From Lactarius indigo (taxonomy: Eukaryota > Basidiomycota > Agaricomycetes > Russulales > Russulaceae), in NCBI GenBank assembly GCA_025766275.1, contig JAFKAC010000118.1:62001-126000 (forward strand): 64,000 nt of DNA, given 5' to 3'. Below, piece after piece: positions 1-64,000 of this stretch (position 1 is its first letter; each line of letters opens with the position of its first letter). Position numbers and translations under genes: made by a program. The notes beneath the pieces were generated by a model. It saw only the letters and a list, made by a program, of their open reading frames with translations. It ran no database searches and was not told the DNA's origin.

Positions 1-119
1 TTCTTTCAACAGCCGAAATGCCGAGAGTTGAGAATGGCCTCGACTTCATACTCCTTCTCTCCTTCTACTAGATCTGATGGCGGTTGAGGGAAATTTTCAC
101 CATGAAAAGCTGTACTTTT
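1..119 (-). pseudogene. Gypsy-1 Pol C-terminus: start of chromodomain (partial)
   Basis: The minus strand reads FPQPPSDLVEGEKEYEVEAI followed by LNSRHFG. This is the conserved start of the chromodomain found at the C-terminus of chromovirus integrases (the E-Y-E-V-E-x-I-L/N-x-S/D-R signature), which targets integration to modified histones in other elements. It continues directly from the integrase GPY region at 6471-6862 once the copia insertion at 120-6470 is removed, with CTTTT as the shared target duplication. The domain runs off the left edge of the window. Confidence 0.85.
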
Positions 120-733
120 TGATGAACAGCATAGACAGAACCAGTACTCACAGAGGCAAAGAGTCTGTGGTGAGATACTAGTGGCAAGCTGGTTAGCAGC
201 AGAGGGGAATGTCAAGCAGTGAAGCAGAAGGTGTCTGGCACACAAACAGTGAGAACTGATGTTATACATTGGAGGGAAGGGAGCTTACCTGGCACACAAA
301 CAGTGAGAACTGATGTGGACCAGGAGCATACATGCTACTCTACTTATACACTTTCTGGGAGTGACACTATACAAGGGATGTAACACAAGTCACGTACTAC
401 AAGACAGTTATTGTTCTACAAACGGACAAAGGAATGGACGTTCTGAGAACAAGGACAGAAAGAACAAGGAGAGTCTAGAAGTAAGTGATATCATAATGAC
501 ATCATAATAAGGATAGAACAAAAGGAGAACAAAGAAAGATACAAGAACGCATAGTACAATGAGAGGTCTGGATATGTCCATATGATGTCACTGTACATGA
601 TGTCATAGATAAAGTAGTCCGAGATTGTCCAGATCAGATCTAATCTAAAGCGGTCCTAATTAATCTACAGCAGTCCGTATCTGTAAGTCCGGTCCGTAAG
701 AGCCGCTAAGTGCGCAAGGGTCACTTATCAACA
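120..733 (-). repeat. Copia-1 3' LTR (614 bp)
   Basis: In element orientation it starts TGTTGATAAG at 733 and ends TGTTCATCA at 120. It is nearly identical to 5857-6470. It is preceded, in element orientation, by the purine tract at 734-743. Confidence 0.95.
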
Positions 734-743
734 TCTCCCCGTG
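734..743 (-). other. Copia-1 polypurine tract
   Basis: In element orientation the bases CACGGGGAGA directly precede the 3' LTR. This is the expected position of the RNase-H-resistant primer for plus-strand DNA synthesis. The same motif precedes the 3' LTR copy of Copia-2 at 39766-39775. Confidence 0.75.
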
Positions 744-752
744 ATCTACAAT

Positions 753-3700
753 CTAAGTACACACAAGTCCCATGTCATCGTTGTGCTTCTGCAGCAGGAC
801 ACGCGGTAGTGACTTTGTAAAGCCGTCCGCAACCATATCTACAGTAGGAGTTCTAATGAGGGTGATGGTCCCCTTTTCGATGTACTCCCGAATGACATGA
901 TGCCGTATGGCAATGTGCTTAGACCGTCTCCCAGTGACAGGGTTCAAAGTCAAGTCAATGGCACCCTTATTGTCACCATGAAGTGGGATGGGGTCGTCGA
1001 CCTCGTACCCGAGTTCCGTGAGGAAGCTCTGATACCACGCAGCCTGGTTAGCCGCGTCGGTCATGGCCATGTATTCCGCTTCCGTTGTGTTTTGGGCAAC
1101 AGTCTTTTGCTTGCGCGAAGACCAGCTTATTGCACCGTTAGCTAGTAGGAACACATAACCAGAGGTGGAGTGGCGGTCGTCAGTCTGATCAGCCAGACTG
1201 GAATCAGTGTAGCCGTGGAGGCCATCGCCATTGGCGCCATCATAGACAATACGCATATCCATAGTTCCCACTAGGTAGGATAGGACATACTGCGCAAGTC
1301 GCAGATGTTGTGGTGAAGGGTTCGCTGCGTACTGCGCCAGACGTGACACAGCGAAGGAGATATCTGGCCTAGTGCCAATCTGCACATAAAGCAGACTCCC
1401 AATAAGAGATTGGTAGTGAGAGATATCTGAGGCAGTTGCCTGCGACGTATATTTAACCAGGTGCTCGTCAGCACCAGCGGGCAAGGGTGTGTTGTGTGGT
1501 GTGGCATCAGACATGCCAAAGCGTTCAAGGACATCCTTGATGTAGCCAGACTGATCTATTTCGATGTGTCTAAGGGAGCGGTCGCGCACAATGCGCATAC
1601 CAAGATAAGACTCTATCTCCCCGAGATCTGTCATCTCATAGCGTTCAGACAAATCTGACTTCAAACGCTTGATACCACTCAGCGAGGGACCCAGTATAGT
1701 GATGTCGTCAACGTAGACAATAACGAAGAGTGGATCATACCCCTCCCGTTGAGGCATCACATATATGCCAGCATCAGCAAACGTCCGCTTAAAGCCGAGT
1801 GCAGTGAGCACTCCATGGAATTGCAAGTTCCATGCGCGGGAGGCCTGTTTGAGACCATAGATCGCCTTAACTAGGCGACACACCTTCGTCTCAGAGCCAG
1901 TGACAGTGAAACCTTGTGGCTGCTCCATGTATATCTCCTCGTCAAGCACGCCATTGAGAAAAGCAGACTTAACATCCATTTGATGGATGTGCCAGTCCTC
2001 CAGCGCGGCCAACGCCAGAAGTAAACGTAGCGACTCAAATCGTGCGACGGGAGAGAAGGTTTCATCAAAATCTACGCCAGGGATCTGCGTGAATCCCTTA
2101 GCCACCAAGCGAGCTCTGTAGCGGCCATCCGCTTTGAGCTTAAAGACCCATTTGGATTTTACTGCCTTTCGATTAGGCGGGAGATCCACTAACTCCCAAG
2201 TCCCATTCTTAGCTAGGGCGTCCATTTCATACTGACACGCCTTAGTCCACTCATCTGCAGCTGTAGACCGCATGGCCTCTGCATAAGTTGCAGGGTCTCG
2301 GCCTACAAAGGCAGCAGCCAGTAACTCCGCATACCCCAGACGCCTGCCGCGCCATGCCGCATTGTCCGCATTGAAGTAACGCGGATTAGGCACAGGGACA
2401 CGAGCAGTGCGCCTTGGTGCATTGTCCATTTCGCGCAACAGCTGACTACGCTGTGCACGATCCTCAAATCCCCCAGGCATTTCTGGTGAGGGAGGAGGGA
2501 CATGGCGCATAATGCGCGTTGCACTAGGACGCGGCGGGGGAGAAGTGGGAGTGGCTTGCTCACGCTTTGGTGTGGTGGGCGGAGCCGGCAGAGCAGGTGG
2601 TGGAGTGGTGGGGCGTGGTTGGACTTGTGGGGGGTCTAGGAGCTTTTCAACATCCTCCTCCTCACTACTACTGGAGTGTGCAGGGGAGGGGGCTCGCATT
2701 GGTGGTAACGCCGGCGGGTGAGGCACGGCAGTCACTGTTGTGCTAGGCACGACTGGTGGTGAAGGTGTGGGGTGTGTCTCAACACCCTGGAGGGACGGGA
2801 AGCTGCTCTCGTCGAATGTCACATCCCTGGACACTCGGACGGAGCGGGTTGAGCGGTCCCAGAGCTTATAGCCCTTAGATTCGGGCTCAAACCCGATAAG
2901 CGTGACCTCAATGGCCTTCGCATCTAGTTTGCGACGCTTATCAGCGGGTACGTGCATGTACCCCTTGCATCCGAAGACACGAAGATGTGAGACATCAGGC
3001 ACTTTGCCAGAGTGCCAGAGCTCATAAGGAGTGCGCCACTTAAGCCCACGGACTGGAGAGCGGTTATAGATGTGCACAGCTGCGCACACCGCATGCTCCC
3101 AGAAGCCTTTTGACATGCCAGCTGTGTGGAGCATGGACATTGCCTTATCCATAATGGTGCGGTTAAACCGCTCGGCTTTCCCGTTAGACTGTGGTGAACC
3201 CGGCATCGTTAGGTGATGCTCTATCCCTTTCTGCTTAAGAATGTCCTGTGTGACACTCGACATGTACTCGCCACCGCGGTCAGAGTGCAGAGCGCGCAAT
3301 TTATGGCCAGATTGGGTTTCCCCCCAGGCCAAATACATCTGCAGCGACTTGGCAAACTGATCCTTCGACTTAAGGAAGTGGACCACAGTGAACTTAGTGT
3401 GGTCGTCTATGAAGGTGGCTGTGTACGTCGAACCTTGCAGGGACTGAGTCTGCATAGGACCGGCGAGGTCACTGTGCACAATCTCAAATTGACGAGTTGT
3501 CCTTTTGTTGGAGGACGCAGAAAAGGGTTGGCAAGTGGACTTGCCCATCTCGCACCCACGGCAGACTGTGTGGGCCGTGGTAGAGCTATCTATGTCCATG
3601 CCAGTAGTGGCAGAGGGACCATGCGCCTTTAGCGCCGCAGGGGAGATGTGTCCCATGCGTTGATGCCAGATATCAAGTGTGGCAGCACTTGATTTTGTGT

Positions 3701-5075
3701 GGGCGTTGAGGCCGACGCTGGCTGCGTCCAACCAGTAAAGGTTGTCCTCAAGGTAGCCTTTAGCCACACACTTTTGGTTGACAGATATTTTAAATGAGCC
3801 ACTGTCAAAGGCAATCTCAGCACCTTTTTGTGCTAGGGCGCGCGTCGACAAGAAGCGCGTCTTCACCTGTGGTAGGTGTAGCACATTACTAAGGGTGATA
3901 GAGATACCCTGGCTCGTAGTAAAGACGACAGACCCAACACCCACTTGGTCTATTGTGGACTTGTCACCCAGGCGTACAGTGCCTTTAGTTGGGGTGTAGT
4001 CCTTGAAGTCAGACCGATGTGGTGTAATGTGGTGTGTAGCACCACTGTCCATCATCCAACGCACACGCGAGGCAGCATACAAGGCAACAGAAATAGATTG
4101 AGAAGCCCAGTCTATGGCGGGCTCTTCGACCTCCTTAATGGAGGCGGTGGTAGGTACAAGAATGTGACTATTTGCGGCCTTGTTGCCTGCCTTCTCCTTC
4201 TCCTTTGCGTCAGCCTCATCCTTCTTTTTCTTCCTGCAGTCAGGCTTGATGTGGCCCTTTTTGTTGCAATAGTGGCAAGTCAGACCAGAGTGGTCCTTCT
4301 TGCCCTTTTTGCCCGTCGACTTGACGGGGGCCACCTTGTTGAGGGAAGAGCCAGAGGGCCCGGCGCGGCGAGCTTCTTCCGACACTATGCGCGCAATTAT
4401 TTCAGCGTGCTTGAGTGCGGAGGGGGCCCCACTGGCAAGGATGGTTGAGGCCAACACCTCATAAGAGGGCGGCAGCGCGTGGAGGAGAATGAGGCAGTAT
4501 TGGACGTCAGAGACACCCATCTGCGCGTTGGAAAGGGCAACCCTTAGCTCATTGAGCTTGGCCAGCTGAGCGGCCATGGGTGCGGAGTCGTCGAGGCGGG
4601 CTTGCGTTAACTGGATCCACAAGTTAAAGATGGTAGTGCTGCCCGAGGCACCAGCGTATACGTCTCTCAGCTTGTCCCACTTCGCCTTGAAGGTGGCATA
4701 GACAATATTATCCGCCACGAGGGAGTAGACATCTGGCTTTAAGTAGAGGCGGAGGTACGCCTTGGAGCGACGCTGGACTGAGTCCCACTCATCGGTAGTG
4801 ATACCAGATGGGGGTGTGTCCAAAGTGAACACATCTTCAGCCTCATGCAGCGTGAGAATAGCCTCAATGGTCCCAGACCATTCGTTCCAGCCAGTGCCAT
4901 CAAACTGGGTGAGGTGGATGCCAGATGGCATGCCAAAGTTGGCACTGTGGGCCTGAGAGAGACGTGTGGAGGGTGTGGACCCAGAAGGAGGAGGGAGTGA
5001 GCCTCCTGCAGAGCCACCGGTGGGGCTGGGAGGAGCACCAGCACCAGCAGCAGGGGTAGATGAAGAGCCAGACAT
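753..5075 (-). CDS. Copia-1 Gag-Pol polyprotein, 1440 aa, intact
   Basis: This is a single uninterrupted polyprotein. In order it shows a Ser/Pro/Gly-rich N-terminus; a copia-type Gag (about residues 50-230); a CCHC zinc knuckle CHYCNKKGHIKPDC (about 267-280); an aspartic protease with MMDSGATHH (about 341); the GAG-pre-integrase motif WHQRMGHIS (about 468); an integrase core with HSDLAG, HSDRGGEY and SPQSNGKAERFN (about 530-630); a Pro/Ser-rich linker; reverse transcriptase (RVT_2) with KSKWVFKLKADG and the catalytic YVDDI (about 975-1120); and copia RNase H with GYTDSSLADQTDD and TEAEYMAM (about 1290-1335). All catalytic motifs are present and the length is typical. Gag and Pol share one frame, so the Gag excess must arise by another route. 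The start ATG at 5075 is the first of the long frame and is conserved in Copia-2 (35436). Confidence 0.97.
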   Translation of the reverse strand: MSGSSSTPAAGAGAPPSPTGGSAGGSLPPPSGSTPSTRLSQAHSANFGMPSGIHLTQFDGTGWNEWSGTIEAILTLHEAEDVFTLDTPPSGITTDEWDSVQRRSKAYLRLYLKPDVYSLVADNIVYATFKAKWDKLRDVYAGASGSTTIFNLWIQLTQARLDDSAPMAAQLAKLNELRVALSNAQMGVSDVQYCLILLHALPPSYEVLASTILASGAPSALKHAEIIARIVSEEARRAGPSGSSLNKVAPVKSTGKKGKKDHSGLTCHYCNKKGHIKPDCRKKKKDEADAKEKEKAGNKAANSHILVPTTASIKEVEEPAIDWASQSISVALYAASRVRWMMDSGATHHITPHRSDFKDYTPTKGTVRLGDKSTIDQVGVGSVVFTTSQGISITLSNVLHLPQVKTRFLSTRALAQKGAEIAFDSGSFKISVNQKCVAKGYLEDNLYWLDAASVGLNAHTKSSAATLDIWHQRMGHISPAALKAHGPSATTGMDIDSSTTAHTVCRGCEMGKSTCQPFSASSNKRTTRQFEIVHSDLAGPMQTQSLQGSTYTATFIDDHTKFTVVHFLKSKDQFAKSLQMYLAWGETQSGHKLRALHSDRGGEYMSSVTQDILKQKGIEHHLTMPGSPQSNGKAERFNRTIMDKAMSMLHTAGMSKGFWEHAVCAAVHIYNRSPVRGLKWRTPYELWHSGKVPDVSHLRVFGCKGYMHVPADKRRKLDAKAIEVTLIGFEPESKGYKLWDRSTRSVRVSRDVTFDESSFPSLQGVETHPTPSPPVVPSTTVTAVPHPPALPPMRAPSPAHSSSSEEEDVEKLLDPPQVQPRPTTPPPALPAPPTTPKREQATPTSPPPRPSATRIMRHVPPPSPEMPGGFEDRAQRSQLLREMDNAPRRTARVPVPNPRYFNADNAAWRGRRLGYAELLAAAFVGRDPATYAEAMRSTAADEWTKACQYEMDALAKNGTWELVDLPPNRKAVKSKWVFKLKADGRYRARLVAKGFTQIPGVDFDETFSPVARFESLRLLLALAALEDWHIHQMDVKSAFLNGVLDEEIYMEQPQGFTVTGSETKVCRLVKAIYGLKQASRAWNLQFHGVLTALGFKRTFADAGIYVMPQREGYDPLFVIVYVDDITILGPSLSGIKRLKSDLSERYEMTDLGEIESYLGMRIVRDRSLRHIEIDQSGYIKDVLERFGMSDATPHNTPLPAGADEHLVKYTSQATASDISHYQSLIGSLLYVQIGTRPDISFAVSRLAQYAANPSPQHLRLAQYVLSYLVGTMDMRIVYDGANGDGLHGYTDSSLADQTDDRHSTSGYVFLLANGAISWSSRKQKTVAQNTTEAEYMAMTDAANQAAWYQSFLTELGYEVDDPIPLHGDNKGAIDLTLNPVTGRRSKHIAIRHHVIREYIEKGTITLIRTPTVDMVADGFTKSLPRVLLQKHNDDMGLVCT

Positions 5076-5844
5076 TGGGATGATTTATCTATCGCCGAGG
5101 AGCAGTCAGCGATAGTGCTTCATAGTTGCAAGACAAAAGATAGAGGGGGTACCACTCCTGTCTGTGATTCTGTAAGGCCAGAGCGCTAACGCGTCCTGCC
5201 TCCTGATAGTATGCCAGTGATACAAGGGCTAGGCCCAGGTTGAGAGAGTCCCTTTGCCATACCATGAGCTAGCTGCCAGCCAGGACGTGTCTAAGACACA
5301 GCTCAAATGGTTTGCGTCAGGGGGAAGGTGAAGGGATTGCTTTCAGAGCCCAAGGCTGTCTACCTCAGCCTTCTCGGCCTGTTGGTTGCCTCATCGCCAC
5401 AAGTGGCTTTACTGAATCCTTTCCCATTACCGCTACAAGGCAGGTATCTGGTTGCAGAACACCACAATGGTGAACACCCCCCAGAGCCTGAACCAGGTTT
5501 TACACTCCCATGGTGAGGAGATCCTGCGCCCAGTGTGGAGCACCAGAGACAGCTGGCGCTAAGCTCCACAATACACAGCCCAGTGGGCCATGCACGCCTG
5601 GATATTTTGAAGTTAAGGGGCTACCAGACCCAGTCTCCTTGCGCATAGCGCAGGGGCTAGGAAAACAGTAGGGGTGAAAGTAGGACTACTGGGCAGTACA
5701 TACACAGGAGGTTCCTCAGCAGAGACAAGTGGCGCCCCACTGCTCTCTGCCTTGGGCAAGGCTGGTAAGGCCCCAGACAGACCTTAGCCTGGTGTGTCCT
5801 CCTAGGAGGACAGTGACCAGCCAAGTGGAGTGGCTAGGGCACCA
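5076..5844 (-). other. Copia-1 untranslated leader (about 770 bp)
   Basis: This long leader lies between the primer-binding site and the polyprotein start and is nearly identical to 34665-35435 of Copia-2. It contains small open frames on both strands (for example 69 codons at 5360-5569 minus, identical in Copia-2), but these have no recognisable domain. It presumably holds packaging or translation signals. Confidence 0.7.
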
Positions 5845-5856
5845 GGGCCCATAACC
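5845..5856 (-). other. Copia-1 primer-binding site, initiator tRNA-Met anticodon arm
   Basis: In element orientation GGTTATGGGCCC directly follows the 5' LTR. It is complementary to GGGCCCAUAACC, the anticodon-arm sequence (CAU anticodon) of eukaryotic initiator tRNA-Met. This matches the half-tRNA priming known for Drosophila copia, in which a cleaved initiator tRNA is the primer. Copia-2 has the same 12 bases at 34653-34664. Confidence 0.8.
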
Positions 5857-6470
5857 TGATGAACAGCATAGACAGAACCAGTACTCACAGAGGCAAAGAG
5901 TCTGTGGTGAGATACTAGTGGCAAGCTGGTTAGCAGCAGAGGGGAATGTCAAGCAGTGAAGCAGAAGGTGTCTGGCACACAAACAGTGAGAACTGATGTT
6001 ATACATTGGAGGGAAGGGAGCTTACCTGGCACACAAACAGTGAGAACTGATGTGGACCAGGAGCGTACATGCTACTCTACTTATACACTTTCTGGGAGTG
6101 ACACTATACAAGGGATGTAACACAAGTCACGTACTACAAGACAGTTATTGTTCTACAAACGGACAAAGGAATGGACGTTCTGAGAACAAGGACAGAAAGA
6201 ACAAGGAGAGTCTAGAAGTAAGTGATATCATAATGACATCATAATAAGGATAGAACAAAAGGAGAACAAAGAAAGATACAAGAACGCATAGTACAATGAG
6301 AGGTCTGGATATGTCCATATGATGTCACTGTACATGATGTCATAGATAAAGTAGTCCGAGATTGTCCAGATCAGATCTAATCTAAAGCGGTCCTAATTAA
6401 TCTACAGCAGTCCGTATCTGTAAGTCCGGTCCGTAAGAGCCGCTAAGTGCACAAGGGTCACTTATCAACA
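5857..6470 (-). repeat. Copia-1 5' LTR (614 bp), with a possible micro-intron
   Basis: In element orientation it runs from 6470 (TGTTGATAAG) to 5857 (TGTTCATCA). A TATA-like GTGTATAAG is at 6080-6088. Downstream, a segment containing CAGTTCTCACTG and GTGTGCCAG occurs twice. The first copy is followed by GTAAGC and the second ends in CAG, so 5972-6025 could be spliced as a 54-bp intron. Copia-2 has the same arrangement, while the solo LTR at 52500-53042 has only one copy. Confidence 0.9.
6080..6088 (-). promoter_or_regulatory. TATA box of Copia-1 5' LTR
   Basis: GTGTATAAG in element orientation is conserved in the other LTRs of this family (for example AGTATAAGTAG near 34418 and GTGTATAAGTAG near 60758). 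It is the best candidate for the core promoter of the LTR. Confidence 0.6.
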
Positions 6471-6862
6471 CTTTTGTATGGCATGAGAAGGTCTATGTGA
6501 AATACCAGGTGGATGCTCCACTGCATGGGAAGTTTGAGGCAATAGTTGTAAGGGGACATCACCTTAATGACCTTGAATGGTCCGTGGCATCGTGCTGCTA
6601 GTTTTGTGGTTGGTTGATTGGTTCAGAGGTGTTTGCCTTCTAACCACACCTGGTCACCTATCTGATATCATGGGGTGTCTTTGTGTCTAATCCAGCTATC
6701 TTGTGCCTTCTTGATAAGGTCTTGTGCCAGTTGTCATGCTTCCTTTAATTGTGTCAGCCTTGTGATCACGTTTGGAATAGGTGATGGCTTATCTGTCCAA
6801 TCAGCTGTTGGGTTGTAGCCCATAAGGAGCATAAATGGTGATTGCTTCATGTGTTCATGAGT
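6471..6862 (-). pseudogene. Gypsy-1 integrase C-terminal (GPY) region
   Basis: The minus strand contains SPFMLLMGYNP at the N-terminal side, then GDQVWLEGKHL, CHGPFKVIKVM and HLVFHIDLLMPYK. These are the hallmarks of the C-terminal domain of Ty3/gypsy integrases, including the GPF/GPY motif and the H-P/L-V-F-H-x-S/D-L-L-x-P-Y motif. In-frame stops (a TGA and TAA-type breaks) are present. Upstream it joins the integrase core at 13840 after removal of the DIRS-like element; downstream it joins the chromodomain at 119 after removal of Copia-1. Confidence 0.88.
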
Positions 6863-8327
6863 CTTTGTGAGTCACTGGTTTGCTTCTTGAGGGTAGGGTT
6901 TTGTGCAGCATTGGTGAGCGGTGAGGAGAAGGTCTGCTGATGCACGCTACGAAACACTTTGACAAATGCTTGTGCAGGATGGTTAACTGTGGTTTGATTC
7001 AGGCAGCTGGTCTGGGAGACTGTGTACAAGCATTGTAGGTAATTAGGAGAAAACTATAGAATGGCTGGGGTAGTTTGACAGCATAGAGAGAATGGGCCAA
7101 AGCGCGAAGCACTTCATGATTGAAGATGGGACTTTGCTGCCAAGCTGAGGTCGCAACACCCGACCTGTTAGGAATTGATGATGTGGTGAGTGAGGCTCGG
7201 CACCCCCAAAAAATAGGAAGAGAAGGCTTACCTGGTGGATATGAGAGAAAAGACATGGCTGCACAAGGAGGCAGTGAAGATGGTGTTTTAGCAAACTGGG
7301 GGCATGGTGTAGTGGATGAAGGATTCGTGCAGAGCAGGAGCAGCTTGAATGTATGGTGCGATGATGATGGCATGCTTTTGTAGGTATAGCAAGAAAGAGT
7401 CCCCAGCCCAACAACCCTTTGTTTTTACGATGTAGAAGGGAACCCCCTGAAGAAGATATTCAAGGGTGGATCCGATCTGTATGCCATGCCCTTGCAGAGG
7501 CTCGAGGCCAGCTGCACAGGTGGCTTTCCCAATTCTTTTGAGGAACTTCAATTTTGTGAGTGGGCGGCACGCGTTTTTGGCCCAATATGCAAATAGGTGC
7601 AATGCCTTGGAAGGCTGGTTGATCCAGAGGTGGTTTTGCAGGGCTGCTGTGGGGTCTGAGTCTCCATTTTGTGTGGCCCAGTAGATGTCCTCACCTTTGT
7701 TGCCCACAGACTTAGTGGTGGGAAGGTGAAGGACCATGACCTTGAAGTCATTGCAATCCTGGTCATATGATAAGTTTCAGGTGGTGATGTGGGCATTGGG
7801 GCGGAAACTATCCAGGGTGCGGACTGTGAACTCACTGAGCCTGGCCGAGGCATAAAAACATGTGGTGAGACATGCGAATACTGCTGCGTCCACCAGGTCC
7901 TCCAGGTCCAGGTGCTGCCAGATGGCTGTGATGAAGCTGGGCATGTAGGGGAGTCTTTCTTTTCTTTTTGAAGAGCTTGGGGTCAGCTTGCAGGCGGCTC
8001 ATAGCATGGTCTCCATTTGGTTCTTGTTGAGGATCCAGGGAATGCTGTGCAGGATGTGCCAGGTGCACACCCCGTTGAGGTAGTTGGAGATGGTTTTGCC
8101 AGAGTATGCCACTGCCATGTGTGTGACAAAAGCTGCAAGAAGGTCTTGTGCGGTGGGGGCTCTGGCTGATTCTGGGACTCCTTTGCCGTTGCAAAAACAG
8201 TGCCACATCAGGAGGCCTGAACCATATGTGGTGTGGGTGTCCTCCTCCCAAGCGTGTACCATCATGTCTTTGACGCATTCTCTTTCTGCTGAGCTGAGTG
8301 AGGAGGTGCCAGTGGGCAGGGTTGGGG

Positions 8328-9783
8328 GGTTTTTTTTTTTTTTAAATCCATTTATGTGTGCCTCGGGGCCAAATACCCCATGTAGCACGACACTATGTGT
8401 ATCTTTACATGACAAAATATTGCTGACTATTAATGATACTGTGCATCATATGTCTCCTCTGCCCCGTGAGGGGCAGCAAGCATCAGTCAAGTGACGGGTT
8501 GTGAGGGCAACAGAGTCTTGAAGTCGCTTATGCTTGGGTCGGCTATTTGGGTCTTGAGCGGGAGCCTTTAGCCTGGGCCTTCCCAGCAACACCTGCAGTT
8601 CCCTTCGTGTCTTGAGTGGGCCTGGTGGGCGGCCTGGCTGTGTATGGAGAGGTGGGGGTGGAGAGGATTTTGAGTTCCAGCTGTCAGTAGTTAGCAAGGG
8701 AGGGGGATTCAGGAGGCGATGGCAAGTCTGGTTTGATTGGTGTGGGAGTTTTGCCTTTGGATGTGGGTTGGTGTTGCTTCCACTTCTTGATGGTGGCGCA
8801 GGTGCCAAAGACAAAGAGCGTCTTACTGGCCAAAAGGCCACGCGCCAGGGAGCCATCTGGGTCCTTGAATGCCACCACGAGGGAAGAGAGGGTGTTATTG
8901 GAGTATGAGGAGGGGCTGCGGATTCAGCTGGGTCTCTGCGTGATTGTGAGAGTGACATAGTTAGGGTTTTCCGAGACTAGGGCTGCGTGGCAGGTGTCAG
9001 GGGAGTGAGCAGATGTAGTTGGTGAAACTCCGGTGGGGACGCTGTTGATGAGAATTTTCGACCATTTTACATTAGGTCTTATGTAAATGGGGTGGGAATC
9101 GTGAGAGGCTGGAATTCTCTTGGAGAAGTGCTGATGTATGGTGGGAATAGTGAGTTGGAGGTGATGTGCCATGGTGTTGGGGCTGCCCATTAGGACCAGG
9201 TTGTCCCTAGCAGTCCACTTTACAGTGGAGATGTGAACTTGGTCGTTCTGGGCTGCTGCCAGAGCAGAGTTGATGCTGGTGCAGAGTTGGGCCGGGGAAG
9301 GCCTGTTGTCTTTCCAGTCAAGGTGCGCGAGGCTGATAACCACGCTAGGGCGTGGTGGCAGGGCAGTCACATTTGCAAAGGAAGGGGCTGTGGCCTTGGG
9401 TTTCTTTTGAGCCAAGGGTCCTGCTTGAGTAGGCTTTGGGGTGTGAGGGGGTTTGCTAGTCTGTGTGCTAGATGCCAGTGCCTTTTGAAGGGCCGAGAGT
9501 GATTTCTTAATGTCCGCTATGTCTTTAAGAGCATTTTGAGGGAGGGGTTCTGTGGGTGGGGGAGGGGGAGAGTCCCTGAGGAGTGTATAAATTGTGGTGT
9601 GTGAGAGGAAGGCATTGACGTGTTGTCGCAGCACGTCTGTATGGTCTGGTGTGGAGGCTAGGAGCTTATTGATACCAGATGTAACAGAGGAGAGGACCCC
9701 CACAATTTGTTGTGGAGTGATGGGGATGGGGGGGGGTTTGGGTTTGGGTGGCATGGTGGTGGTACAGAAGAAAGGAGTTTTTT
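8328..9783 (-). mobile_element. ORF1-only LINE-type retroposon with poly(A) tail
   Basis: The insertion is bounded by a 12-bp direct repeat GCAGGGTTGGGG (plus strand) at 8316-8327 and 9784-9795. On the minus strand it ends in a 14-base A-run (8330-8343), the mark of target-primed reverse transcription. It carries an ORF1-like gene but no endonuclease or reverse transcriptase, so it is about 1.46 kb long and must have been mobilised in trans. It disrupts the N-terminal part of the DIRS-like recombinase. Confidence 0.8.
8684..9754 (-). pseudogene. LINE ORF1 (Gag-like), one in-frame TGA
   Basis: The start MPPKPKPPPIPITPQQIVG is at 9754. A Pro/Lys-rich linker follows, then conserved blocks including DNLVLMGSP, IRPNVKWSKILINSVPTGVS and TCHAALVSENPNYVTLTIT, and, after the stop, VAFKDPDGSLA and TLFVFGTCATIKKWK. 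I recognise this arrangement from ORF1 proteins of basidiomycete non-LTR elements; the function is presumed RNA binding. A TGA at about 8924 interrupts the conserved QRPSW block, consistent with TGG to TGA. The longer open frame that extends upstream to 10174 is DIRS sequence read through the junction, not part of this protein. Confidence 0.7.
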
Positions 9784-10039
9784 GCAGGGTTGGGGTGTAA
9801 AACGGAGTCCACAGTCTCAGGCGATCCCGAGTGAGGCAATGGGGACACAGGAGGGAGGGGCATGGGGTGAGGGAGTTGGGATAAGGGGCTGGTCTTATAT
9901 GGGGAGGGGCGATGGTAGGGGGTATTGTCAGCTGGCGTGGCCTTGTGCTGAGGGGTTTTTGCTGTTTGGCCTCCCTTGAGTCGGCGTCTAGCTGCGCATC
10001 GAGGGCATTGTGTGTGTGTGCCAGTCGGCTAATGGCTGC

Positions 10040-11760
10040 AGCTCTGACCAGGTTTGCTGGACCCGATGTTGATGATGAAAGGGTGAATCTCCTCTGGGAC
10101 AGTGATGTGGTCGAGGAGGAGATTGGGGGGAGGGTAGAGGCCTCTGGAGGGGGCATCGGCAGGGTTCTAGGCACTGGGGATGTATCTGGTGTGAATCAAC
10201 CAGTCGCTGCTTTCCGAAAATTTGAGTATGCAGTGAAAAATGTTGTTGGTGGGTCTGTTGGCACTGGACCTTTTCCACCATCCTTTGATGACCACCCTGT
10301 TGTCCCTGTAAACTTTGAGATGCTGGCCCTTGTCTGCATGCAAGCATAAACTGATGATAAGGAGCTCAAAACTGATGGCTTCGGCCCACTGGATGTCTCG
10401 CCCCTGAGACTTCCAGCTGTCAATGAGGCACCATGCCCGCCACCTGGGGCCAATGGCGATTGCCACGCAGAAGCCTGAGCTGGTGTCAGAGTAGGCTTCA
10501 TGGTCGATGATGGGTTGGGGTTCAGGTATGGGTCGGGAGAGCTCTGGTCGGCTGAGGTGCTGTTTCCACCAGCTAAGATCGTTCGAAGTGTTCTGGGGTG
10601 GGGTGCACAGTAGGAAAGGATTGTTATTGCATGAGGCGAGCATGGCCTCTAGGTTGGTGAGATAGGCCCATCCTGAGGGCAACACCAGTGAGGCGTGAAG
10701 GAGCTTGCCGTAGAGCCTTTGGGTCTCAAGGAGATTGTGCATGCATTTGGCCTCCCATTCCGTGATCGCTGCAAGGTATTTGGTCTTTTTGACCTCAAGT
10801 AGGTGTACAATTTGGTTATGCAGATCCCAATGGAGCCTGAGGTAGGGAACTTCAATTGCAAAGGGGATTGATTTCGATGATTCCCACCAGATGCTGAGGC
10901 ACAATGAGATTCTGTCAATGTTATCGTCTGTGTATGTGAACTCTGTGTCCTGCGTAGATCATGGGGAGGCATCCGCCAAGTCTTGCAACACCAACTTACA
11001 GTCTTCGATGAACTCCTCAGGGGAGTCGTCTGGCTGGGTTTTTCCTCTGAACCATAGACGGCTGCCATCCTGCACCTGCCCTCTGTGTGCATTGATCTCA
11101 GAGTGCCAGCTGGTTCGCTGCACATTGTAAGTGGTGAGATGCTTCTGTGGGATTCTGAAGAATATATGGTCGTTGACCCATTTTGCCAGGGGGCCAATGC
11201 CGTGGCCTTGGAAAATGTCTGCACCGGCATCTGCCACCATCCCATACACACCCCTGGCAGAGGTGAGCTGAAGTTGTTGCAGGTATTGACGGCAAACTCA
11301 TCATTCACTTGCAGGCGAATGATGAGGCCAGGCCATTGGGCAGGGGTGGCAGGGATGGTTCTGTAGGCCTCCGCCATGTTGTGTACTGAGGCCTGGGATC
11401 CTGGGGGGAGGCGGGTGATAAGCAGGGTGACTGCAGAAAAGGTGCCCCAGGTACACAGGAAATTCTTGCTGTTAATGTGATCATTGATTGCTGTCGCTTT
11501 GGGGATGGGATGGTGCAGATGAGAGAAGTTATGAACCGCCCAGTACTTACCAGGCTTGGATGTTTTGGGAACCAGAGACAGAGGGGAGGATTGAAACGGG
11601 CCCAGACTGGCCTCCAACTGCTCCTGTGTGAAAGGGCCAATGTAGCGGCCAACAGCAAACTTGTGTTCCATGATGGCAGTATATACATTAAGCAGGGAAC
11701 TAATAGATGCATGATTTGGTGGAACAAAAGTACAAGAAAAGGATGGAATTCCCAGATTAA
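10040..11760 (-). pseudogene. DIRS-like reverse transcriptase / RNase H
   Basis: Conserved blocks on the minus strand include GRYIGPFTQEQLEASLGPF, SSPLSLVPKTSKPGKYW, LPPGSQASVHNMAEAYRTIP, ADIFQGHGIGPLAKW with VNDHIFFRI (active site at about 11166-11177), LYGKLLHASLVLPSGWAYL and the RNase H start AYSDTSSGF (about 10480-10495). The polymerase motif, normally VDDH in this family, reads VNDH, a GAC-to-AAC change at a CpG that removes a metal-binding aspartate. Several frameshifts and stops are present. The end continues past 10167 with NPADAPSRGLYPP, a typical RNase H C-terminal block. Confidence 0.82.
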
Positions 11761-11879
11761 AGCCGGCAGTGAGGCTGGGGACCAGTAAAGGGTATCTGGA
11801 TAGGAGACCGAGGTGTGAGAGCTCTGATGCCCAAGCATCTCAGATGTATGGTGTGAGGGGTTCACACCTTCTCTGCTCG

Positions 11880-13636
11880 AGGGCACAACTGGGCCCCATG
11901 GTCAAGCTTTCCACATCTGGAGCACCTGTGGCACTTGGGATGACTTGCAGAGGAGCATCCTTTGGGGATTTGCCAGTCGAAGTACATGGGGAGGCTGTCT
12001 GCCATGACCAACCTCCTGCCGCTTTTTCTGGCAACACCAGCTGAGCCATCCTAGAGCTTGAGGCCCTCGCATTTGGAGAAGGTGTGATCGTGGAGACCGA
12101 GGCAAGCTGCGCAGACTCCCCCATGTGGGCCTGCGCCAGACTGAAAAAACTCAGGCTTGTCTGGCCTGGGGCGCTTGGTGGTGCTCCAAGGGTGTGCATC
12201 CTGGTGGATGGGATATGTGCCATGGGAGGCATGTGGGGAGTGCTTCCTGGGGGAAGGGGTGCGATGAGGGGATGAGGAGTGTGTGTGGCCATGCGAGTGG
12301 CCAGCCTGATCACAATGTCTGGGGGTGGCATGTGACAAAGGCAGTTCGGGGATGGCTTGTGTTCTCAAGAACTAGGTTTGCTGGCAGAAAAAGGAGATGG
12401 CAGCAACAGTGGGGTAGCATGGGACAGTGCCAGCAAGGGGTTGTGGTTGATGGCACATGGGGCAGGGCTGGCACCAGGGGGGCAATGTCGAAGCCCTGGT
12501 TGTGCTTAAAAGCATCGAACCACTCACGCCTCATGTGGCTCTGGTACAGAATTAGTACTGCGTTGCCATTGTCTTGAACTCTTCTAGGGTGCAGTTCAAG
12601 AGCGACAAAGAAAGCCACCAAGGAGTCAATGTGCTCTGGGGGCCAGACTCCTGATTGTGCCATGAAATGTAGCATGGTGTTTTTTGCATACATTACCTCA
12701 TCCCAGGCCAGACTCTTGTCACTTCGGATGTTCCAAGAGGGTCTCACAGTGGACAGCAGACGGATGGCCAGGGTGTCCTCAAGCTGTGTGAAGGCCATAG
12801 TGTCTTGATTGACCAATCTGTGGGAGTCGGCAGCGGCATCTCTGCAACCTCTGATGGTGTAGTCAAGTTTGACGTACTCAAGGTTGTTAATTTTGTTGAG
12901 GGCGTATTGGGCTGGACAAGGTTCGATCCAATTGCTGATGCCCTTACCTGTCACAGTACCAGCTGACCGTCCGTGATGTTTTGACATTCAAGGGTTCTGC
13001 TTGTCAAGGCAGAGAGAATAAATGCTGACTTGGCACGTGCATGCACAAGTGAGAAGGTAAACACTGGATTGAAAGACGAAGAGTAGACAAGCTAGTACTA
13101 CTCTGTGGCTACATCTTAAACACTTGTACATACTGGTGTTTTTCGTGACTGTTTTCTGTATTTACAAAGCTCCTAATGAGCTGGCAGAATTCCTGAATAC
13201 GTGGCAAGACAGCTGACAAGAAGTGAGATACCGTTGGCAATCGATGTGACGTGTCCGCTTTGTGAGCGTGATGTCACATGAGCATGACATTACCTCTGAT
13301 GAAGGAACCGATTTTTGGTTTCTTTTTCTCCGCTTCTTTGCGCTGCAGCTCAACTTCTTTCTCACACAGGGCTTGCTGAGCGTCTTCCTCTTCCTGTGCT
13401 AACCTGTCCTGCTCTTCTTGCTCCACTTGGTCTTGCACTTCTTGTTCAAGCCAGGCAGCTCTTTGGTTGTCGTTTTCTCTGGACCAGGCATCTCTCAGGT
13501 GCTGAGTGGCCCCTTCTTTGGTGAGGGGATCTATGCCTGGGTGGGCATCAATCATTGTTTGCCTCAAAAATTCCCATTCATCGCCTTCAAAGTTTGGGCA
13601 TCTTGCCTGAGTTGGATCTTTGAGAATGCATGGCAT
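11880..13636 (-). pseudogene. DIRS-like Gag, split by a solo LTR
   Basis: The N-terminal part (13636-13290) begins MPCILKDPTQARCPNFEGDE and contains a Glu/Gln/Lys-rich coiled-coil stretch ending KKKPKIGSFI. The second part (12948 down) continues ISNWIEPCPAQYALNKINN, GCRDAAADSHRL, MLHFMAQSGVWPPE and LILYQSHMRREWFDAFK. Two cysteine knuckles follow: CAACLGLHDHTFSKC (about 12065-12113) and CSRCGKLDHGAQLC (about 11890-11940). These blocks match DIRS Gag proteins of basidiomycetes. Removing the solo LTR plus one copy of its 5-bp duplication restores the frame between GSFI and ISNW. Later frameshifts show that the gene is dead. Confidence 0.78.
12949..13289 (-). repeat. Solo LTR (341 bp), family without a full copy in the window
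   Basis: The insertion is bounded by TTACC on both sides (12944-12948 and 13290-13294). In minus orientation it begins TGTCATGCTCATGTGACA and ends CTGTGACA, giving TG...CA termini with a short inverted repeat (TGTCA/TGACA). It sits inside the DIRS-like gag. The orientation is not certain because the termini are palindromic. Confidence 0.82.
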
Positions 13637-13839
13637 TTGTCAGAGAGGGAGAGAGGCGTTTCTCACAAAGGTGTGGAGAAGATAAAAGAAAAGATACCAG
13701 TTTTCTAGGCCAGTTGGAAAAGTGGGCAGGCAGGTGGTGGCAGGCAAGGAAGGAATGGGCCACGTGCCGCCTAGCCCGCTCACTCAAAGACCCTGCTCTA
13801 AGGCACCGCTTGTGCCTCACTCTGCCTCAGACTGGCCAG

Positions 13840-14586
13840 CCAGTTGTTGTGAGTGAATTCAGCTATTGGCAGATATGCTGCCCAGTTATCTTGATGCTCA
13901 TTAGCCCAGAAATGTAAGTACTGCTCCAGCCATTGATTGGTATGCTCTGACTGTCCATCAGTGCGTGGATGATAGGCAGTGGAAATGTTCTGTTTGATCC
14001 CCAGTATTCAACACACCTCCTTTGTGAATTTGGATGTGAAACAAGGGTCACAATTGCTAATGATTTTATGCGGCAACCTGAATTGTTTAAACACATGATT
14101 GACATACAGGATAGTGGTTTCTTCAGCAGTGATTTCCTCATTGCATGGAATAAATATCAAGGCCTTGCTGCAATCATGATCAGTGACAGTTAGAATGCTA
14201 TCATAGCATTGGGATATTGGTAACTTTGTAATGAAGTCCAGGGCTATGGTATGAAATGGGGCAGTGTCCATTAGTGGGGTGATGGGTTGTAGAGGGGCAT
14301 GAGTCAGTCTAGTATTGACTTTGTTGCGTTGGCATTCAGTGCAGCTGGTGACATACTCATAGACGTCTCAACAGAGGTGAGGCCACCAGTAGTGTCATTC
14401 TATGATTTGTTAGGTATGACTGATACCTGGATGGCTGTGGACCGGAGGGTTGTGATGATCGTGGATAATTGTTTGGTAGGCTGAGGTTGGTCCAGTAATT
14501 ACCAGGCGTCCATCTTTATACCACTTGCCCTCTATTTTCTTTAGCTGATGTGTGTCCACCCAGTGCTTTATAATGCTTGGATCTTG
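13840..14586 (-). pseudogene. Gypsy-1 integrase zinc-binding and catalytic core
   Basis: The frame contains APFHTIALDFITKLP (first catalytic Asp), IISNCDPCFTSKF (second Asp; this family normally has SDRDPRFTS, so both Arg codons have become Cys, as expected from CpG decay) and TDGQSEHTNQWLEQYL (catalytic Glu). The upstream part contains a degraded H-H region (HDHHNPPVHSHPG). The frame ends at NNW at 13840, where the DIRS-like element begins, and continues at 6862. Confidence 0.85.
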
Positions 14587-15150
14587 TCACCGTCTCAGTT
14601 GTTGCAGCATCGGGTGTATTTCCAGTGTGTGTGCAACATCAGCTGCTCGTACAAATACTTTGGGGGGGAGGACGACTACACCTTGGTTGTCCTCCTCTCC
14701 TTGATTGTAGTCTGGTCGTCTGGAGAGGGCATCCACTCTTCCATTGTTCTTCCCCTTTATGTGGTGGATCTCAAAGTCATATTCCATCAACTCCAGCACC
14801 TCTCTGGTGACTCTTCTACTAATCTTTTGTGGGGTCTTCCAGTATTGGAGGTTGAGATGGTCTGAGAATATTTTGATTTTGTGGGGTGACCCTGCAAGTA
14901 AGGGCCTCCGATGCCAAAGAGCCTTGACAATGGCTAGTAGTTCCAAGTCATAGATGTCATAGTTTTGTTCTGCCTTGCTCAGCATGGCTGAATAATATCC
15001 TATGGGGTGCTTGCACCCATCACTTTTCTTTTGCAAGAGAACAGTGCCTACTGCATATCCTGATGCATCTACCTCTAGTTCAAATTGGTCTTGTAGGTGG
15101 GGGTGAGCCAGCACTGGTTCTTCTGTAACAAGGCATTTGAGAGTTCAGAA
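14587..15150 (-). pseudogene. Gypsy-1 RNase H
   Basis: The frame reads FELEVDASGYAVGTVLLQK, PIGYYSAMLSKAEQNYDIYD, ELLAIVKALWHRRPLL, IKIFSDHLNLQYW and FEIHHIKGKNNGRVDALSRR. This is the Ty3/gypsy RNase H with its catalytic DASGYA, E-L-L-A-I and SDH positions and the terminal ADALSRRPD-type signature (here VDALSRRPD). It is open over about 175 codons and bounded by TGA codons. Confidence 0.88.
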
Positions 15151-16300
15151 CACATTTTCCTCGTCCTCTGTCCACTTCCACTCAGCATCCTTCCTTGTGA
15201 GTTGATTTAGCAGTCATGCATGGGTTGTGAAACCTTGGATGAATAAGCAGTAAAAGTTGCAGAAGCCTAAAAAGGAGTGTACATCCCTGACTTTTGTTGG
15301 TGTCAGCCAGTCTTTAATGCCATGAACTTTTACCAGGTCCATGCATGTTACCTCCTTTTCAAGGATTACCCCCAGGCAATCCATCTGAGGTTGGTGGAAG
15401 AGGCACTTCTTGAGTTTGAAGTACAGGTCATTCTCCTGTGCGACATGAAGCACATCCATAACAGCTGTGATGTGAGCATTGGAGTCATATCCCTCCCAAG
15501 TGGCGATGCCTATATCATCCATGTACACCCTTATAACTGTGCCCGCTCATTCGTGTTTTGCAATTGTGTCATGATAGATGTGGTTCATCATTGTTTGAAA
15601 GGTTGCAGGTGAGTTGGTTAGGCTGAAGAACATGACTGTAGGCTCAAAAAGCCCAAACTTAGTCTTGAATGCTGCCTTCTCTTGATCACCTTTGCATATC
15701 CAAATGTTGTTATACCCCCATCAAATGTTGAGCTTAGTGTAGATGTGTGCATTACTAAGGTCATAAATAAGGTCTTGAATAAGCGGGAGTGGGTACTGGT
15801 TTTGGACAGTGTGTGAATTGATAACGTGATAGTCCTGTATGGGATGTAGCTTTCTGTCCTTCTTTTTAACAAAGAAGAAAGATGAGGTGTATGGGGAAAT
15901 GGAAGGGTGTAAGTACCCTTGTTGAAGTTTCTCGTCTAGGAACTCCTTGAGTTTTCCCTCCTCTTCTTATGTGAGCAGGTAGATTTTGCAGTCTATGGCA
16001 GTAGGAGCTCCAGGTTTGAAGTCAATGGTGTGATCCCACAGTCATGCCAGGGGAAATTGTTGGGAGGCCTCCTCACTGAAGAGCTTCTTAAAGGTGTGGT
16101 ATACCTTTGGCAGTTTGACTTGTTTTTCTCCTTTGTGTGCTTGAATTGCCAACTCAGTGGATGTGGTCGCACAGATGTGTACATCTTTTTCATCCAATTC
16201 TTCTACTATCCTATCTTTTTCATCATCAGTGAGGGTCAAGGTGATGACAATTTGTTGGTCTTGACTGTCCTGAGTACTGATGATGACCGGCATCACTTCC
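15151..16300 (-). pseudogene. Gypsy-1 reverse transcriptase, several in-frame TGA
   Basis: Conserved blocks in order are a region with SPYTSSFFFVKKKDRKL, NQYPLPLIQDLIYDLSNAHI, FGLFEPTVMFFSLTNSPATF, MYMDDIGIATW (catalytic YMDD, about 15500-15530) and VHSFLGFCNFYCLFIQGF. The frame is broken by TGA codons where the family has Arg, for example after KLNI and after TTHA, consistent with CGA to TGA. It is non-functional. Confidence 0.85.
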
Positions 16301-16617
16301 TTGTGTATTACTGCATCTCACCAATTGATGGTAGGTTGGTATGTTGCCAACCATGGGTAGCTGAGGAAAATGACTTCATTTCTGAGGTCCATGACCAGGA
16401 ACCTCATAGTCTTATGGTATCCTTTGGCGTAGGCATCTAGGTCCAAGAAGTGAGTGATGGACCCAGCTTTATTTTCCATATTGTCTATATTCCATGTCTT
16501 CCATGCCTGGGGTAAGGGTTGGACCCTGATCCCCATTTTTGAAGCAAACTTTGGGTTTATGAAGTTGTTGGTGGCTCCAGAGTCCACCAATGCTCTTATG
16601 TCAGCCATTTGGTAATT
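16301..16617 (-). pseudogene. Gypsy-1 aspartic protease
   Basis: The frame starts near MADIRALVDSGATNNFINPKF, with the catalytic LVDSGAT motif and the following helix. It ends FLSYPWLATYQPTINW before a stop at about 16318. Homologous stretches are present in gypsy-2 (around 51960-52260) and gypsy-3 (61500-61802). The 120 bases upstream (16618-16737) match the Gag-protease junction of gypsy-3 up to the target duplication of the 30.4-kb element. Confidence 0.82.
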
Positions 16618-16744
16618 TGTGCAGATCGAAACTGGGATTCGAAGAGATCAAAAGCATGTCATGATTACAGAATTACAATTTAAAGCCCTCAGCCAGGCCA
16701 ATGGGTTCAGGTGCTCCAAAAACCCTCTTTTCCCCATAAATCCT

Positions 16745-16805
16745 CACATAATGACGCAAATAATTAATGATACATTCGTAAAACCCCATGTGCAAATGAC
16801 CCTAA
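16745..16805 (+). repeat. Left terminal inverted repeat of the KDZ element
   Basis: It begins CACATAATGACGCAAAT. Further in, GATACATTCGTAAAACC and CCCATGTGCAA match, with a few differences, the inverted right end. The first ten bases are identical to the left end of the 2.96-kb element at 55072. Confidence 0.85.
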
Positions 16806-16860
16806 TACATTGGTGAAACCCACGTGGGCCTACATAGTAAAGGCAGACGTAAATCACAAA

Positions 16861-19800
16861 TGGGCCTATTAAATAGAACTGCCGAATTGTTCAGATGGGG
16901 CCAGCGACATCAGCTGGAGATACCTTACCATGATTAAGAGATGGGCCCACTACACAGAAAACACTTCGCAGGTGCTGCCGATAGTCTCAAATGGGCCCAA
17001 TGTTATTCCTAAGTGACACTGCCAAATTCCTTGAATAGGCCCAGTGCTGCCCCTGAGACACGCTGCCGACGGTCTCAAATGGGCCCAGTATTATTCCCCT
17101 GAAATGCTACCGATTGCCTTGAATGGGCCCATAATGGCTCCTAGGACATGCTGCCGATGGGCTCAAATGGGCCCAGAATTGATCCTTGGTGAAATTGACA
17201 ATTGTATCGAATGGGCCTGGTGCCAATCATAAGATATGCTGCCGATGGTCCCAAATGGGCCCGGTATTTTCCTAAGTGACACTACCAATTTCCTTGAATG
17301 GGCCCAGCGTTGCTCTTGATAGATGCTGCCGATGGTCTCAAATGGGCCCGGTGTTCTCCTAAGTGATGCTACCGATTTCCCTGAATGGGCCCAGTGCAAA
17401 TCATAAGATATGGTACCGATGGTCTCAAATGGGCCCAGTGTTTTCCTAGGTGACACTACTGATTGCTTTGAATGGGCCCAACATTGCTCTTAATAAGTGC
17501 TGCCGATGGCCTCAAATGGGCCCAGAATTGATCCTTGGTGAAATTGACGATTGTATTGAATGGGCCTAGTGTCAATCATAAGATATGCTGCCGATGGTCT
17601 CAAATGGGCCTGGTGTTTTCCTAAGTGATACTACCGATTGCTTTGAATGGGCCCAGTGTTGTTCTTCGGCGATTTCACCGATTGCTTTGAATGGACCCAG
17701 CGTTGCTCTCGATAAATGCTGCCGATGGCCTCAAATGGGCCCAGAATTGATCCTTGGTGAAATTGACGATTGTATTGAATGGGCCCAGTGAAAATCATAA
17801 GATATGGTACCGATGGTCTCAAATGGGCCCAGTGATTTCCTGAGTGACATTCCCGATTTCCTTGAATGGGCCCAGCGTTGCTCTTAATAAATGCTGCCGA
17901 TGGCCTCAAATGGGCCCAAAATTGATCCTTGGTGAAATTGACGATTGTATTGAATGGGCCCAGTGCAAATCATAAGATATGGTACCGATGGTCTCAAATG
18001 GGCCCAGTGATTTCCTGAGTGACACTACTGATTGCTTTGAATAGGCCCAGCATTGCTCTCGATAAATGCTGCCGATGGCCTCAAATGGGCCCAGCATTGA
18101 TCCTTGGTGAAATTGACGATTGTATTGAATGGGCCTAGTGTCAATCATAAGATATGCTGCCGATGGTCTCAAATGGGCCCAGTGTTTTCCTGAGTGACAT
18201 TCCCGATTTCCTTGAATGGGCCCAGCGTTGCTCTTGATAAATGCTGCCGATGGCCTCAAATGGGCCCAGAATTGATCCTTGGTGAAATTGACGATTGTAT
18301 TGAATGGGCCCAGTGTCAATCATAAGATATGCTGCCGATGGTCTCAAATGGGCCCAGTGATTTCCTGAGTGACATTCCCGATTTCCTTGAATGGGCCCAG
18401 CGTTGCTCTTGATAAATGCTGCCGATGGCCTCAAATGGGCCCAGAATTGATCCTTGGTGAAATTGACGATTGTATTGAATGGGCCTAGTGTCAATCATAA
18501 GATATGCTGCCGATGGTCTCAAATGGGCCCAGTGATTTCCTGAGTGACATTCCCGATTTCCTTGAATGGGCCCAGCGTTGCTCTTAATAAATGCTGCCGA
18601 TGGCCTCAAATGGGCCCAGAATTGATCCTTGGTGAAATTGACGATTGTATTGAATGGGCCCAGTGCAAATCATAAGATATGGTACCGATGGTCTCAAATG
18701 GGCCCAGTGATTTCCTGAGTGACACTACTGATTGCTTTGAATAGGCCCAGCATTGCTCTCGATAAATGCTGCCGATGGCCTCAAATGGGCCCAGCATTGA
18801 TCCTTGGTGAAATTGACGATTGTATTGAATGGGCCCAGTGTCAATCATAAGATATGCTGCCGATGGTCTCAAATGGGCCTGGTGTTTTCCTAAGTGACAC
18901 TACCGATTGCTTTGAATGGGCCCAGTGTTGTTCTTCGGCGATTTCACCGATTGCTTTGAATGGGCCCAGCGTTGCTCTCGATAAATGCTGCCGATGGCCT
19001 CAAATGGGCCTGGTGTTTTCCTAAGTGACACTACCGATTGCTTTGAATGGGCCCAGTGTTGTTCTTCGGCGATTTCACCGATTGCTTTGAATGGACCCAG
19101 CGTTGCTCTCGATAAATGCTGCCGATGGCCTCAAATGGGCCCAGAATTGATCCTTGGTGAAATTGACGATTGTATTGAATGGGCCTAGTGTCAATCATAA
19201 GATATGCTGCTGATGGTCTCAAATGGGCCCAGTGATTTCCTGGGTGACATTCCCGATTTCCTTGAATGGGCCCAGTGTTGCTCTTAATAAATGCTGCCGA
19301 TGGCCTCAAATGGGCCCAGAATTGATCCTTGGTGAAATTGACGATTGTATTGAATGGGCCCAGTGCAAATCATAAGATATGGTACCAATGGTCTCAAATG
19401 GGCCTGGTGTTTTCCTAAGTGACACTACCGATTGCTTTGAATGGGCCCAGCGTTGCTCTTAATAAATGCTGCCAATGGCCTCAAATGGGCCCAGCATTGA
19501 TACTTGGCGAAATTGCCGATTGCATTGAATGGGCCCAGTATCAATCAAGGTATGGTACCGACGGTCTCAAATGGCCCCGATGTTTTCCCAAGTGATACTA
19601 CTGAAATCTTTGAATGGGCCCGGCACTGCTCTTAATAAATGCTGCCGATGGTCTCAAATGGGCCCAGTGTTGTTCGTCAGTGATACTACCAATTGCCTTG
19701 AATGGGCCCAGTGTTGCAAATGATTCGTGCTGCCGATGGTACCCCATGGACCCAGTGTTATTCCTGAGTGTTACTACCAATTGCCTTGAATGGGCTCAAA

Positions 19801-20340
19801 ATTACTAGCGAGATACACTGCCAACAGGCTTAAATGGGCCCAGCATTGCTTGTGAGACATGCTGCCGGTGGGCTCAAATGGGCCCAGCATTGCCCCTTGA
19901 TGACATCCCTAATCAACTCAATGTTGCTTATGAAAAGTTATGAGGGAAAGCACCGATGGTCTTGAATGGACCCCATGTTGTTTATGAGGGGTGCTACCGC
20001 TGGGCTTAGCATCACTGACAAACCACATTGGGCCCATTTAAGACCATCGGCAGCATTTCTTAAGAGCAATTCTGGGCCAATTCAATCTAATCGGTAGTAT
20101 ATCACTTCGGAACAAGACTGCCGACTATGTTGGCTGGGCCCAGGCATGTTCCTGTGATGCGCAGCCAACCTTCAATAGGCCCAGCCATCCATGGTCAGTC
20201 CTGAAATGTGTTGCTGATAGCTTTGAATGGGCTAAGAATCCTTTTAAGGGCCACCATAGATTGCCTTTAATGGCCTGAGCCCTTCCCTCCAGAGTGCTGC
20301 CGATGGTCCTGAATGGGCCCAGAATTCTATGGGAAGCACT
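16861..20340 (+). repeat. Left subterminal minisatellite array, about 3.5 kb
   Basis: The basic unit is about 44 bp and carries CCGAT followed by GAATGGGCCCAG or AAATGGGCCCAG. Pairs form 87-bp monomers beginning ATGCTGCCGATGG, and in the middle of the array pairs of these form a higher-order unit of about 174 bp (for example near 18268, 18442 and 18617). The edges are more divergent than the centre, as expected for unequal exchange. Long open frames on both strands are by-products of an 87-bp period and are not genes. Confidence 0.93.
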
Positions 20341-20507
20341 GGCATATTTGTCTTGACATGTACCGCCTGAATGATCCCAGTGATACTCATTGTTGTCCAT
20401 CGGCAGACTGTCATTCCCTGCGTTCTTGGCCGGCAAGCTCTTTTGAGCGCACTCATATGTTTTCCAATCCGAAGCTTTAACATTTGGACTATATAACACT
20501 CGATATA

Positions 20508-21859
20508 CTACACAAGGTTCTGCACATCAGTATTGTCCAACTCCTCGATTATATCATCTATCACCTCACTCATTTCCTTCTCCTGCTGATAGATATTCCA
20601 TACCTGGGCATGGATTCGACGATTCCTTGATCCTTCAGCATGTAAGATGGCGACCCTGGTGCTGAGATCAAACTCTTCTTGCTGTTGTAAAGCAGAATAG
20701 ATGGTCAATGTTGCAAAAATCGGTAGTGGAATATACAGCATACCAGTACCTGCTCGGGAGGGTGCTGTACTTGCACGTGAAGCACCTCCACACTTTCATC
20801 ACCATGGCCTACCGGCACCTGTGAGTTGGAGGGAGATAGGTCATTCCCACTGAAAGTTCTGACTGTATATGGTGAGCAAGGTATGATTCGTAATCAGTCA
20901 AACTGGTACTCACTGTGTGCTACCGAATGGATTCCAATGCGCTCTCCAGCCTCGGTAGGTAGGGCCAAGTCCTCCCTAACATCTTCATTTGGCATCCCAT
21001 CCTGTCGCGATGGTGCGCAGGTTATCCCCTGAGCATGGGCCCCAGGCGAGACTGGCGAGTCCATCCCAAAGTTGTCCTGAGCCATTGGCAAGGGTGGCCC
21101 ATCCATACCAAAACTCTCCAGATCTTCGACCTCATGGTCTGTATATGCAGAGTAAGACATATTTTATAATCAGTCAAAATGGTACTCACTGTGTGCTGCC
21201 GACGAGATTCCTACACTCTCTCCAACCTCGGCAGGTAAGGCCAAGTCCATCTGGTACTCACCACACGCTGCCGAAGGGTTTCCTACACACTCTCTAACCT
21301 CGGCAGGTAGGGCCAAGTCCATCCCAAAGTCATCTTGAGCCGTTGGTGAGGGTGGCCCATCCATACCAAAACTGCCCCCATCTCGCACCTCCTGAGGAGC
21401 CTCTGAGTTGGTGACGCCATGGCCTTTTGGCACCTCAGAGGCACTGGAAGGTGGGGCATGCTTGCCCCATTCCCAAACTGTACATGCAGAGTTAGGGGTG
21501 AATGGAAATCAGTGAAAACGACACTTACCACGTGCTGCCTTGAGGCTGCCGATGGACCGAGTTGGCAGAGTAGGTGGAGGCGAATCCATCCCAAAGTCAG
21601 CTGGAACTGTAGGGGATGGAGATCCACCCATTCCAAAGTCGTCCTGAGCTACTGGGGATGGAGACCCGCCCATTCCAAAGTCATCCTGAGCTACCAGAGA
21701 TGGCGATCCATCCATCCCAAAGCTGTGTTTACTTTCTGGGGATGACTCCCCACCCATGCCATAATCGTCTTGACCTTCGGCAGATAGAAGTGGATCTTCA
21801 CTGATCCTGAGCTGTTGAGTGCTGACCAATATCGAAAGGGGAGAGCGAGATTGAGACAT
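20508..21859 (-). CDS. KDZ cargo: repeat-motif disordered protein, unknown function
   Basis: I do not recognise this gene. It begins MSQSRSPLSILVSTQQLR at 21859 and appears to have at least five exons joined by introns of about 50 bp, for example GTAAGT...TACAG near 21480-21533, GTGAGT...TACAG near 21141-21193 and another near 20872-20922. The exons encode a repeated phrase of the type DDFGMGGSPSPVAQ or SFGMDGPPSPTAQ, separated by ALPAEVGE-like spacers, so the protein is predicted to be mostly disordered and acidic. The last exon (to 20508) is different: FDLSTRVAILHAEGSRNRR, then YQQEKEMSEVIDDIIEEL, a probable helix or coiled coil. It lies just inside the left array and diverges from the gene at 22101. 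The motif repeats might be multivalent binding sites, but that is a guess. Confidence 0.6.
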
Positions 21860-22100
21860 GAAAGTAGAATTTTCTGAGTGGAAATGGTCTGCGTGGAGTG
21901 GTCTGATGATGTAGCGATAAGTCGAATGAGTCGGCAGTATCTCAATTACTTATTATGCAAAGAAGAATCCATGTTCTGCTGAGTCAGGTTGTGAATGGAT
22001 ATTTCGGCAGCTCGGCAGCGGCACCACCCGTCACTAGCACAACCTCAACCGACGTGGCAATTGACACCGCTGAACACATTGTTCTTTTTACTTCAACACC

Positions 22101-23961
22101 ATGACATCCCTTCTTTCCATCGCATCAGTGATCGAAGCCGCCGTTGCTGCTTATGTCTCAGTCCGAGATGTAACTGACAGGGCAGAATGGAAACGCCACC
22201 TTGAGAAGGAGAAGGTAAGTCCTTGTTTAGGTTTCCATTTGATCTCATCCCCATTTGAGTTAGGCCAAGGCAACAAAAGTCTTTCGGCAGGTCAAGAAGG
22301 ACAATTCGGGGGAGGCGCCAGCACTGCATCCCACACTAGCGGCGCTCTACATCGTATTAGACGCTGATGGTGATCTTTCAGAGATCACCAGGACAAACCC
22401 TGGCCTTAAGAGGCATAAGTATTACCAACCTGGGGCCAAGTTCCCCCAGGACATCTCGGACTTGTTGCCGAGCGAGGGTCGCTGGTGGGAAACCCTTGGT
22501 GAGTCATTAAAAACTGTCTCATTTGCTTTCTCAATGTCTCCCCACAGTTGCCGAGTCTCGAAATGTGGGACCACCACCAAAGACGGTCCCACATCACCTG
22601 CCGAGGGTGAAGCTCATCCTGCCGGATCCACCTGCCGACTATGCGGCAATGCAGGTGGATGGGTCGCAGAAGGTGAGTAATTATATCTCTATTCCTCTGA
22701 TCATTCTGACTTCCTCCAACAGTTGCTAAGGGCCACCCGCAACCGAAGGCAGTGCGAAGGGGCTGCCGAAGCTGCTGCCGTGGTCGATTCGAGGAAGCGT
22801 AAGCGGCCTTTGCCTTCAGGCGACAAGACCAAGAAGCGCCATGCAGGGCCCTCACGGCAGCAACGTAGGCCTGCAATCAATGACGAGGACGAGTTTGAGA
22901 GTGAGGACGATGACGACAACAGCAACAGCAACGACGACAGCTCCAGTGACGATGGCTATGAAGAAGAGGACGAGATCGAGGAGGAGGAGGAGGAGGAGGA
23001 GGACGATGAGGTGGACGAGATCGACGATGACAACGACGACAACGACAACAATGACGACGACAATGACGACAGCAAGGGAGGTGAAGAGGGTGAGGGAGAA
23101 AACGAGTATGAGAGGTATAAGTTCAAGGTGCGTATTCGTTATCTTTTCATTATTCGCAGCTGAAGGAAATGTAAATAGTGCTCTCGATGCACCCGTGCAG
23201 GGGTCGACTGCCAGACAAGGCCGACAGGGCCTTGCATTCGCTGCAAGGAGAAGAAGCAGCAATGCAGTCTGATGCCCATAAACGCGAAGACAGGCAAGGC
23301 AGATCGGCGGATACTGACGGCCAAGCAGGTCTTCAAGTTCCGCCTTGAGCAGCTCAAGGGGAAGCAGCCGAGGCGTGGGGTCAGGGTGGGTTCAGACTCA
23401 GTAGCGTTTGCCTCAAGGATGGTTGGGAGGATGAAGCTGGACAGCGGGTCATCTCATGGCCATTCTCGCTCGGCAGCTTCGGTTTCACCGTCTGCAGCTG
23501 AGTCGCCCGTCCCACCCTCTGCGGAGCTGTTCCCTGCTGTAGACGCAGCTGCCGAGCCCTCTGTCCCTACTCCCACTTCAATTCCCATCATCTCTGCCAC
23601 CGCCGCCCCTTCCCCTGCTGCTGCAGTTCCTCCTACCACTGCTACCGCCATTCCCCCTGCCGCCGCCACTCCCATTCCCCCTACCCCTGCTGCCGACTTT
23701 CCTGTTCCCATTGACGACCACTCCCCCTCCATAGCCCCCGCTCTCCGTCGGCACGTGTCATCGAAGAGGAAGAAACTCGTGCCGTATGTCTTGGTGCCGA
23801 ACCCACCACCCTCGGTCTCCTCGCAACAGCAAAGCTCTGCTGCCCAGGAGTCGCAAGTGCCGTCTCCCAGCAGCAGCAGCATGGTGGCCTTGGAGAGAAG
23901 GGTAGCTGCGATTGAAGAATGGATACGCGTGCAAGATGAGAACTGGAAGGGCAGATTGTAA
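22101..23961 (+). CDS. KDZ cargo: acidic, cysteine-cluster nuclear protein
   Basis: No known family is certain. Exon 1 encodes MTSLLSIASVIEAAVAAY... ending EWKRHLEKEK, followed by GT-AG introns near 22215-22291, 22500-22550, 22674-22723 and 23128-23210. Exon 2 has LAALYIVLDADGDLSEI. The middle exon is basic (SRKRKRPLPSGDKTKKRH), then a run of about 80 residues of almost only Asp, Glu, Asn and Ser (22870-23100). After the next intron comes a cysteine cluster, GPCIRCKEKKQQCS, resembling half of a fungal zinc cluster. A Pro/Ala-rich region, a nuclear-localisation-like SKRKKL and a C-terminal helix ALERRVAAIEEWIRVQDEN follow. It is probably nuclear and chromatin- or DNA-binding. The exact splice sites around 23130-23210 are uncertain. 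Confidence 0.6.
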
Positions 23962-24583
23962 GACCTTTGTCTTACTTTACGCATTTTTTGGCATCGTTTT
24001 TGTTTTGTTTACTATTTCCCTCTGCCTCGGTATCTCTTTACATACTTGTCTCACATCTAGCTAGTTCACTGCCCTACTGTACCATGTCTGTATCAAATAC
24101 AATCTCCACTTGCTGTCTTGTTTCGCCCTGCGTGATTGTGAGTTGGTTGTGATGTTTCGGCAGCTGTTCAGAACTGGTCAAATAACTCACAAACGGTCCG
24201 ATTTTATCGCTTAGAGTTGGCGGAGGATTCCTCAGCATTTGAGAATATCTACCTCCCCAAATATTTTCAGATCTCCGACATCTTATTTCCCAAGGCAGCA
24301 AAAATGTTGGCTTGAGCTGCCGCAACACTATATCATTGTCAAGGCATTTAATGGTGCTGAAAATTTGCACAACACGTGTATAGATAGATATTTACGTTAC
24401 ACTCTGAGTGACGCTTGGTACGAGTGAGAACCCAGAAAAGGGATGTGAGGGAGATACTAATCATCCGCAGCGGTGTATGCCCCTTGCCCCTCCTCCTTCT
24501 AGCGACCCACTCTGGTCCTGGCAGACATGCCGCTGCTCCTATTGGACACATTCACCTTCTAGAGTCAATGAGGAAGCTATCAC
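23962..24583. other. Spacer between convergent cargo genes
   Basis: This 620-bp stretch lies between the 3' ends of the genes at 22101-23961 and 24584-26734. I see no convincing coding frame. It has one TTTCGGCAGCTG copy of the element-wide motif near 24158. Confidence 0.5.
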
Positions 24584-26734
24584 TTACTGAATTTGCTTAG
24601 CCTGCTCTGTAGGCCGCGTTATGTGCGCTGAGCGCCGAGTGTCATTCTGTGTATTTGTCAAATGGCGATCAACTTTCTGGCGCTTGGAGGGGGGGGTATC
24701 GGCAGTTACCTGGGTGAGAGGCCCTGAGTTTCAAGGCGCTAGATTGAATTTAGGTCACTTACTTGGTCGTCAGGGGAGCGTTCCTGGGCAGGACCTGCCC
24801 TTGAGCTGCCGATGGGAGCTGGGTGCTGCGTGATGATGCGAGGGCGAGGACGAGTGTGAGTGTGAGGAGGTGGAGGCGGAGGTGGGGGGTTGGGAGGGTG
24901 TGGGGGCAGCATTCCCCCATCTTCTTGCATCGGCAGCTCCTCATGAGGCTGCTGACCATTGGCGCTCTGGTGAGGGTGAGGCCTAAGTTACAGAAACATA
25001 AGGGAGCTCAGTTACTTACACTGCTTGGACTCCCAGCACCATCTTCTTGGCTTTGTCCATTAGACCCACCCCCAGTTGAATGCTCACCATCATAATGCCT
25101 GTTAGCCTTATCCACTTTCTTGAAGCGGAATGGGATCTTGCCGGCAGCTCGCCTCTGTATCCAGTGCTTGAGTAGGGAGTTGGCGTCATGGAGACGAATG
25201 TGATGGTATTGTGTCAGAGTGACCCCTTCCGGCAGGTACTCGGCAGCAATAAAGTCGCCTTGGGCCTCATGTATTCTGGCCCATGGGACCCTTCCCTTGC
25301 TCCCACCGGCAGCAATCTCTGAGAATCAGATAACTGGCTAGGTCAGCAACAGGGAACTGTAGTTCACTCACGGTACATCTCACTCATGAACTTGCCAATG
25401 ACCACCTTCTTGTACATGAGGCCCTCGCGATCAATGTCTTCCCATTTCGGCAGCACAGGGTACCCATTTTCGTCCATCGGCAGCTTCACCTTAGGGGTTT
25501 TATCCTTCCTTTTTCTGTCCTCTTCACCGCTATCGGCAGGGTATTCCCCTACGAAGGTGTCATATTAGCACATTTCTCTTGAAGTGAAATAGACGCTAAC
25601 CAAAAGACTCGGCAGTCCATCTTGAGAACTCCTCAACCAGTGGGTCCTTTGACCAGCCGTTGTACCGGGCTTTGAAAGAAGTTCCGCCCAGCTCGTCATT
25701 GTTGTCATAGCTATTTGATAGGTTGTTAGATTGTAAGTATATAGCTTTGTATACGCACAACATGATCGAGGGTCCGTCATCATCACAATACCCCCCCAAA
25801 ATAGCAATGCGCACTCCATATTGGCAGTACATGGTCTCAGAAAAGTCCCGGATTGTATGAATACCGTGCTTCTCAAACATCCTTGGTGAGATTTAGTCAA
25901 CTTCCATCTGGTAAAATGATTGGCATGTACATACCGCTGCTGCTGCCGAGGAGGTACACCTTGCTCTGCCCATTTCTTCGCCTCTGCTCGGTACTTCACC
26001 TGTGTGTCTTCATCCAACCTTTCGCCAATTAACTTCACAGCCTTCCTGTAACAGCCAAGGTAGCTTCGTGATCCTGGCGTTGACCCAGACATTTCAACAG
26101 CCATCTTGTCCAGTTCCTGCTGGTGATGGTCAATCAAAATGTCGTGATATGTCCATCGTTTGCGACGAAAGCTGAATCTTTTGCACTCCTGTCGGCACTT
26201 GTTGTAAAGGTACCGGCGGACAAGCTGCAAAATATCAGGGCTGGACAATGTAGCCAAGAGTGCACATACTGTTTCTACGACCTTTCTATCAAATTCGGCG
26301 CCTTGTCACCAGTGTCTCTCAATGCGGTCCACCGAATCTTGGATGATTTTTAACCGACCATCTGCATCGGCAGCCCGGAACTCGGCAGTGTGCTTCTGCA
26401 ACATGCTCGCTTGTTCATCTGTGATTTCAATGTCCTGCTTTGAGGGGCTGTGAAGTGACATCAACAGAGGGCGTTTGCGTAAATACAATGGTTATACACA
26501 CCTTTCTTCACTCGTGGCACCTCCCACCTCGTCCTCAAGATCGGCAGCGAGCCAACGTAACTCGCCAGATGCAACTGACCCGAAGTCAGAAGATGGATAC
26601 GAGCCCTCAGACTCTAGACCTGAGTCATAGTCTTCGTCTGAGGTTTCATCATCTGACAGAGCTACGTCCTTCTCCCCCTTACTGTGATGCACAGAATTGG
26701 GCTTGGCACCTTTCTTGGTTGTTTTTTTGGGCAT
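24584..26734 (-). CDS. KDZ-associated protein with probable divergent HMG-like region
   Basis: It begins MPKKTTKKGAKPNSVHHSKG at 26734, followed by an acidic, Ser-rich segment. After an intron (GTGTGT...CACAG) comes DIEITDEQASMLQKHTAEF; after that, EFDRKVVET, LYNKCRQECKRFSFRRKRW and SYLGCYRKAVKLIGERLDED, then TQVKYRAEAKKWAEQGVPP. The last blocks have the pattern Y..A...L.....Q..Y...A..W...G.PP, which I recall from the large family of basidiomycete proteins linked to KDZ elements; a divergent HMG domain has been reported in KDZ cargo. Further exons give FEKHGIHTIRDFSETMYC, NDELGGTSFKARYNGW and a Pro/His-rich tail ending in a basic SKRQKVDR. Introns are about 50 bp. An in-frame TGA lies after ERHW (about 26306) before QGAEFDRK, so this copy may be broken there unless a tiny intron removes it. 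Confidence 0.65.
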
Positions 26735-26904
26735 GGGGAAGATTAACAGGAGGGACAGACTGAAGGTCTGACAATCTGCGGCAGTTTAAGTGACGATATC
26801 ACATGCTTGGCAGCGTGGGTTTGTTTATCGGCAGCTAGAAAAACTACGGAATTCGGGTGGATCGGCAGCTAGTCTTCTGCACCAAGTTCCTTAACGGTTA
26901 GAAT

Positions 26905-28208
26905 ATGCAGTCTTTCCAGCCTGTTAACTCCCGCAGACTCACTCCCCTGAGTCTCTCGCATCTCTGTGCCCAATATCTCCGAGCTCAGTTCCGATTCAAG
27001 TTAGATGAGCGCTCCTCTGAGCTGATTGATGCTGCCATGGCGCCACAAGTCCCCCTGATGCTGCCGGTGCATCTAATTTTGGAGCTGGACCAAATGGCAC
27101 TCACTCTGGTGGAGGCCTTCATGAACCGCGGTCAGTTATGTAGACCAGCCACTCAGGCATCAATTTCTGAAATAATCTGAGCAGTGAAGATAGAGTGGGA
27201 TGCTACGCGTTATGTGGAGAAGCTCCCAAAGAAGTTCCCAAGGCCGGGAACTGCTGCCGCAGACGCTGGCGAGGCCATTATGAGAAGGCAATATCCTCCA
27301 CGGAATGATTCAGCTGCCGACATTCCCATTTCAAGACCCTGCATTATTGTTGATATGCAGGGAGTTATATTGGCATGGCACCTTCCTGGAATCTTGAATG
27401 ATTCTAGGCAAGTGAGTTTATTCACCTTGTCCGATCACCACATCAAATTGAATATGCATTTTAGAGTGAAATGATGGCCGCGATGGCGAAGTTACATCCA
27501 TTGCTGGAAAAGCGCTGAACAGGCACCTCTTGGCGCCTTGATCCAGGATACTTTCCTTCGGGATTAGATGGCCATCAAGGGTTAATTGACCTTTCACCTG
27601 CATGGTTCCAACAAGGGCATGAGGTGAGCTGTTTAATCATGTAATATTTTCTTGTTCGGTAGCTGATTTCAATTGAGATGGTACAAAATTTCCCTCAGGT
27701 CTCCGTGTCTTTGAAAAATCCAGCTGCCTTAGACTGGCTAGATCGCGCCACTGAAACGAATTCAATAATGGGTGCGATACTGGCTGTCATTCATCCGGAA
27801 CTTTATGATGCCGGTCGGGATACCTTCAAAGTGCTAAGAAGCTGCTCTGAGATCAAGCCCCAGGAGATCCTCCACAAATGGACATCCGTTTACAGCGGCA
27901 TCTCTGTCATATGCAACCGCCTCACGCCACCACATCGGGATGTCAGTTCCAGAAAACAATGGTATGACCTACTGGCGTCTGTAGGAAGCTACCGAAATTG
28001 CAATTTGAAGCTGCCGGGTCTTGGACTTTCACTTGAGTATGGTCCTGGTTCGGTAGTTGGAGTGTTAGCAGCAATGTTGGAGCATGAAGTGGAGCACTTT
28101 GAAGGAGAAAGAGTGTGCTATGTATATTTTATGAGGGATAGAGTGCACGAGTGGGCTAAGGTGCCAGGGAAATCTTGGATGTCAGTAGACTGCTATCTGG
28201 TAGCGTAG
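26905..28208 (+). CDS. TET/JBP-like 2-oxoglutarate/Fe(II) dioxygenase
   Basis: Expected role: oxidation of 5-methylcytosine (or thymine) in DNA using Fe(II) and 2-oxoglutarate. Exons joined by short introns give an N-terminal region (from MQSFQPVNSRRL), then RPCIIVDMQGVILAWHLPGI, then DLSPAWFQQGHE, and finally the catalytic part: WTSVYSGISVICNRLTPPHR followed by D (the HxD iron-binding motif, about 27933), WYDLLASVGSY, LPGLGLSLEYGPGSVVGVLA, LEHEVEHFEGERVCYVYFMR and DRVHEW with the distal His. These blocks match the basidiomycete TET/JBP proteins that travel with KDZ transposons. An in-frame TGA at 27516-27518, just before TGTSWRLDP, interrupts the region ahead of the catalytic core; it may be a true nonsense change, or a splice site I cannot place. 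The metal-binding residues are intact. Confidence 0.82.
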
Positions 28209-29047
28209 AGAATTCCAGTGCTTTCTCCTATATATATTTCCTTCCCTCAGTGAAGTCAGACTTCTATGTCCCTAGCAATGAGCATAGGTGAAATGGGGCA
28301 TAGCCATTGGAGCAGATCTATGGGGTCGGCAGCTCATCTGTTGGCTCAATGTTTTGCAGATGCGAAGAAATGTTGTTTTTTGCAGCAGCTCACCAAATGT
28401 CTCAAGCGTGTACATCTTCCCAAGAAAAGTGAAATGGTGGTCTGTAGTGGCCAAGAACCTGAGTTTGCCTATTCCCCCTCTTCTGAGCTGCCGAACAATT
28501 CAAAATCCTTTCCATGTTAATGGGGCGTGCTCATACTGCTTTCATAGAGACTATACTATCAAGCTTTATGTATCAATCTAGCTGTGCGAGACAAATCTGT
28601 TGTTTTTTGTCTACAGTGACTGAGGATCTAGATTTGTGAATGCAGAGTGCTCCCTCCTCTGAGCTGCCGAACAATCAAAATCCTCATGATGTTAATGGGG
28701 CGTGCTCATACTGCATCCTCAGAGTCTATACTATCAAGCTTTATTTCTCAACCTGGCTGCACAAGATAAATGCTTTGTTTTTTTGTCAAGACAGACCCAT
28801 CTTAGCAGTTATCTATCTTGGCACTGTTGATATCGTAAATAGGGTCTGGTTGCAACATTGGCAAAACCAGGCCATCTAAGGACCCTAGATTGTGCTTCGG
28901 CAGCTACCGACTGATGCGCCCAGATGACAGACTCCAAAATGATGGCTGGCTGCACTTTCAGGTGCCTTAATAACTGCCTTTTACAGGACCCATTTGTGGA
29001 TGTATAACAGGCTGTTGTCCCGCAATCCTTTTCCCTTACAGCAAACG
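28209..29047. other. Intergenic region with an internal duplication
   Basis: I see no gene here. The segment holds two tandem copies of a sequence of about 180 bp (28480-28800, listed separately) and four copies of the TCGGCAGC motif or its complement. Confidence 0.5.
28480..28800 (+). repeat. Imperfect tandem duplication, about 180 bp, two copies
   Basis: Both copies contain TCTGAGCTGCCGAACAAT, then GTTAATGGGGCGTGCTCATA, then CTATACTATCAAGCTTTAT. They start near 28480 and 28660 and differ by small substitutions and indels. Confidence 0.8.
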
Positions 29048-30078
29048 ATGAAGAGAACAGCATACTATCAAAGGTGAGTAATATTATGGCACTGTTTCCC
29101 TGCTCTTCAATACGAGTGGCCAGATATCTTATGTGCTAAATTCCTAGGAACAAAAAACCCCTCCAGACTTACCAGCGGGAATATGCTCGGCGGAAGCGAG
29201 CACCTGGGTACCGAAAGGTCAGCAAAGCAGAGCATGCACTATTGGAGGAAAGGTGTGCACAGAGGTGCATGCTAATGGCAGCGGAGGACCTGCTGAAGTG
29301 CTCAAAGGCTGCTCTTTCCTGGTGCGTCTGCTACCCCCTCCAGTGACTTTGTTCTCACATGGATATCAAGGGGCTACGAATGTTCTCTCATCTTACAATC
29401 CAAATCAGCAGATTCCCGAAGAACCCCAGACATGATAGAGGAGGAAGAAAGGGCTCGCAACTGCTTCGATGAGTTGAAATTCATACTTCAAACATTCTGC
29501 CTTTTCCCGTGGATAGAGCCATTCCAGAAGCATGTTGAAGACTTTATTCAAGAGTGGCTTTCAGAAGCAGCAAGTATTATAGCAGTACCAGGAATAGAAG
29601 AAGAAGACTCAATCCGCCTTCATGGATTACGACGCTTGGTAGCTGGCGCCATTCAAGAAGTGGAGCTGGTACAGCAACCTGGGTATGCCGCTACATGTGC
29701 TAGGGAGGATGGCACTATTATATGGGATGGTCGAGGGTATGTGATTAAAAAATTATCTGCTGTGTCCTTGCCTCACACACCTTCTCAGAGTTAATTCGAG
29801 GAAGTTTCGGCAGCGTTATGGCTGGTGATACCAATTTCCCAGCACTTGTTCAAGCTACATGTGTATTTAGCTACATATGGTCTATCGTCCCATATCCATA
29901 TAAAGTAAATAAAAAATGTGTTACATTCATGAAGTGGCCATTGGCTATCGGTGAGGACATCAGGTGCATTGGAAGGAAGATGTCCAGAGAATGTCTCCAA
30001 CAGACATTGGACTCGTTGAACATCCCAGAGTGGTTTGCAAGGCTGCCGATGCCGGTCCCTCAAATCCACCAACAGTAG
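29048..30078 (+). CDS. KDZ cargo: hypothetical protein, multi-exon
   Basis: I do not recognise this gene. It starts MKRTAYYQR, then an intron (GTGAGT...TTCCTAG). The next exon is very basic: NKKPLQTYQREYARRKRAPG and YRKVSKAEHALLEERCAQRC. A later exon (29432-29750) is acidic and helical: IEEEERARNCFDELKFIL, WIEPFQKHVEDFIQEWLSEA and LRRLVAGAIQEVEL. A last open stretch (29818-30078) encodes MKWPLAIGEDIRCIGRKMS and SLNIPEWFARLPMP. The splicing between these is uncertain, and they could be two genes. The position between the dioxygenase and the transposase, on the same strand, suggests element cargo. Confidence 0.45.
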
Positions 30079-33000
30079 AGTGGGCGGCTATAGGTCCAGA
30101 TCTATCCGATCTGCAAATACAATGCCTGGCCTGCCAAAGCTGTAAATGAAATATCTAGACTGCCGAAGCTGCCGAAGCTACCGAAGCCACTGAAGTTGCC
30201 AGAACAATACTCGGACCACCAACTTTTCCGGTAGGCTGATAAGAGGCACTCCTCCAAGCATATACACCACAACGCAAAACCCCACCTATCTTGGCTCCCC
30301 ATGGCACCCAAAGGTATAAAGGCATCCAAAGTCTTCCAGAGAAAGTCTAAGGCCAAGATAATCGACTGGGTGACTCAGGAGAGCTCTCGAGGAACTAGAA
30401 GCGTCCCAGTTGAAGTGATCACCTCAACAGATTTGCCAGTACCGAGGAGAGGTGCTGGTGGAAGAGAGATAGACAATCATGAGGCAACTTTGCATGAAAC
30501 TGATCCTCCACCTATGGATATCGACGACACATTCTGGATAGAGGAGCCAGAACAGAAAAGAGTGAGTTCACTCACACGTCTGTCCTTGACAGTAATTGAC
30601 ATGTCTCAGTCCCAACGTACCTATATGGAGGAGTTTATTCCTAGGATTGGCCCTTACCTGCGCTGCCTCCTCAATTCTGAGGGTGTCCCTGCTATGACAA
30701 CGTGTCAGAGCTGCATGTCTGCTCCATTTGAGTGGAGGTGCACTGAATGCTTTCCTACTCTGGTGCTCTGCAAGGAGTGTTGCCGGAAGTCCCACCAGCA
30801 GCTCCCTTTCCACAGGGTCCAGAGATGGACAGGAAAATACTTTATTTCATCTTGGATGCGGGAGGTTGGGGTAAGCTTGCGTCTTGGACACTCTGGAGAT
30901 TTATGCCCCAATCAATTGAATCAAAGCGTGCGTTGCGAACCCTTTTATATTTTAAATCACATCCCAATCGATACAGTCACAGATGGACTGCGACGATGAA
31001 GACCGCCAGGTCGGCAGCCAAAATGAATATGACACAGCTGCCGACTTTGGCTTCGGCACAGCTGCCAACCTTGGTTACAACAACTCAAAACCTGGTCGTC
31101 GTGACAAAGATGGAAACCCAATCATTACTGTTATTGATAGGTCTGGTGTTCATGATATTGGTGTCAGCTGGTGCTGCTGCCCTGAAGCTCCCGAGCACGA
31201 CATGCAGTTGATGACGGCAGGGCTCTTTCCAGCTACATTTCGCAACCCAAAGACAGCATTTACCTTCCGGGTGCTAGAAGACTTCCATTTGGATAATCTT
31301 GAATGCAAGACAACCCCAAGCCAGTTTTTCAGTCGCCTAAGGAGACTCACAAATGATGAGTTTCCGAATACAGTGCCGGTAGGAGGATTTACAAGCCTAT
31401 CTGCCGACGGTAAACTAAGTGGAATACTTAGGACCGATATCGGGAGCTTCTTAGGGCCTGCCGACAGTGGAGAGTGCTCATTTCCCGAAAGCGATTTGGT
31501 TTTGGGTATGGAGGGGATGAAGAACAGAAGTCAGGATCGATGGCTATATTTTGTGCTTTGTGTGCACAACCCGGGATCAACCTCCCTGAAGATTGGAGAG
31601 AGTATGAAAATAGGTGCGTTAATAGACATCGGTACCTGGCAGCTGCCGACATATATCACTTTAGCGACGTCCTTTTTATGCGAGGTTTCATGATGGATGG
31701 CAACTTCCAGGCAGAGCACATGAAGATGAGAAATCCAGAGAATGATATTCCACTTTCCGAAGGCACAGGGTTCATGGTCAGCCGAGAACCATACGAATCG
31801 CATCTGAAATCGGCAGTTGAGAGGTGGCAGGTCGGTACTACATCTTGTATTTCGGCAGAGGAAAGCTCACACTCAAGCAGAGGTCGACATGCCATGATCA
31901 CCGTGCAGTAAATAATGTAAACAAGCAGAGCTCACACCTTGAATCAACTGGAATCGGCGCCACAGCCTGTATTCATGGGGCCTTTGTCCCTGATTCTGTT
32001 GTTGACTTTCAAAAGGGAGAAGCGTGAGTTTTCATATTTATCAACATATGCTAGGTGAAAACCAACCTCCAAAAGCCAGAAGAACATGGACTACTCCATT
32101 TTCAAGGCCCTGAACTTTAATATGGAGGGAATAGAGGCCGCCCTCATCTGCTACGATGTCATGTGTCAATGGAGTGTTCATATGGCGGAGAGGGTTGTTG
32201 GCAGCAACTATCTTGAAGTTCCTGATAACCTGGAGCTTAGGTTGGGCATCGGCCTTTTCACATACATGGACACCAAGATACCTGCCTAGCTAGGTACTCA
32301 CCTAGCTTTATCAAAGGTGGACGACAAATCGATGGCAAGACCATTGAAACACTTTGGGCTCCGCTCAATGAGATCACCAGAAGCACAAGGGGGATGTCAA
32401 CATCACACCGTAGGGAGGTCATAGACGACCACATGAACGACTCCAATTGGAAGAAACTTATCGACCTAGGCAAGTTCTTTCCTATGGATGCCGCACTGGT
32501 GCTCACTCTGGTTGTGTAGTCAATGCTGTGTCTAGACGCTACCGAAAGGCACTTTCGGCAGCTATGCTGAGCATGGCAGCATTTGAGTCCATAAGTGCAT
32601 CGGCAAGTCCAGAACGTATTAAGGCTTGGGGTGCCGAAGAGGAGCACGCACAAAGGGAGCGAGGTCGTGATGTAAAAGTGATGGACATCTATGACATCAA
32701 GATGAAACGATGTGGGTCTGGTTACTCCGTGATTGTTTTTGCCTAACATGAGGATTCAGTCCCATCGCGTGCAGAAATACTTCTTGATTTGACAGAGAAG
32801 GAGATAGAGGGCTCTGGCCATAAGGGGCATGCTACGTGGCTCAGTAGCGGGTTGAAGATTCAGGAGACACAGTATGATTTTCGGCAGCTTTCTGAGGGAG
32901 ACTTCTGATCATGGTTTCACAAAAAATGTAGGTTATCCCTTCAAGCACTGGAAAGGAAGATTGGGTCCCATCCAACACCAGATCAACAAAGGGATATTGC

Positions 33001-34030
33001 CTTGAAGCGTGCTCGGCTTCAAGAAAGAGTTGACACGTTCCAAAAGCAGGCAGCTAACATTCTCCGGGCTTCCCCTGACAGTGGAGGTGACTCCTGGGAT
33101 AACACCCCTTTAAGAGAAAGATATATCGGCATCGAATTTGATGGCATCGGTGAAGGAGAAGACGATGACAAGTGTGCATCATCTGCCGAAGAACATGATC
33201 AATTGCAAGTATCAGGAAATAACTCCACTGACGGCAGTATTGATGCGGAGTATATCCCATTGCATCTCCCCTCACATCTCGGATATGACTGGTGTGACAA
33301 AAATGGTGCCGAAGACCTGGTGAAGGCAGAACTTCACCTAAGGGAGGGCCAACTCAATGACACTCTGCATCATATTTGCATTGCCCTGGGACACAAATCC
33401 TATCTGTTCAGACATGACGTTCGTCCAGCACGTACACAGAGACTCAAAACTCATGCTTGGACAGAGGTGCATGCTGCCAAGTCAACTGTTCAACATCATG
33501 CTCGGGTGTATACTTGTGCACGGCAGGCAATAGTAGACCTTGGCGCCAGCAGCTCTCTCCTTGACAGGTACAAAGTCTTGAGGCGCCAGGACTTGAGTGT
33601 CAAGACAAGCGTAATTGCACCCCATGTGCGTGGACAACGGAACAAATCATTGCCTTGGTTTTGGACAATGGATGTTCGGAGAGATGCCGACGTTGGGGAA
33701 TGGATGGAAGATTGTACGGGCTACTCTGTTCATACATGCTTAAGAAATCTAACACTCCACACAGTCTACTGGGTCCATTGGCTTCGAGCAAAAGCTCAAA
33801 AAATGCGGTGGATTGAAGAGCTTCAGTGTCTCCAAGTCGAGATGGACTCTGCCATTAGGTTCTTCAGACATCAAGAGAAATTTTGGCAAACAAAGCAGGA
33901 GCTCATTGAGCCCCAGTCACAGCCGGGGCATGCTGTGTGGGCAGCAAGACAAAGCGCTATGTGGAGTTCAATGGCTGTCCAGGCGGGGTCCAAGTTTACT
34001 GCTTTGCTTAAGAGTGACCCACCTCCTGAG

Positions 34031-34652
34031 TGTTGATAAGTGACCCTTGCGCACTTAGCGGCTCATACGGACCAGACTTGCAGCATGGACTGCTTTAGAT
34101 TAGATTAATTGGACTTGTAGATTACTTACATTTGATCTGTACAATCTAGCGCTGATCATTGCGTCATGTATGACATCATGTACTATGACATCATGTAGAA
34201 CACTCCGGACGCTTCATTGTACTCAGTCCTTTGTTCTTCCTTTAGTTCCTATCTTTATTGTGATGTCATTATGATATCATCTTTGTCTGGACTCTCTTTG
34301 TTCTAGTCGCCTTGTTCTCTTTTCATACACTCCTTTTGTCCTGTATGTAGAACAACGCTCCTTGTATTCTGTGACTCTACGTTACCACTCTTGTACTAGT
34401 GTCACACCTCTGTACAGTATAAGTAGTAGTGCTTGTACGCTCCTGGTCCACATCAGTTCTCTCACTGCTGTGTGCCAGGTATGTTCTCCTCCTACTGTAA
34501 TACTATTATCAGTTCTCTCACTGCTGTGTGCCAGACTATCATCTTGCTTTACTTGCTGACACCTTCCTAGTGCTGCTTCTCAGTCACCCAGCTATATCTC
34601 ACCACAGTAACTTTGTCCCACTGTGAGTATAGTTCTATGTGTCTGTTCATCA
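34031..34652 (+). repeat. Copia-2 5' LTR (622 bp)
   Basis: It begins TGTTGATAAG and ends TGTTCATCA. A TATA-like AGTATAAGTAG lies near 34418. Two copies of TCAGTTCTCTCACTGCTG sit downstream; the first is followed by the donor-like GTATGT at 34479 and the second ends in CAG at 34534, a possible 56-bp intron. Confidence 0.92.
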
Positions 34653-34664
34653 GGTTATGGGCCC
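34653..34664 (+). other. Copia-2 primer-binding site
   Basis: GGTTATGGGCCC directly after the LTR is identical to Copia-1 and complementary to the anticodon arm of initiator tRNA-Met. The leader 34665-35435 follows and is nearly identical to that of Copia-1. Confidence 0.78.
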
Positions 34665-35435
34665 TGGTGCCGTAGCCACTCCACTTGGCTGGTCACTGTC
34701 TTCCTAGGAGGACACACCAGGCTAAGGTCTGTCTGGGGCCTTACCAGCCTTGCCCAAGGCAGAGAGCAGTGGGGCGCCACTTGTCTCTGCTGAGGAACCT
34801 CCTGTGTATGTACTGCCCAGTAGTCCTACTTTCACCCCTACTGTTTTCCTAGGCCCCTGCGCTATGCGCAAGGAGACTGGGTCTGGTAGCCCCTTAACTT
34901 CAAAATATCCAGGCGTGCATGGCCCACTGGGCTGTGTATTGTGGAGCTTAGCGCCAGCTGTCTCTGGTGCTCCACACTGGGCGCAGGATCTCCTCACCAT
35001 GGGAGTGTAAAACCTGGTTCAGGCTCTGGGGGGTGTTCACCATTATGGTGTTCTGCAACCAGATACCTGCCTTGTAGCGGCAATGGGAAAGGATTCAGTA
35101 AAGCCACTTGTGGCGATGAGGCAACCAACAGGCCGAGGAGGCTGAGGTAGACAGCCTTGGGCTCTGAAAGCATTCCCTTCACCTTCCCCCTGACGCAAAC
35201 CATTTGAGCTGTGTCTTAGACACATCCTGGCTGGCAGCTAGCTCATGGTATGGCAAAGGGACTCTCCAACCTGGGCCTAGCCCTTGTATCACTGGCATAC
35301 TATCAGGAGGCAGGACGCGTTAGCGTTCTGGCCTTACAGAATCACAGACAGGAGTGGTATCCCCATCTATCTTTGTCTTGCAAACTATGAAGCACTATCG
35401 CTGACTGCTCCTCGGCGATAGATTAAATCATCCCA

Positions 35436-38400
35436 ATGTCTTCTCGCGCACCATCTCCCCACTGGCGCTGCTGCCTGGTGCTACTGCTACTGCGGGGGGC
35501 TCCACGCTTCCCCCCACTGGGTCCACACCCTCTGCACGCATCTCTGCTGCCTATGGCGCAACGTTCGGCATGCCCTCTGGCATTCGCCTTGAACAGTTCG
35601 ACGGCACTCACTGGAATGAGTGGTCTGGGACGATTGAAGCCATCCTCACGCTGCACGAAGCAGAGGATGTGTTCACCCTCCACCATGGACCAGTTGATGT
35701 CCCTCAAGACGAATGGGACTCAGTACAACGTCGGGCGAAGGCGTACCTCCGCCTTTACCTCAAACCTGACGTCTACTCCCTCGTTGCCGACAATGCCGCC
35801 TATCCCACCTTCAAAGCCAAGTGGGACAAGCTCAGAGATGTATACGCTGGTGCTTCGGGCAGCACCACCATCTTCAACTTGTGGATCCAGCTAACACAAG
35901 CCCGCCTCGACGACTCCGCACCCATGGCCACTCAGTTGGCCAAGCTCAATGAGCTGCGGGTTGCCCTTTCCAACGCACAGATGGGTGTCACTGACACTCA
36001 ATTCTGTCTCATTCTCCTCCACGCACTGCCGCCCTCTTATGAGGTGTTGGCCTCTACCATCCTCGCCAGTGGGGCCCCTTCTGGACTTAAGCACGCTGAA
36101 TCATAGCGCGCATAGTGTCGGAAGAAGCTCGCCGCGCTGGGCCCTCTGGCTCCTCCCTCAACAAGGTGGCCCCCGTCAAGTCGACGGGCAAGAAGGGCAA
36201 GAAGGACCACTCTGGTCTAACTTGCCACTACTGCAACAAAAAGGGCCATATCAAGCCTGACTGCAGGAAGAGGAAGAAGGATGAGGCTGACGCAAAGGAG
36301 AAGGAGAAAGCAGGCAACAAGGCTGCCAATAGTCATGTCCTAGTACCTACCACCGCCTCCATTACAGAGGTTGTAGAGCCCAAGATAGATTGGGCCTCTG
36401 AATCAATTGGTGTTGCCTTGTATGCTGCCTCGCGTGTGCGTTGGATGATGGACAGTGGTGCCACTCACCACATCACCCCACATCGGTCTGACTTCAAGGA
36501 CTACACCCCAACTAAAGGCACTGTACGCCTGGGTGATAAGTCCACCATAGACCAAGTGGGTGTCGGGTCTGTCGTCTTTACAACGAGCCAGGGTATCTCT
36601 ATCACCCTCAGCAATGTGCTACACCTACCACAGGTGAAGACGCGCTTCTTGTCGACGCGCGCCCTAGCACAAAAGGGTGCTGAGATTGCCTTTGACAGTG
36701 GCTCATTTAAAATATCTGTCAACCAAAAGTGTGTGGCCAAAGGCTACCTTGAGGACAACCTGTACTGGTTGGACGCAGCCAGCGTCGGCCTCAATGCCCA
36801 CACAAAATCAAGTGCTGCCACACTTGATATCTGGCATCAACGCATGGGACACATCTCCTCTGCGGCGCTGAAGGCGCATGGTCCCTCTGCCACTACTGGC
36901 ATGGACATAGATAGCTCTACCACGGCCCACACAGTCTGCCGTGGGTGCGAGATGGGCAAGTCCACTCGCCAACCCTTTTCTGCGTCCTCCAACAAAAGGA
37001 CAACTCGTCAATTTGAGATTGTGCACAGTGACCTCGCCGGTCCTATGCAGACTCAGTCCCTGCAAGGTTCGACGTACACAGCCACCTTCATAGACGACCA
37101 CACTAAATTCACTGTGGTCCACTTTCTTAAGTCGAAGGATCAGTTTGCCTAAGTCGCTGCAGATGTATTTGGCCTGGGGTGAAACCCAAGTCTGGCCATA
37201 AACTTGTGCGCTCTGCACTCTGACCGTGGTGGCGAGTACATGTCGAGTGTCACGCAGGACATTCTTAAGCAGAAGGGATAGAGCATCACCTCACGATGCC
37301 GGGTTCACCACAGTCTAACGGAAAGCCGAGCGGTTTAACCGCACCATTATGGATAAGGCAATGTCCATGCTTCCACACAGCTGGCATGTCTAAAGGCTTC
37401 TGGGAGCATGCAGTGTGCGCAGCTGTGCACATCTATAACCGCTCTCCAGTCCGTGGGCTTAATGGCGCACTCCTTATGAGCTCTGGCACTCTGGCAAAGT
37501 ACCCTGATGTCTCACATCTACGCGTCTTTGGATGCAAGGGGTACATGCACGTACCCGCTGATAAGCGTCGCAAATTAGATGCGAAGGCCATTGAGGTCAC
37601 GCTTATCGGGTTTGAGCCCGAATCTAAGGGCTATAAGCTCTGGGACCGCTCAACCCGCTCCGTCCGAGTGTCCAGGGATGTGACATTCGACGAGAGTAGC
37701 TTCCCGTCCCTTCAGGGTGTTGAGACACACCCCACACCTTCACCACCAGTCGTGCCTAGCACAACAGTGACTGCCGTGCCTCACCCGCCGGTGTTACCAC
37801 CAATGCGAGCCCCCTCCCCTGCACACTCCAGTAGTAGTGAGGAGGAGGATGTTGAAAAGCTCTTAGACCCCCACAAGTCCAACCACGCCCCACCACTCCA
37901 CCACCTGCTCTGCCAGCTCTGCCCACCACACCTAAACGTGAGCAGACCACTCCCACTTCACCCCCGCCGCGTCCTAGTGCAACGCGCATTATGCGCCATG
38001 TCCCTCCTCCCTCACCAGAAATGCCTGGGGGATTTGAGGATCGTGCACAGCGTAGTCAGCTGTTGCGCGAAATGGACAATGCACCAAGGCGCAGTGCTCG
38101 TGTCCCTGTGCCTAATCCGCGTTACTTCAATGCGGACAATGCGGCATGGCGCGGCAGGCGTCTGGGGTATGCGGAGTTATTGGCTGCTGCCTTTGTGGGC
38201 TGAGACCCTGCAATCTTATGCAGAGGCCATGCGGTCTGCAGCTGCAGATGAGTGGACTAAGGCGTGTCAGTATGAAATGGACGCCCTAGCTAAAAATGGG
38301 ACTTGGGAGTTAGTGGATCTCCCGCCTAATCGCAAGGCAGTAAAATCCAAATGGGTCTTTAAGCTCAAAGCGGATGGCCGCTACAGAGCTCGCTTGGTGG

Positions 38401-39735
38401 CTAAGGGATTCACGCAGATCCCTGGCGTAGATTTTGATGAAACCTTCTCTCCCGTCGCACGATTTGAGTCGCTACGTTTACTTCTGGCGTTGGCCGCGCT
38501 GGAGGACTGGCACATCCATCAGATGGATGTTAAGTCTGCTTTTCTCAATGGCGTGCTTGACGAGGAGATTTACATGGAGCAGCCACAAGGTTTCACTGTC
38601 ACTGGCTCTGAGACGAAGGTGTGTCGCCTGGTTAAGGCGATCTATGGTCTCAAACAGGCCTCCCGCGCATGGAACTTGCAATTCCATGGAGTGCTCACTG
38701 CACTCGGCTTTAAGCGGACGTTTGCTGATGCTGGCATATATGTGATGCCTCAACGGGAGGGGTATGATCCACTCTTCGTTATTGTCTACGTTGATCGACA
38801 TCACTATACTGGGTCCCTCGCTTGAGTGGTATCAAGCGTTTGAAGTCAGACTTTGTCTGAACGCTATGAGATGACAGGATCTCGGGGAGATAGAGTCTTA
38901 TCTTGGTATGCGCATTGTGCGTGACCGCTCCCTTAGACGCATCGAAATAGATCAGTCTGGCTACATCAAGGATGTCCTTGAACGCTTTGGCATGTCTGAT
39001 GCCACACCACACAACACACCCTTGCCCGCTGGTGCTGACGAGCACCTGGTTAAATATACGTCGCAGGCAACTGCCCCAGATATCTCTCACTACCAATCTC
39101 TTATTGGGAGTCTGCTTTATGTGCAGATTGGCACTAGGCCAGATATCTCTTTCGCTGTGTCACGTTTGGCGCAGTACGCAGCGAATCCCTCACCACAACA
39201 TCTGCGACTTGCGCAGTATGTCCTGTCCTACTAGTGGGAACTATGGATATGCGTATTGTCTATGATGGCGCAAATGGCGATGGCCTTCATGGCTACACTG
39301 ACTTCCAGTCTGGCTGATCAGACTGATGACCGCCACTCCACCTCTGGTTATGTGTTCTTACTAGCTAACGGTGCAATAAGCTGGTCTTCGCGCAAGCAAA
39401 AGACTGTTGCCCAAAACACAACGGAAGCGGAATACATGGCCATGACCGACGCAGGCTAACAGGCTGCGTGGTATCAGAGCTTCCTCATGGAACTCAGGGT
39501 ACGAGGTCGACGACCCCATCCCACTTCATGGTGACAATAAGGGTGCCATTGACTTGGCCTTGAACCCTGTCACTGGGAGACGGTCTAAGCACATTGCCAT
39601 ACGGCATCATGTCATTCGGGAGTACATCGAAAAAGGGGACCATCACCCTCATTAGAACTCCTACTGTAGATATGGTTGCGGATGGCTTCACAAAGTCACT
39701 ACCGCGTGTCCTGCTGCAGAAGCACAACGAATGAC
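35436..39735 (+). pseudogene. Copia-2 Gag-Pol, broken by multiple single-base indels
   Basis: The same domains as Copia-1 are present in order: Gag (35570-36100), CHYCNKKGHIKPDC (about 36220-36262), protease MMDSGATHH (about 36445), integrase (HSDLAG about 37023, HSDRGGEY about 37218, SPQSNGK about 37305), reverse transcriptase KSKWVFKLKADG (about 38345) and RNase H (39310-39460). Frame changes occur at about 36104, 37150, 37200, 37275, 38204, 38800 (inside the YVDD motif), 38865, 39230, 39455, 39495, 39635 and 39733. Between them the protein is almost identical to Copia-1. The first 45 residues are divergent. The pattern of single-base indels with few substitutions looks like sequencing error as much as mutational decay. 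Confidence 0.9.
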
Positions 39736-39765
39736 ATGGGACTTGTGTGTACTTAGATTGTAGAT

Positions 39766-39775
39766 CACGGGGAGA
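39766..39775 (+). other. Copia-2 polypurine tract
   Basis: CACGGGGAGA directly precedes the first, truncated 3' LTR start at 39776. It is the same as in Copia-1. Confidence 0.75.
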
Positions 39776-39869
39776 TGTTGATAAGTGACCCTTGCGCACT
39801 TAGCGGCTCGTATGGACCGGACTTGCAGCATGGACTGCTTTAGATTAGATTAATGACCCACCTCCTGAG
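39776..39869 (+). repeat. Truncated LTR start plus copied transposase flank
   Basis: Positions 39776-39853 are the first 78 bases of a Copia LTR (ending TTAGATTAGATTAA). Positions 39854-39869 are TGACCCACCTCCTGAG, identical to the KDZ transposase sequence just left of the insertion (34015-34030). A full LTR then starts at 39870. Retrotransposition alone cannot produce this arrangement. Confidence 0.9.
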
Positions 39870-40487
39870 TGTTGATAAGTGACCCTTGCGCACTTAGCGG
39901 CTCGTACGAACCGGACTTGCAGCATGGACTGCTTTAGATTAGATTAATTGGACTTGTAGATTACTTACATTTGATCTGTACAATCTAGCGCTGATCATTG
40001 CGTCATGTATGACATCATGTACCATGACATCATGTAGAACACTCCAGACGCTTCATTGTACTCAGTCCTTTGTTCTCCTTTAGTTCCTATCTTTATTGTG
40101 ATGTCATTATGATATCATCTTTGTCTGGACTCTCTTTGTTCTAGTCGCCTTGTTCTCTTTTCATACACTCCTTTTGTCCTGTATGTAGAACAACGCTCCT
40201 TGTATTCTGTGACTCTACGTTACCACTCTTGTACTAGTGTCACACCTCTGTACAGTATAAGTAGTAGTGCTTGTACGCTCCTGGTCCACATCAGTTCTCT
40301 CACTGCTGTGTGCCAGGTATGTTCTCCTCCACTGTAATACTATTATCAGTTCTCTCACTGCTGTGTGCCAGACTATCATCTTGCTTTACTTGCTTGACAC
40401 CTCCTGTGCTGCTTCTCAGTCACCCTCTATATCTCACCACAGTACTTTGTCCCACTGTGAGTATAGTTCCTATGTGTCTGTTCATCA
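39870..40487 (+). repeat. Copia-2 3' LTR (618 bp)
   Basis: TGTTGATAAG to TGTTCATCA, followed by CTGAG (40488-40492). It differs from 34031-34652 by several substitutions and small indels. By structure it could equally be a solo LTR from a second allele (see the findings). Confidence 0.88.
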
Positions 40488-40531
40488 CTGAGTTTGCCAA
40501 GGTCCTACTACAGCCAAAAACGAGTAGATAA

Positions 40532-41018
40532 AATTATTCAAATACATACAGTAATCTCAACTAGTCGTTGGTAGTCATTGGGGGTTAAAATATTGGCAGC
40601 ATCTAATGGCAAGTTGGGCTTGTTTCTATCTACTAAAAGGGAAGCCATGTAGACAGTGGAATCGCTGCTGATGACGTTGTATTGGCCAATAGCTGGCAGG
40701 GAACTGGCAAACAACATCCTCACATGGGCCCACAGAACCCATCGTGTTGACCCAAAGTTGTTAGGAGAGCTGCCAAGTGTAGGCCGATGGGTTGAGCTGC
40801 CGAGCCAACACCTCATATGGGCCTATAGTCTCTGTCTATGGTCACCCATTGGCCCATAGAACCCATTGCGCTGGTCCAAAGTTGTCGGGAGAGCTGCCGA
40901 GCATGGTCCCAGGATCACGTGTATGATTTGGCAGCGTAACCCTACCTTAGATTATTAGGACTCATAGGCAGCTTCCAAAGGCAATATCACACTCCATTCA
41001 CGTTACACACTACATACT
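40532..41018. other. Intergenic region with a diverged tandem duplication
   Basis: I see no secure gene. Two related segments of about 60 bp (40725-40785 and 40848-40910) share GGCCCA, AGAACCCAT, CCAAAGTTGT and GGAGAGCTGCC. They resemble isolated units of the subterminal arrays (GGGCCCA plus CTGCCGA). A minus-strand open stretch at 40538-40816 contains ISSDSTVYMASLLVDRNKPN but has no recognisable domain. Confidence 0.5.
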
Positions 41019-41711
41019 ATGTCAGCTGAAACAGGCACCTCTATATTAGATGCTGTGCTCACCTGCATTGGCGAGAGAATATCCTCTATCTTGCTCAACT
41101 CTGCCGATAAAGATGAAAAAGTATATCACCAGCTTACACAATGAAGTGGCAAGCATTAATTTTCCATCTAAAACAAGTGGAACACATTCTGATCAGAATT
41201 TGGATTTAGCTTGCTGCCGTATGGGTCACTGGCCTTTTATCGTCTAGCGGCAGCCCCCCTCATGTGCCAGAGGCAGTCAGGATTGCCTTTCACCATTTTT
41301 CGGACATCAGGAACCCGGCATCCTATGCAGCACATGATGCGGACCAGAGGCTGAAATGCAAGATTGAGGCATTAGCCATTCCACGATTTAAACTTACGGA
41401 GTGGTGGAAAATTGGAGAAGGGGTGACTATGAAAGAACCATTTGATGTCCGCGATGAGTTAGTAGCAGAGTTGTTGCGTTCTCTAGAGATGGTATGCACC
41501 CTGCTTCATTTACAAGTCCTCAAAGTAACTGGAACTGCAGCAGGAAGCTAGCTCAAGTCTTCGCACTAGGGTAACAGAGGGGTTCAAACAAGCTCAGCAG
41601 CTGTCCAAGAATATCGAGAGCTGCCGCGATTCCATTTATCACATGTTCGATGATACTTATCGCAGTTTTGAGGCAGAGGCTATTCGTTTGGAGAATGAAA
41701 ACTCTGGTTGA
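41019..41711 (+). CDS. KDZ cargo: small hypothetical protein with coiled-coil tail
   Basis: I do not recognise this gene. It starts MSAETGTSILDAVLTCIGER and exon 1 ends KDEKVYHQLTQ; after a putative intron the frame continues PEAVRIAFHHFSDIRNPASY, KCKIEALAIPRFKLTEWWKI and VRDELVAELLRSLE. After a further intron (about 41490-41542) it ends with TRVTEGFKQAQQLSKNIE and FEAEAIRLENENSG. The tail is predicted helical. The first exon loosely resembles those of the genes at 22101 and 42902 (short helical stretch, then a DEKV-type end), which may be paralogues. Intron boundaries are tentative. Confidence 0.45.
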
Positions 41712-41745
41712 TGATTACTGTAGTTCTACACATCACAGAATATGA

Positions 41746-42257
41746 TTACAGCTGCCGATCCTCCCCAATGAAGGCGTCTGCCATAACCATCTCATTGTCC
41801 AAATCACGCAGAAGTTCCTCCAATAGTTCGATCTTCTCTGATTGCTTATCTTTCAGGAGGTTAGCTCGATCTCTGGCAATTGAAAGCCATCACGGAGAGA
41901 CACCCTTTGGAGGATCCTGGATTGTTTTAGCTGATGTCAATCAGATGACACTTGAGTTACCTTGTCAATGAGCTTTCCAATCACAGGTTGTAAGAGTGTC
42001 ACACTTTTCGGGACCTCGCTGAAACCTTGGCATCTGCTGTTGGGCCGGAGGGTCCCACCATTCCTTGCTGGTGTTGACCCACATCAGACTCCATTCCATT
42101 GAGGAGTTTGACCCCATTCCAGAATGCAGATCGCATCTATAGGCATCGGCTCAGTGTTCTAGTAAAGCATTAGTTTTGATACACACACCGCCTCCTTGAA
42201 GCTGTTCTCCTCTGACTCATAGACACCTTGTTTCATCTCTGAGGACTTCCCCTGCAT
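41746..42257 (-). CDS. KDZ cargo: small coiled-coil protein, tentative
   Basis: It starts MQGKSSEMKQGVYESEENSF at 42257, with likely introns near 42150-42188 and 41920-41963. The final part reads ARDRANLLKDKQSEKIELLE and ELLRDLDNEMVMADAFIGED, a heptad-like helix, and stops at 41746. It converges with the gene at 41019. The middle exon shows frame problems, so it may be decayed. Confidence 0.35.
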
Positions 42258-42901
42258 GGTTGATAGATTGTTGATCGGATATCAGCAGATGTCCCTCACA
42301 GTATGACGTCATAAGCACTTATGTACACATGCGGATCTATGAATCTGAAACAAGTTGCATGGGGTGGCAACAATCTATATCCCCTTCTAATTAGTTGGAA
42401 CAGGCCAAAAGCAAGAGAACTCTGCCGGGTTAGACATGAGAGCTGCCAGGATAGACACATGAGCTGCCGAGCTGGATACAAGAGCTGCCGGGTTAGACAC
42501 GGGCATAGGCCAGCCATATGTTTGTGTTTTGACTGCTGGCTGAACAAATTAAGCCCACGAAAGCAGCACGCATAACACCCAATAATCTTTCCTGAAACAT
42601 CTTCTGAAATGTGCCTGTGTGGGTCAATGGAATCCATGTGTGAGCTCCCAACAAACTTGCGGCAGCCCCAACAATATGCCGGCAAGTGAAGCGCTTGCCT
42701 GGCCCATATAGTACACCCACACACACTGCCGATGAAACTACAATCCCCTAATAGGATGTTTCACAATATATCTATCTGCATAGTTGATAATTATAGATGG
42801 ACATACCCAGGCCACGCTCCTACTGTTTCCTCCTATATCTACTCCCGACACCTCTTGCCTTTGATCCATAAGACCATTGACACCACCCTTCCTCTGTGAC
42901 C
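42258..42901. other. Intergenic region with short GCTGCCG repeats
   Basis: No gene seen. Near 42413-42505 four units of about 20-22 bp with GAGCTGCCGGGTTAGACA-like sequence stand in a row. The remainder is unremarkable. Confidence 0.5.
42413..42505 (+). repeat. Four-unit GCTGCCG microrepeat
   Basis: The units read, with changes, CTGCCGGGTTAGACATGA, CTGCCAGGATAGACACAT, CTGCCGAGCTGGATACAA and CTGCCGGGTTAGACACGG. They share the CTGCCG core of the element-wide motif. Confidence 0.75.
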
Positions 42902-44532
42902 ATGTCAACTTCCAATCTCAGTCTAACCCAGGACAAACAAACTCTTCACCACTATGCAGCTATGCTCGAGAAGGAACTAGAAGCCTATCATGCATGCATA
43001 CCCAGAGATGAAAAGGTGTGGAGGAAGAAATTCAGAACGCACTTGGTATTCTAGTCTTCCTACAATCCACTTCTATAAGCTGAGCTGAGGTCTATGCAGA
43101 AGACTTCAGTGGACTATTATTTCGGTGCCAATAGAAGAGGCTCTGTACCTCCCCGCATTCACCCACTGTTGTTAAGCCTCATGGAAGTGATCAGAGAGGG
43201 TGGAACCTCCGTGAAAACTAAGTTCAGTCTCAGTGAAGGATCCAAGGATTTTGATGAGCAACTATTATACTTCACCAACGGATCTCCCACCACTGAATAC
43301 TACATTTACCAGGCCAAAATGGTGTGGACCCTCTCTCTGACATTCATGTCCTGTCGACTGACATCGGCAGCTTCTTGTCAAGAATGCATGGACAGTTTTG
43401 GCGTCAGTAGGCGGGCATGATGATAAATATGCCATCGGCAGCTTCCAGTCCAGCTCCTATAGCACCTGAGCATCAAGAAAACTCAGCAGGTGGAAACATA
43501 ATAACTACCTCAGCGGCAGCTTCTGGTCTAGAACCTATGGCATCTGAACCTCAAGAGCCCTCGGCAGAGATAGGCAATCCAAGAGCCCCTATTCCCAGGA
43601 GGAAGAAGGATTCGTATGCGTCTGGTAGTGGTGTTCGCAGTGAGTCCTGAATTTTGTCATGCAGATGTGTTGAGGAATAAAATTGCCAAAGAAATTGTTA
43701 CCAGATCGGCAGCAAAAAGGAGTGCTGCCGATGACACTGGTGAAGCAGCTATCAGCACTACATACAAGACTAGGAGGCGTGCAGGAGTTAATAATCCGAG
43801 TGCAGCTAGGCCAAATATCAAAGGTAGGTGTGAACGGGATAAGAGGACAAGCTCAAGAAAGGGCAAGCCTCTACACCCAGAAGAGGACCCTGACAACAAC
43901 TGGGAGGATGAAGCTCAACCTCTCAATAAACCAATGGAGGGAACCAATGAGGAGGCATCGCCAGGTGCATTAGGTCTAGCTTCCATTGGTTCTATGCTCA
44001 TCACATTTACCGGCAGCTAAAGAAATTGTTACCAGATCGGCAGCGAAAGGAGTGTTGCCGATGATATGGTGAAGCAGCTATCAGCACTACATACAAGACC
44101 TAGGAGGCATGCAGGAAATAATAATCCAAATGCAGCTAGGCCAAATATCAAAGGTAAGGGGAAACAGGATATGAAGACAAGCTCAAGGAAGGGCAAGCCT
44201 CTACACCCAGAAGAGGACCTTGACAACAACCGGGAGGTCGAAGCTCAACCTCTCAATAAACCAATGGAGGGAACCAATTGAGGAGGCATCGCCAGGTGCA
44301 TTGGGTCTAGTTTCCATTGGTTCTATGCTCACCACATTGATCAGCAGCTGAGGGCGAAGATAACAATAATATAGTTAAACAGCTCGAACGGGAGGTCCAG
44401 AGTCTAAAGGTCAGATGTGACTGGCAAGAGAAAACAATTAAGGATCTGAAATCCAGATGCGATAGCCATGAGAAGGTCCTTGAGTCACTTCGGCAGCAAA
44501 TGTGGGTCTCCATGAGAGAGGGAAGAGCCTGA
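42902..44532 (+). CDS. KDZ cargo: basic protein with duplicated exon and coiled-coil end
   Basis: I do not recognise this gene. It starts MSTSNLSLTQDKQTLHHYAA; exon 1 ends RDEKVWRKKFRTHL at a GTATTC...ATAAG intron. Then come SMQKTSVDYYFGANRRGSVP, IHPLLLSLMEVIREGG and FDEQLLYFTNGSPTTEYYIY. A Ser/Ala/Pro-rich exon with PRRKKDSYASGSG follows. The next exon, AKEIVTRSAAKRSAADDTGE with RTSSRKGKPLHPEEDPDNN, occurs twice (43688-44018 and 44019-44345, about 331 bp apart). The end is a helix, EDNNNIVKQLEREVQSLK and HEKVLESLRQQMWVSMREG. The second exon copy shifts frame (TGA near 44279), so the gene may be damaged or may splice one copy only. Confidence 0.5.
43688..44345 (+). repeat. Tandem exon duplication, 331-bp period
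   Basis: AAAGAAATTGTTACCAGATC starts each copy at 43688 and 44019. The copies share exon and following intron sequence to about 44345 and differ by scattered substitutions and a few single-base indels. Confidence 0.85.
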
Positions 44533-44579
44533 ATACTACATATTTTGGGGAGAACTATGATCTCATGCCATAGCTACAC

Positions 44580-47041
44580 TCCTCATACCAATACAGGCTC
44601 ATCGGCAGGATGTATGCATGGGCATTGCAGGTCAATACATGCTTGTCGGAAGAGTACAGATATGAACACTGTGAGCCAACTTCATTGGAAGAAGAAACTG
44701 CAGGCCAATACAAGCACATCGCAGGATGCACACATTGGCAGAATGGGCCAGTACAAGCTCATCGGCAGGATACATACCTTGACGCCATGGGCCAATACAA
44801 GCTATTCGGCAGAATACACACACTTCTACCGTGGGTCATTACAAGCTCATCGGCAGCAAGTACACTTCGGCGCCATGGGCCAATATAAGCCATAAACACA
44901 CAAACGCCATGGGCCAATACAAGCTCGTCAGCAGAATATGTATATGAGTACAGTGGGCCAATACAAGCTCATCGACAGAATACACACATCGGTGCCATGG
45001 GCCAATACAAGCTGTTCGGCAGAATTCACCTATGGGAAGAATAGGCCAATACGAGCTTGTCAGCAGAATACACACATGAGCACCATGGGCCAATACAAAC
45101 CCATCGGCAGCATGTACACATCGGCAGCGTGGGCCAATACAAGCTGTTCAGCAGAATTCACCCATGGGAAGAATGGGCCAATACAAGCTGTTCAGCAGAA
45201 TACACACATGAGCACAGTGGGCCAATACAAGCCCATCGGCAGCATGTACACATTGGCAGTGTGGGCCAATACAAGCTGTTCGGCAGAATTCACCTATGTG
45301 CAGAATGGGCCAATACAAGCTCATTGGCAGAATACATACATGAGTACAGTGGGCCAATACAAGCTCATCGACAGAATACACACATCGGTGCCATGGGCCA
45401 ATACAAGCTGTTCGGCAGAATTCACCTATGGGGAGAATAGGCCAATACAAGCTTGTCAGCAGAATACATACATGAGCCACCATGGGCCAATACAAACCCA
45501 TCGGCAGCATGTACACATCGGCAGCGTGGGCCAATACAAACCCATCGGTAGCATGTACACATTGGCAGTGTGGGCCAATACAAACTGTTTGGCAGAATTC
45601 ACCCATGGGCAGAATGGGCCAATACAAGCCCATCGGCAGCATGTACACATTGGCAGCGTGGGCCAATACAAACTGTTCAGCAGAATTCACCCATGGGCAG
45701 AATGGGCCAATACAAGCCCATTGGCAGCATGTACACATTGGCAGCGTGGGCCAATACAAGCTGTTCAGCAGAATTCACCCATGGGGAGAATGGGCCAATA
45801 CAAGCTCATCGGCAGAATATGTACATGATTACAGCGGGCCAATATAAGTTCATCGACAGAATACACACATCAGCGCCATGGGCCAATACAAGCTGTTCGG
45901 CAGAATTCACCTATGGGAAGAATAGGCCAATACAAGCTTGTCAGCAGAATACATACATGAGCACCATGGGCCAATACAAACCCATCGGCAGCATGTACAC
46001 ATTGGCAGCGTGGGCCAATACAAGCTGTTCGGCAGAATTCACCTATGTGCAGAATGGGCCAATATGAGCTTGTCAGCAGAATACATACATGAGCACCGTG
46101 GGCCAATACAAACCCATCGGCAGCATGTACACATCGGCAGCGTGGACCAATACAAGCTGTTCGGCAGAATTCACCCATGGGAAGAATGGGCCAATACAAG
46201 CTTGTCAGCAGAATACATACATGAGTACAGCGGGCCAATACAAGCTCATCAACAGAATACACACATCGGCGCCATGGGCCAATACAAGCTATTCAGCAGA
46301 ATTCACCCATGGGAAGAATAGGCCAATACGAGCTTGTCAGCAGAATACATACATGAGCACCATGGGCCAATACAAACCCATCGGCAGCATGTACACATCG
46401 GCAGCGTGGGCCAATACAAGCTGTTCGGCAGAATTCACCTATGGGAAGAATGGGCCAATACAAGCTCGTCGGCAGAATACGTACATGAGTACGGCGGGCC
46501 AATACAAGCTCATCGACAGAATACACACATCGGCGCCAGGGGCCAATACAAGCTATTCGGCAGAATTCACCCATGGGGAGAATGGGCCAATACGAGCTTG
46601 TCAGCAGAAAATACATGAGCACCATGGGCCACTACAAACCCATCGGCAGCATGTACACATCGGCAGCATGGGCCAATACAAACCCATTGGTAGCATGTAC
46701 ACATTGGCAGTGTGGGCCAATACAAACTGTTCGGCAGAATTCACCCATGGGCAGAATGGGCCAATACAAGCTGTTCGGCAGAATTCACTTATGCAAAGAA
46801 TGGGCCAATGCAAGCTCATCGGCAGCATGCGCACCTTGGCAGCATGGGCCAATTACAATCTCATCGGGACAAATGTCATAGGTGCATTGTGGGCCCATGC
46901 AAGCGATTTGTTCGGCAGCTATCCTACCAGCGGTACAGATAATGTGGGCCCACACGAGACTGTTTGCAGACAAGCCTGATGGGCCCATACAAATATATGC
47001 GCATTATATTAACAATGGGCCCACATGGGCTTTGCCGACTG
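44580..47041 (-). repeat. Right subterminal minisatellite array, about 2.5 kb
   Basis: The units of 44 bp contain GGGCCAATACAA followed at about 8 bases by CGGCAGAAT or CATCGGCAGCAT. Read on the minus strand, a unit runs GCTGCCGATGG...ATTGGCCCA, which aligns with the left-array unit GCTGCCGATGG...ATGGGCCCA at the same spacing. The two arrays are therefore homologous and inverted. The outer part (46860-47041) is more diverged. Long open frames here are repeat artefacts. Confidence 0.93.
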
Positions 47042-47102
47042 ACATGGCACAATTGCACATGGGCTTTACCGAGTCTATCGCAAGGATTTGCGTCATGGGC
47101 TC
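47042..47102 (-). repeat. Right terminal inverted repeat of the KDZ element
   Basis: Read inward on the minus strand it begins GAGCCCATGACGCAAAT, then GATAGACTCGGTAAAGCC and CATGTGCAA, matching the left end (16745-16805) imperfectly. It is followed by the target duplication AAATCCT (47103-47109). Confidence 0.85.
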
Positions 47103-47109
47103 AAATCCT

Positions 47110-49572
47110 GCAGTATCAGGTCCTTCACCTTGTCTGAGGCATGCATGTGCTACTCCAGTCAGCCATTCTTTGGCTCATTCTTTGGCAGTTTTTGTTTGTT
47201 GATGTGGCCTGTAATTGGGCCAGTGGTGTTTCTTGGGTGTAATAGTCTATTTTGGTGGCTCTCACACTCGATGGGCCAGCTTTTCTGGCACTCTGCTGCC
47301 ACTGTTGTGGCTGCCTGTGATTTAGACAAGTGCATGAGAGGTGTCCCAGCATATTGCAGTTGAAATATAGTACTGTCCTTAGATCCCATCAGGACCCCCC
47401 TCTACCCCTTCCTTGAGCTCCTGGTCCTCCTCTTGGTGGAAATGGTGGCAGGCCAGTGTACAGGGGTTGGTGAGGTTTTGAGGGATAGTCCATCCAGCAT
47501 TGCTGGTCTTATTCTTCTTCAGGGTTTCCTTGTAGTCGTCAAGTTGCATGCACATGTGGATGTAGTTTTTCTGTCTTTGGAGTACAGCTTGCTTCCATTC
47601 ATCAAATGTCTTCAGTTCATTGAGGTTGTAGGCTCATTTGTACAATTTCTTGGGTATTCCATTGGTGAAGAGGTCAATGGTCTGGGGATCGTTAAGCTGA
47701 TATCCGGCCTTTTGTGCTGCTTCTTCAAATTCATTGATATATTTGTCGATATCCCCATCAACCATCTTCAACCCTTTTTTGTAAAAGTGCTTGAGCCTGT
47801 TCTTTTTCAAGCATGTTTACGAACCTTTGGTTGAAACCGTCTGCAACCCCATCCCATAGGGCATGTGTATGTTGATCTATTCCTCATTGTATTTGTCGAT
47901 TCAGCCATTTGAGGTAGGGCAATACCCATTCACTGACAGTGGTCCCTTTGATGTAAGAGAGGAAGAGGAGTGACTGTTGATAATTGTTCCTCATGACCAG
48001 GGTGTTGAGATTCATTCCCCAGTAAACATGCCATTGCGTTAGGAATGAGTCCACTTTAGTTCTGTCTCCATCAAATATAGATGGGGGCTCACCTGTCAGT
48101 TTTTCACTCACATGTCCCCCGCTGGTGGGTGGTCCTCCTCTGGGTGGTCCTCCTCTGGGCAGTCCTCTCCTAGGTATGTCTTGTAATGCCACTACAGGGG
48201 CATTAGATACAACCTGTATCAAGTCAGTCTATACATGGTAGTACAAGCTTGGAGGCTTGACTTCAGTAGAGTGATGCACAAGGATCACAAGGACACAAGT
48301 CACTTGGACCATAGAGGAAGGCTAAGGTTCGAAGACCTAGCTGAAGGAAGGGGGTCGCGAGACAAGGGACAGCACCAGGGTGTTCCGTGTTAGACAAGTG
48401 TAGTATTACACAAGAAGTCTAGTCTACCATACAAGCTAGGTAGAACTGGGCTTAAATACAAGTAAGGTTGTATGGCTCCTACAAACAGATGGCGCCATCA
48501 TCCTAATCGAGGGACAAAGGGGAGATACATAAAGAGAATAAGGCATGGACATAATGGGGACAAAGGTGAATCATGCAGAGTTGCACGTGAGTAAGAATGA
48601 GACGGAAACTAGCACATGTCAGGCTTTATCAAAAGAGATTGTCAATAAGCAAGGCACGTGATAGGAACCAGGCAGTCGTAAAGTCTGCATAATTGTACAG
48701 GGCTCATAAAGTATCAGGAATGGAATTATAAAGTGAAGAAAGAATGAGTCCAGAAGAAATCATAACATGTCTGGTGGGATCCCTCCTCCACTTCATCAGT
48801 GGGGAAAGTCATCTCCAGGTGGCCCTCCTCTACCTGGTGGTGGATCTAGCAGTATACTTCTTTGTTCACTCGAAGGGGGGTCTGGTTGGTCCAGTCCTAT
48901 TGCTCTAAAAATTGCTGTGTTGTCTGCAGTCATTCATACTCCGGTTTCTGGATTGATGGGAAGCAGGTGCGTTTGTGCCTCTAGACAGATGGCTTCAGCT
49001 GCCTCTCTTGCCATTTGATCTCTCATGGTCATGACCTCTTGCTCTGTCATGGTAGTAGTTGCCATTTCTGCTGCTGGTGAGCGTATGTGGATGACCTCTG
49101 GTTGTTTGGTGATATGTAGGAACTCAGCTTGTTGGATAGTGTATTGTTCGATAGGTCCTACACTCTGTGGTCTGACTTCTTTGCTTGCTTCATCTTCTCT
49201 GGTTTCTTCACTTACCGCCTCTCCAGTAGAGTGTTCTCGTAGTTGGCCATCAATTGGCCCCCAATCTGCTCTTGAGTTGTGATGGTGTGTGTCAATATCG
49301 CACTGATAGTTCCTCCCAGCTGGTCTGACAACATCCCAGCGATGATCTATGGGGTTCCACATAACTTCCACCCAGCACAAATGGTTGAAGTTGAACTCAA
49401 CAGGTCTAAACCTAGTAGGTCTGTTGAACTCTATGAAATATCTGGTTTTGTCTCCATGTTCTCTCCAGCAGGCAGCTCCCAGGAATCAAGTTGGGATGTT
49501 GCAATCTCCTCTTCATTCTAAATGGTAGGGATGGAAACTCATCCACTGGTCCTGAGTAGTGATTGTCGCCAC
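47110..49572 (-). pseudogene. Gypsy-1 Gag, split by a solo LTR
   Basis: The N-terminal half (49572-48773) includes HLCWVE-type MCWVEVMWNPIDHRWDVVRP, SRADWGPIDGQLREHSTGEA and VGPIEQYTIQQAE. The second half (48176-47110) has EKLTGEPPSIFDGDRTKVDS, FLTQWHVYWGMNLNTLVMRN and LKWLNRQIQ. Then comes a retrotransposon-gag C-terminal part with LKMVDGDIDKYINEFEEA, and a CCHC-type knuckle FNCNMLGHLSCTC (about 47325-47366). In this copy and in gypsy-3 and gypsy-4 the first codon of the conserved frame follows ATT-GTG rather than ATG. The gene ends at the KDZ insertion at 47102; its last codons lie at 16618-16744. Several TGA codons are present. Confidence 0.8.
48182..48767 (-). repeat. Solo LTR (586 bp) in gypsy-1 gag
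   Basis: TGTCT flanks it on both sides (48177-48181 and 48768-48772). In minus orientation it starts TGTTATGATTTC and ends GGCATTACA. Removing it rejoins the Pro/Gly-rich part of Gag. The termini resemble those of the LTR at 50142-51436, but no full-length partner is in the window. Confidence 0.87.
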
Positions 49573-49578
49573 AATGGT

Positions 49579-49589
49579 ATCTTGGTCTT
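49579..49589 (-). other. Gypsy-1 self-priming site
   Basis: AAGACCAAGAT on the minus strand, two bases after the LTR, is the exact complement of ATCTTGGTCTT inside the LTR. See the finding on self-priming. Confidence 0.6.
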
Positions 49590-49591
49590 AA

Positions 49592-50039
49592 TGTAACACT
49601 GTCACAGCATTAGCTTGACTTGAGCTTGAAAGGAGTCGACAACCACTTAGCTAAGCATATGTGACTAAGGCGTATGGCACAAAGGCAATCTCTAGACACA
49701 TGCAAGTGCTAGACAAATGGTGAACTCCCTCAGCCCTGAGGTAAGTTGCGTCACACAAGGAGAGGAGATGACAAGACAGAAGATGACAATTGAAGAAGAC
49801 CAAGATGGCATATCTTGGTCTTTGTGGCACATCTTAAATACAAGTAAAGACGGGCTTTAAAGCACCACCTGGGAGTGTCCTATGAATCATGTAAATACAG
49901 CAAACCCTAGTATGACTACTACTAGGATCGAGTCACTACTACTACTACATGTGAGCTATCCACTTGAAGTCCATGACAGATTATGCCCTACTACCAGTGC
50001 AACACCATAAGTTGTAAGGGTCCACATCCAAACGTAACA
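49592..50039 (-). repeat. Gypsy-1 5' LTR (448 bp)
   Basis: In minus orientation it starts TGTTACGTTTGG at 50039 and ends ATGCTGTGACAGTGTTACA at 49592. It contains the inverted pair AAGACCAAGAT...ATCTTGGTCTT, as in the other gypsy LTRs. It cuts the reverse transcriptase frame of gypsy-2 at 50040. Confidence 0.9.
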
Positions 50040-50141
50040 TTGGACATCAAGTTTGGTATAGATGTGGGCATTACTGAGGTTGGTAATAAGTTTGGGGATG
50101 AGGGGTAAAGGATATTGGTTGTGAACAGTCACAGCATTGAT
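50040..50141 (-). pseudogene. Gypsy-2 reverse transcriptase fragment
   Basis: The frame reads INAVTVHNQYPLPLIPKLIT and NLSNAHIYTKLDV, the RT palm region shortly before the FGLFE block. It joins PVQDYRK at 51442 after removal of the LTR at 50142-51436 and is cut at 50039 by gypsy-1. Confidence 0.82.
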
Positions 50142-50278
50142 TGTAATAAACATGCCTCAACCATGTGACCTACCTACATCACGTGTGGGTCCTCATTGGG
50201 AGTATTGCGAGTCTGGCTGGTCACGCACCAGCTTCCCTGAGGAAGAAGGCAAAGAAGATGGGCTGCTTACACAGCTGG

Positions 50279-50404
50279 TGTAACACTGTCACAGCGTCAG
50301 CTTGACTTGAGCTTGGAATAGGTGACCAGTCACTTAGCTAAGCACATCAAGGATGTATGGCACGAAGGTGATTCAGATGCTTGAAGGCACTGATGGTTGA
50401 TGAT

Positions 50405-50455
<51 letters not shown>

Positions 50456-50754
50456 GCATATGAAGACAGAACAAGTGACGATTGAAGAAGACCAAGATGG
50501 TGTATCTTGGTCTTCACAAGGTATCTTAAATACAGATATGCACAGGCTTTCAAGTGCTGCTCCAAGTCATCATATGTAGCGTCCAATGAATCATGTAAGT
50601 AGAGCAAACCCTAGTACTACTACGACTAGTATTAGGGTTGAGTCAGTCTGTATCTCCTACCTCCTATTGTAAACTCCAAGTCTGTGACTAATCTACCTTA
50701 CAGCCATAGTCACAACCAGTACAGTAAGGGTCACACACACACACAAACGTAACA
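50279..50754 (-). repeat. Gypsy-family solo LTR (476 bp)
   Basis: GCTGG flanks it (50274-50278 and 50755-50759). In minus orientation it runs TGTTACGTTTGTG...GACAGTGTTACA and contains the AAGACCAAGAT/ATCTTGGTCTT pair. An expanded GA tract (about 50409-50453) and an AC tract (about 50731-50746) lie in it. Confidence 0.88.
50409..50453 (+). repeat. (GA)n microsatellite
   Basis: About 22 uninterrupted GA units within the solo LTR. It is absent from the homologous LTRs, so it expanded in this copy. Confidence 0.95.
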
Positions 50755-51441
50755 GCTGGAATGGTGAGATGAGTATGCCCAAGCCGCACACATATGGTGT
50801 GGATGGATGGTGGTCATGTGACTAACTAATCATATGACAACATTTCAGTGTGATGTTTGCATTGTACAAACATCATGCCAAACCAGTGTTATGGTCCACT
50901 TGCCATATCAAGCTTAGAGGTTATTGGGTTCCCTTGTACAGACTTTACAGGCCTACATGCCTACCTTCTGATGTTCTGATATTTCATGTACGTTCTGATT
51001 GGCTGTCACATCTGTGCTGACTGATACGATACTGAGGGCTTTATGCCATTGGTTGTACTTATCTATGACTCGGTATGACTTGTGTACAATACTAGGATTC
51101 CTGAGTTCAGATCTGACTGTGAACTTTACTGTGTACTAGTATATAGGTAGTATGCTGGGATGGAGCATTCCCCAGCTTAAGTTCTTGTATTCTCCTGCCT
51201 TTCAATAGGACTCTGAGTTATCCCCTCCTTTGTGACTTGTCACTTGCCTCCCATCTCTCCTTTGGTTGACAGCTGCTCAACTTCTTCTTTTATTCCCTGA
51301 CTGTCTCATCAGGAGGTTGCCTTGTCTTGACTACAAAGGGGACACTTTGGCACTTTGGCCCATTCCACAAGTAGTAGTCACATGCCAACACCTGATAATT
51401 GTCCAAGTCAGACACTATGCCAGCAGGAACATAACATTGAT

Positions 51442-52499
51442 CTTCCTGTAATCCTGTACAGGGCACAGCTTTCCATCCTTCTTTTTGATGAAGAAGAAGG
51501 ATGATGCATATGGAGATTTAGAGGGGCATATATATCCCTTCTTTAACTGTTCATCAATCCATTCATGTAGTTTCTTATCTTCTTGAGTCATGGGGTATAT
51601 CTTGCAATCAATAGCATCAGCAGTCCCAGGTTTGAACTCAATGGTGTGATCCCAGGGCCTGCTGGGTGGAAACCTGTCTGATGCCTCTTCACTGAAGAGG
51701 CATGCAAATTGTTGGTATTCTGCCAGTAATTCTGCTTTTGTAGTATATTGCTGGGTGGCAATGGCAAGGTCTGTAGCGGTGGCTCTAATTTGGCAGCCTT
51801 CCTCAAATTGTTGTTGTTGTTCATCAGTGACAACACAGGAGTGTACAACTTCATAATCATCATCCTGTACAGAGGTGGCTGCAACAATGAGTTTGGTTCA
51901 TTTAATGCAAGGGTTTACAGACTGGATGATGATGGGGAACATTCCCTCATGTATAGCGGCTTGTGACCATTTGATCTGTGGGTCATACATGGCCAGCCAT
52001 GGGTATCCTAATACAATGTCTTCATTTCTGATATCAGTGATAAGGAAGCATATTTCCTTATTTATGCCTTTAGTTTGGACATCAACATTGACATAATGGG
52101 TGATACTCCCGGCTTTGTTTTCTGTGTTGTTGATATTCCATATTTTCTTCAGGTTGTCAAGTAATTTGGTCCCAAATCCCATCCTTTTGACAAAGAAGGG
52201 TCTCATGAAGCAATGGGTTGCTCCTGAGTTGATCAGTGCTCATATGTTGGCCATTGCATAACTGGTGTGAATTGATACTGGAATTCTCATAGAATGGTAG
52301 CAAGTTATGATTACACTGTTACAATTTACTGCCCTCACCCAGGCTGATGGGTTTAGGCATCCTGAAAACCCTCCTTCTTCCACAATTGTTGGAGGATAAT
52401 GTCCTTTACATCATCTGATTCTCCTGCCACTCTGTTTAGCCAGTCATTGGCATGCTGTTGCAGCGGTGCATCTTGAACTGCTCACATAGTGTTGATAAG
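51442..52499 (-). pseudogene. Gypsy-2 Gag end, protease and N-terminal reverse transcriptase
   Basis: The Gag end reads WLNRVAGESDDVKDIILQQL and KKEGFQDA (about 52380-52460). The protease has its DSGAT region degraded, followed by KRMGFGTKLLDNLKKIWNIN, NKAGSITHYVNVDVQTKG and LGYPWLAMYDPQIKW. The RT start has LFSEEASDRFPPSRPWDHTI, SPYASSFFFIKKKDGKLCPV and QDYRK. It is interrupted by stops. The upstream end at 52499 is the insertion point of the copia solo LTR. Confidence 0.8.
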
Positions 52500-53042
52500 T
52501 GACCTGCACACATTTAGCAGCTCATATGGACCAGACTTGCAGCATGGACTGCTTTAGATTAGATTTATTAGGACTTGTAGATTATGCATTATCTGATCTG
52601 TACAATCTAGTCGTCATGTATGACATCACTGTACTTCTATGACATCATACCTCCAGACTTTGCATTGTACTCAATGCCTTTGTACTTTCCTTTGTTCTAT
52701 ACTTATTATGATGTCACTATGATATCATTTAGTTCTGGACTCTTCTTTTTCTCCCTCTCTTTGTTCTCAAAGCATCCACTCCTTTGTCCCTTTGTAGAAC
52801 AATACTGCCCTTGTATTCTGTGACTAGTGTTACTAGCATTGTACTATTGTCACCCTCTGTAGGAGTATAAGTAGAGTACCATGTACACTCCTGGTCCACA
52901 TCAGTTCTCTCACTGCTGTGTGCCAGAACACCTCTTTGCTTCCACTTGCAAGATCTCCCTCTGCTGCTTTCCAGCTGCTCAGTTTATCTCACCACAGTCT
53001 TCAGTCCACTGTGAGTATACTGTCCATCTGTGCTGTTCATCA
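52500..53042 (+). repeat. Copia-family solo LTR (543 bp), without the duplicated segment
   Basis: It begins TGTTGATAAG and ends TGTTCATCA. The flanks CATAG (52495-52499) and TATAG (53043-53047) are a target duplication with one change. It is closest to the Copia-2 LTR subfamily. It contains only one TCAGTTCTCTCACTGCTG...TGCCAG segment where the other copies have two. Confidence 0.85.
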
Positions 53043-54865
53043 TATAGCAACATCTGGTCCTTGTTGATGGTAATTGGTGTCTATGAACCAACTGCTTGAT
53101 GCTTGGGGTTGGTAACCTCCCCTTGGTTGTCTGAAATCGCGAGCAATGTGTCCATCCTTTCTGCAATTGTAGCATGTGACTGGCCTTTGGTTATTCTGTC
53201 CTCTGCTTCGTTGTAAGAATCCTCCTCTTGGTTGATATGGGGGATGCAGAGCTAATATGTCTTCTGCTCCCACAAGTCACCCTCAAATACAATCTGCTGA
53301 TGTATCCATAGCATTGTGATCACAGTATCGTAAATTGTGTGGCTGCCAGGTACTTTGTGGTGGACCCTGCCACTGATGCTGTTGCTGGTGTGGTCACTCT
53401 TGTTTTTGTGGTGCTCCTTTATTGAGCATGGCTTTGAGATGCATGTATTGTTGTTGTTAGGTAGTGGCAGCTTCTTCCCACTCATGGTAGTTTCACAGAG
53501 AGTCAAGGGTGTAGACCTTTGAATATAGGTCTTTTGGTAGTCCACTCAGGATTAGATCCAGTGTTTGAGGATCATCAAGCCTGTACTGAGCGCAGTGTAC
53601 TAATTGTTCAAACTGGGTGCAATACTCATCTAGATTGCCTCCAATCATTTTAAGTCCTTTCTTGAGCTTGTATTGAGCTTGTTCCTGTTTCATAGTGTTT
53701 TCTGAAGCACTGCATAAAGCTGTGTGTGACTTCATTCCACAATCCTTCACTCATTCAAGGTATACCAGTTTGTATCTGGCTATTAAGCCATGTAAGCATG
53801 GCTAATACCCATTTGCTGACATTGACATGTAAGAGAGGAAAAGCAGGGCGCATCAGTAAGATGTAGCCATGATGCCCTTGTCCACATTCATGCCCCAATA
53901 GACATGCCATTGTGTGAGAAATGCTTCAACTTTAGTGTGTTCTCTGTCAAATACTATGGGTGTCTCACCAGCTAACTTGTTATTTTGGGGAGGAATTACA
54001 AGACCTGCACCTGGTATCCTGCCTCCACCTCCTGATGGCCCTCCTGGGTATCCACCAGGGAATCCTCCAAATCCTCCCCCTCATGGGGGTGGTTCTTCTC
54101 CAGGTAACCCCCCAGGGGGTCCTCTTCCACTAGGTGGGTCAGGTATGTCCAGTCCTATGGCATGGTGAATTGCTACATCATTGTCAGTCATACAATGACC
54201 AGTTTGTGGGTTGATAGGAACCAATATGGCTTGTGCTTCCTGCATAATTCACTGTTGTTCTTCTTGTGCTAACTGATCAAGGGTGTTGGCTGCCAATTGT
54301 TCTTCTTCACAAGTGATGGTGGTGGTAGCCATTGCAACTACTGGACTGTGAATGTGAATTGTTTCAGGTTCTGGTTGTTGAATAATGAGTGACTCAGTTT
54401 GTTGTATGATATGTTCACCAATAGTAGCTCCTACTAAGCTGGCATCTTCTGCTGGGGTGTTTCCTCTACTGGGAGACTCTTGACTTTCAGAGGCTTCTTC
54501 TCTGCTAATCCCTTCATCCATGTGTTCCTGTGCTTGTCCAGTCCATCAATGGGACTGTAGTCTGCACAGCTATTAAGCTCTTGTGCATCAATGTTGCAGT
54601 TGTAGTTCCTTCCTGCTGGGCATACAATATCCCAGTGATGATCTATGGGGTTTCATGTAACCTTGGTCCAACAAAGGTGATTGAAGTTGAACTCAATGGG
54701 TTGGTAACAGTTAGGACCATTAAACTCTACAAAGTATCTGGTGTCTTCTCCCTGTTCTCTTCACTAGGCAGCTCCCAGGAATCTTGTTGGTATGTTGCAA
54801 TCTCCTTTTCATTTAAGGGAATACAGACAGAAAGACATCCACTGTTCTCTTGTCAGATACACCAT
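53043..54865 (-). pseudogene. Gypsy-2 Gag
   Basis: The frame starts at ATG-GTG (54865) with TREQW; other blocks include ISREEASESQESPSRGNTPA, SPVVAMATTTITCEEEQ, a Pro/Gly-rich stretch, YKLKKGLKMIGGNLDEYCTQ with FEQLVHCAQYRLDD, and the CCHC knuckle CYNCRKDGHIARDF (about 53130-53175). Stops and frameshifts are present. This is the only one of the four copies with an ATG at the expected start. Confidence 0.75.
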
Positions 54866-55071
54866 GTTGAAGAATCTTGGTCTTAATGTTATGCTCCATG
54901 GGCGTTAGTCTGACTTGGACTTGTGATGGTGTAGACAACTTAGCAAATGACAGGCAAATGGGGACCATATGTCAACCCAATGCAAGATGAATGGGGGCTC
55001 AACAGCTCACAACCACAGCAAAGATGAATAAGAGGCTCAACCCTTGGTAAGTTAAAGCAGAAGCACACTTA

Positions 55072-55157
55072 CACATAATGATCTGCCATGACTTCCATAA
55101 CTGATGGGCCAACCGATGGTGAGAGTCTTACATATGTCATGGGCCAGCTGATGTCGG
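55072..55157 (+). repeat. Left TIR of the 2.96-kb element
   Basis: About 85 bp, near-perfect inverted match to 57947-58032, containing TGATGGGCCAACCGATGG and CATGGGCCAGCTGATGTCGG. The GGGCCA and CCGATGG words recall the array unit of the large element. Confidence 0.88.
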
Positions 55158-55359
55158 CTCGGAGACATTTACTCTGGAGTTGTGGTCCGAAGGAGTAGAT
55201 ATGGGAGTGCACAGGGATTTTCAGATATCTAGAAATCATTAGTGGAGAGATGGAACTGAAGGAAGCACTCCAAGACCATATGTGTATAATGGAGTGGGGT
55301 GTATAAACATCTGCAGGTCCAAGGAAATTGCACATGTTCTGGAGGAGCACATCCAAGAT

Positions 55360-56290
55360 TATATGGGTGTGCCAGAGGGTATAAACATGTATGGGTGTCT
55401 GAGATATCTCGGACATGCTTCGGACCAATATGTCCGAGATTACGTCCACATACTGGAGGGTATTAACATGTATGGGTGTCCGAGATATCTTGGACATGTT
55501 CTGGACCAATATGTCCGAGATTATGTGCACATACTGGAGGGTATTAACATGTATGGGTGTCCAAGATATCTCGGACATGCTTCAGACCAATATGTCCAAG
55601 ATTACGTCCACATACTGGAGGGTATTAACATGTATGGGTGTCCGAGATATCTCGGACATGTTCTGGACCAATATGTCTGAGATTACATCCACATAGTGGA
55701 GGGTATTAACATGTATGGGTGTCTGAGATATCTCAGACATGCTTCGGACCAATATGTCCGAGATTATGTCCACATATTAGAGGGTATTAACATGTATGGG
55801 TGTCCAAGATATCTTGGACATGTTACGGACCAATATGTCCGAGATTACATCCACATACTGGAGGGTATTAACATGTATGGGTGTCCGAGATATCTTGGAC
55901 ATGTTCTGGACCAATATGTCAGAGATTATATAGGTGTATTGGAGGGTATTAACATGTATGGGTGTCCGAGATATCTCGGACATGCTTCAGACAAATATGT
56001 CTGAGATTATGTCCACATATTAGAGGGTATTAACATGTATGGGTGTCCAAGATATCTCGGACATGTTATGGACCAATAGGTCCGAGATTATATAGGTGTA
56101 CTGGAGGGTATAAACATGTATGGATGTCCAAACAATCTCGGACATGCTTCAGACCAATATGTCCGAGATTATGTCCATATACTGGAGGGTATAAACATGT
56201 ATGGGTGTTTGAGATATCTCAGACATGTTCCAGAGCAATATGTCTGAGATTATGTGGGTATACCAGAGGGTATAAACATGTACAGGTGTC
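55360..56290 (+). repeat. 81-bp tandem array, left arm
   Basis: TATTAACATGTATGGGTGTC recurs every 81 bp (for example 55461, 55542 and 55623). Each unit carries the 16-bp palindrome TCCGAGATATCTCGGA, or a variant, plus CCAATATGTCCGAGATTA. The 81-bp period (27 codons) keeps spurious frames open. Confidence 0.93.
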
Positions 56291-56694
56291 CAAGATATCT
56301 CTGGATGATTAGCCTAGAGTGTCTAGCCATGTGTATGCATTCAGAGACTAGGACCCCATAGATATATTCTGCATGAATTGTTTCCACAGCCAAGGCTCAT
56401 GTATGTGTACTTATTATGTTCTCTCCCATTGTAATGATTACCCCATGTTACTTGATTGGAACATGTACACTTCCTTTATTATTAGTTATTAGTCTAATTG
56501 ATCAGGCACAAAGGACAGTATGTGTCATTTCCATTCATTTCAGAGTATTTAGTAAGTTCTCTTTGTTATGACTTGACACATCCAGTGTCACAGTGTAAGC
56601 TCCACTCAATCATTTCTACACTTGATGACTTCCACAAAGCCTTGAAGTGTTTCCTGCCTGATAAACTCCAGCACACCCACATAATGTATTGCTC
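56291..56694. other. Spacer between the inverted 81-bp arrays
   Basis: About 400 bp of unique, AT-rich sequence with no convincing gene. It separates the two arms of a large potential hairpin. Confidence 0.6.
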
Positions 56695-57770
56695 CAGAAC
56701 ATGTCCAAAATATCTTGGACATCCATACATGTTAATACCCTCAGTATGTGGACGTACTAATCTCGGACATATTGGTCTGAAGCATGTCTGAGATATCTTG
56801 GACACCCATACATGTTAATACCCTCCAATATGTGGACGTAATCTCGGACATATTGGTCCGAAGCATGTCTGAGATATCTTGGACACCCATACATGTTAAT
56901 ACCCTCCAGTATGTGGATGTAATCTCGGACATATTGGTCCGAAGCATGTCCGAGATTTTTGGACACCCATACATGTTTATACCCTCTAATATGTGGACGT
57001 AATCTCGGACATATTGGTCTGAAGCATGTCCGAGATATCTCGGACACCCATACATGTTAATACCCTCTAATATGTGGACGTAATCTTGGACATATTGGTC
57101 CGAAGCATGTCCAAGATATCTTGGACACCCATACATGTTAATACCCTCCAGTATGTGCACATAATCTCGGACATATTGGTCCAAAGATATCTTGGACACC
57201 CATACATGTTAATAATACCCTCCAGTATGTGGATGTAATCTCGGACATATTGGTCCGAAGCATGTCCGAGATATCTCGGACACCCATACATGTTAATACC
57301 CTCTAATATGTGGACGTAATCTTGGACATATTGGTCCAAAGCATGTCCGAGATATCTCGGACACCCATACATGTTAATACCCTCCAGTATGTGCACATAA
57401 TCTTGGACATATTGGTCCAAAGCATGTCCAAGATATCTCAGACACCCATAAATGTTTATACCCTCCAGTATATGGACATAATCTTGGACATATTGGTCTG
57501 AAGCATGTCCGAGATATCTCAGACACCTATACATGTTAATACCCTCCAATACACCTATATAATCTCGGACCTATTGGTCCGTAACATGTCCGAGATATCT
57601 CGGACACCCATACATGTTAATACCCTCTAATATGTGGACATAATCTCAGACATATTGGTCTGAAGCATGTCCGAGATATCTCACACACCCATACATGTTA
57701 ATACCCTCCAGTATGTGAACATAATCTCGGACATATTGGTCCGGTACATGTCTGAGGTATCTTCACCATC
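56695..57770 (-). repeat. 81-bp tandem array, right arm (inverted)
   Basis: The same unit as at 55360-56290 in opposite orientation: GACACCCATACATGTTAATA recurs about every 81-84 bp together with the palindrome. Confidence 0.93.
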
Positions 57771-57946
57771 TGGCCAAGATACATTCTCAGATGTGGTTCT
57801 TAGCCATCTGTCCGAGATACATTCTCAGATGTGGTTCTTAACTATCCGTCCGAGATATGTTCTTGGACTCGGAGATATTTATACATTTTGTCCGTCCGAG
57901 CCGATGTCGGTTGACTCATGAGTCTTGGGAGATTCTTTGCTGTCAG

Positions 57947-58032
57947 CCAACGTCAGCTGGCCCATGACATATGAAAGATTCTCACCATCGGTTGGCCCAT
58001 CAGTTATGGAAGTCATGCCAGATCATTGGCTG
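57947..58032 (-). repeat. Right TIR of the 2.96-kb element
   Basis: Inverted match to 55072-55157; it ends CATTGGCTG before the duplication ACACTTA. Confidence 0.88.
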
Positions 58033-58310
58033 ACACTTAGTCCAAGACTAAGGCAGACAAAAGATGAATCAGAGAGTGGATTGAAGAAGACAAAGATGGG
58101 GACTCTTGGTCTTCTGCAACTACTGCTTATACAGATACACATGGGCTTTAAAGAGCCACTTGAACAGTAGGTAACAAATAGCATAACTAGCTCAAACCCT
58201 AGTACTGCTATCCTAGGAATGAGTCATACATGAGTCACAATCACATGTGAACTACTATGCAGACTGATACAATGTAAGAGTCCATGACTAATACTGAGTT
58301 GGACCATAGT

Positions 58311-58748
58311 TGTTACGATTCCTTACTGTACCAGTTGTGACTACAGCTATAAGGTAGATTAGTCATGGACTCAGGGTTTACGATAGGAGGTAGGCGATAC
58401 GGTTATGACTCGATCCTAGTACAGGTAGTAGTAGTATTAGGATTGTGGTACTTACGCGATATGTTGGATGCTACATACGGTGACTCATAGCAGCGCTTGA
58501 AAGCCTGCTCAATGTGTATTTAAGGTAGCTACAGAAGACCAAGATATGCCATCTTGGTCTTCTTCAATTGTCACTTTCTCTCTGTCTTTGTCATCGCCTT
58601 TCAGTCAGTTCAAGAGGACATACTTGCCTAGTGCTTGCACGCATCTAGGATCGCCTTTGAGCCATACATTCAACAGGAATGTGTTTAGCTAAGTCAAGTC
58701 GCCTTAATTATCAAGCTCAAGTTGAGCTAACGCCGTGACGGCGTTACA
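58311..58748 (+). repeat. Gypsy-3 5' LTR (438 bp)
   Basis: It starts TGTTACGATTCC and ends GTGACGGCGTTACA. TATTTAAG is at 58518-58525 and ATCTTGGTCTT at 58552-58562, 34 bases downstream of the start of the TATA-like box, which is a suitable distance for a transcription start. Confidence 0.9.
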
Positions 58749-58750
58749 TC

Positions 58751-58761
58751 AAGACCAAGAT
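58751..58761 (+). other. Gypsy-3 self-priming site
   Basis: AAGACCAAGAT two bases after the LTR is exactly complementary to the presumed first 11 bases of the transcript (58552-58562). Confidence 0.65.
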
Positions 58762-58767
58762 CCCATT

Positions 58768-61398
58768 GTGGCGACTGTCAACACCTGCGATCAGTGGATG
58801 AGCTTCTGTCCATATTACTTGGAGTGAAGAGGAGATCGCAACGTACCCACCTGATTCCTGGGAGCAGCAAGGTGGAGAGACCAAGGAGACAAAACCAGAT
58901 ATTTCGTGGAATTTAATGGACCTACAAGGTTCAGTCAGACCCATTGAGTTCAACTTTGACCATTTGTGCTGGGTAGAAATTACATGGAACCCCATAGATC
59001 ATTGCTGGGACATTGTTAGACCAGCAGGAAGAAACTACCAGTGCAATATTGACACATGAGAACTAAACTCAAGAGCCGACTGGGGACCAATAGATGGCCA
59101 ACTACAAGAGCACTCCACAGGAGAAGCTGTAAGTGAAGAAACCGAAGAAGATGAAGAAAGAAGCAAAGAAATTCGACCCCAGAGCGTCGGCCCCATCGAA
59201 CAGTACACCATTCAGCAAGCTGAGTCCTTGCATATCTCCAAGCAGCCCGAGGTCATCCACGTATGCTCACCAGCTGCAGAAATGGCCACAACAACTATGA
59301 CAGAACAAGAGATCCTCACTATGTGGGAGCAAGTGGCGCAAGAAGCGGCCAATGCCATTAGACAAGAATCTCAATGACATCTCCTACCCATCAACCCAGA
59401 GATGGGGCACTGTATGACTGCAGATGATGCAGCAATCTTTAGGGCCATTGGCCCTGACCAAGGCGACCCTCCATCAGGAGGAGGAAGAAGACAAGGACTA
59501 CCACTCGACCCCCCACCAGAATGGGGAGGACCCCCTGGCGGAGATTTCCCATGACGACCTGGAGGAGGAGGAGACCCACCTGACCTTCCAAGAATCCCAC
59601 CAGAAGGGGGACCCCCTGGTGGAGGCAGGGGCCCACCTGGAGGTGGAGGGGAAGGTGGACATGGACACGAGCATGAAAAATTGACAGGCGAGCCTCCTAC
59701 TATTTTCGACAGAGATCGGACTAAGGTAGACTCATTCCTCACACAATGGCATGTATACTGGGGGATGAACCTTGACACCCCTATCATGCGCAATGACTGC
59801 TGGTGAAGTCTGCTGTTCCTCTCCTACATCAAGGGGGTATCAGTCAGCGAATGGGTGCTCTCATACCTCAAGTGGCTCAATAGGCAAATACAATGAGGGA
59901 TCAACCAACATACGTGAGATCTGTGGAATGCAGTAGCAGAAGGGTTTAACCAAAGGTTTGTTAATACCCTTGAAAGAGAACAAGCTCAAGTGCTTCTGAG
60001 AAAAGGGCTCAAAATGGTCGACGGAGACATTGACAAATACATAAATGAATTCAAGGAAGCCATGAGGAAGGCCGGATACTGCCTTAACAACCCCCAGACT
60101 ATTGACCTATTTACCAAAGGGCTTCCAAAGAAGCTCTATGAGAAAACCTACGACTTGGACGAGCCAGAAACGTTTGACGAATGGAAGTGAGCGACTCTTC
60201 ACCGACAACGCAACTATATCCACATTCAAGTGAGGGTGGACGAATATAAAGATACCAATAAGCCAAAGAAGACAGGAAATGCTGGATGGACCGTCCCTCA
60301 GAACCTCGCAAACCCATGAGCAATGGACACTTCCGCTGACCAAACTAAGGTTAGGTTGGCAGGGTCAGAAGAAATTGTTGATAAGTGACCCTTGCGCACT
60401 TAGCAGCTCTAACGGACCGGACTTACAGATATGGACTGCTGTAGATTAATTAGAACCGCTTTAGATTAGATTTGATCTGTACAATCTCGGACTTCTTTAT
60501 CTATGACATCATATACAATGACATCACATGGACATATCCAGACTCTTCATTGTACTACGCGTTCTTGTATCTTTCTTTGTTCTTCTTTAGGACTATCCTT
60601 ATTATGATGTCACTATGATATCATTTACTTCTGGACTCTCCTTGTTCTTTCTGTCCTTGTTCTCAGAACGTCCACTCCTTTGTCCATTTGTAGAACAATA
60701 ACTACCTTGTAGTATGTGACTTGTGTTACATCCCTTGTATAGTGTCACTCCCAGAAAGTGTATAAGTAGAGTAGCATGTACGCTCCTGGTCCACATCAGT
60801 TCTCACTGTTTGTGTGCCAGGTAAGCTCCCTCTTCTCCAATGTATATGATCAGTTCTCACTGTTTGTGTGCCAGACACCTCTGCTTTACTTGCCTGACAA
60901 CTCCCTGTTGCTGCTTCAAGCACTCTCTGCATATCTCACCACAGTCACCTTTGCCACTGTGAGTATGCTCTCTATCTGTGCTGTTCATCAGAAATTGACT
61001 ATAGAAGACCACCCTATACCAACCAACCTCCATTCCCGCCAAGGGGGGGGCCGGGGGTGAGAGGATGAGGAAGAGGGGGATCCCAACAGGATCTCAGGAC
61101 AGTGCTCTGCTATAACTGTCATGCACCAGGACATCTCTCACGAAACTGCCCCCATCCTAGACAACCACGGCAGTGGCAACCAAGTCCCGGGCAAGCTGGA
61201 CCATCTAATGTCCACACCATGGAGACGGATTATTATATACAAGAGCTGCTGCCGGCCCAGATCCAAGCAGTAACTACAAGCAAAATGGCGGAGGAACGAG
61301 CAAAGGAATGGCTCACCAGGGTCGTGAATTCCCTGGACGAAGTAAAGGACCTGATATTGCAGGACTTGTGGGGTAGAGAGGGTTTTCAGAATGCCTGA
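58768..61398 (+). pseudogene. Gypsy-3 Gag, split by a copia solo LTR
   Basis: From GTG at 58768 the frame follows gypsy-4 Gag: QWMSFCPYYLE-like N-terminus, WVEITWNPIDH, QEHSTGEAVSEETEEDEE, IEQYTIQQAESLHI, a Pro/Gly-rich part, FLTQWHVYWGMNLDTPIMRN, LKMVDGDIDKYINEFKEAMR and KKLYEKTYDLDEPETFDEWK. After the LTR at 60376-60990 it continues to the knuckle CYNCHAPGHLSRNC (about 61105-61146) and ends EVKDLILQDLWGREGFQNA at 61398. TGA codons replace Arg at several sites (for example near 59805 and 59895). Confidence 0.83.
60376..60990 (+). repeat. Copia-family solo LTR (615 bp)
   Basis: GAAAT flanks it (60371-60375 and 60991-60995). It begins TGTTGATAAG and ends TGTTCATCA and belongs to the Copia-1 LTR subfamily. 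Both copies of CAGTTCTCACTGTTTGTGTG are present, with GTAAGC after the first. Confidence 0.95.
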
Positions 61399-61836
61399 AC
61401 CCATTGGCCTGGGTGAGGGCTCTAAATTGTAATTCTGTAATCATGATGCGCTTTTGTTCTCTTCAAATTCCAGTCTCGATTCACACAAATTACCAAATGG
61501 CCAACATCAAAGCACTAGTCGATTTGGGTGCCACGGATAACTTCCTGCACCCAGGCTTTGTAAAGAAAATGGGCATCGGGGTCCAACCTCTGGCCCAACC
61601 ACGAAAGATTTGGAATATAGACAACACAGAAAACAAAGCTAGGTCCATCACTCATTTTACCGATCTAGATGTGTATGCCAAAGGATACCACAGGACTATG
61701 CAGTTCCTGATCACAAATCTTGGAAATGAAGAACTTGTCCTAGGATACCCTTGGTTGGCCACATATGAGCCAACGATTAATTGGCAGGATGCAGTCATAT
61801 GAGAAGATATTATGCCAATAATTATCAGTACGCAGG
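61399..61836 (+). pseudogene. Gypsy-3 protease region
   Basis: The open stretch to 61802 has IKALVDLGATDNFLHPGFVK, KIWNIDNTENKARSITHF and LVLGYPWLATYEPTINWQDA. The catalytic motif reads VDLGAT instead of VDSGAT. It is cut at 61836 by gypsy-4. Confidence 0.8.
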
Positions 61837-62300
61837 TGTTACGTTTCTCGTCTACGGACCCTTACTGTACCGGTTGTGACTACGGCGGTAAGGTAGATTA
61901 GTCACGGACTCGGGGTTTACGAAGGAGTTAGGAGTTTACGAATGACTCGATCCTAGTACAAGTAGTAGTAGTATTAGGATTGCGGTACTTACGCGATACG
62001 TTGGACGCTACATTACAGTGACTCATAGCAGCGCTTGAAAGCCTGCTCTTTTTGTATTTAAGATAGCTGTAGAAGACCAAGGTTCGCCATCTTGGTCTTC
62101 TTCAATCGTCACTTCTCTTCTCTTCTCCTTTCTTCTACTCCGTTCTGTCGTGCCTCTATTCCCAGAGTGTTATCAAAATCCTAGTGTCTGCGAACATCTA
62201 GGATCCGCCTTCGAGCCATACGTCGTGAGACGTGATCAGCTAAGTTGCAGAGTCGCCCCTTTCCAAGCTCAAGTCGAGCTAACGTCGTGACGGCGTTACA
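61837..62300 (+). repeat. Gypsy-4 5' LTR (464 bp)
   Basis: It starts TGTTACGTTTCTCG and ends GTGACGGCGTTACA. It contains the inverted pair AGAAGACCAAG/CTTGGTCTTCT around 62071-62101. Confidence 0.95.
62055..62062 (+). promoter_or_regulatory. Gypsy-4 LTR TATA-like box
   Basis: TATTTAAG lies 34 bases before ATCTTGGTCTT (62089-62099). It is conserved at the same distance in gypsy-3 (58518). Confidence 0.6.
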
Positions 62301-62302
62301 TT

Positions 62303-62313
62303 AAGACCAAGAT
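62303..62313 (+). other. Gypsy-4 self-priming site
   Basis: AAGACCAAGAT is the exact reverse complement of LTR positions 62089-62099. In Tf1-type elements the first 11 bases of the RNA fold back on such a site and prime minus-strand synthesis. Confidence 0.7.
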
Positions 62314-62320
62314 ATTCATT

Positions 62321-62819
62321 GTGGCGACTATCAATACCAGAGAGCAGTGGACGAGCTTCCGTCCCTACCATCTAGACCGACGAGGAGACCGTAACGTACC
62401 AACCCGATTCTTAGGAGCAGCCAGGTGGAGAGACCGAGGAGACGAAACCGGATATTTTGTGGAATTCAACGGACCTACAAGGTTTAGACCTGTTGAGTTC
62501 AATTTTGACCATCTGTGCTGGGTGGAAATTACGTGGAACCCCATAGACCACCGCTGGGACGTCGTTAGACCAGCAGGAAGGCAGTATCAGTGCGATATCG
62601 ACGCGCGCGAGCTTAATTCGCGAGCCGACTGGGGACCCATCGACGGTCAGCTGCGAGAACATTCGACCGGAGAAGCGGTCAGCGAAGAAACTGAGGAGGA
62701 AGAACAAAGCGAGGAAGGTCAACCCGCCAGTGTCGGACCTATAGAGCAATACACTATCCAACGAGCTGAGTCTCTACGTATCTCGGACCAGCCAGAAGTC
62801 ATTCACGTACGATCGCCAG
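62321..62819 (+). CDS. Gypsy-4 Gag, N-terminal part
   Basis: Structural Gag of a chromovirus. From GTG at 62321: ATINTREQWTSFRPYHLDRR, then RFLGAARWRDRGDETGYFVE, HLCWVEITWNPIDHRWDVVR, SRADWGPIDGQLREHSTGEA and an acidic EETEEEEQSEEG stretch. There is no ATG in this frame before 63298; the codons just upstream are ATT-GTG, so initiation must be at a non-AUG codon, at a downstream ATG, or after splicing. The frame is interrupted at 62819 by a solo LTR with duplication GCCAG and continues at 63290. Confidence 0.83.
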
Positions 62820-63284
62820 TGTAACGCCGTCACGACGTTAGCTCGACTTGAGCTTGGAAAGGGGGCGACTCTGCAACTTAGCTGATCACGTCTCACGACG
62901 TATGGCTCGAAGGCGGATCCTAGATGTTCGCAGACACTAGGGTTTTGATAACACTCTGGGAATAGAGGCACGACAGAACGGAGTAGAAGAAAGGAGAAGA
63001 GAAGAGAAGTGACGATTGAAGAAGACCAAGATGGCGAACCTTGGTCTTCTACAGCTATCTTAAATACAAAAAGAGCAGGCTTTCAAGCGCTGCTATGAGT
63101 CACTGTAATGTAGCGTCCAATGTATCGCGTAAGTACCGCAATCCTAATACTACTACTACTTGTACTAGGATCGAGTCATTCGTAAACTCCTAACTCCTTC
63201 GTAAACCCCGAGTCCGTGACTAATTTACCTTACCGCCGTAGTCACAACCGGTACAGTAAGGGTCCGTAGACGAGAAACGTAACA
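62820..63284 (-). repeat. Gypsy-family solo LTR (465 bp) in gypsy-4 Gag
   Basis: GCCAG flanks it (62815-62819 and 63285-63289). It lies in opposite orientation to the gypsy-4 LTR (61837-62300) and is nearly identical to it, giving an inverted repeat of about 465 bp around 519 bp of Gag. Confidence 0.95.
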
Positions 63285-63289
63285 GCCAG

Positions 63290-64000
63290 CAGCAGAAATG
63301 GCAACCACTACTATGACAGCCGAAGAAATTATGACTGTCAGAGAACAAGCGGCGCGAGAAGCGGCCGAAGCAATCAGACAAGAATCGCAGCAAAATCTCA
63401 TGCCCATCAATCCTGAAACCGGACATCGTATGACGGCGGACGATGCAGCGATCTTTCGGGCCATTGGGCCTGACCAAGGAGACCCCCCGTCGGGAGAGGG
63501 AGGAAGACAAGGAATGCCGCTAGACCCTCCACCAGGTTGGGGAGGGCCACCCGGAGACGATTTCCCTCGACGCCCGGGAAGGGGAGGGAATCCACCCGAT
63601 CTTCCAAGCAACCCGCCAGAAGGAGGACCCCCAGGAGGAGGTGGGGGTGGCGGCGGGGGCGCAGGAGGGGGAGGACATGGACATGAGAAACTAACCGGTG
63701 AACCTCCCACAATTTTCGACGGAGACCGTGCTAAAGTGGACTCATTCCTCACGCAATGGCACGTATACTGGGGGATGAACCTCGACACCCCCGTCATGCG
63801 CAACGATTATCGACGATGCCTACTCTTCCTGTCCTATATCAAGGGGGTATCCGTCAGCGAATGGGTACTCTCGTATCTCAAATGGCTTAATCGACAAATA
63901 CAACGAGGGATAGATCAACATACGAGAGATCTATGGAATGCGGTAGCAGAGGGGTTTAACCAAAGGTTCGTCAATACCCTTGAACGAGAACAGGCTCAAG
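63290..64000 (+). CDS. Gypsy-4 Gag, second part, open to the window end
   Basis: The continuation of Gag after the solo LTR: MATTTMTAEEIMTVREQAAR (ATG at 63298), MPINPETGHRMTADDAAIFR, a Gly/Pro-rich region with a glycine run, then HEKLTGEPPTIFDGDRAKVD, FLTQWHVYWGMNLDTPVMRN, YRRCLLFLSYIKGVSVSEWV and DLWNAVAEGFNQRFVNTLER. The latter is the retrotransposon-Gag capsid-like domain (WHVYW to NRQIQ). No stop occurs before 64000. The ATG at 63298 could start a shorter Gag from the interrupted gene. Confidence 0.88.

Follow-up and report, generated by a model that had tools for sequence, protein, structure and literature searches.

The ends and target-site duplications (TSDs) of TET-bearing Kyakuja transposons of Agaricomycetes have been described in general, with Russulales among the host orders, in a study whose main text does not name Lactarius (Kojima 2025, PMC12730594). 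As given there, the TSDs measure 7 bp in these Kyakuja elements and 8 bp in Zisupton and a TET-bearing Dileera family; Zisupton and Dileera belong to the KDZ superfamily too, some of them carry TET, and the TET-bearing Dileera are reported from rusts (PMC12730594). The experimentally mobile Cryptococcus elements KDZ1-KDZ3 are described as being about 9-11 kb long, with terminal inverted repeats (TIRs) of 139-241 bp, a CxC1 domain, and TSDs of 8 bp for KDZ1 and 4-8 bp for KDZ2 and KDZ3 (PMC12810828).

Here we analyse a stretch of 64,000 nucleotides (the window) from the blue milk-cap mushroom Lactarius indigo, in which a large KDZ transposon had been proposed. Like the TET-bearing Kyakuja of the above study, this element combines a KDZ transposase and a CcTET-like (AG-type) TET gene with a 7-bp duplication and a 5’-CA start. 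However, the two L. bicolor Kyakuja families described there run CA..TG without a TIR, whereas the Lactarius element has CA...TC ends and an imperfect 60-bp TIR and, compared with published Kyakuja as presented in that source, adds extensive arrays in inverted orientation and no fewer than five other genes. We place it in the KDZ superfamily and use no closer name than Kyakuja-like, the CA..TG rule being known from these two families (PMC12730594). Zisupton and Dileera differ by their 8-bp duplications, where we find 7 bp; the Cryptococcus elements share the KDZ transposase, but differ in size, TIRs, domain and TSDs. The 7-bp length, which the original prediction considered one base short of the expected eight, is thus no anomaly beside TET-bearing Kyakuja. 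Its suggestion that such ends may be undescribed does not hold for TET-bearing Kyakuja in general, Russulales included.

Judged by its predicted domains, the element belongs to the KDZ superfamily, as had been deduced from its transposase and TET/JBP-like gene. Gene 4 of the window matches Tet_JBP (PF12851, E 3e-18) and CcTET (E 2e-25), the sole relative found in the PDB, and relative to CcTET it retains the HxD and the following Asp, the latter being described as needed for 5mC (PMC12730594). Gene 5 matches CxC2 (PF18803, E 3e-26), and the Lactarius indigo protein P0043 matches both KDZ (PF18758, 4e-43) and CxC2 (5e-25); the window's transposase exon alone reaches KDZ at only E 0.004, below the cut-off, because its frame is broken.

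The ends of the element and its 7-bp duplication are proven base for base (Table 1). Contig C242 carries a near-identical but empty allele, running through the insertion site with a single AAATCCT and flanks of 99% and 98% identity. In the four gypsy paralogues C256, C18, C253 and C226 (80-82% identical to the left flank, 70-72% to the right), the left and right flank matches share the 7 target bases and no more, in keeping with the noted rejoining of a gypsy gag gene across the gap. Within the retrieved DNA, 27 of 28 other left ends (the exception, C204, is cut off) and all 30 other right ends match through to the terminal base. The termini CACATAATGACGCAAAT / GAGCCCATGACGCAAAT are present at the window element’s two ends, and aligning the outer 62 bp of both gives a score of 21, whereas none of 2000 shuffles exceeded 10, which upholds the imperfect inverted similarity of about 60 bp.

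Table 1. Features of the KDZ element in the window (positions in the 64,000-nucleotide stretch)
Feature	Position	Strand	Remarks
Whole KDZ element	16745..47102	+	30,358 bp including nested copia; homology of other copies ends at these bases
Left target-site duplication AAATCCT	16738..16744	.	single copy in empty allele C242
Right target-site duplication AAATCCT	47103..47109	.	single copy in empty allele C242
Left terminal inverted repeat, imperfect, ~60 bp, 5’-CACATAATGACGCAAAT	16745..16806	+	alignment score 21, shuffles at most 10
Right terminal inverted repeat, imperfect, ~60 bp, ending ...ATTTGCGTCATGGGCTC-3’	47041..47102	-	same end-to-end alignment
Left subterminal array, 44-bp units in ~175-bp blocks	16973..20100	+	unit at 20007-20100 inverted
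Right subterminal array, 44-bp units	44588..46867	-	opposite orientation to left array
Gene 1, FGMD-repeat protein, model of 181 aa	21132..21859	-	dN/dS 0.27
Gene 2, acidic protein, Zn2Cys6-like cysteine pattern	22101..23501	+	dN/dS 0.28
Gene 3, protein without assigned identity	25016..26734	-	dN/dS 0.33; stop codon in window copy
Gene 4, TET/JBP dioxygenase, CcTET relative	27280..28208	+	stop codon in window copy
Gene 5, CxC2 + KDZ transposase	30301..34014	+	window copy frameshifted; copia cuts near 3’ end
Nested copia retrotransposon	34015..40394	+	LTRs 34015-34557 and 39854-40394
Gene 6, 192-aa protein (G192)	41019..41711	+	dN/dS 0.44; frameshifted in window copy
Gene 7, 138-aa protein (G138)	41746..42257	-	dN/dS 0.48; frameshifted in window copy

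The search for further copies that had been proposed recovers about 30 of them in the Lactarius indigo genome. At 94% identity or more there are at least 29 left-end matches, at least 28 of which reach the terminus and at least 24 begin exactly at the first element base; right-end matches number at least 31 at 92% or more, with at least 9 further ones at 78%, all of these being lower bounds since 40 candidates were scored in each search, out of 53 and 82 respectively. Where both ends lie on the same contig, 16 of 17 pairs are flanked by a perfect 7-bp duplication, all 16 seven-mers are different, and the base next to the 7-mer differs within pairs; the sole failure is C239 (acgatag / gtggtac). 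The copy on C73 is the same insertion as that of the window. Five uninterrupted copies measure 22.6-24.1 kb, in agreement with the expectation that about 24 kb would be left here after subtracting the copia (30,358 less 6,380 bp, about 24.0 kb), so the window copy owes its larger size to this 6.4-kb insertion. Three copies of subfamily B, each at a different site with a different perfect duplication, have cores that are 99.90-99.93% identical, and all seven gene models are open in copies C50 and C201b. The window copy is broken by stops, frameshifts and the copia, but closely related copies seem to be intact and to have moved recently. A second family is represented by one copy (C248, 20,303 bp), which has the same terminal bases, its own 7-bp duplication atgtagg, and the same seven homologous segments in colinear order; exon transfer shows only G192 and G138 to be open in it.

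CACTA/En-Spm and the plant VANDAL elements have repeated binding sites in the subterminal region of each end and encode anti-silencing proteins, with other transposases, other anti-silencing proteins and no TET. Could the 44-bp arrays of the Lactarius element likewise take part in end recognition, or are they passive minisatellites grown by unequal exchange? Array lengths vary among copies and higher-order periods differ between the two families, both of which unequal exchange would produce. However, the unit analysis, which worked for the left arrays only, finds the motif TGCC(G/A)A with TGGGCC retained in both families though the rest of the unit has changed, and the motif switches strand from left to right arrays, making a purely passive origin rather unlikely. 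Apparently new are the long inverted arrays, whose motif outlasts array turnover, and the imperfect terminal repeat of 60 bp with its CA...TC ends.

The element was expected to carry about eight genes; a multi-gene element it is, but seven models are supported, not eight. Genes 1, 3, 6 and 7 have no known domain in Pfam, and a profile search of gene 3 against the PDB gave no hits either; its database model (583 aa) extends past ours at the C-terminus. The Zn2Cys6 pattern of gene 2 lies below the Pfam cut-off, and the 3’ end of its model is unsure because the database relative is longer. In copy C50 the gene 5 transposase is 1119 aa long. Between families I and II, dN/dS ranges from 0.17 to 0.48 across the seven models (the codon-phase signal between subfamilies A and B being too weak), although the values for genes 1 and 2 are soft because the two genes give poor alignments between the families, at a dS of about 1.3. 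Colinear and constrained, the seven genes therefore probably serve the element.

Starships, giant fungal elements of tens of kb with many genes, move by a tyrosine recombinase and carry variable host cargo, in contrast to the KDZ transposase and constrained gene set found here. By analogy, genes 1, 2, 3, 6 and 7 might be host cargo or passengers outside the transposition machinery, as the lack of known domains in four of them would allow. This is improbable in view of their conserved order in the second family and dN/dS below 0.5. Moreover, four other Lactarius species provide eight cases in which gene 3 is tied to the transposase or gene 2 (linkage via equal-length contigs), and database searches gave 42 and 22 hits without a host homologue, 41 and 19 of them, respectively, naming Lactarius. 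The gene set, and two genes so far encountered only in Lactarius, are apparently new.

Copies of the element decay mainly by CpG-to-TpG change: of the private substitutions in four subfamily A copies, 168 of 195 are at CpG. Among 12 pairs of copia LTRs, 13 of 17 differences are CpG and five pairs have none; C218, one of the 10 retrieved pairs, was left out as one LTR was not found. The ratio of CpG to other changes in KDZ falls from 168:27 (recent) to 130:217 (lineage-level), and in copia from 13:4 (recent) to 10:33 (shared sites), ratios that exclude sites common to a minority of copies (70 CpG, 4 other). This likeness is countered by the single-copy variants in 11 copia segments (33 CpG to 37 other), which are less CpG-rich than those of KDZ and may reflect copia sublineages. 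Counting the fixed A/B differences in a direction-bound way (47 of 347) exaggerated the contrast, and this count was replaced. Comparing KDZ substitutions with copia LTR differences gives no sign of copy protection by TET, and the idea that TET shields the element from CpG decay is unsupported.

Taken with its inferred mechanism, the window segment is most probably (about 0.85) a broken copy of a KDZ transposon of the cut-and-paste type, multi-copy and self-encoded, for which ends, 7-bp duplications, an empty allele, copy number, seven constrained genes and open copies elsewhere are shown. That the ends do not belong to one mobile unit, but to a segmental duplication or chance juxtaposition containing a smaller KDZ element, is refuted by the empty allele, the 16 independently duplicated sites and the identical termini of the second family, even if C239 has no matching duplication and flanks common to C22, C73 and C34, and another common to C261, C159, C56 and C290, show that segmental duplication or haplotype copies do occur. 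In the cut-and-paste transposon, a DDE-type transposase would cut both ends and link these to target DNA at positions staggered by 7 bp. End recognition may fall to either the transposase or the Zn2Cys6-like protein, by way of the terminal repeat and the opposed arrays, which could act as multi-site landing pads pairing the two ends. The TET/JBP enzyme would oxidise 5-methylcytosine on the element, making expression or binding possible, with genes 1, 3, 6 and 7 as putative accessory factors rather than host cargo. Resident copies, that of the window included, later lose function through nested insertions, small indels and mutation of CpG to TpG.

What TET/JBP enzymes carried by transposons do has been stated not to be experimentally validated (PMC12730594). 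In the mushroom Lactarius indigo, a large TET-bearing transposon is available in natural copies that are complete and nearly identical, its ends are proven and an empty allele exists; the defined unit, end arrays and gene set make this question testable. Tentatively, the Lactarius elements may even form a distinct, genus-wide branch of giant KDZ transposons, with a composite machinery: a CxC2-KDZ transposase, a Gal4-like Zn2Cys6 protein reading the 44-bp units, which bear CCG/CGG, of the long inverted arrays, and a TET enzyme brought to these arrays with their CpG sites, which would couple the recognition of the ends to local demethylation in a single step. If true, this would be an anti-silencing switch comparable to those that plant transposons base on subterminal repeats, but relying on another enzyme.

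The window spans C22:62001-126000 in a 90.3-Mb assembly, and database proteins almost identical to the products of its element are those of Lactarius indigo. The original prediction had placed a KDZ transposon with defined ends in the window, which proves correct in outline, and its ends are exact: the homology of other copies reaches the last base at 27 of 28 left and all 30 right ends that were fetched. Within the same genome, the left 500 bp has at least 29 matches at 94% identity or more, of which 28 attain the terminus and 24 of those begin exactly where the element does. The right 300 bp has at least 31 matches at 92% or more, and also matches a second family at 78% (at least nine); with 40 candidates scored in each search, these counts are lower bounds. 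Identical 7-mers flank 16 of the 17 end pairs that share a contig, and all 16 differ (e.g. ggctgaa, ataaaag, gggattc, cccccag and gttgaga). The sole same-contig pair without a matching duplication is that of contig C239 (ends L030 and L056), where recombination between copies is a possible cause. Four further left/right pairs, on different contigs, agree over 7 bp, from which we infer that they are halves of single copies. The copy on contig C73 is flanked by aaatcct, as is the window copy (C22), and is the same insertion.

An empty-site comparison had been set beforehand as a refutation test. Contig C242 carries an empty allele, reading ...CCCCATAAATCCTGCAGTATCAGG..., in which the element is absent, AAATCCT is present once, and the breakpoints are not elsewhere. 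The flanks of the window copy match it at 99% on the left, as far as 48 bp from the insertion site, and at 98% on the right; the left match is broken there because C242 carries another insertion at that point. This has ends TAGTGTTGCCGTGGCTCGGCTC, a 22-bp perfect terminal inverted repeat beginning TAGTGTTGCC and an 8-bp duplication CCCTCAGC, and is hAT-like. The site is also uninterrupted in four gypsy copies of lower similarity (C256, C18, C253 and C226), where the left and right flank matches share just the 7 target bases.

The window copy is larger than the uninterrupted copies because a copia element lies inside it. The cores of C112, C50 and C201b are mutually 99.90–99.93% identical, and therefore point to recent movement of subfamily B; that of C223 is 97.3% identical to these three. 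In the second family (family II, as opposed to family I of the window), the one element read end to end, C248, spans 20,303 bp; its termini match, and it is flanked by the 7-bp duplication atgtagg. Searched with the window's TET region, the genome yields 16 near-full matches at 97–100% and 19 further ones at 77–78%, C248 among the latter. Separately, four left ends (L029, L031, L032 and L036, on C261, C159, C56 and C290) have the common flank ccaatcg, and an 88%-similar gene 2 lies at 39–53 kb distance on C261, C159 and C290. Among the genome matches listed, none to TET falls on these contigs; the group may represent a larger relative that lacks TET, or else a segmental duplication.

Features of the KDZ element, its copies and other sequences
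Feature	Position	Strand	Size	dN/dS, family I vs II
KDZ element, window copy	window 16745-47102		30.4 kb, incl. 6.4-kb copia	
Uninterrupted copy C241			22.6 kb	
Uninterrupted copy C223			23.3 kb	
Uninterrupted copy C112			23.6 kb	
Uninterrupted copy C50			23.5 kb	
Uninterrupted copy C201b			24.1 kb	
Gene 1, FGMD-repeat protein		-		0.27 (soft, because dS 1.3)
Gene 2, Zn2Cys6-like acidic protein		+		0.28 (soft, because dS 1.3)
Gene 3		-		0.33
Gene 4, TET/JBP		+		0.30
Gene 5, CxC2-KDZ transposase		+		0.17
Gene 6		+	192 aa	0.44
Gene 7		-	138 aa	0.48
Nested copia	window 34015-40394			
Tandem duplication at copia 3' LTR	window 39776-39948		94 bp	
Array of 81-bp units	window 55375-56301			
Array of 81-bp units, opposite orientation	window 56687-57762			
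Other insertion, 48 bp from empty site	C242:147174-154083		~6.9 kb by coordinates	
Copia or gypsy match	C281, C247, C143, C24: 5506-6703			
Copia or gypsy match	C17, C279: 6944-7289			

Seven genes are supported by the gene finder, which relied on how far codons are conserved from family I to family II. The transposase model, which contains a GC-AG intron, was finished by hand. Database models are close to ours for the transposase and gene 3, and they indicate that for genes 2 and 3 our models stop early or have an unsure 3' end. In C50 and C201b every one of the seven models is open; in C112 the transposase has a single frameshift and the other six are open. Stops in the window copy lie in TET and gene 3, both CGA to TGA; its transposase and its 192-aa and 138-aa genes are frameshifted, and it is further disrupted by the copia. 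A late stop in gene 2 of C22 and C241 is not trusted, since the end of that model is unsure. In the single family II copy, exon transfer left only the 192-aa and 138-aa genes open; for the transposase and gene 3, the database offers longer models of family II type in the L. indigo proteins P0046 and P0010.

The left subterminal array covers ~3.1 kb of 44-bp units arranged in 175-bp blocks; the right one is ~2.3 kb long, and its 44-bp units are oriented oppositely. Over 65 left units of the window copy, information content peaks at CCGAT and AATGGGCCCAG. The unit-anchor analysis kept 0 and 2 units in right arrays, and the right side was read from its tandem-repeat consensus, which contains ATCGGCAG, and from motif counts. 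In C112, TGCCGA occurs 8, 8 and 5 times per kb over the first three kb, and its complement 7, 17, 22 and 7 times over the last four. Family II arrays have different higher-order periods (211 and 220 bp), and TGCC(G/A)A and TGGGCC are retained in their left units (20 units). Such retention through array turnover argues for binding sites. Zn2Cys6-type clusters usually bind CGG triplets, which makes the gene 2 protein, with its cysteine pattern C-x2-C-x6-C-x7-C-x2-C-x6-C, a candidate reader of the arrays. The pattern is found in both families (P0163 and P0171) and missing from several database models of relatives; a single protein shows Zn_clus, with a score under the Pfam cut-off.

Against solved structures, the TET/JBP protein matches CcTET solely (two sequences, E 2e-25). 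Its HxD and subsequent Asp align with those that CcTET needs for 5-methylcytosine, and it has Ser in place of Gly331, a change listed for Kyakuja; the residue roles and this listing are those of Kojima 2025 (PMC12730594).

Private substitutions of the resident copies are mostly CpG transitions, unlike the fixed differences between subfamilies. Across the cores of C22, C73, C241, C223, C112, C50 and C201b, the four subfamily A copies hold 168 CpG and 27 other private changes in 15.7 kb (168/195) and the three subfamily B copies 15 and 1, against 130 and 217 for fixed A/B differences (130/347). The bias recurs in copia LTR pairs (13 of 17 differences, 12 pairs), and CpG-biased C-to-T change has been described in two other Agaricomycetes, Tricholoma matsutake (PMC6980582) and Rhizoctonia solani (PMC4014442). 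A general process is the likeliest source of the decay, and the KDZ-copy and LTR substitutions give no indication that TET is protective. The nested copia elements of the window and C73 occupy an identical position, yet 135 sites distinguish them, of which 82 are non-CpG. These differences exceed those of the surrounding KDZ cores; gene conversion is possible. At the 3' LTR of the copia, the tandem duplication includes bases that recur where the transposase gene ends.

Elsewhere in the window, two oppositely oriented arrays of an 81-bp unit contain the palindromic TCCGAGATATCTCGGA, and are perhaps the ends of another element. In the wider genome, a copia or gypsy match recurs at equal distance from the contig start within each of two sets of contigs, of four and two members, as if they had subtelomeric sequence in common.

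Gene 3 has 42 relatives, 41 of them named Lactarius (ten species), and gene 2 has 22, of which 19 are named Lactarius, in a search that requires exact shared words and may let remote relatives escape. Transposase relatives number at least 261 (8000 candidates scored), and the best 120 of these come from Lactarius and Russula as well as numerous other Agaricomycetes. Four other species provide eight cases in which gene 3 occurs with the transposase or gene 2 on equal-sized contigs, presumably the same contig: L. sanguifluus (294577, 481040 and 232475), L. pseudohatsudake (222957, 131523 and 61461), L. deliciosus (726837) and L. psammicola (54380). Locus numbers lie close together in two of the pairs (EDB89DRAFT_1908025/1908022 and EDB83DRAFT_2314458/2314461).

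In the literature consulted on KDZ/Kyakuja, giant DNA transposons and the L. indigo genome, no paper was seen to describe the element or to report subterminal arrays for Kyakuja. The roles of the arrays, the Zn2Cys6-like protein and TET are putative. The anatomy is firm: this TET+ KDZ element is large, carries multiple genes and arrays, and is flanked by 7-bp duplications like those of the TET+ Kyakuja.
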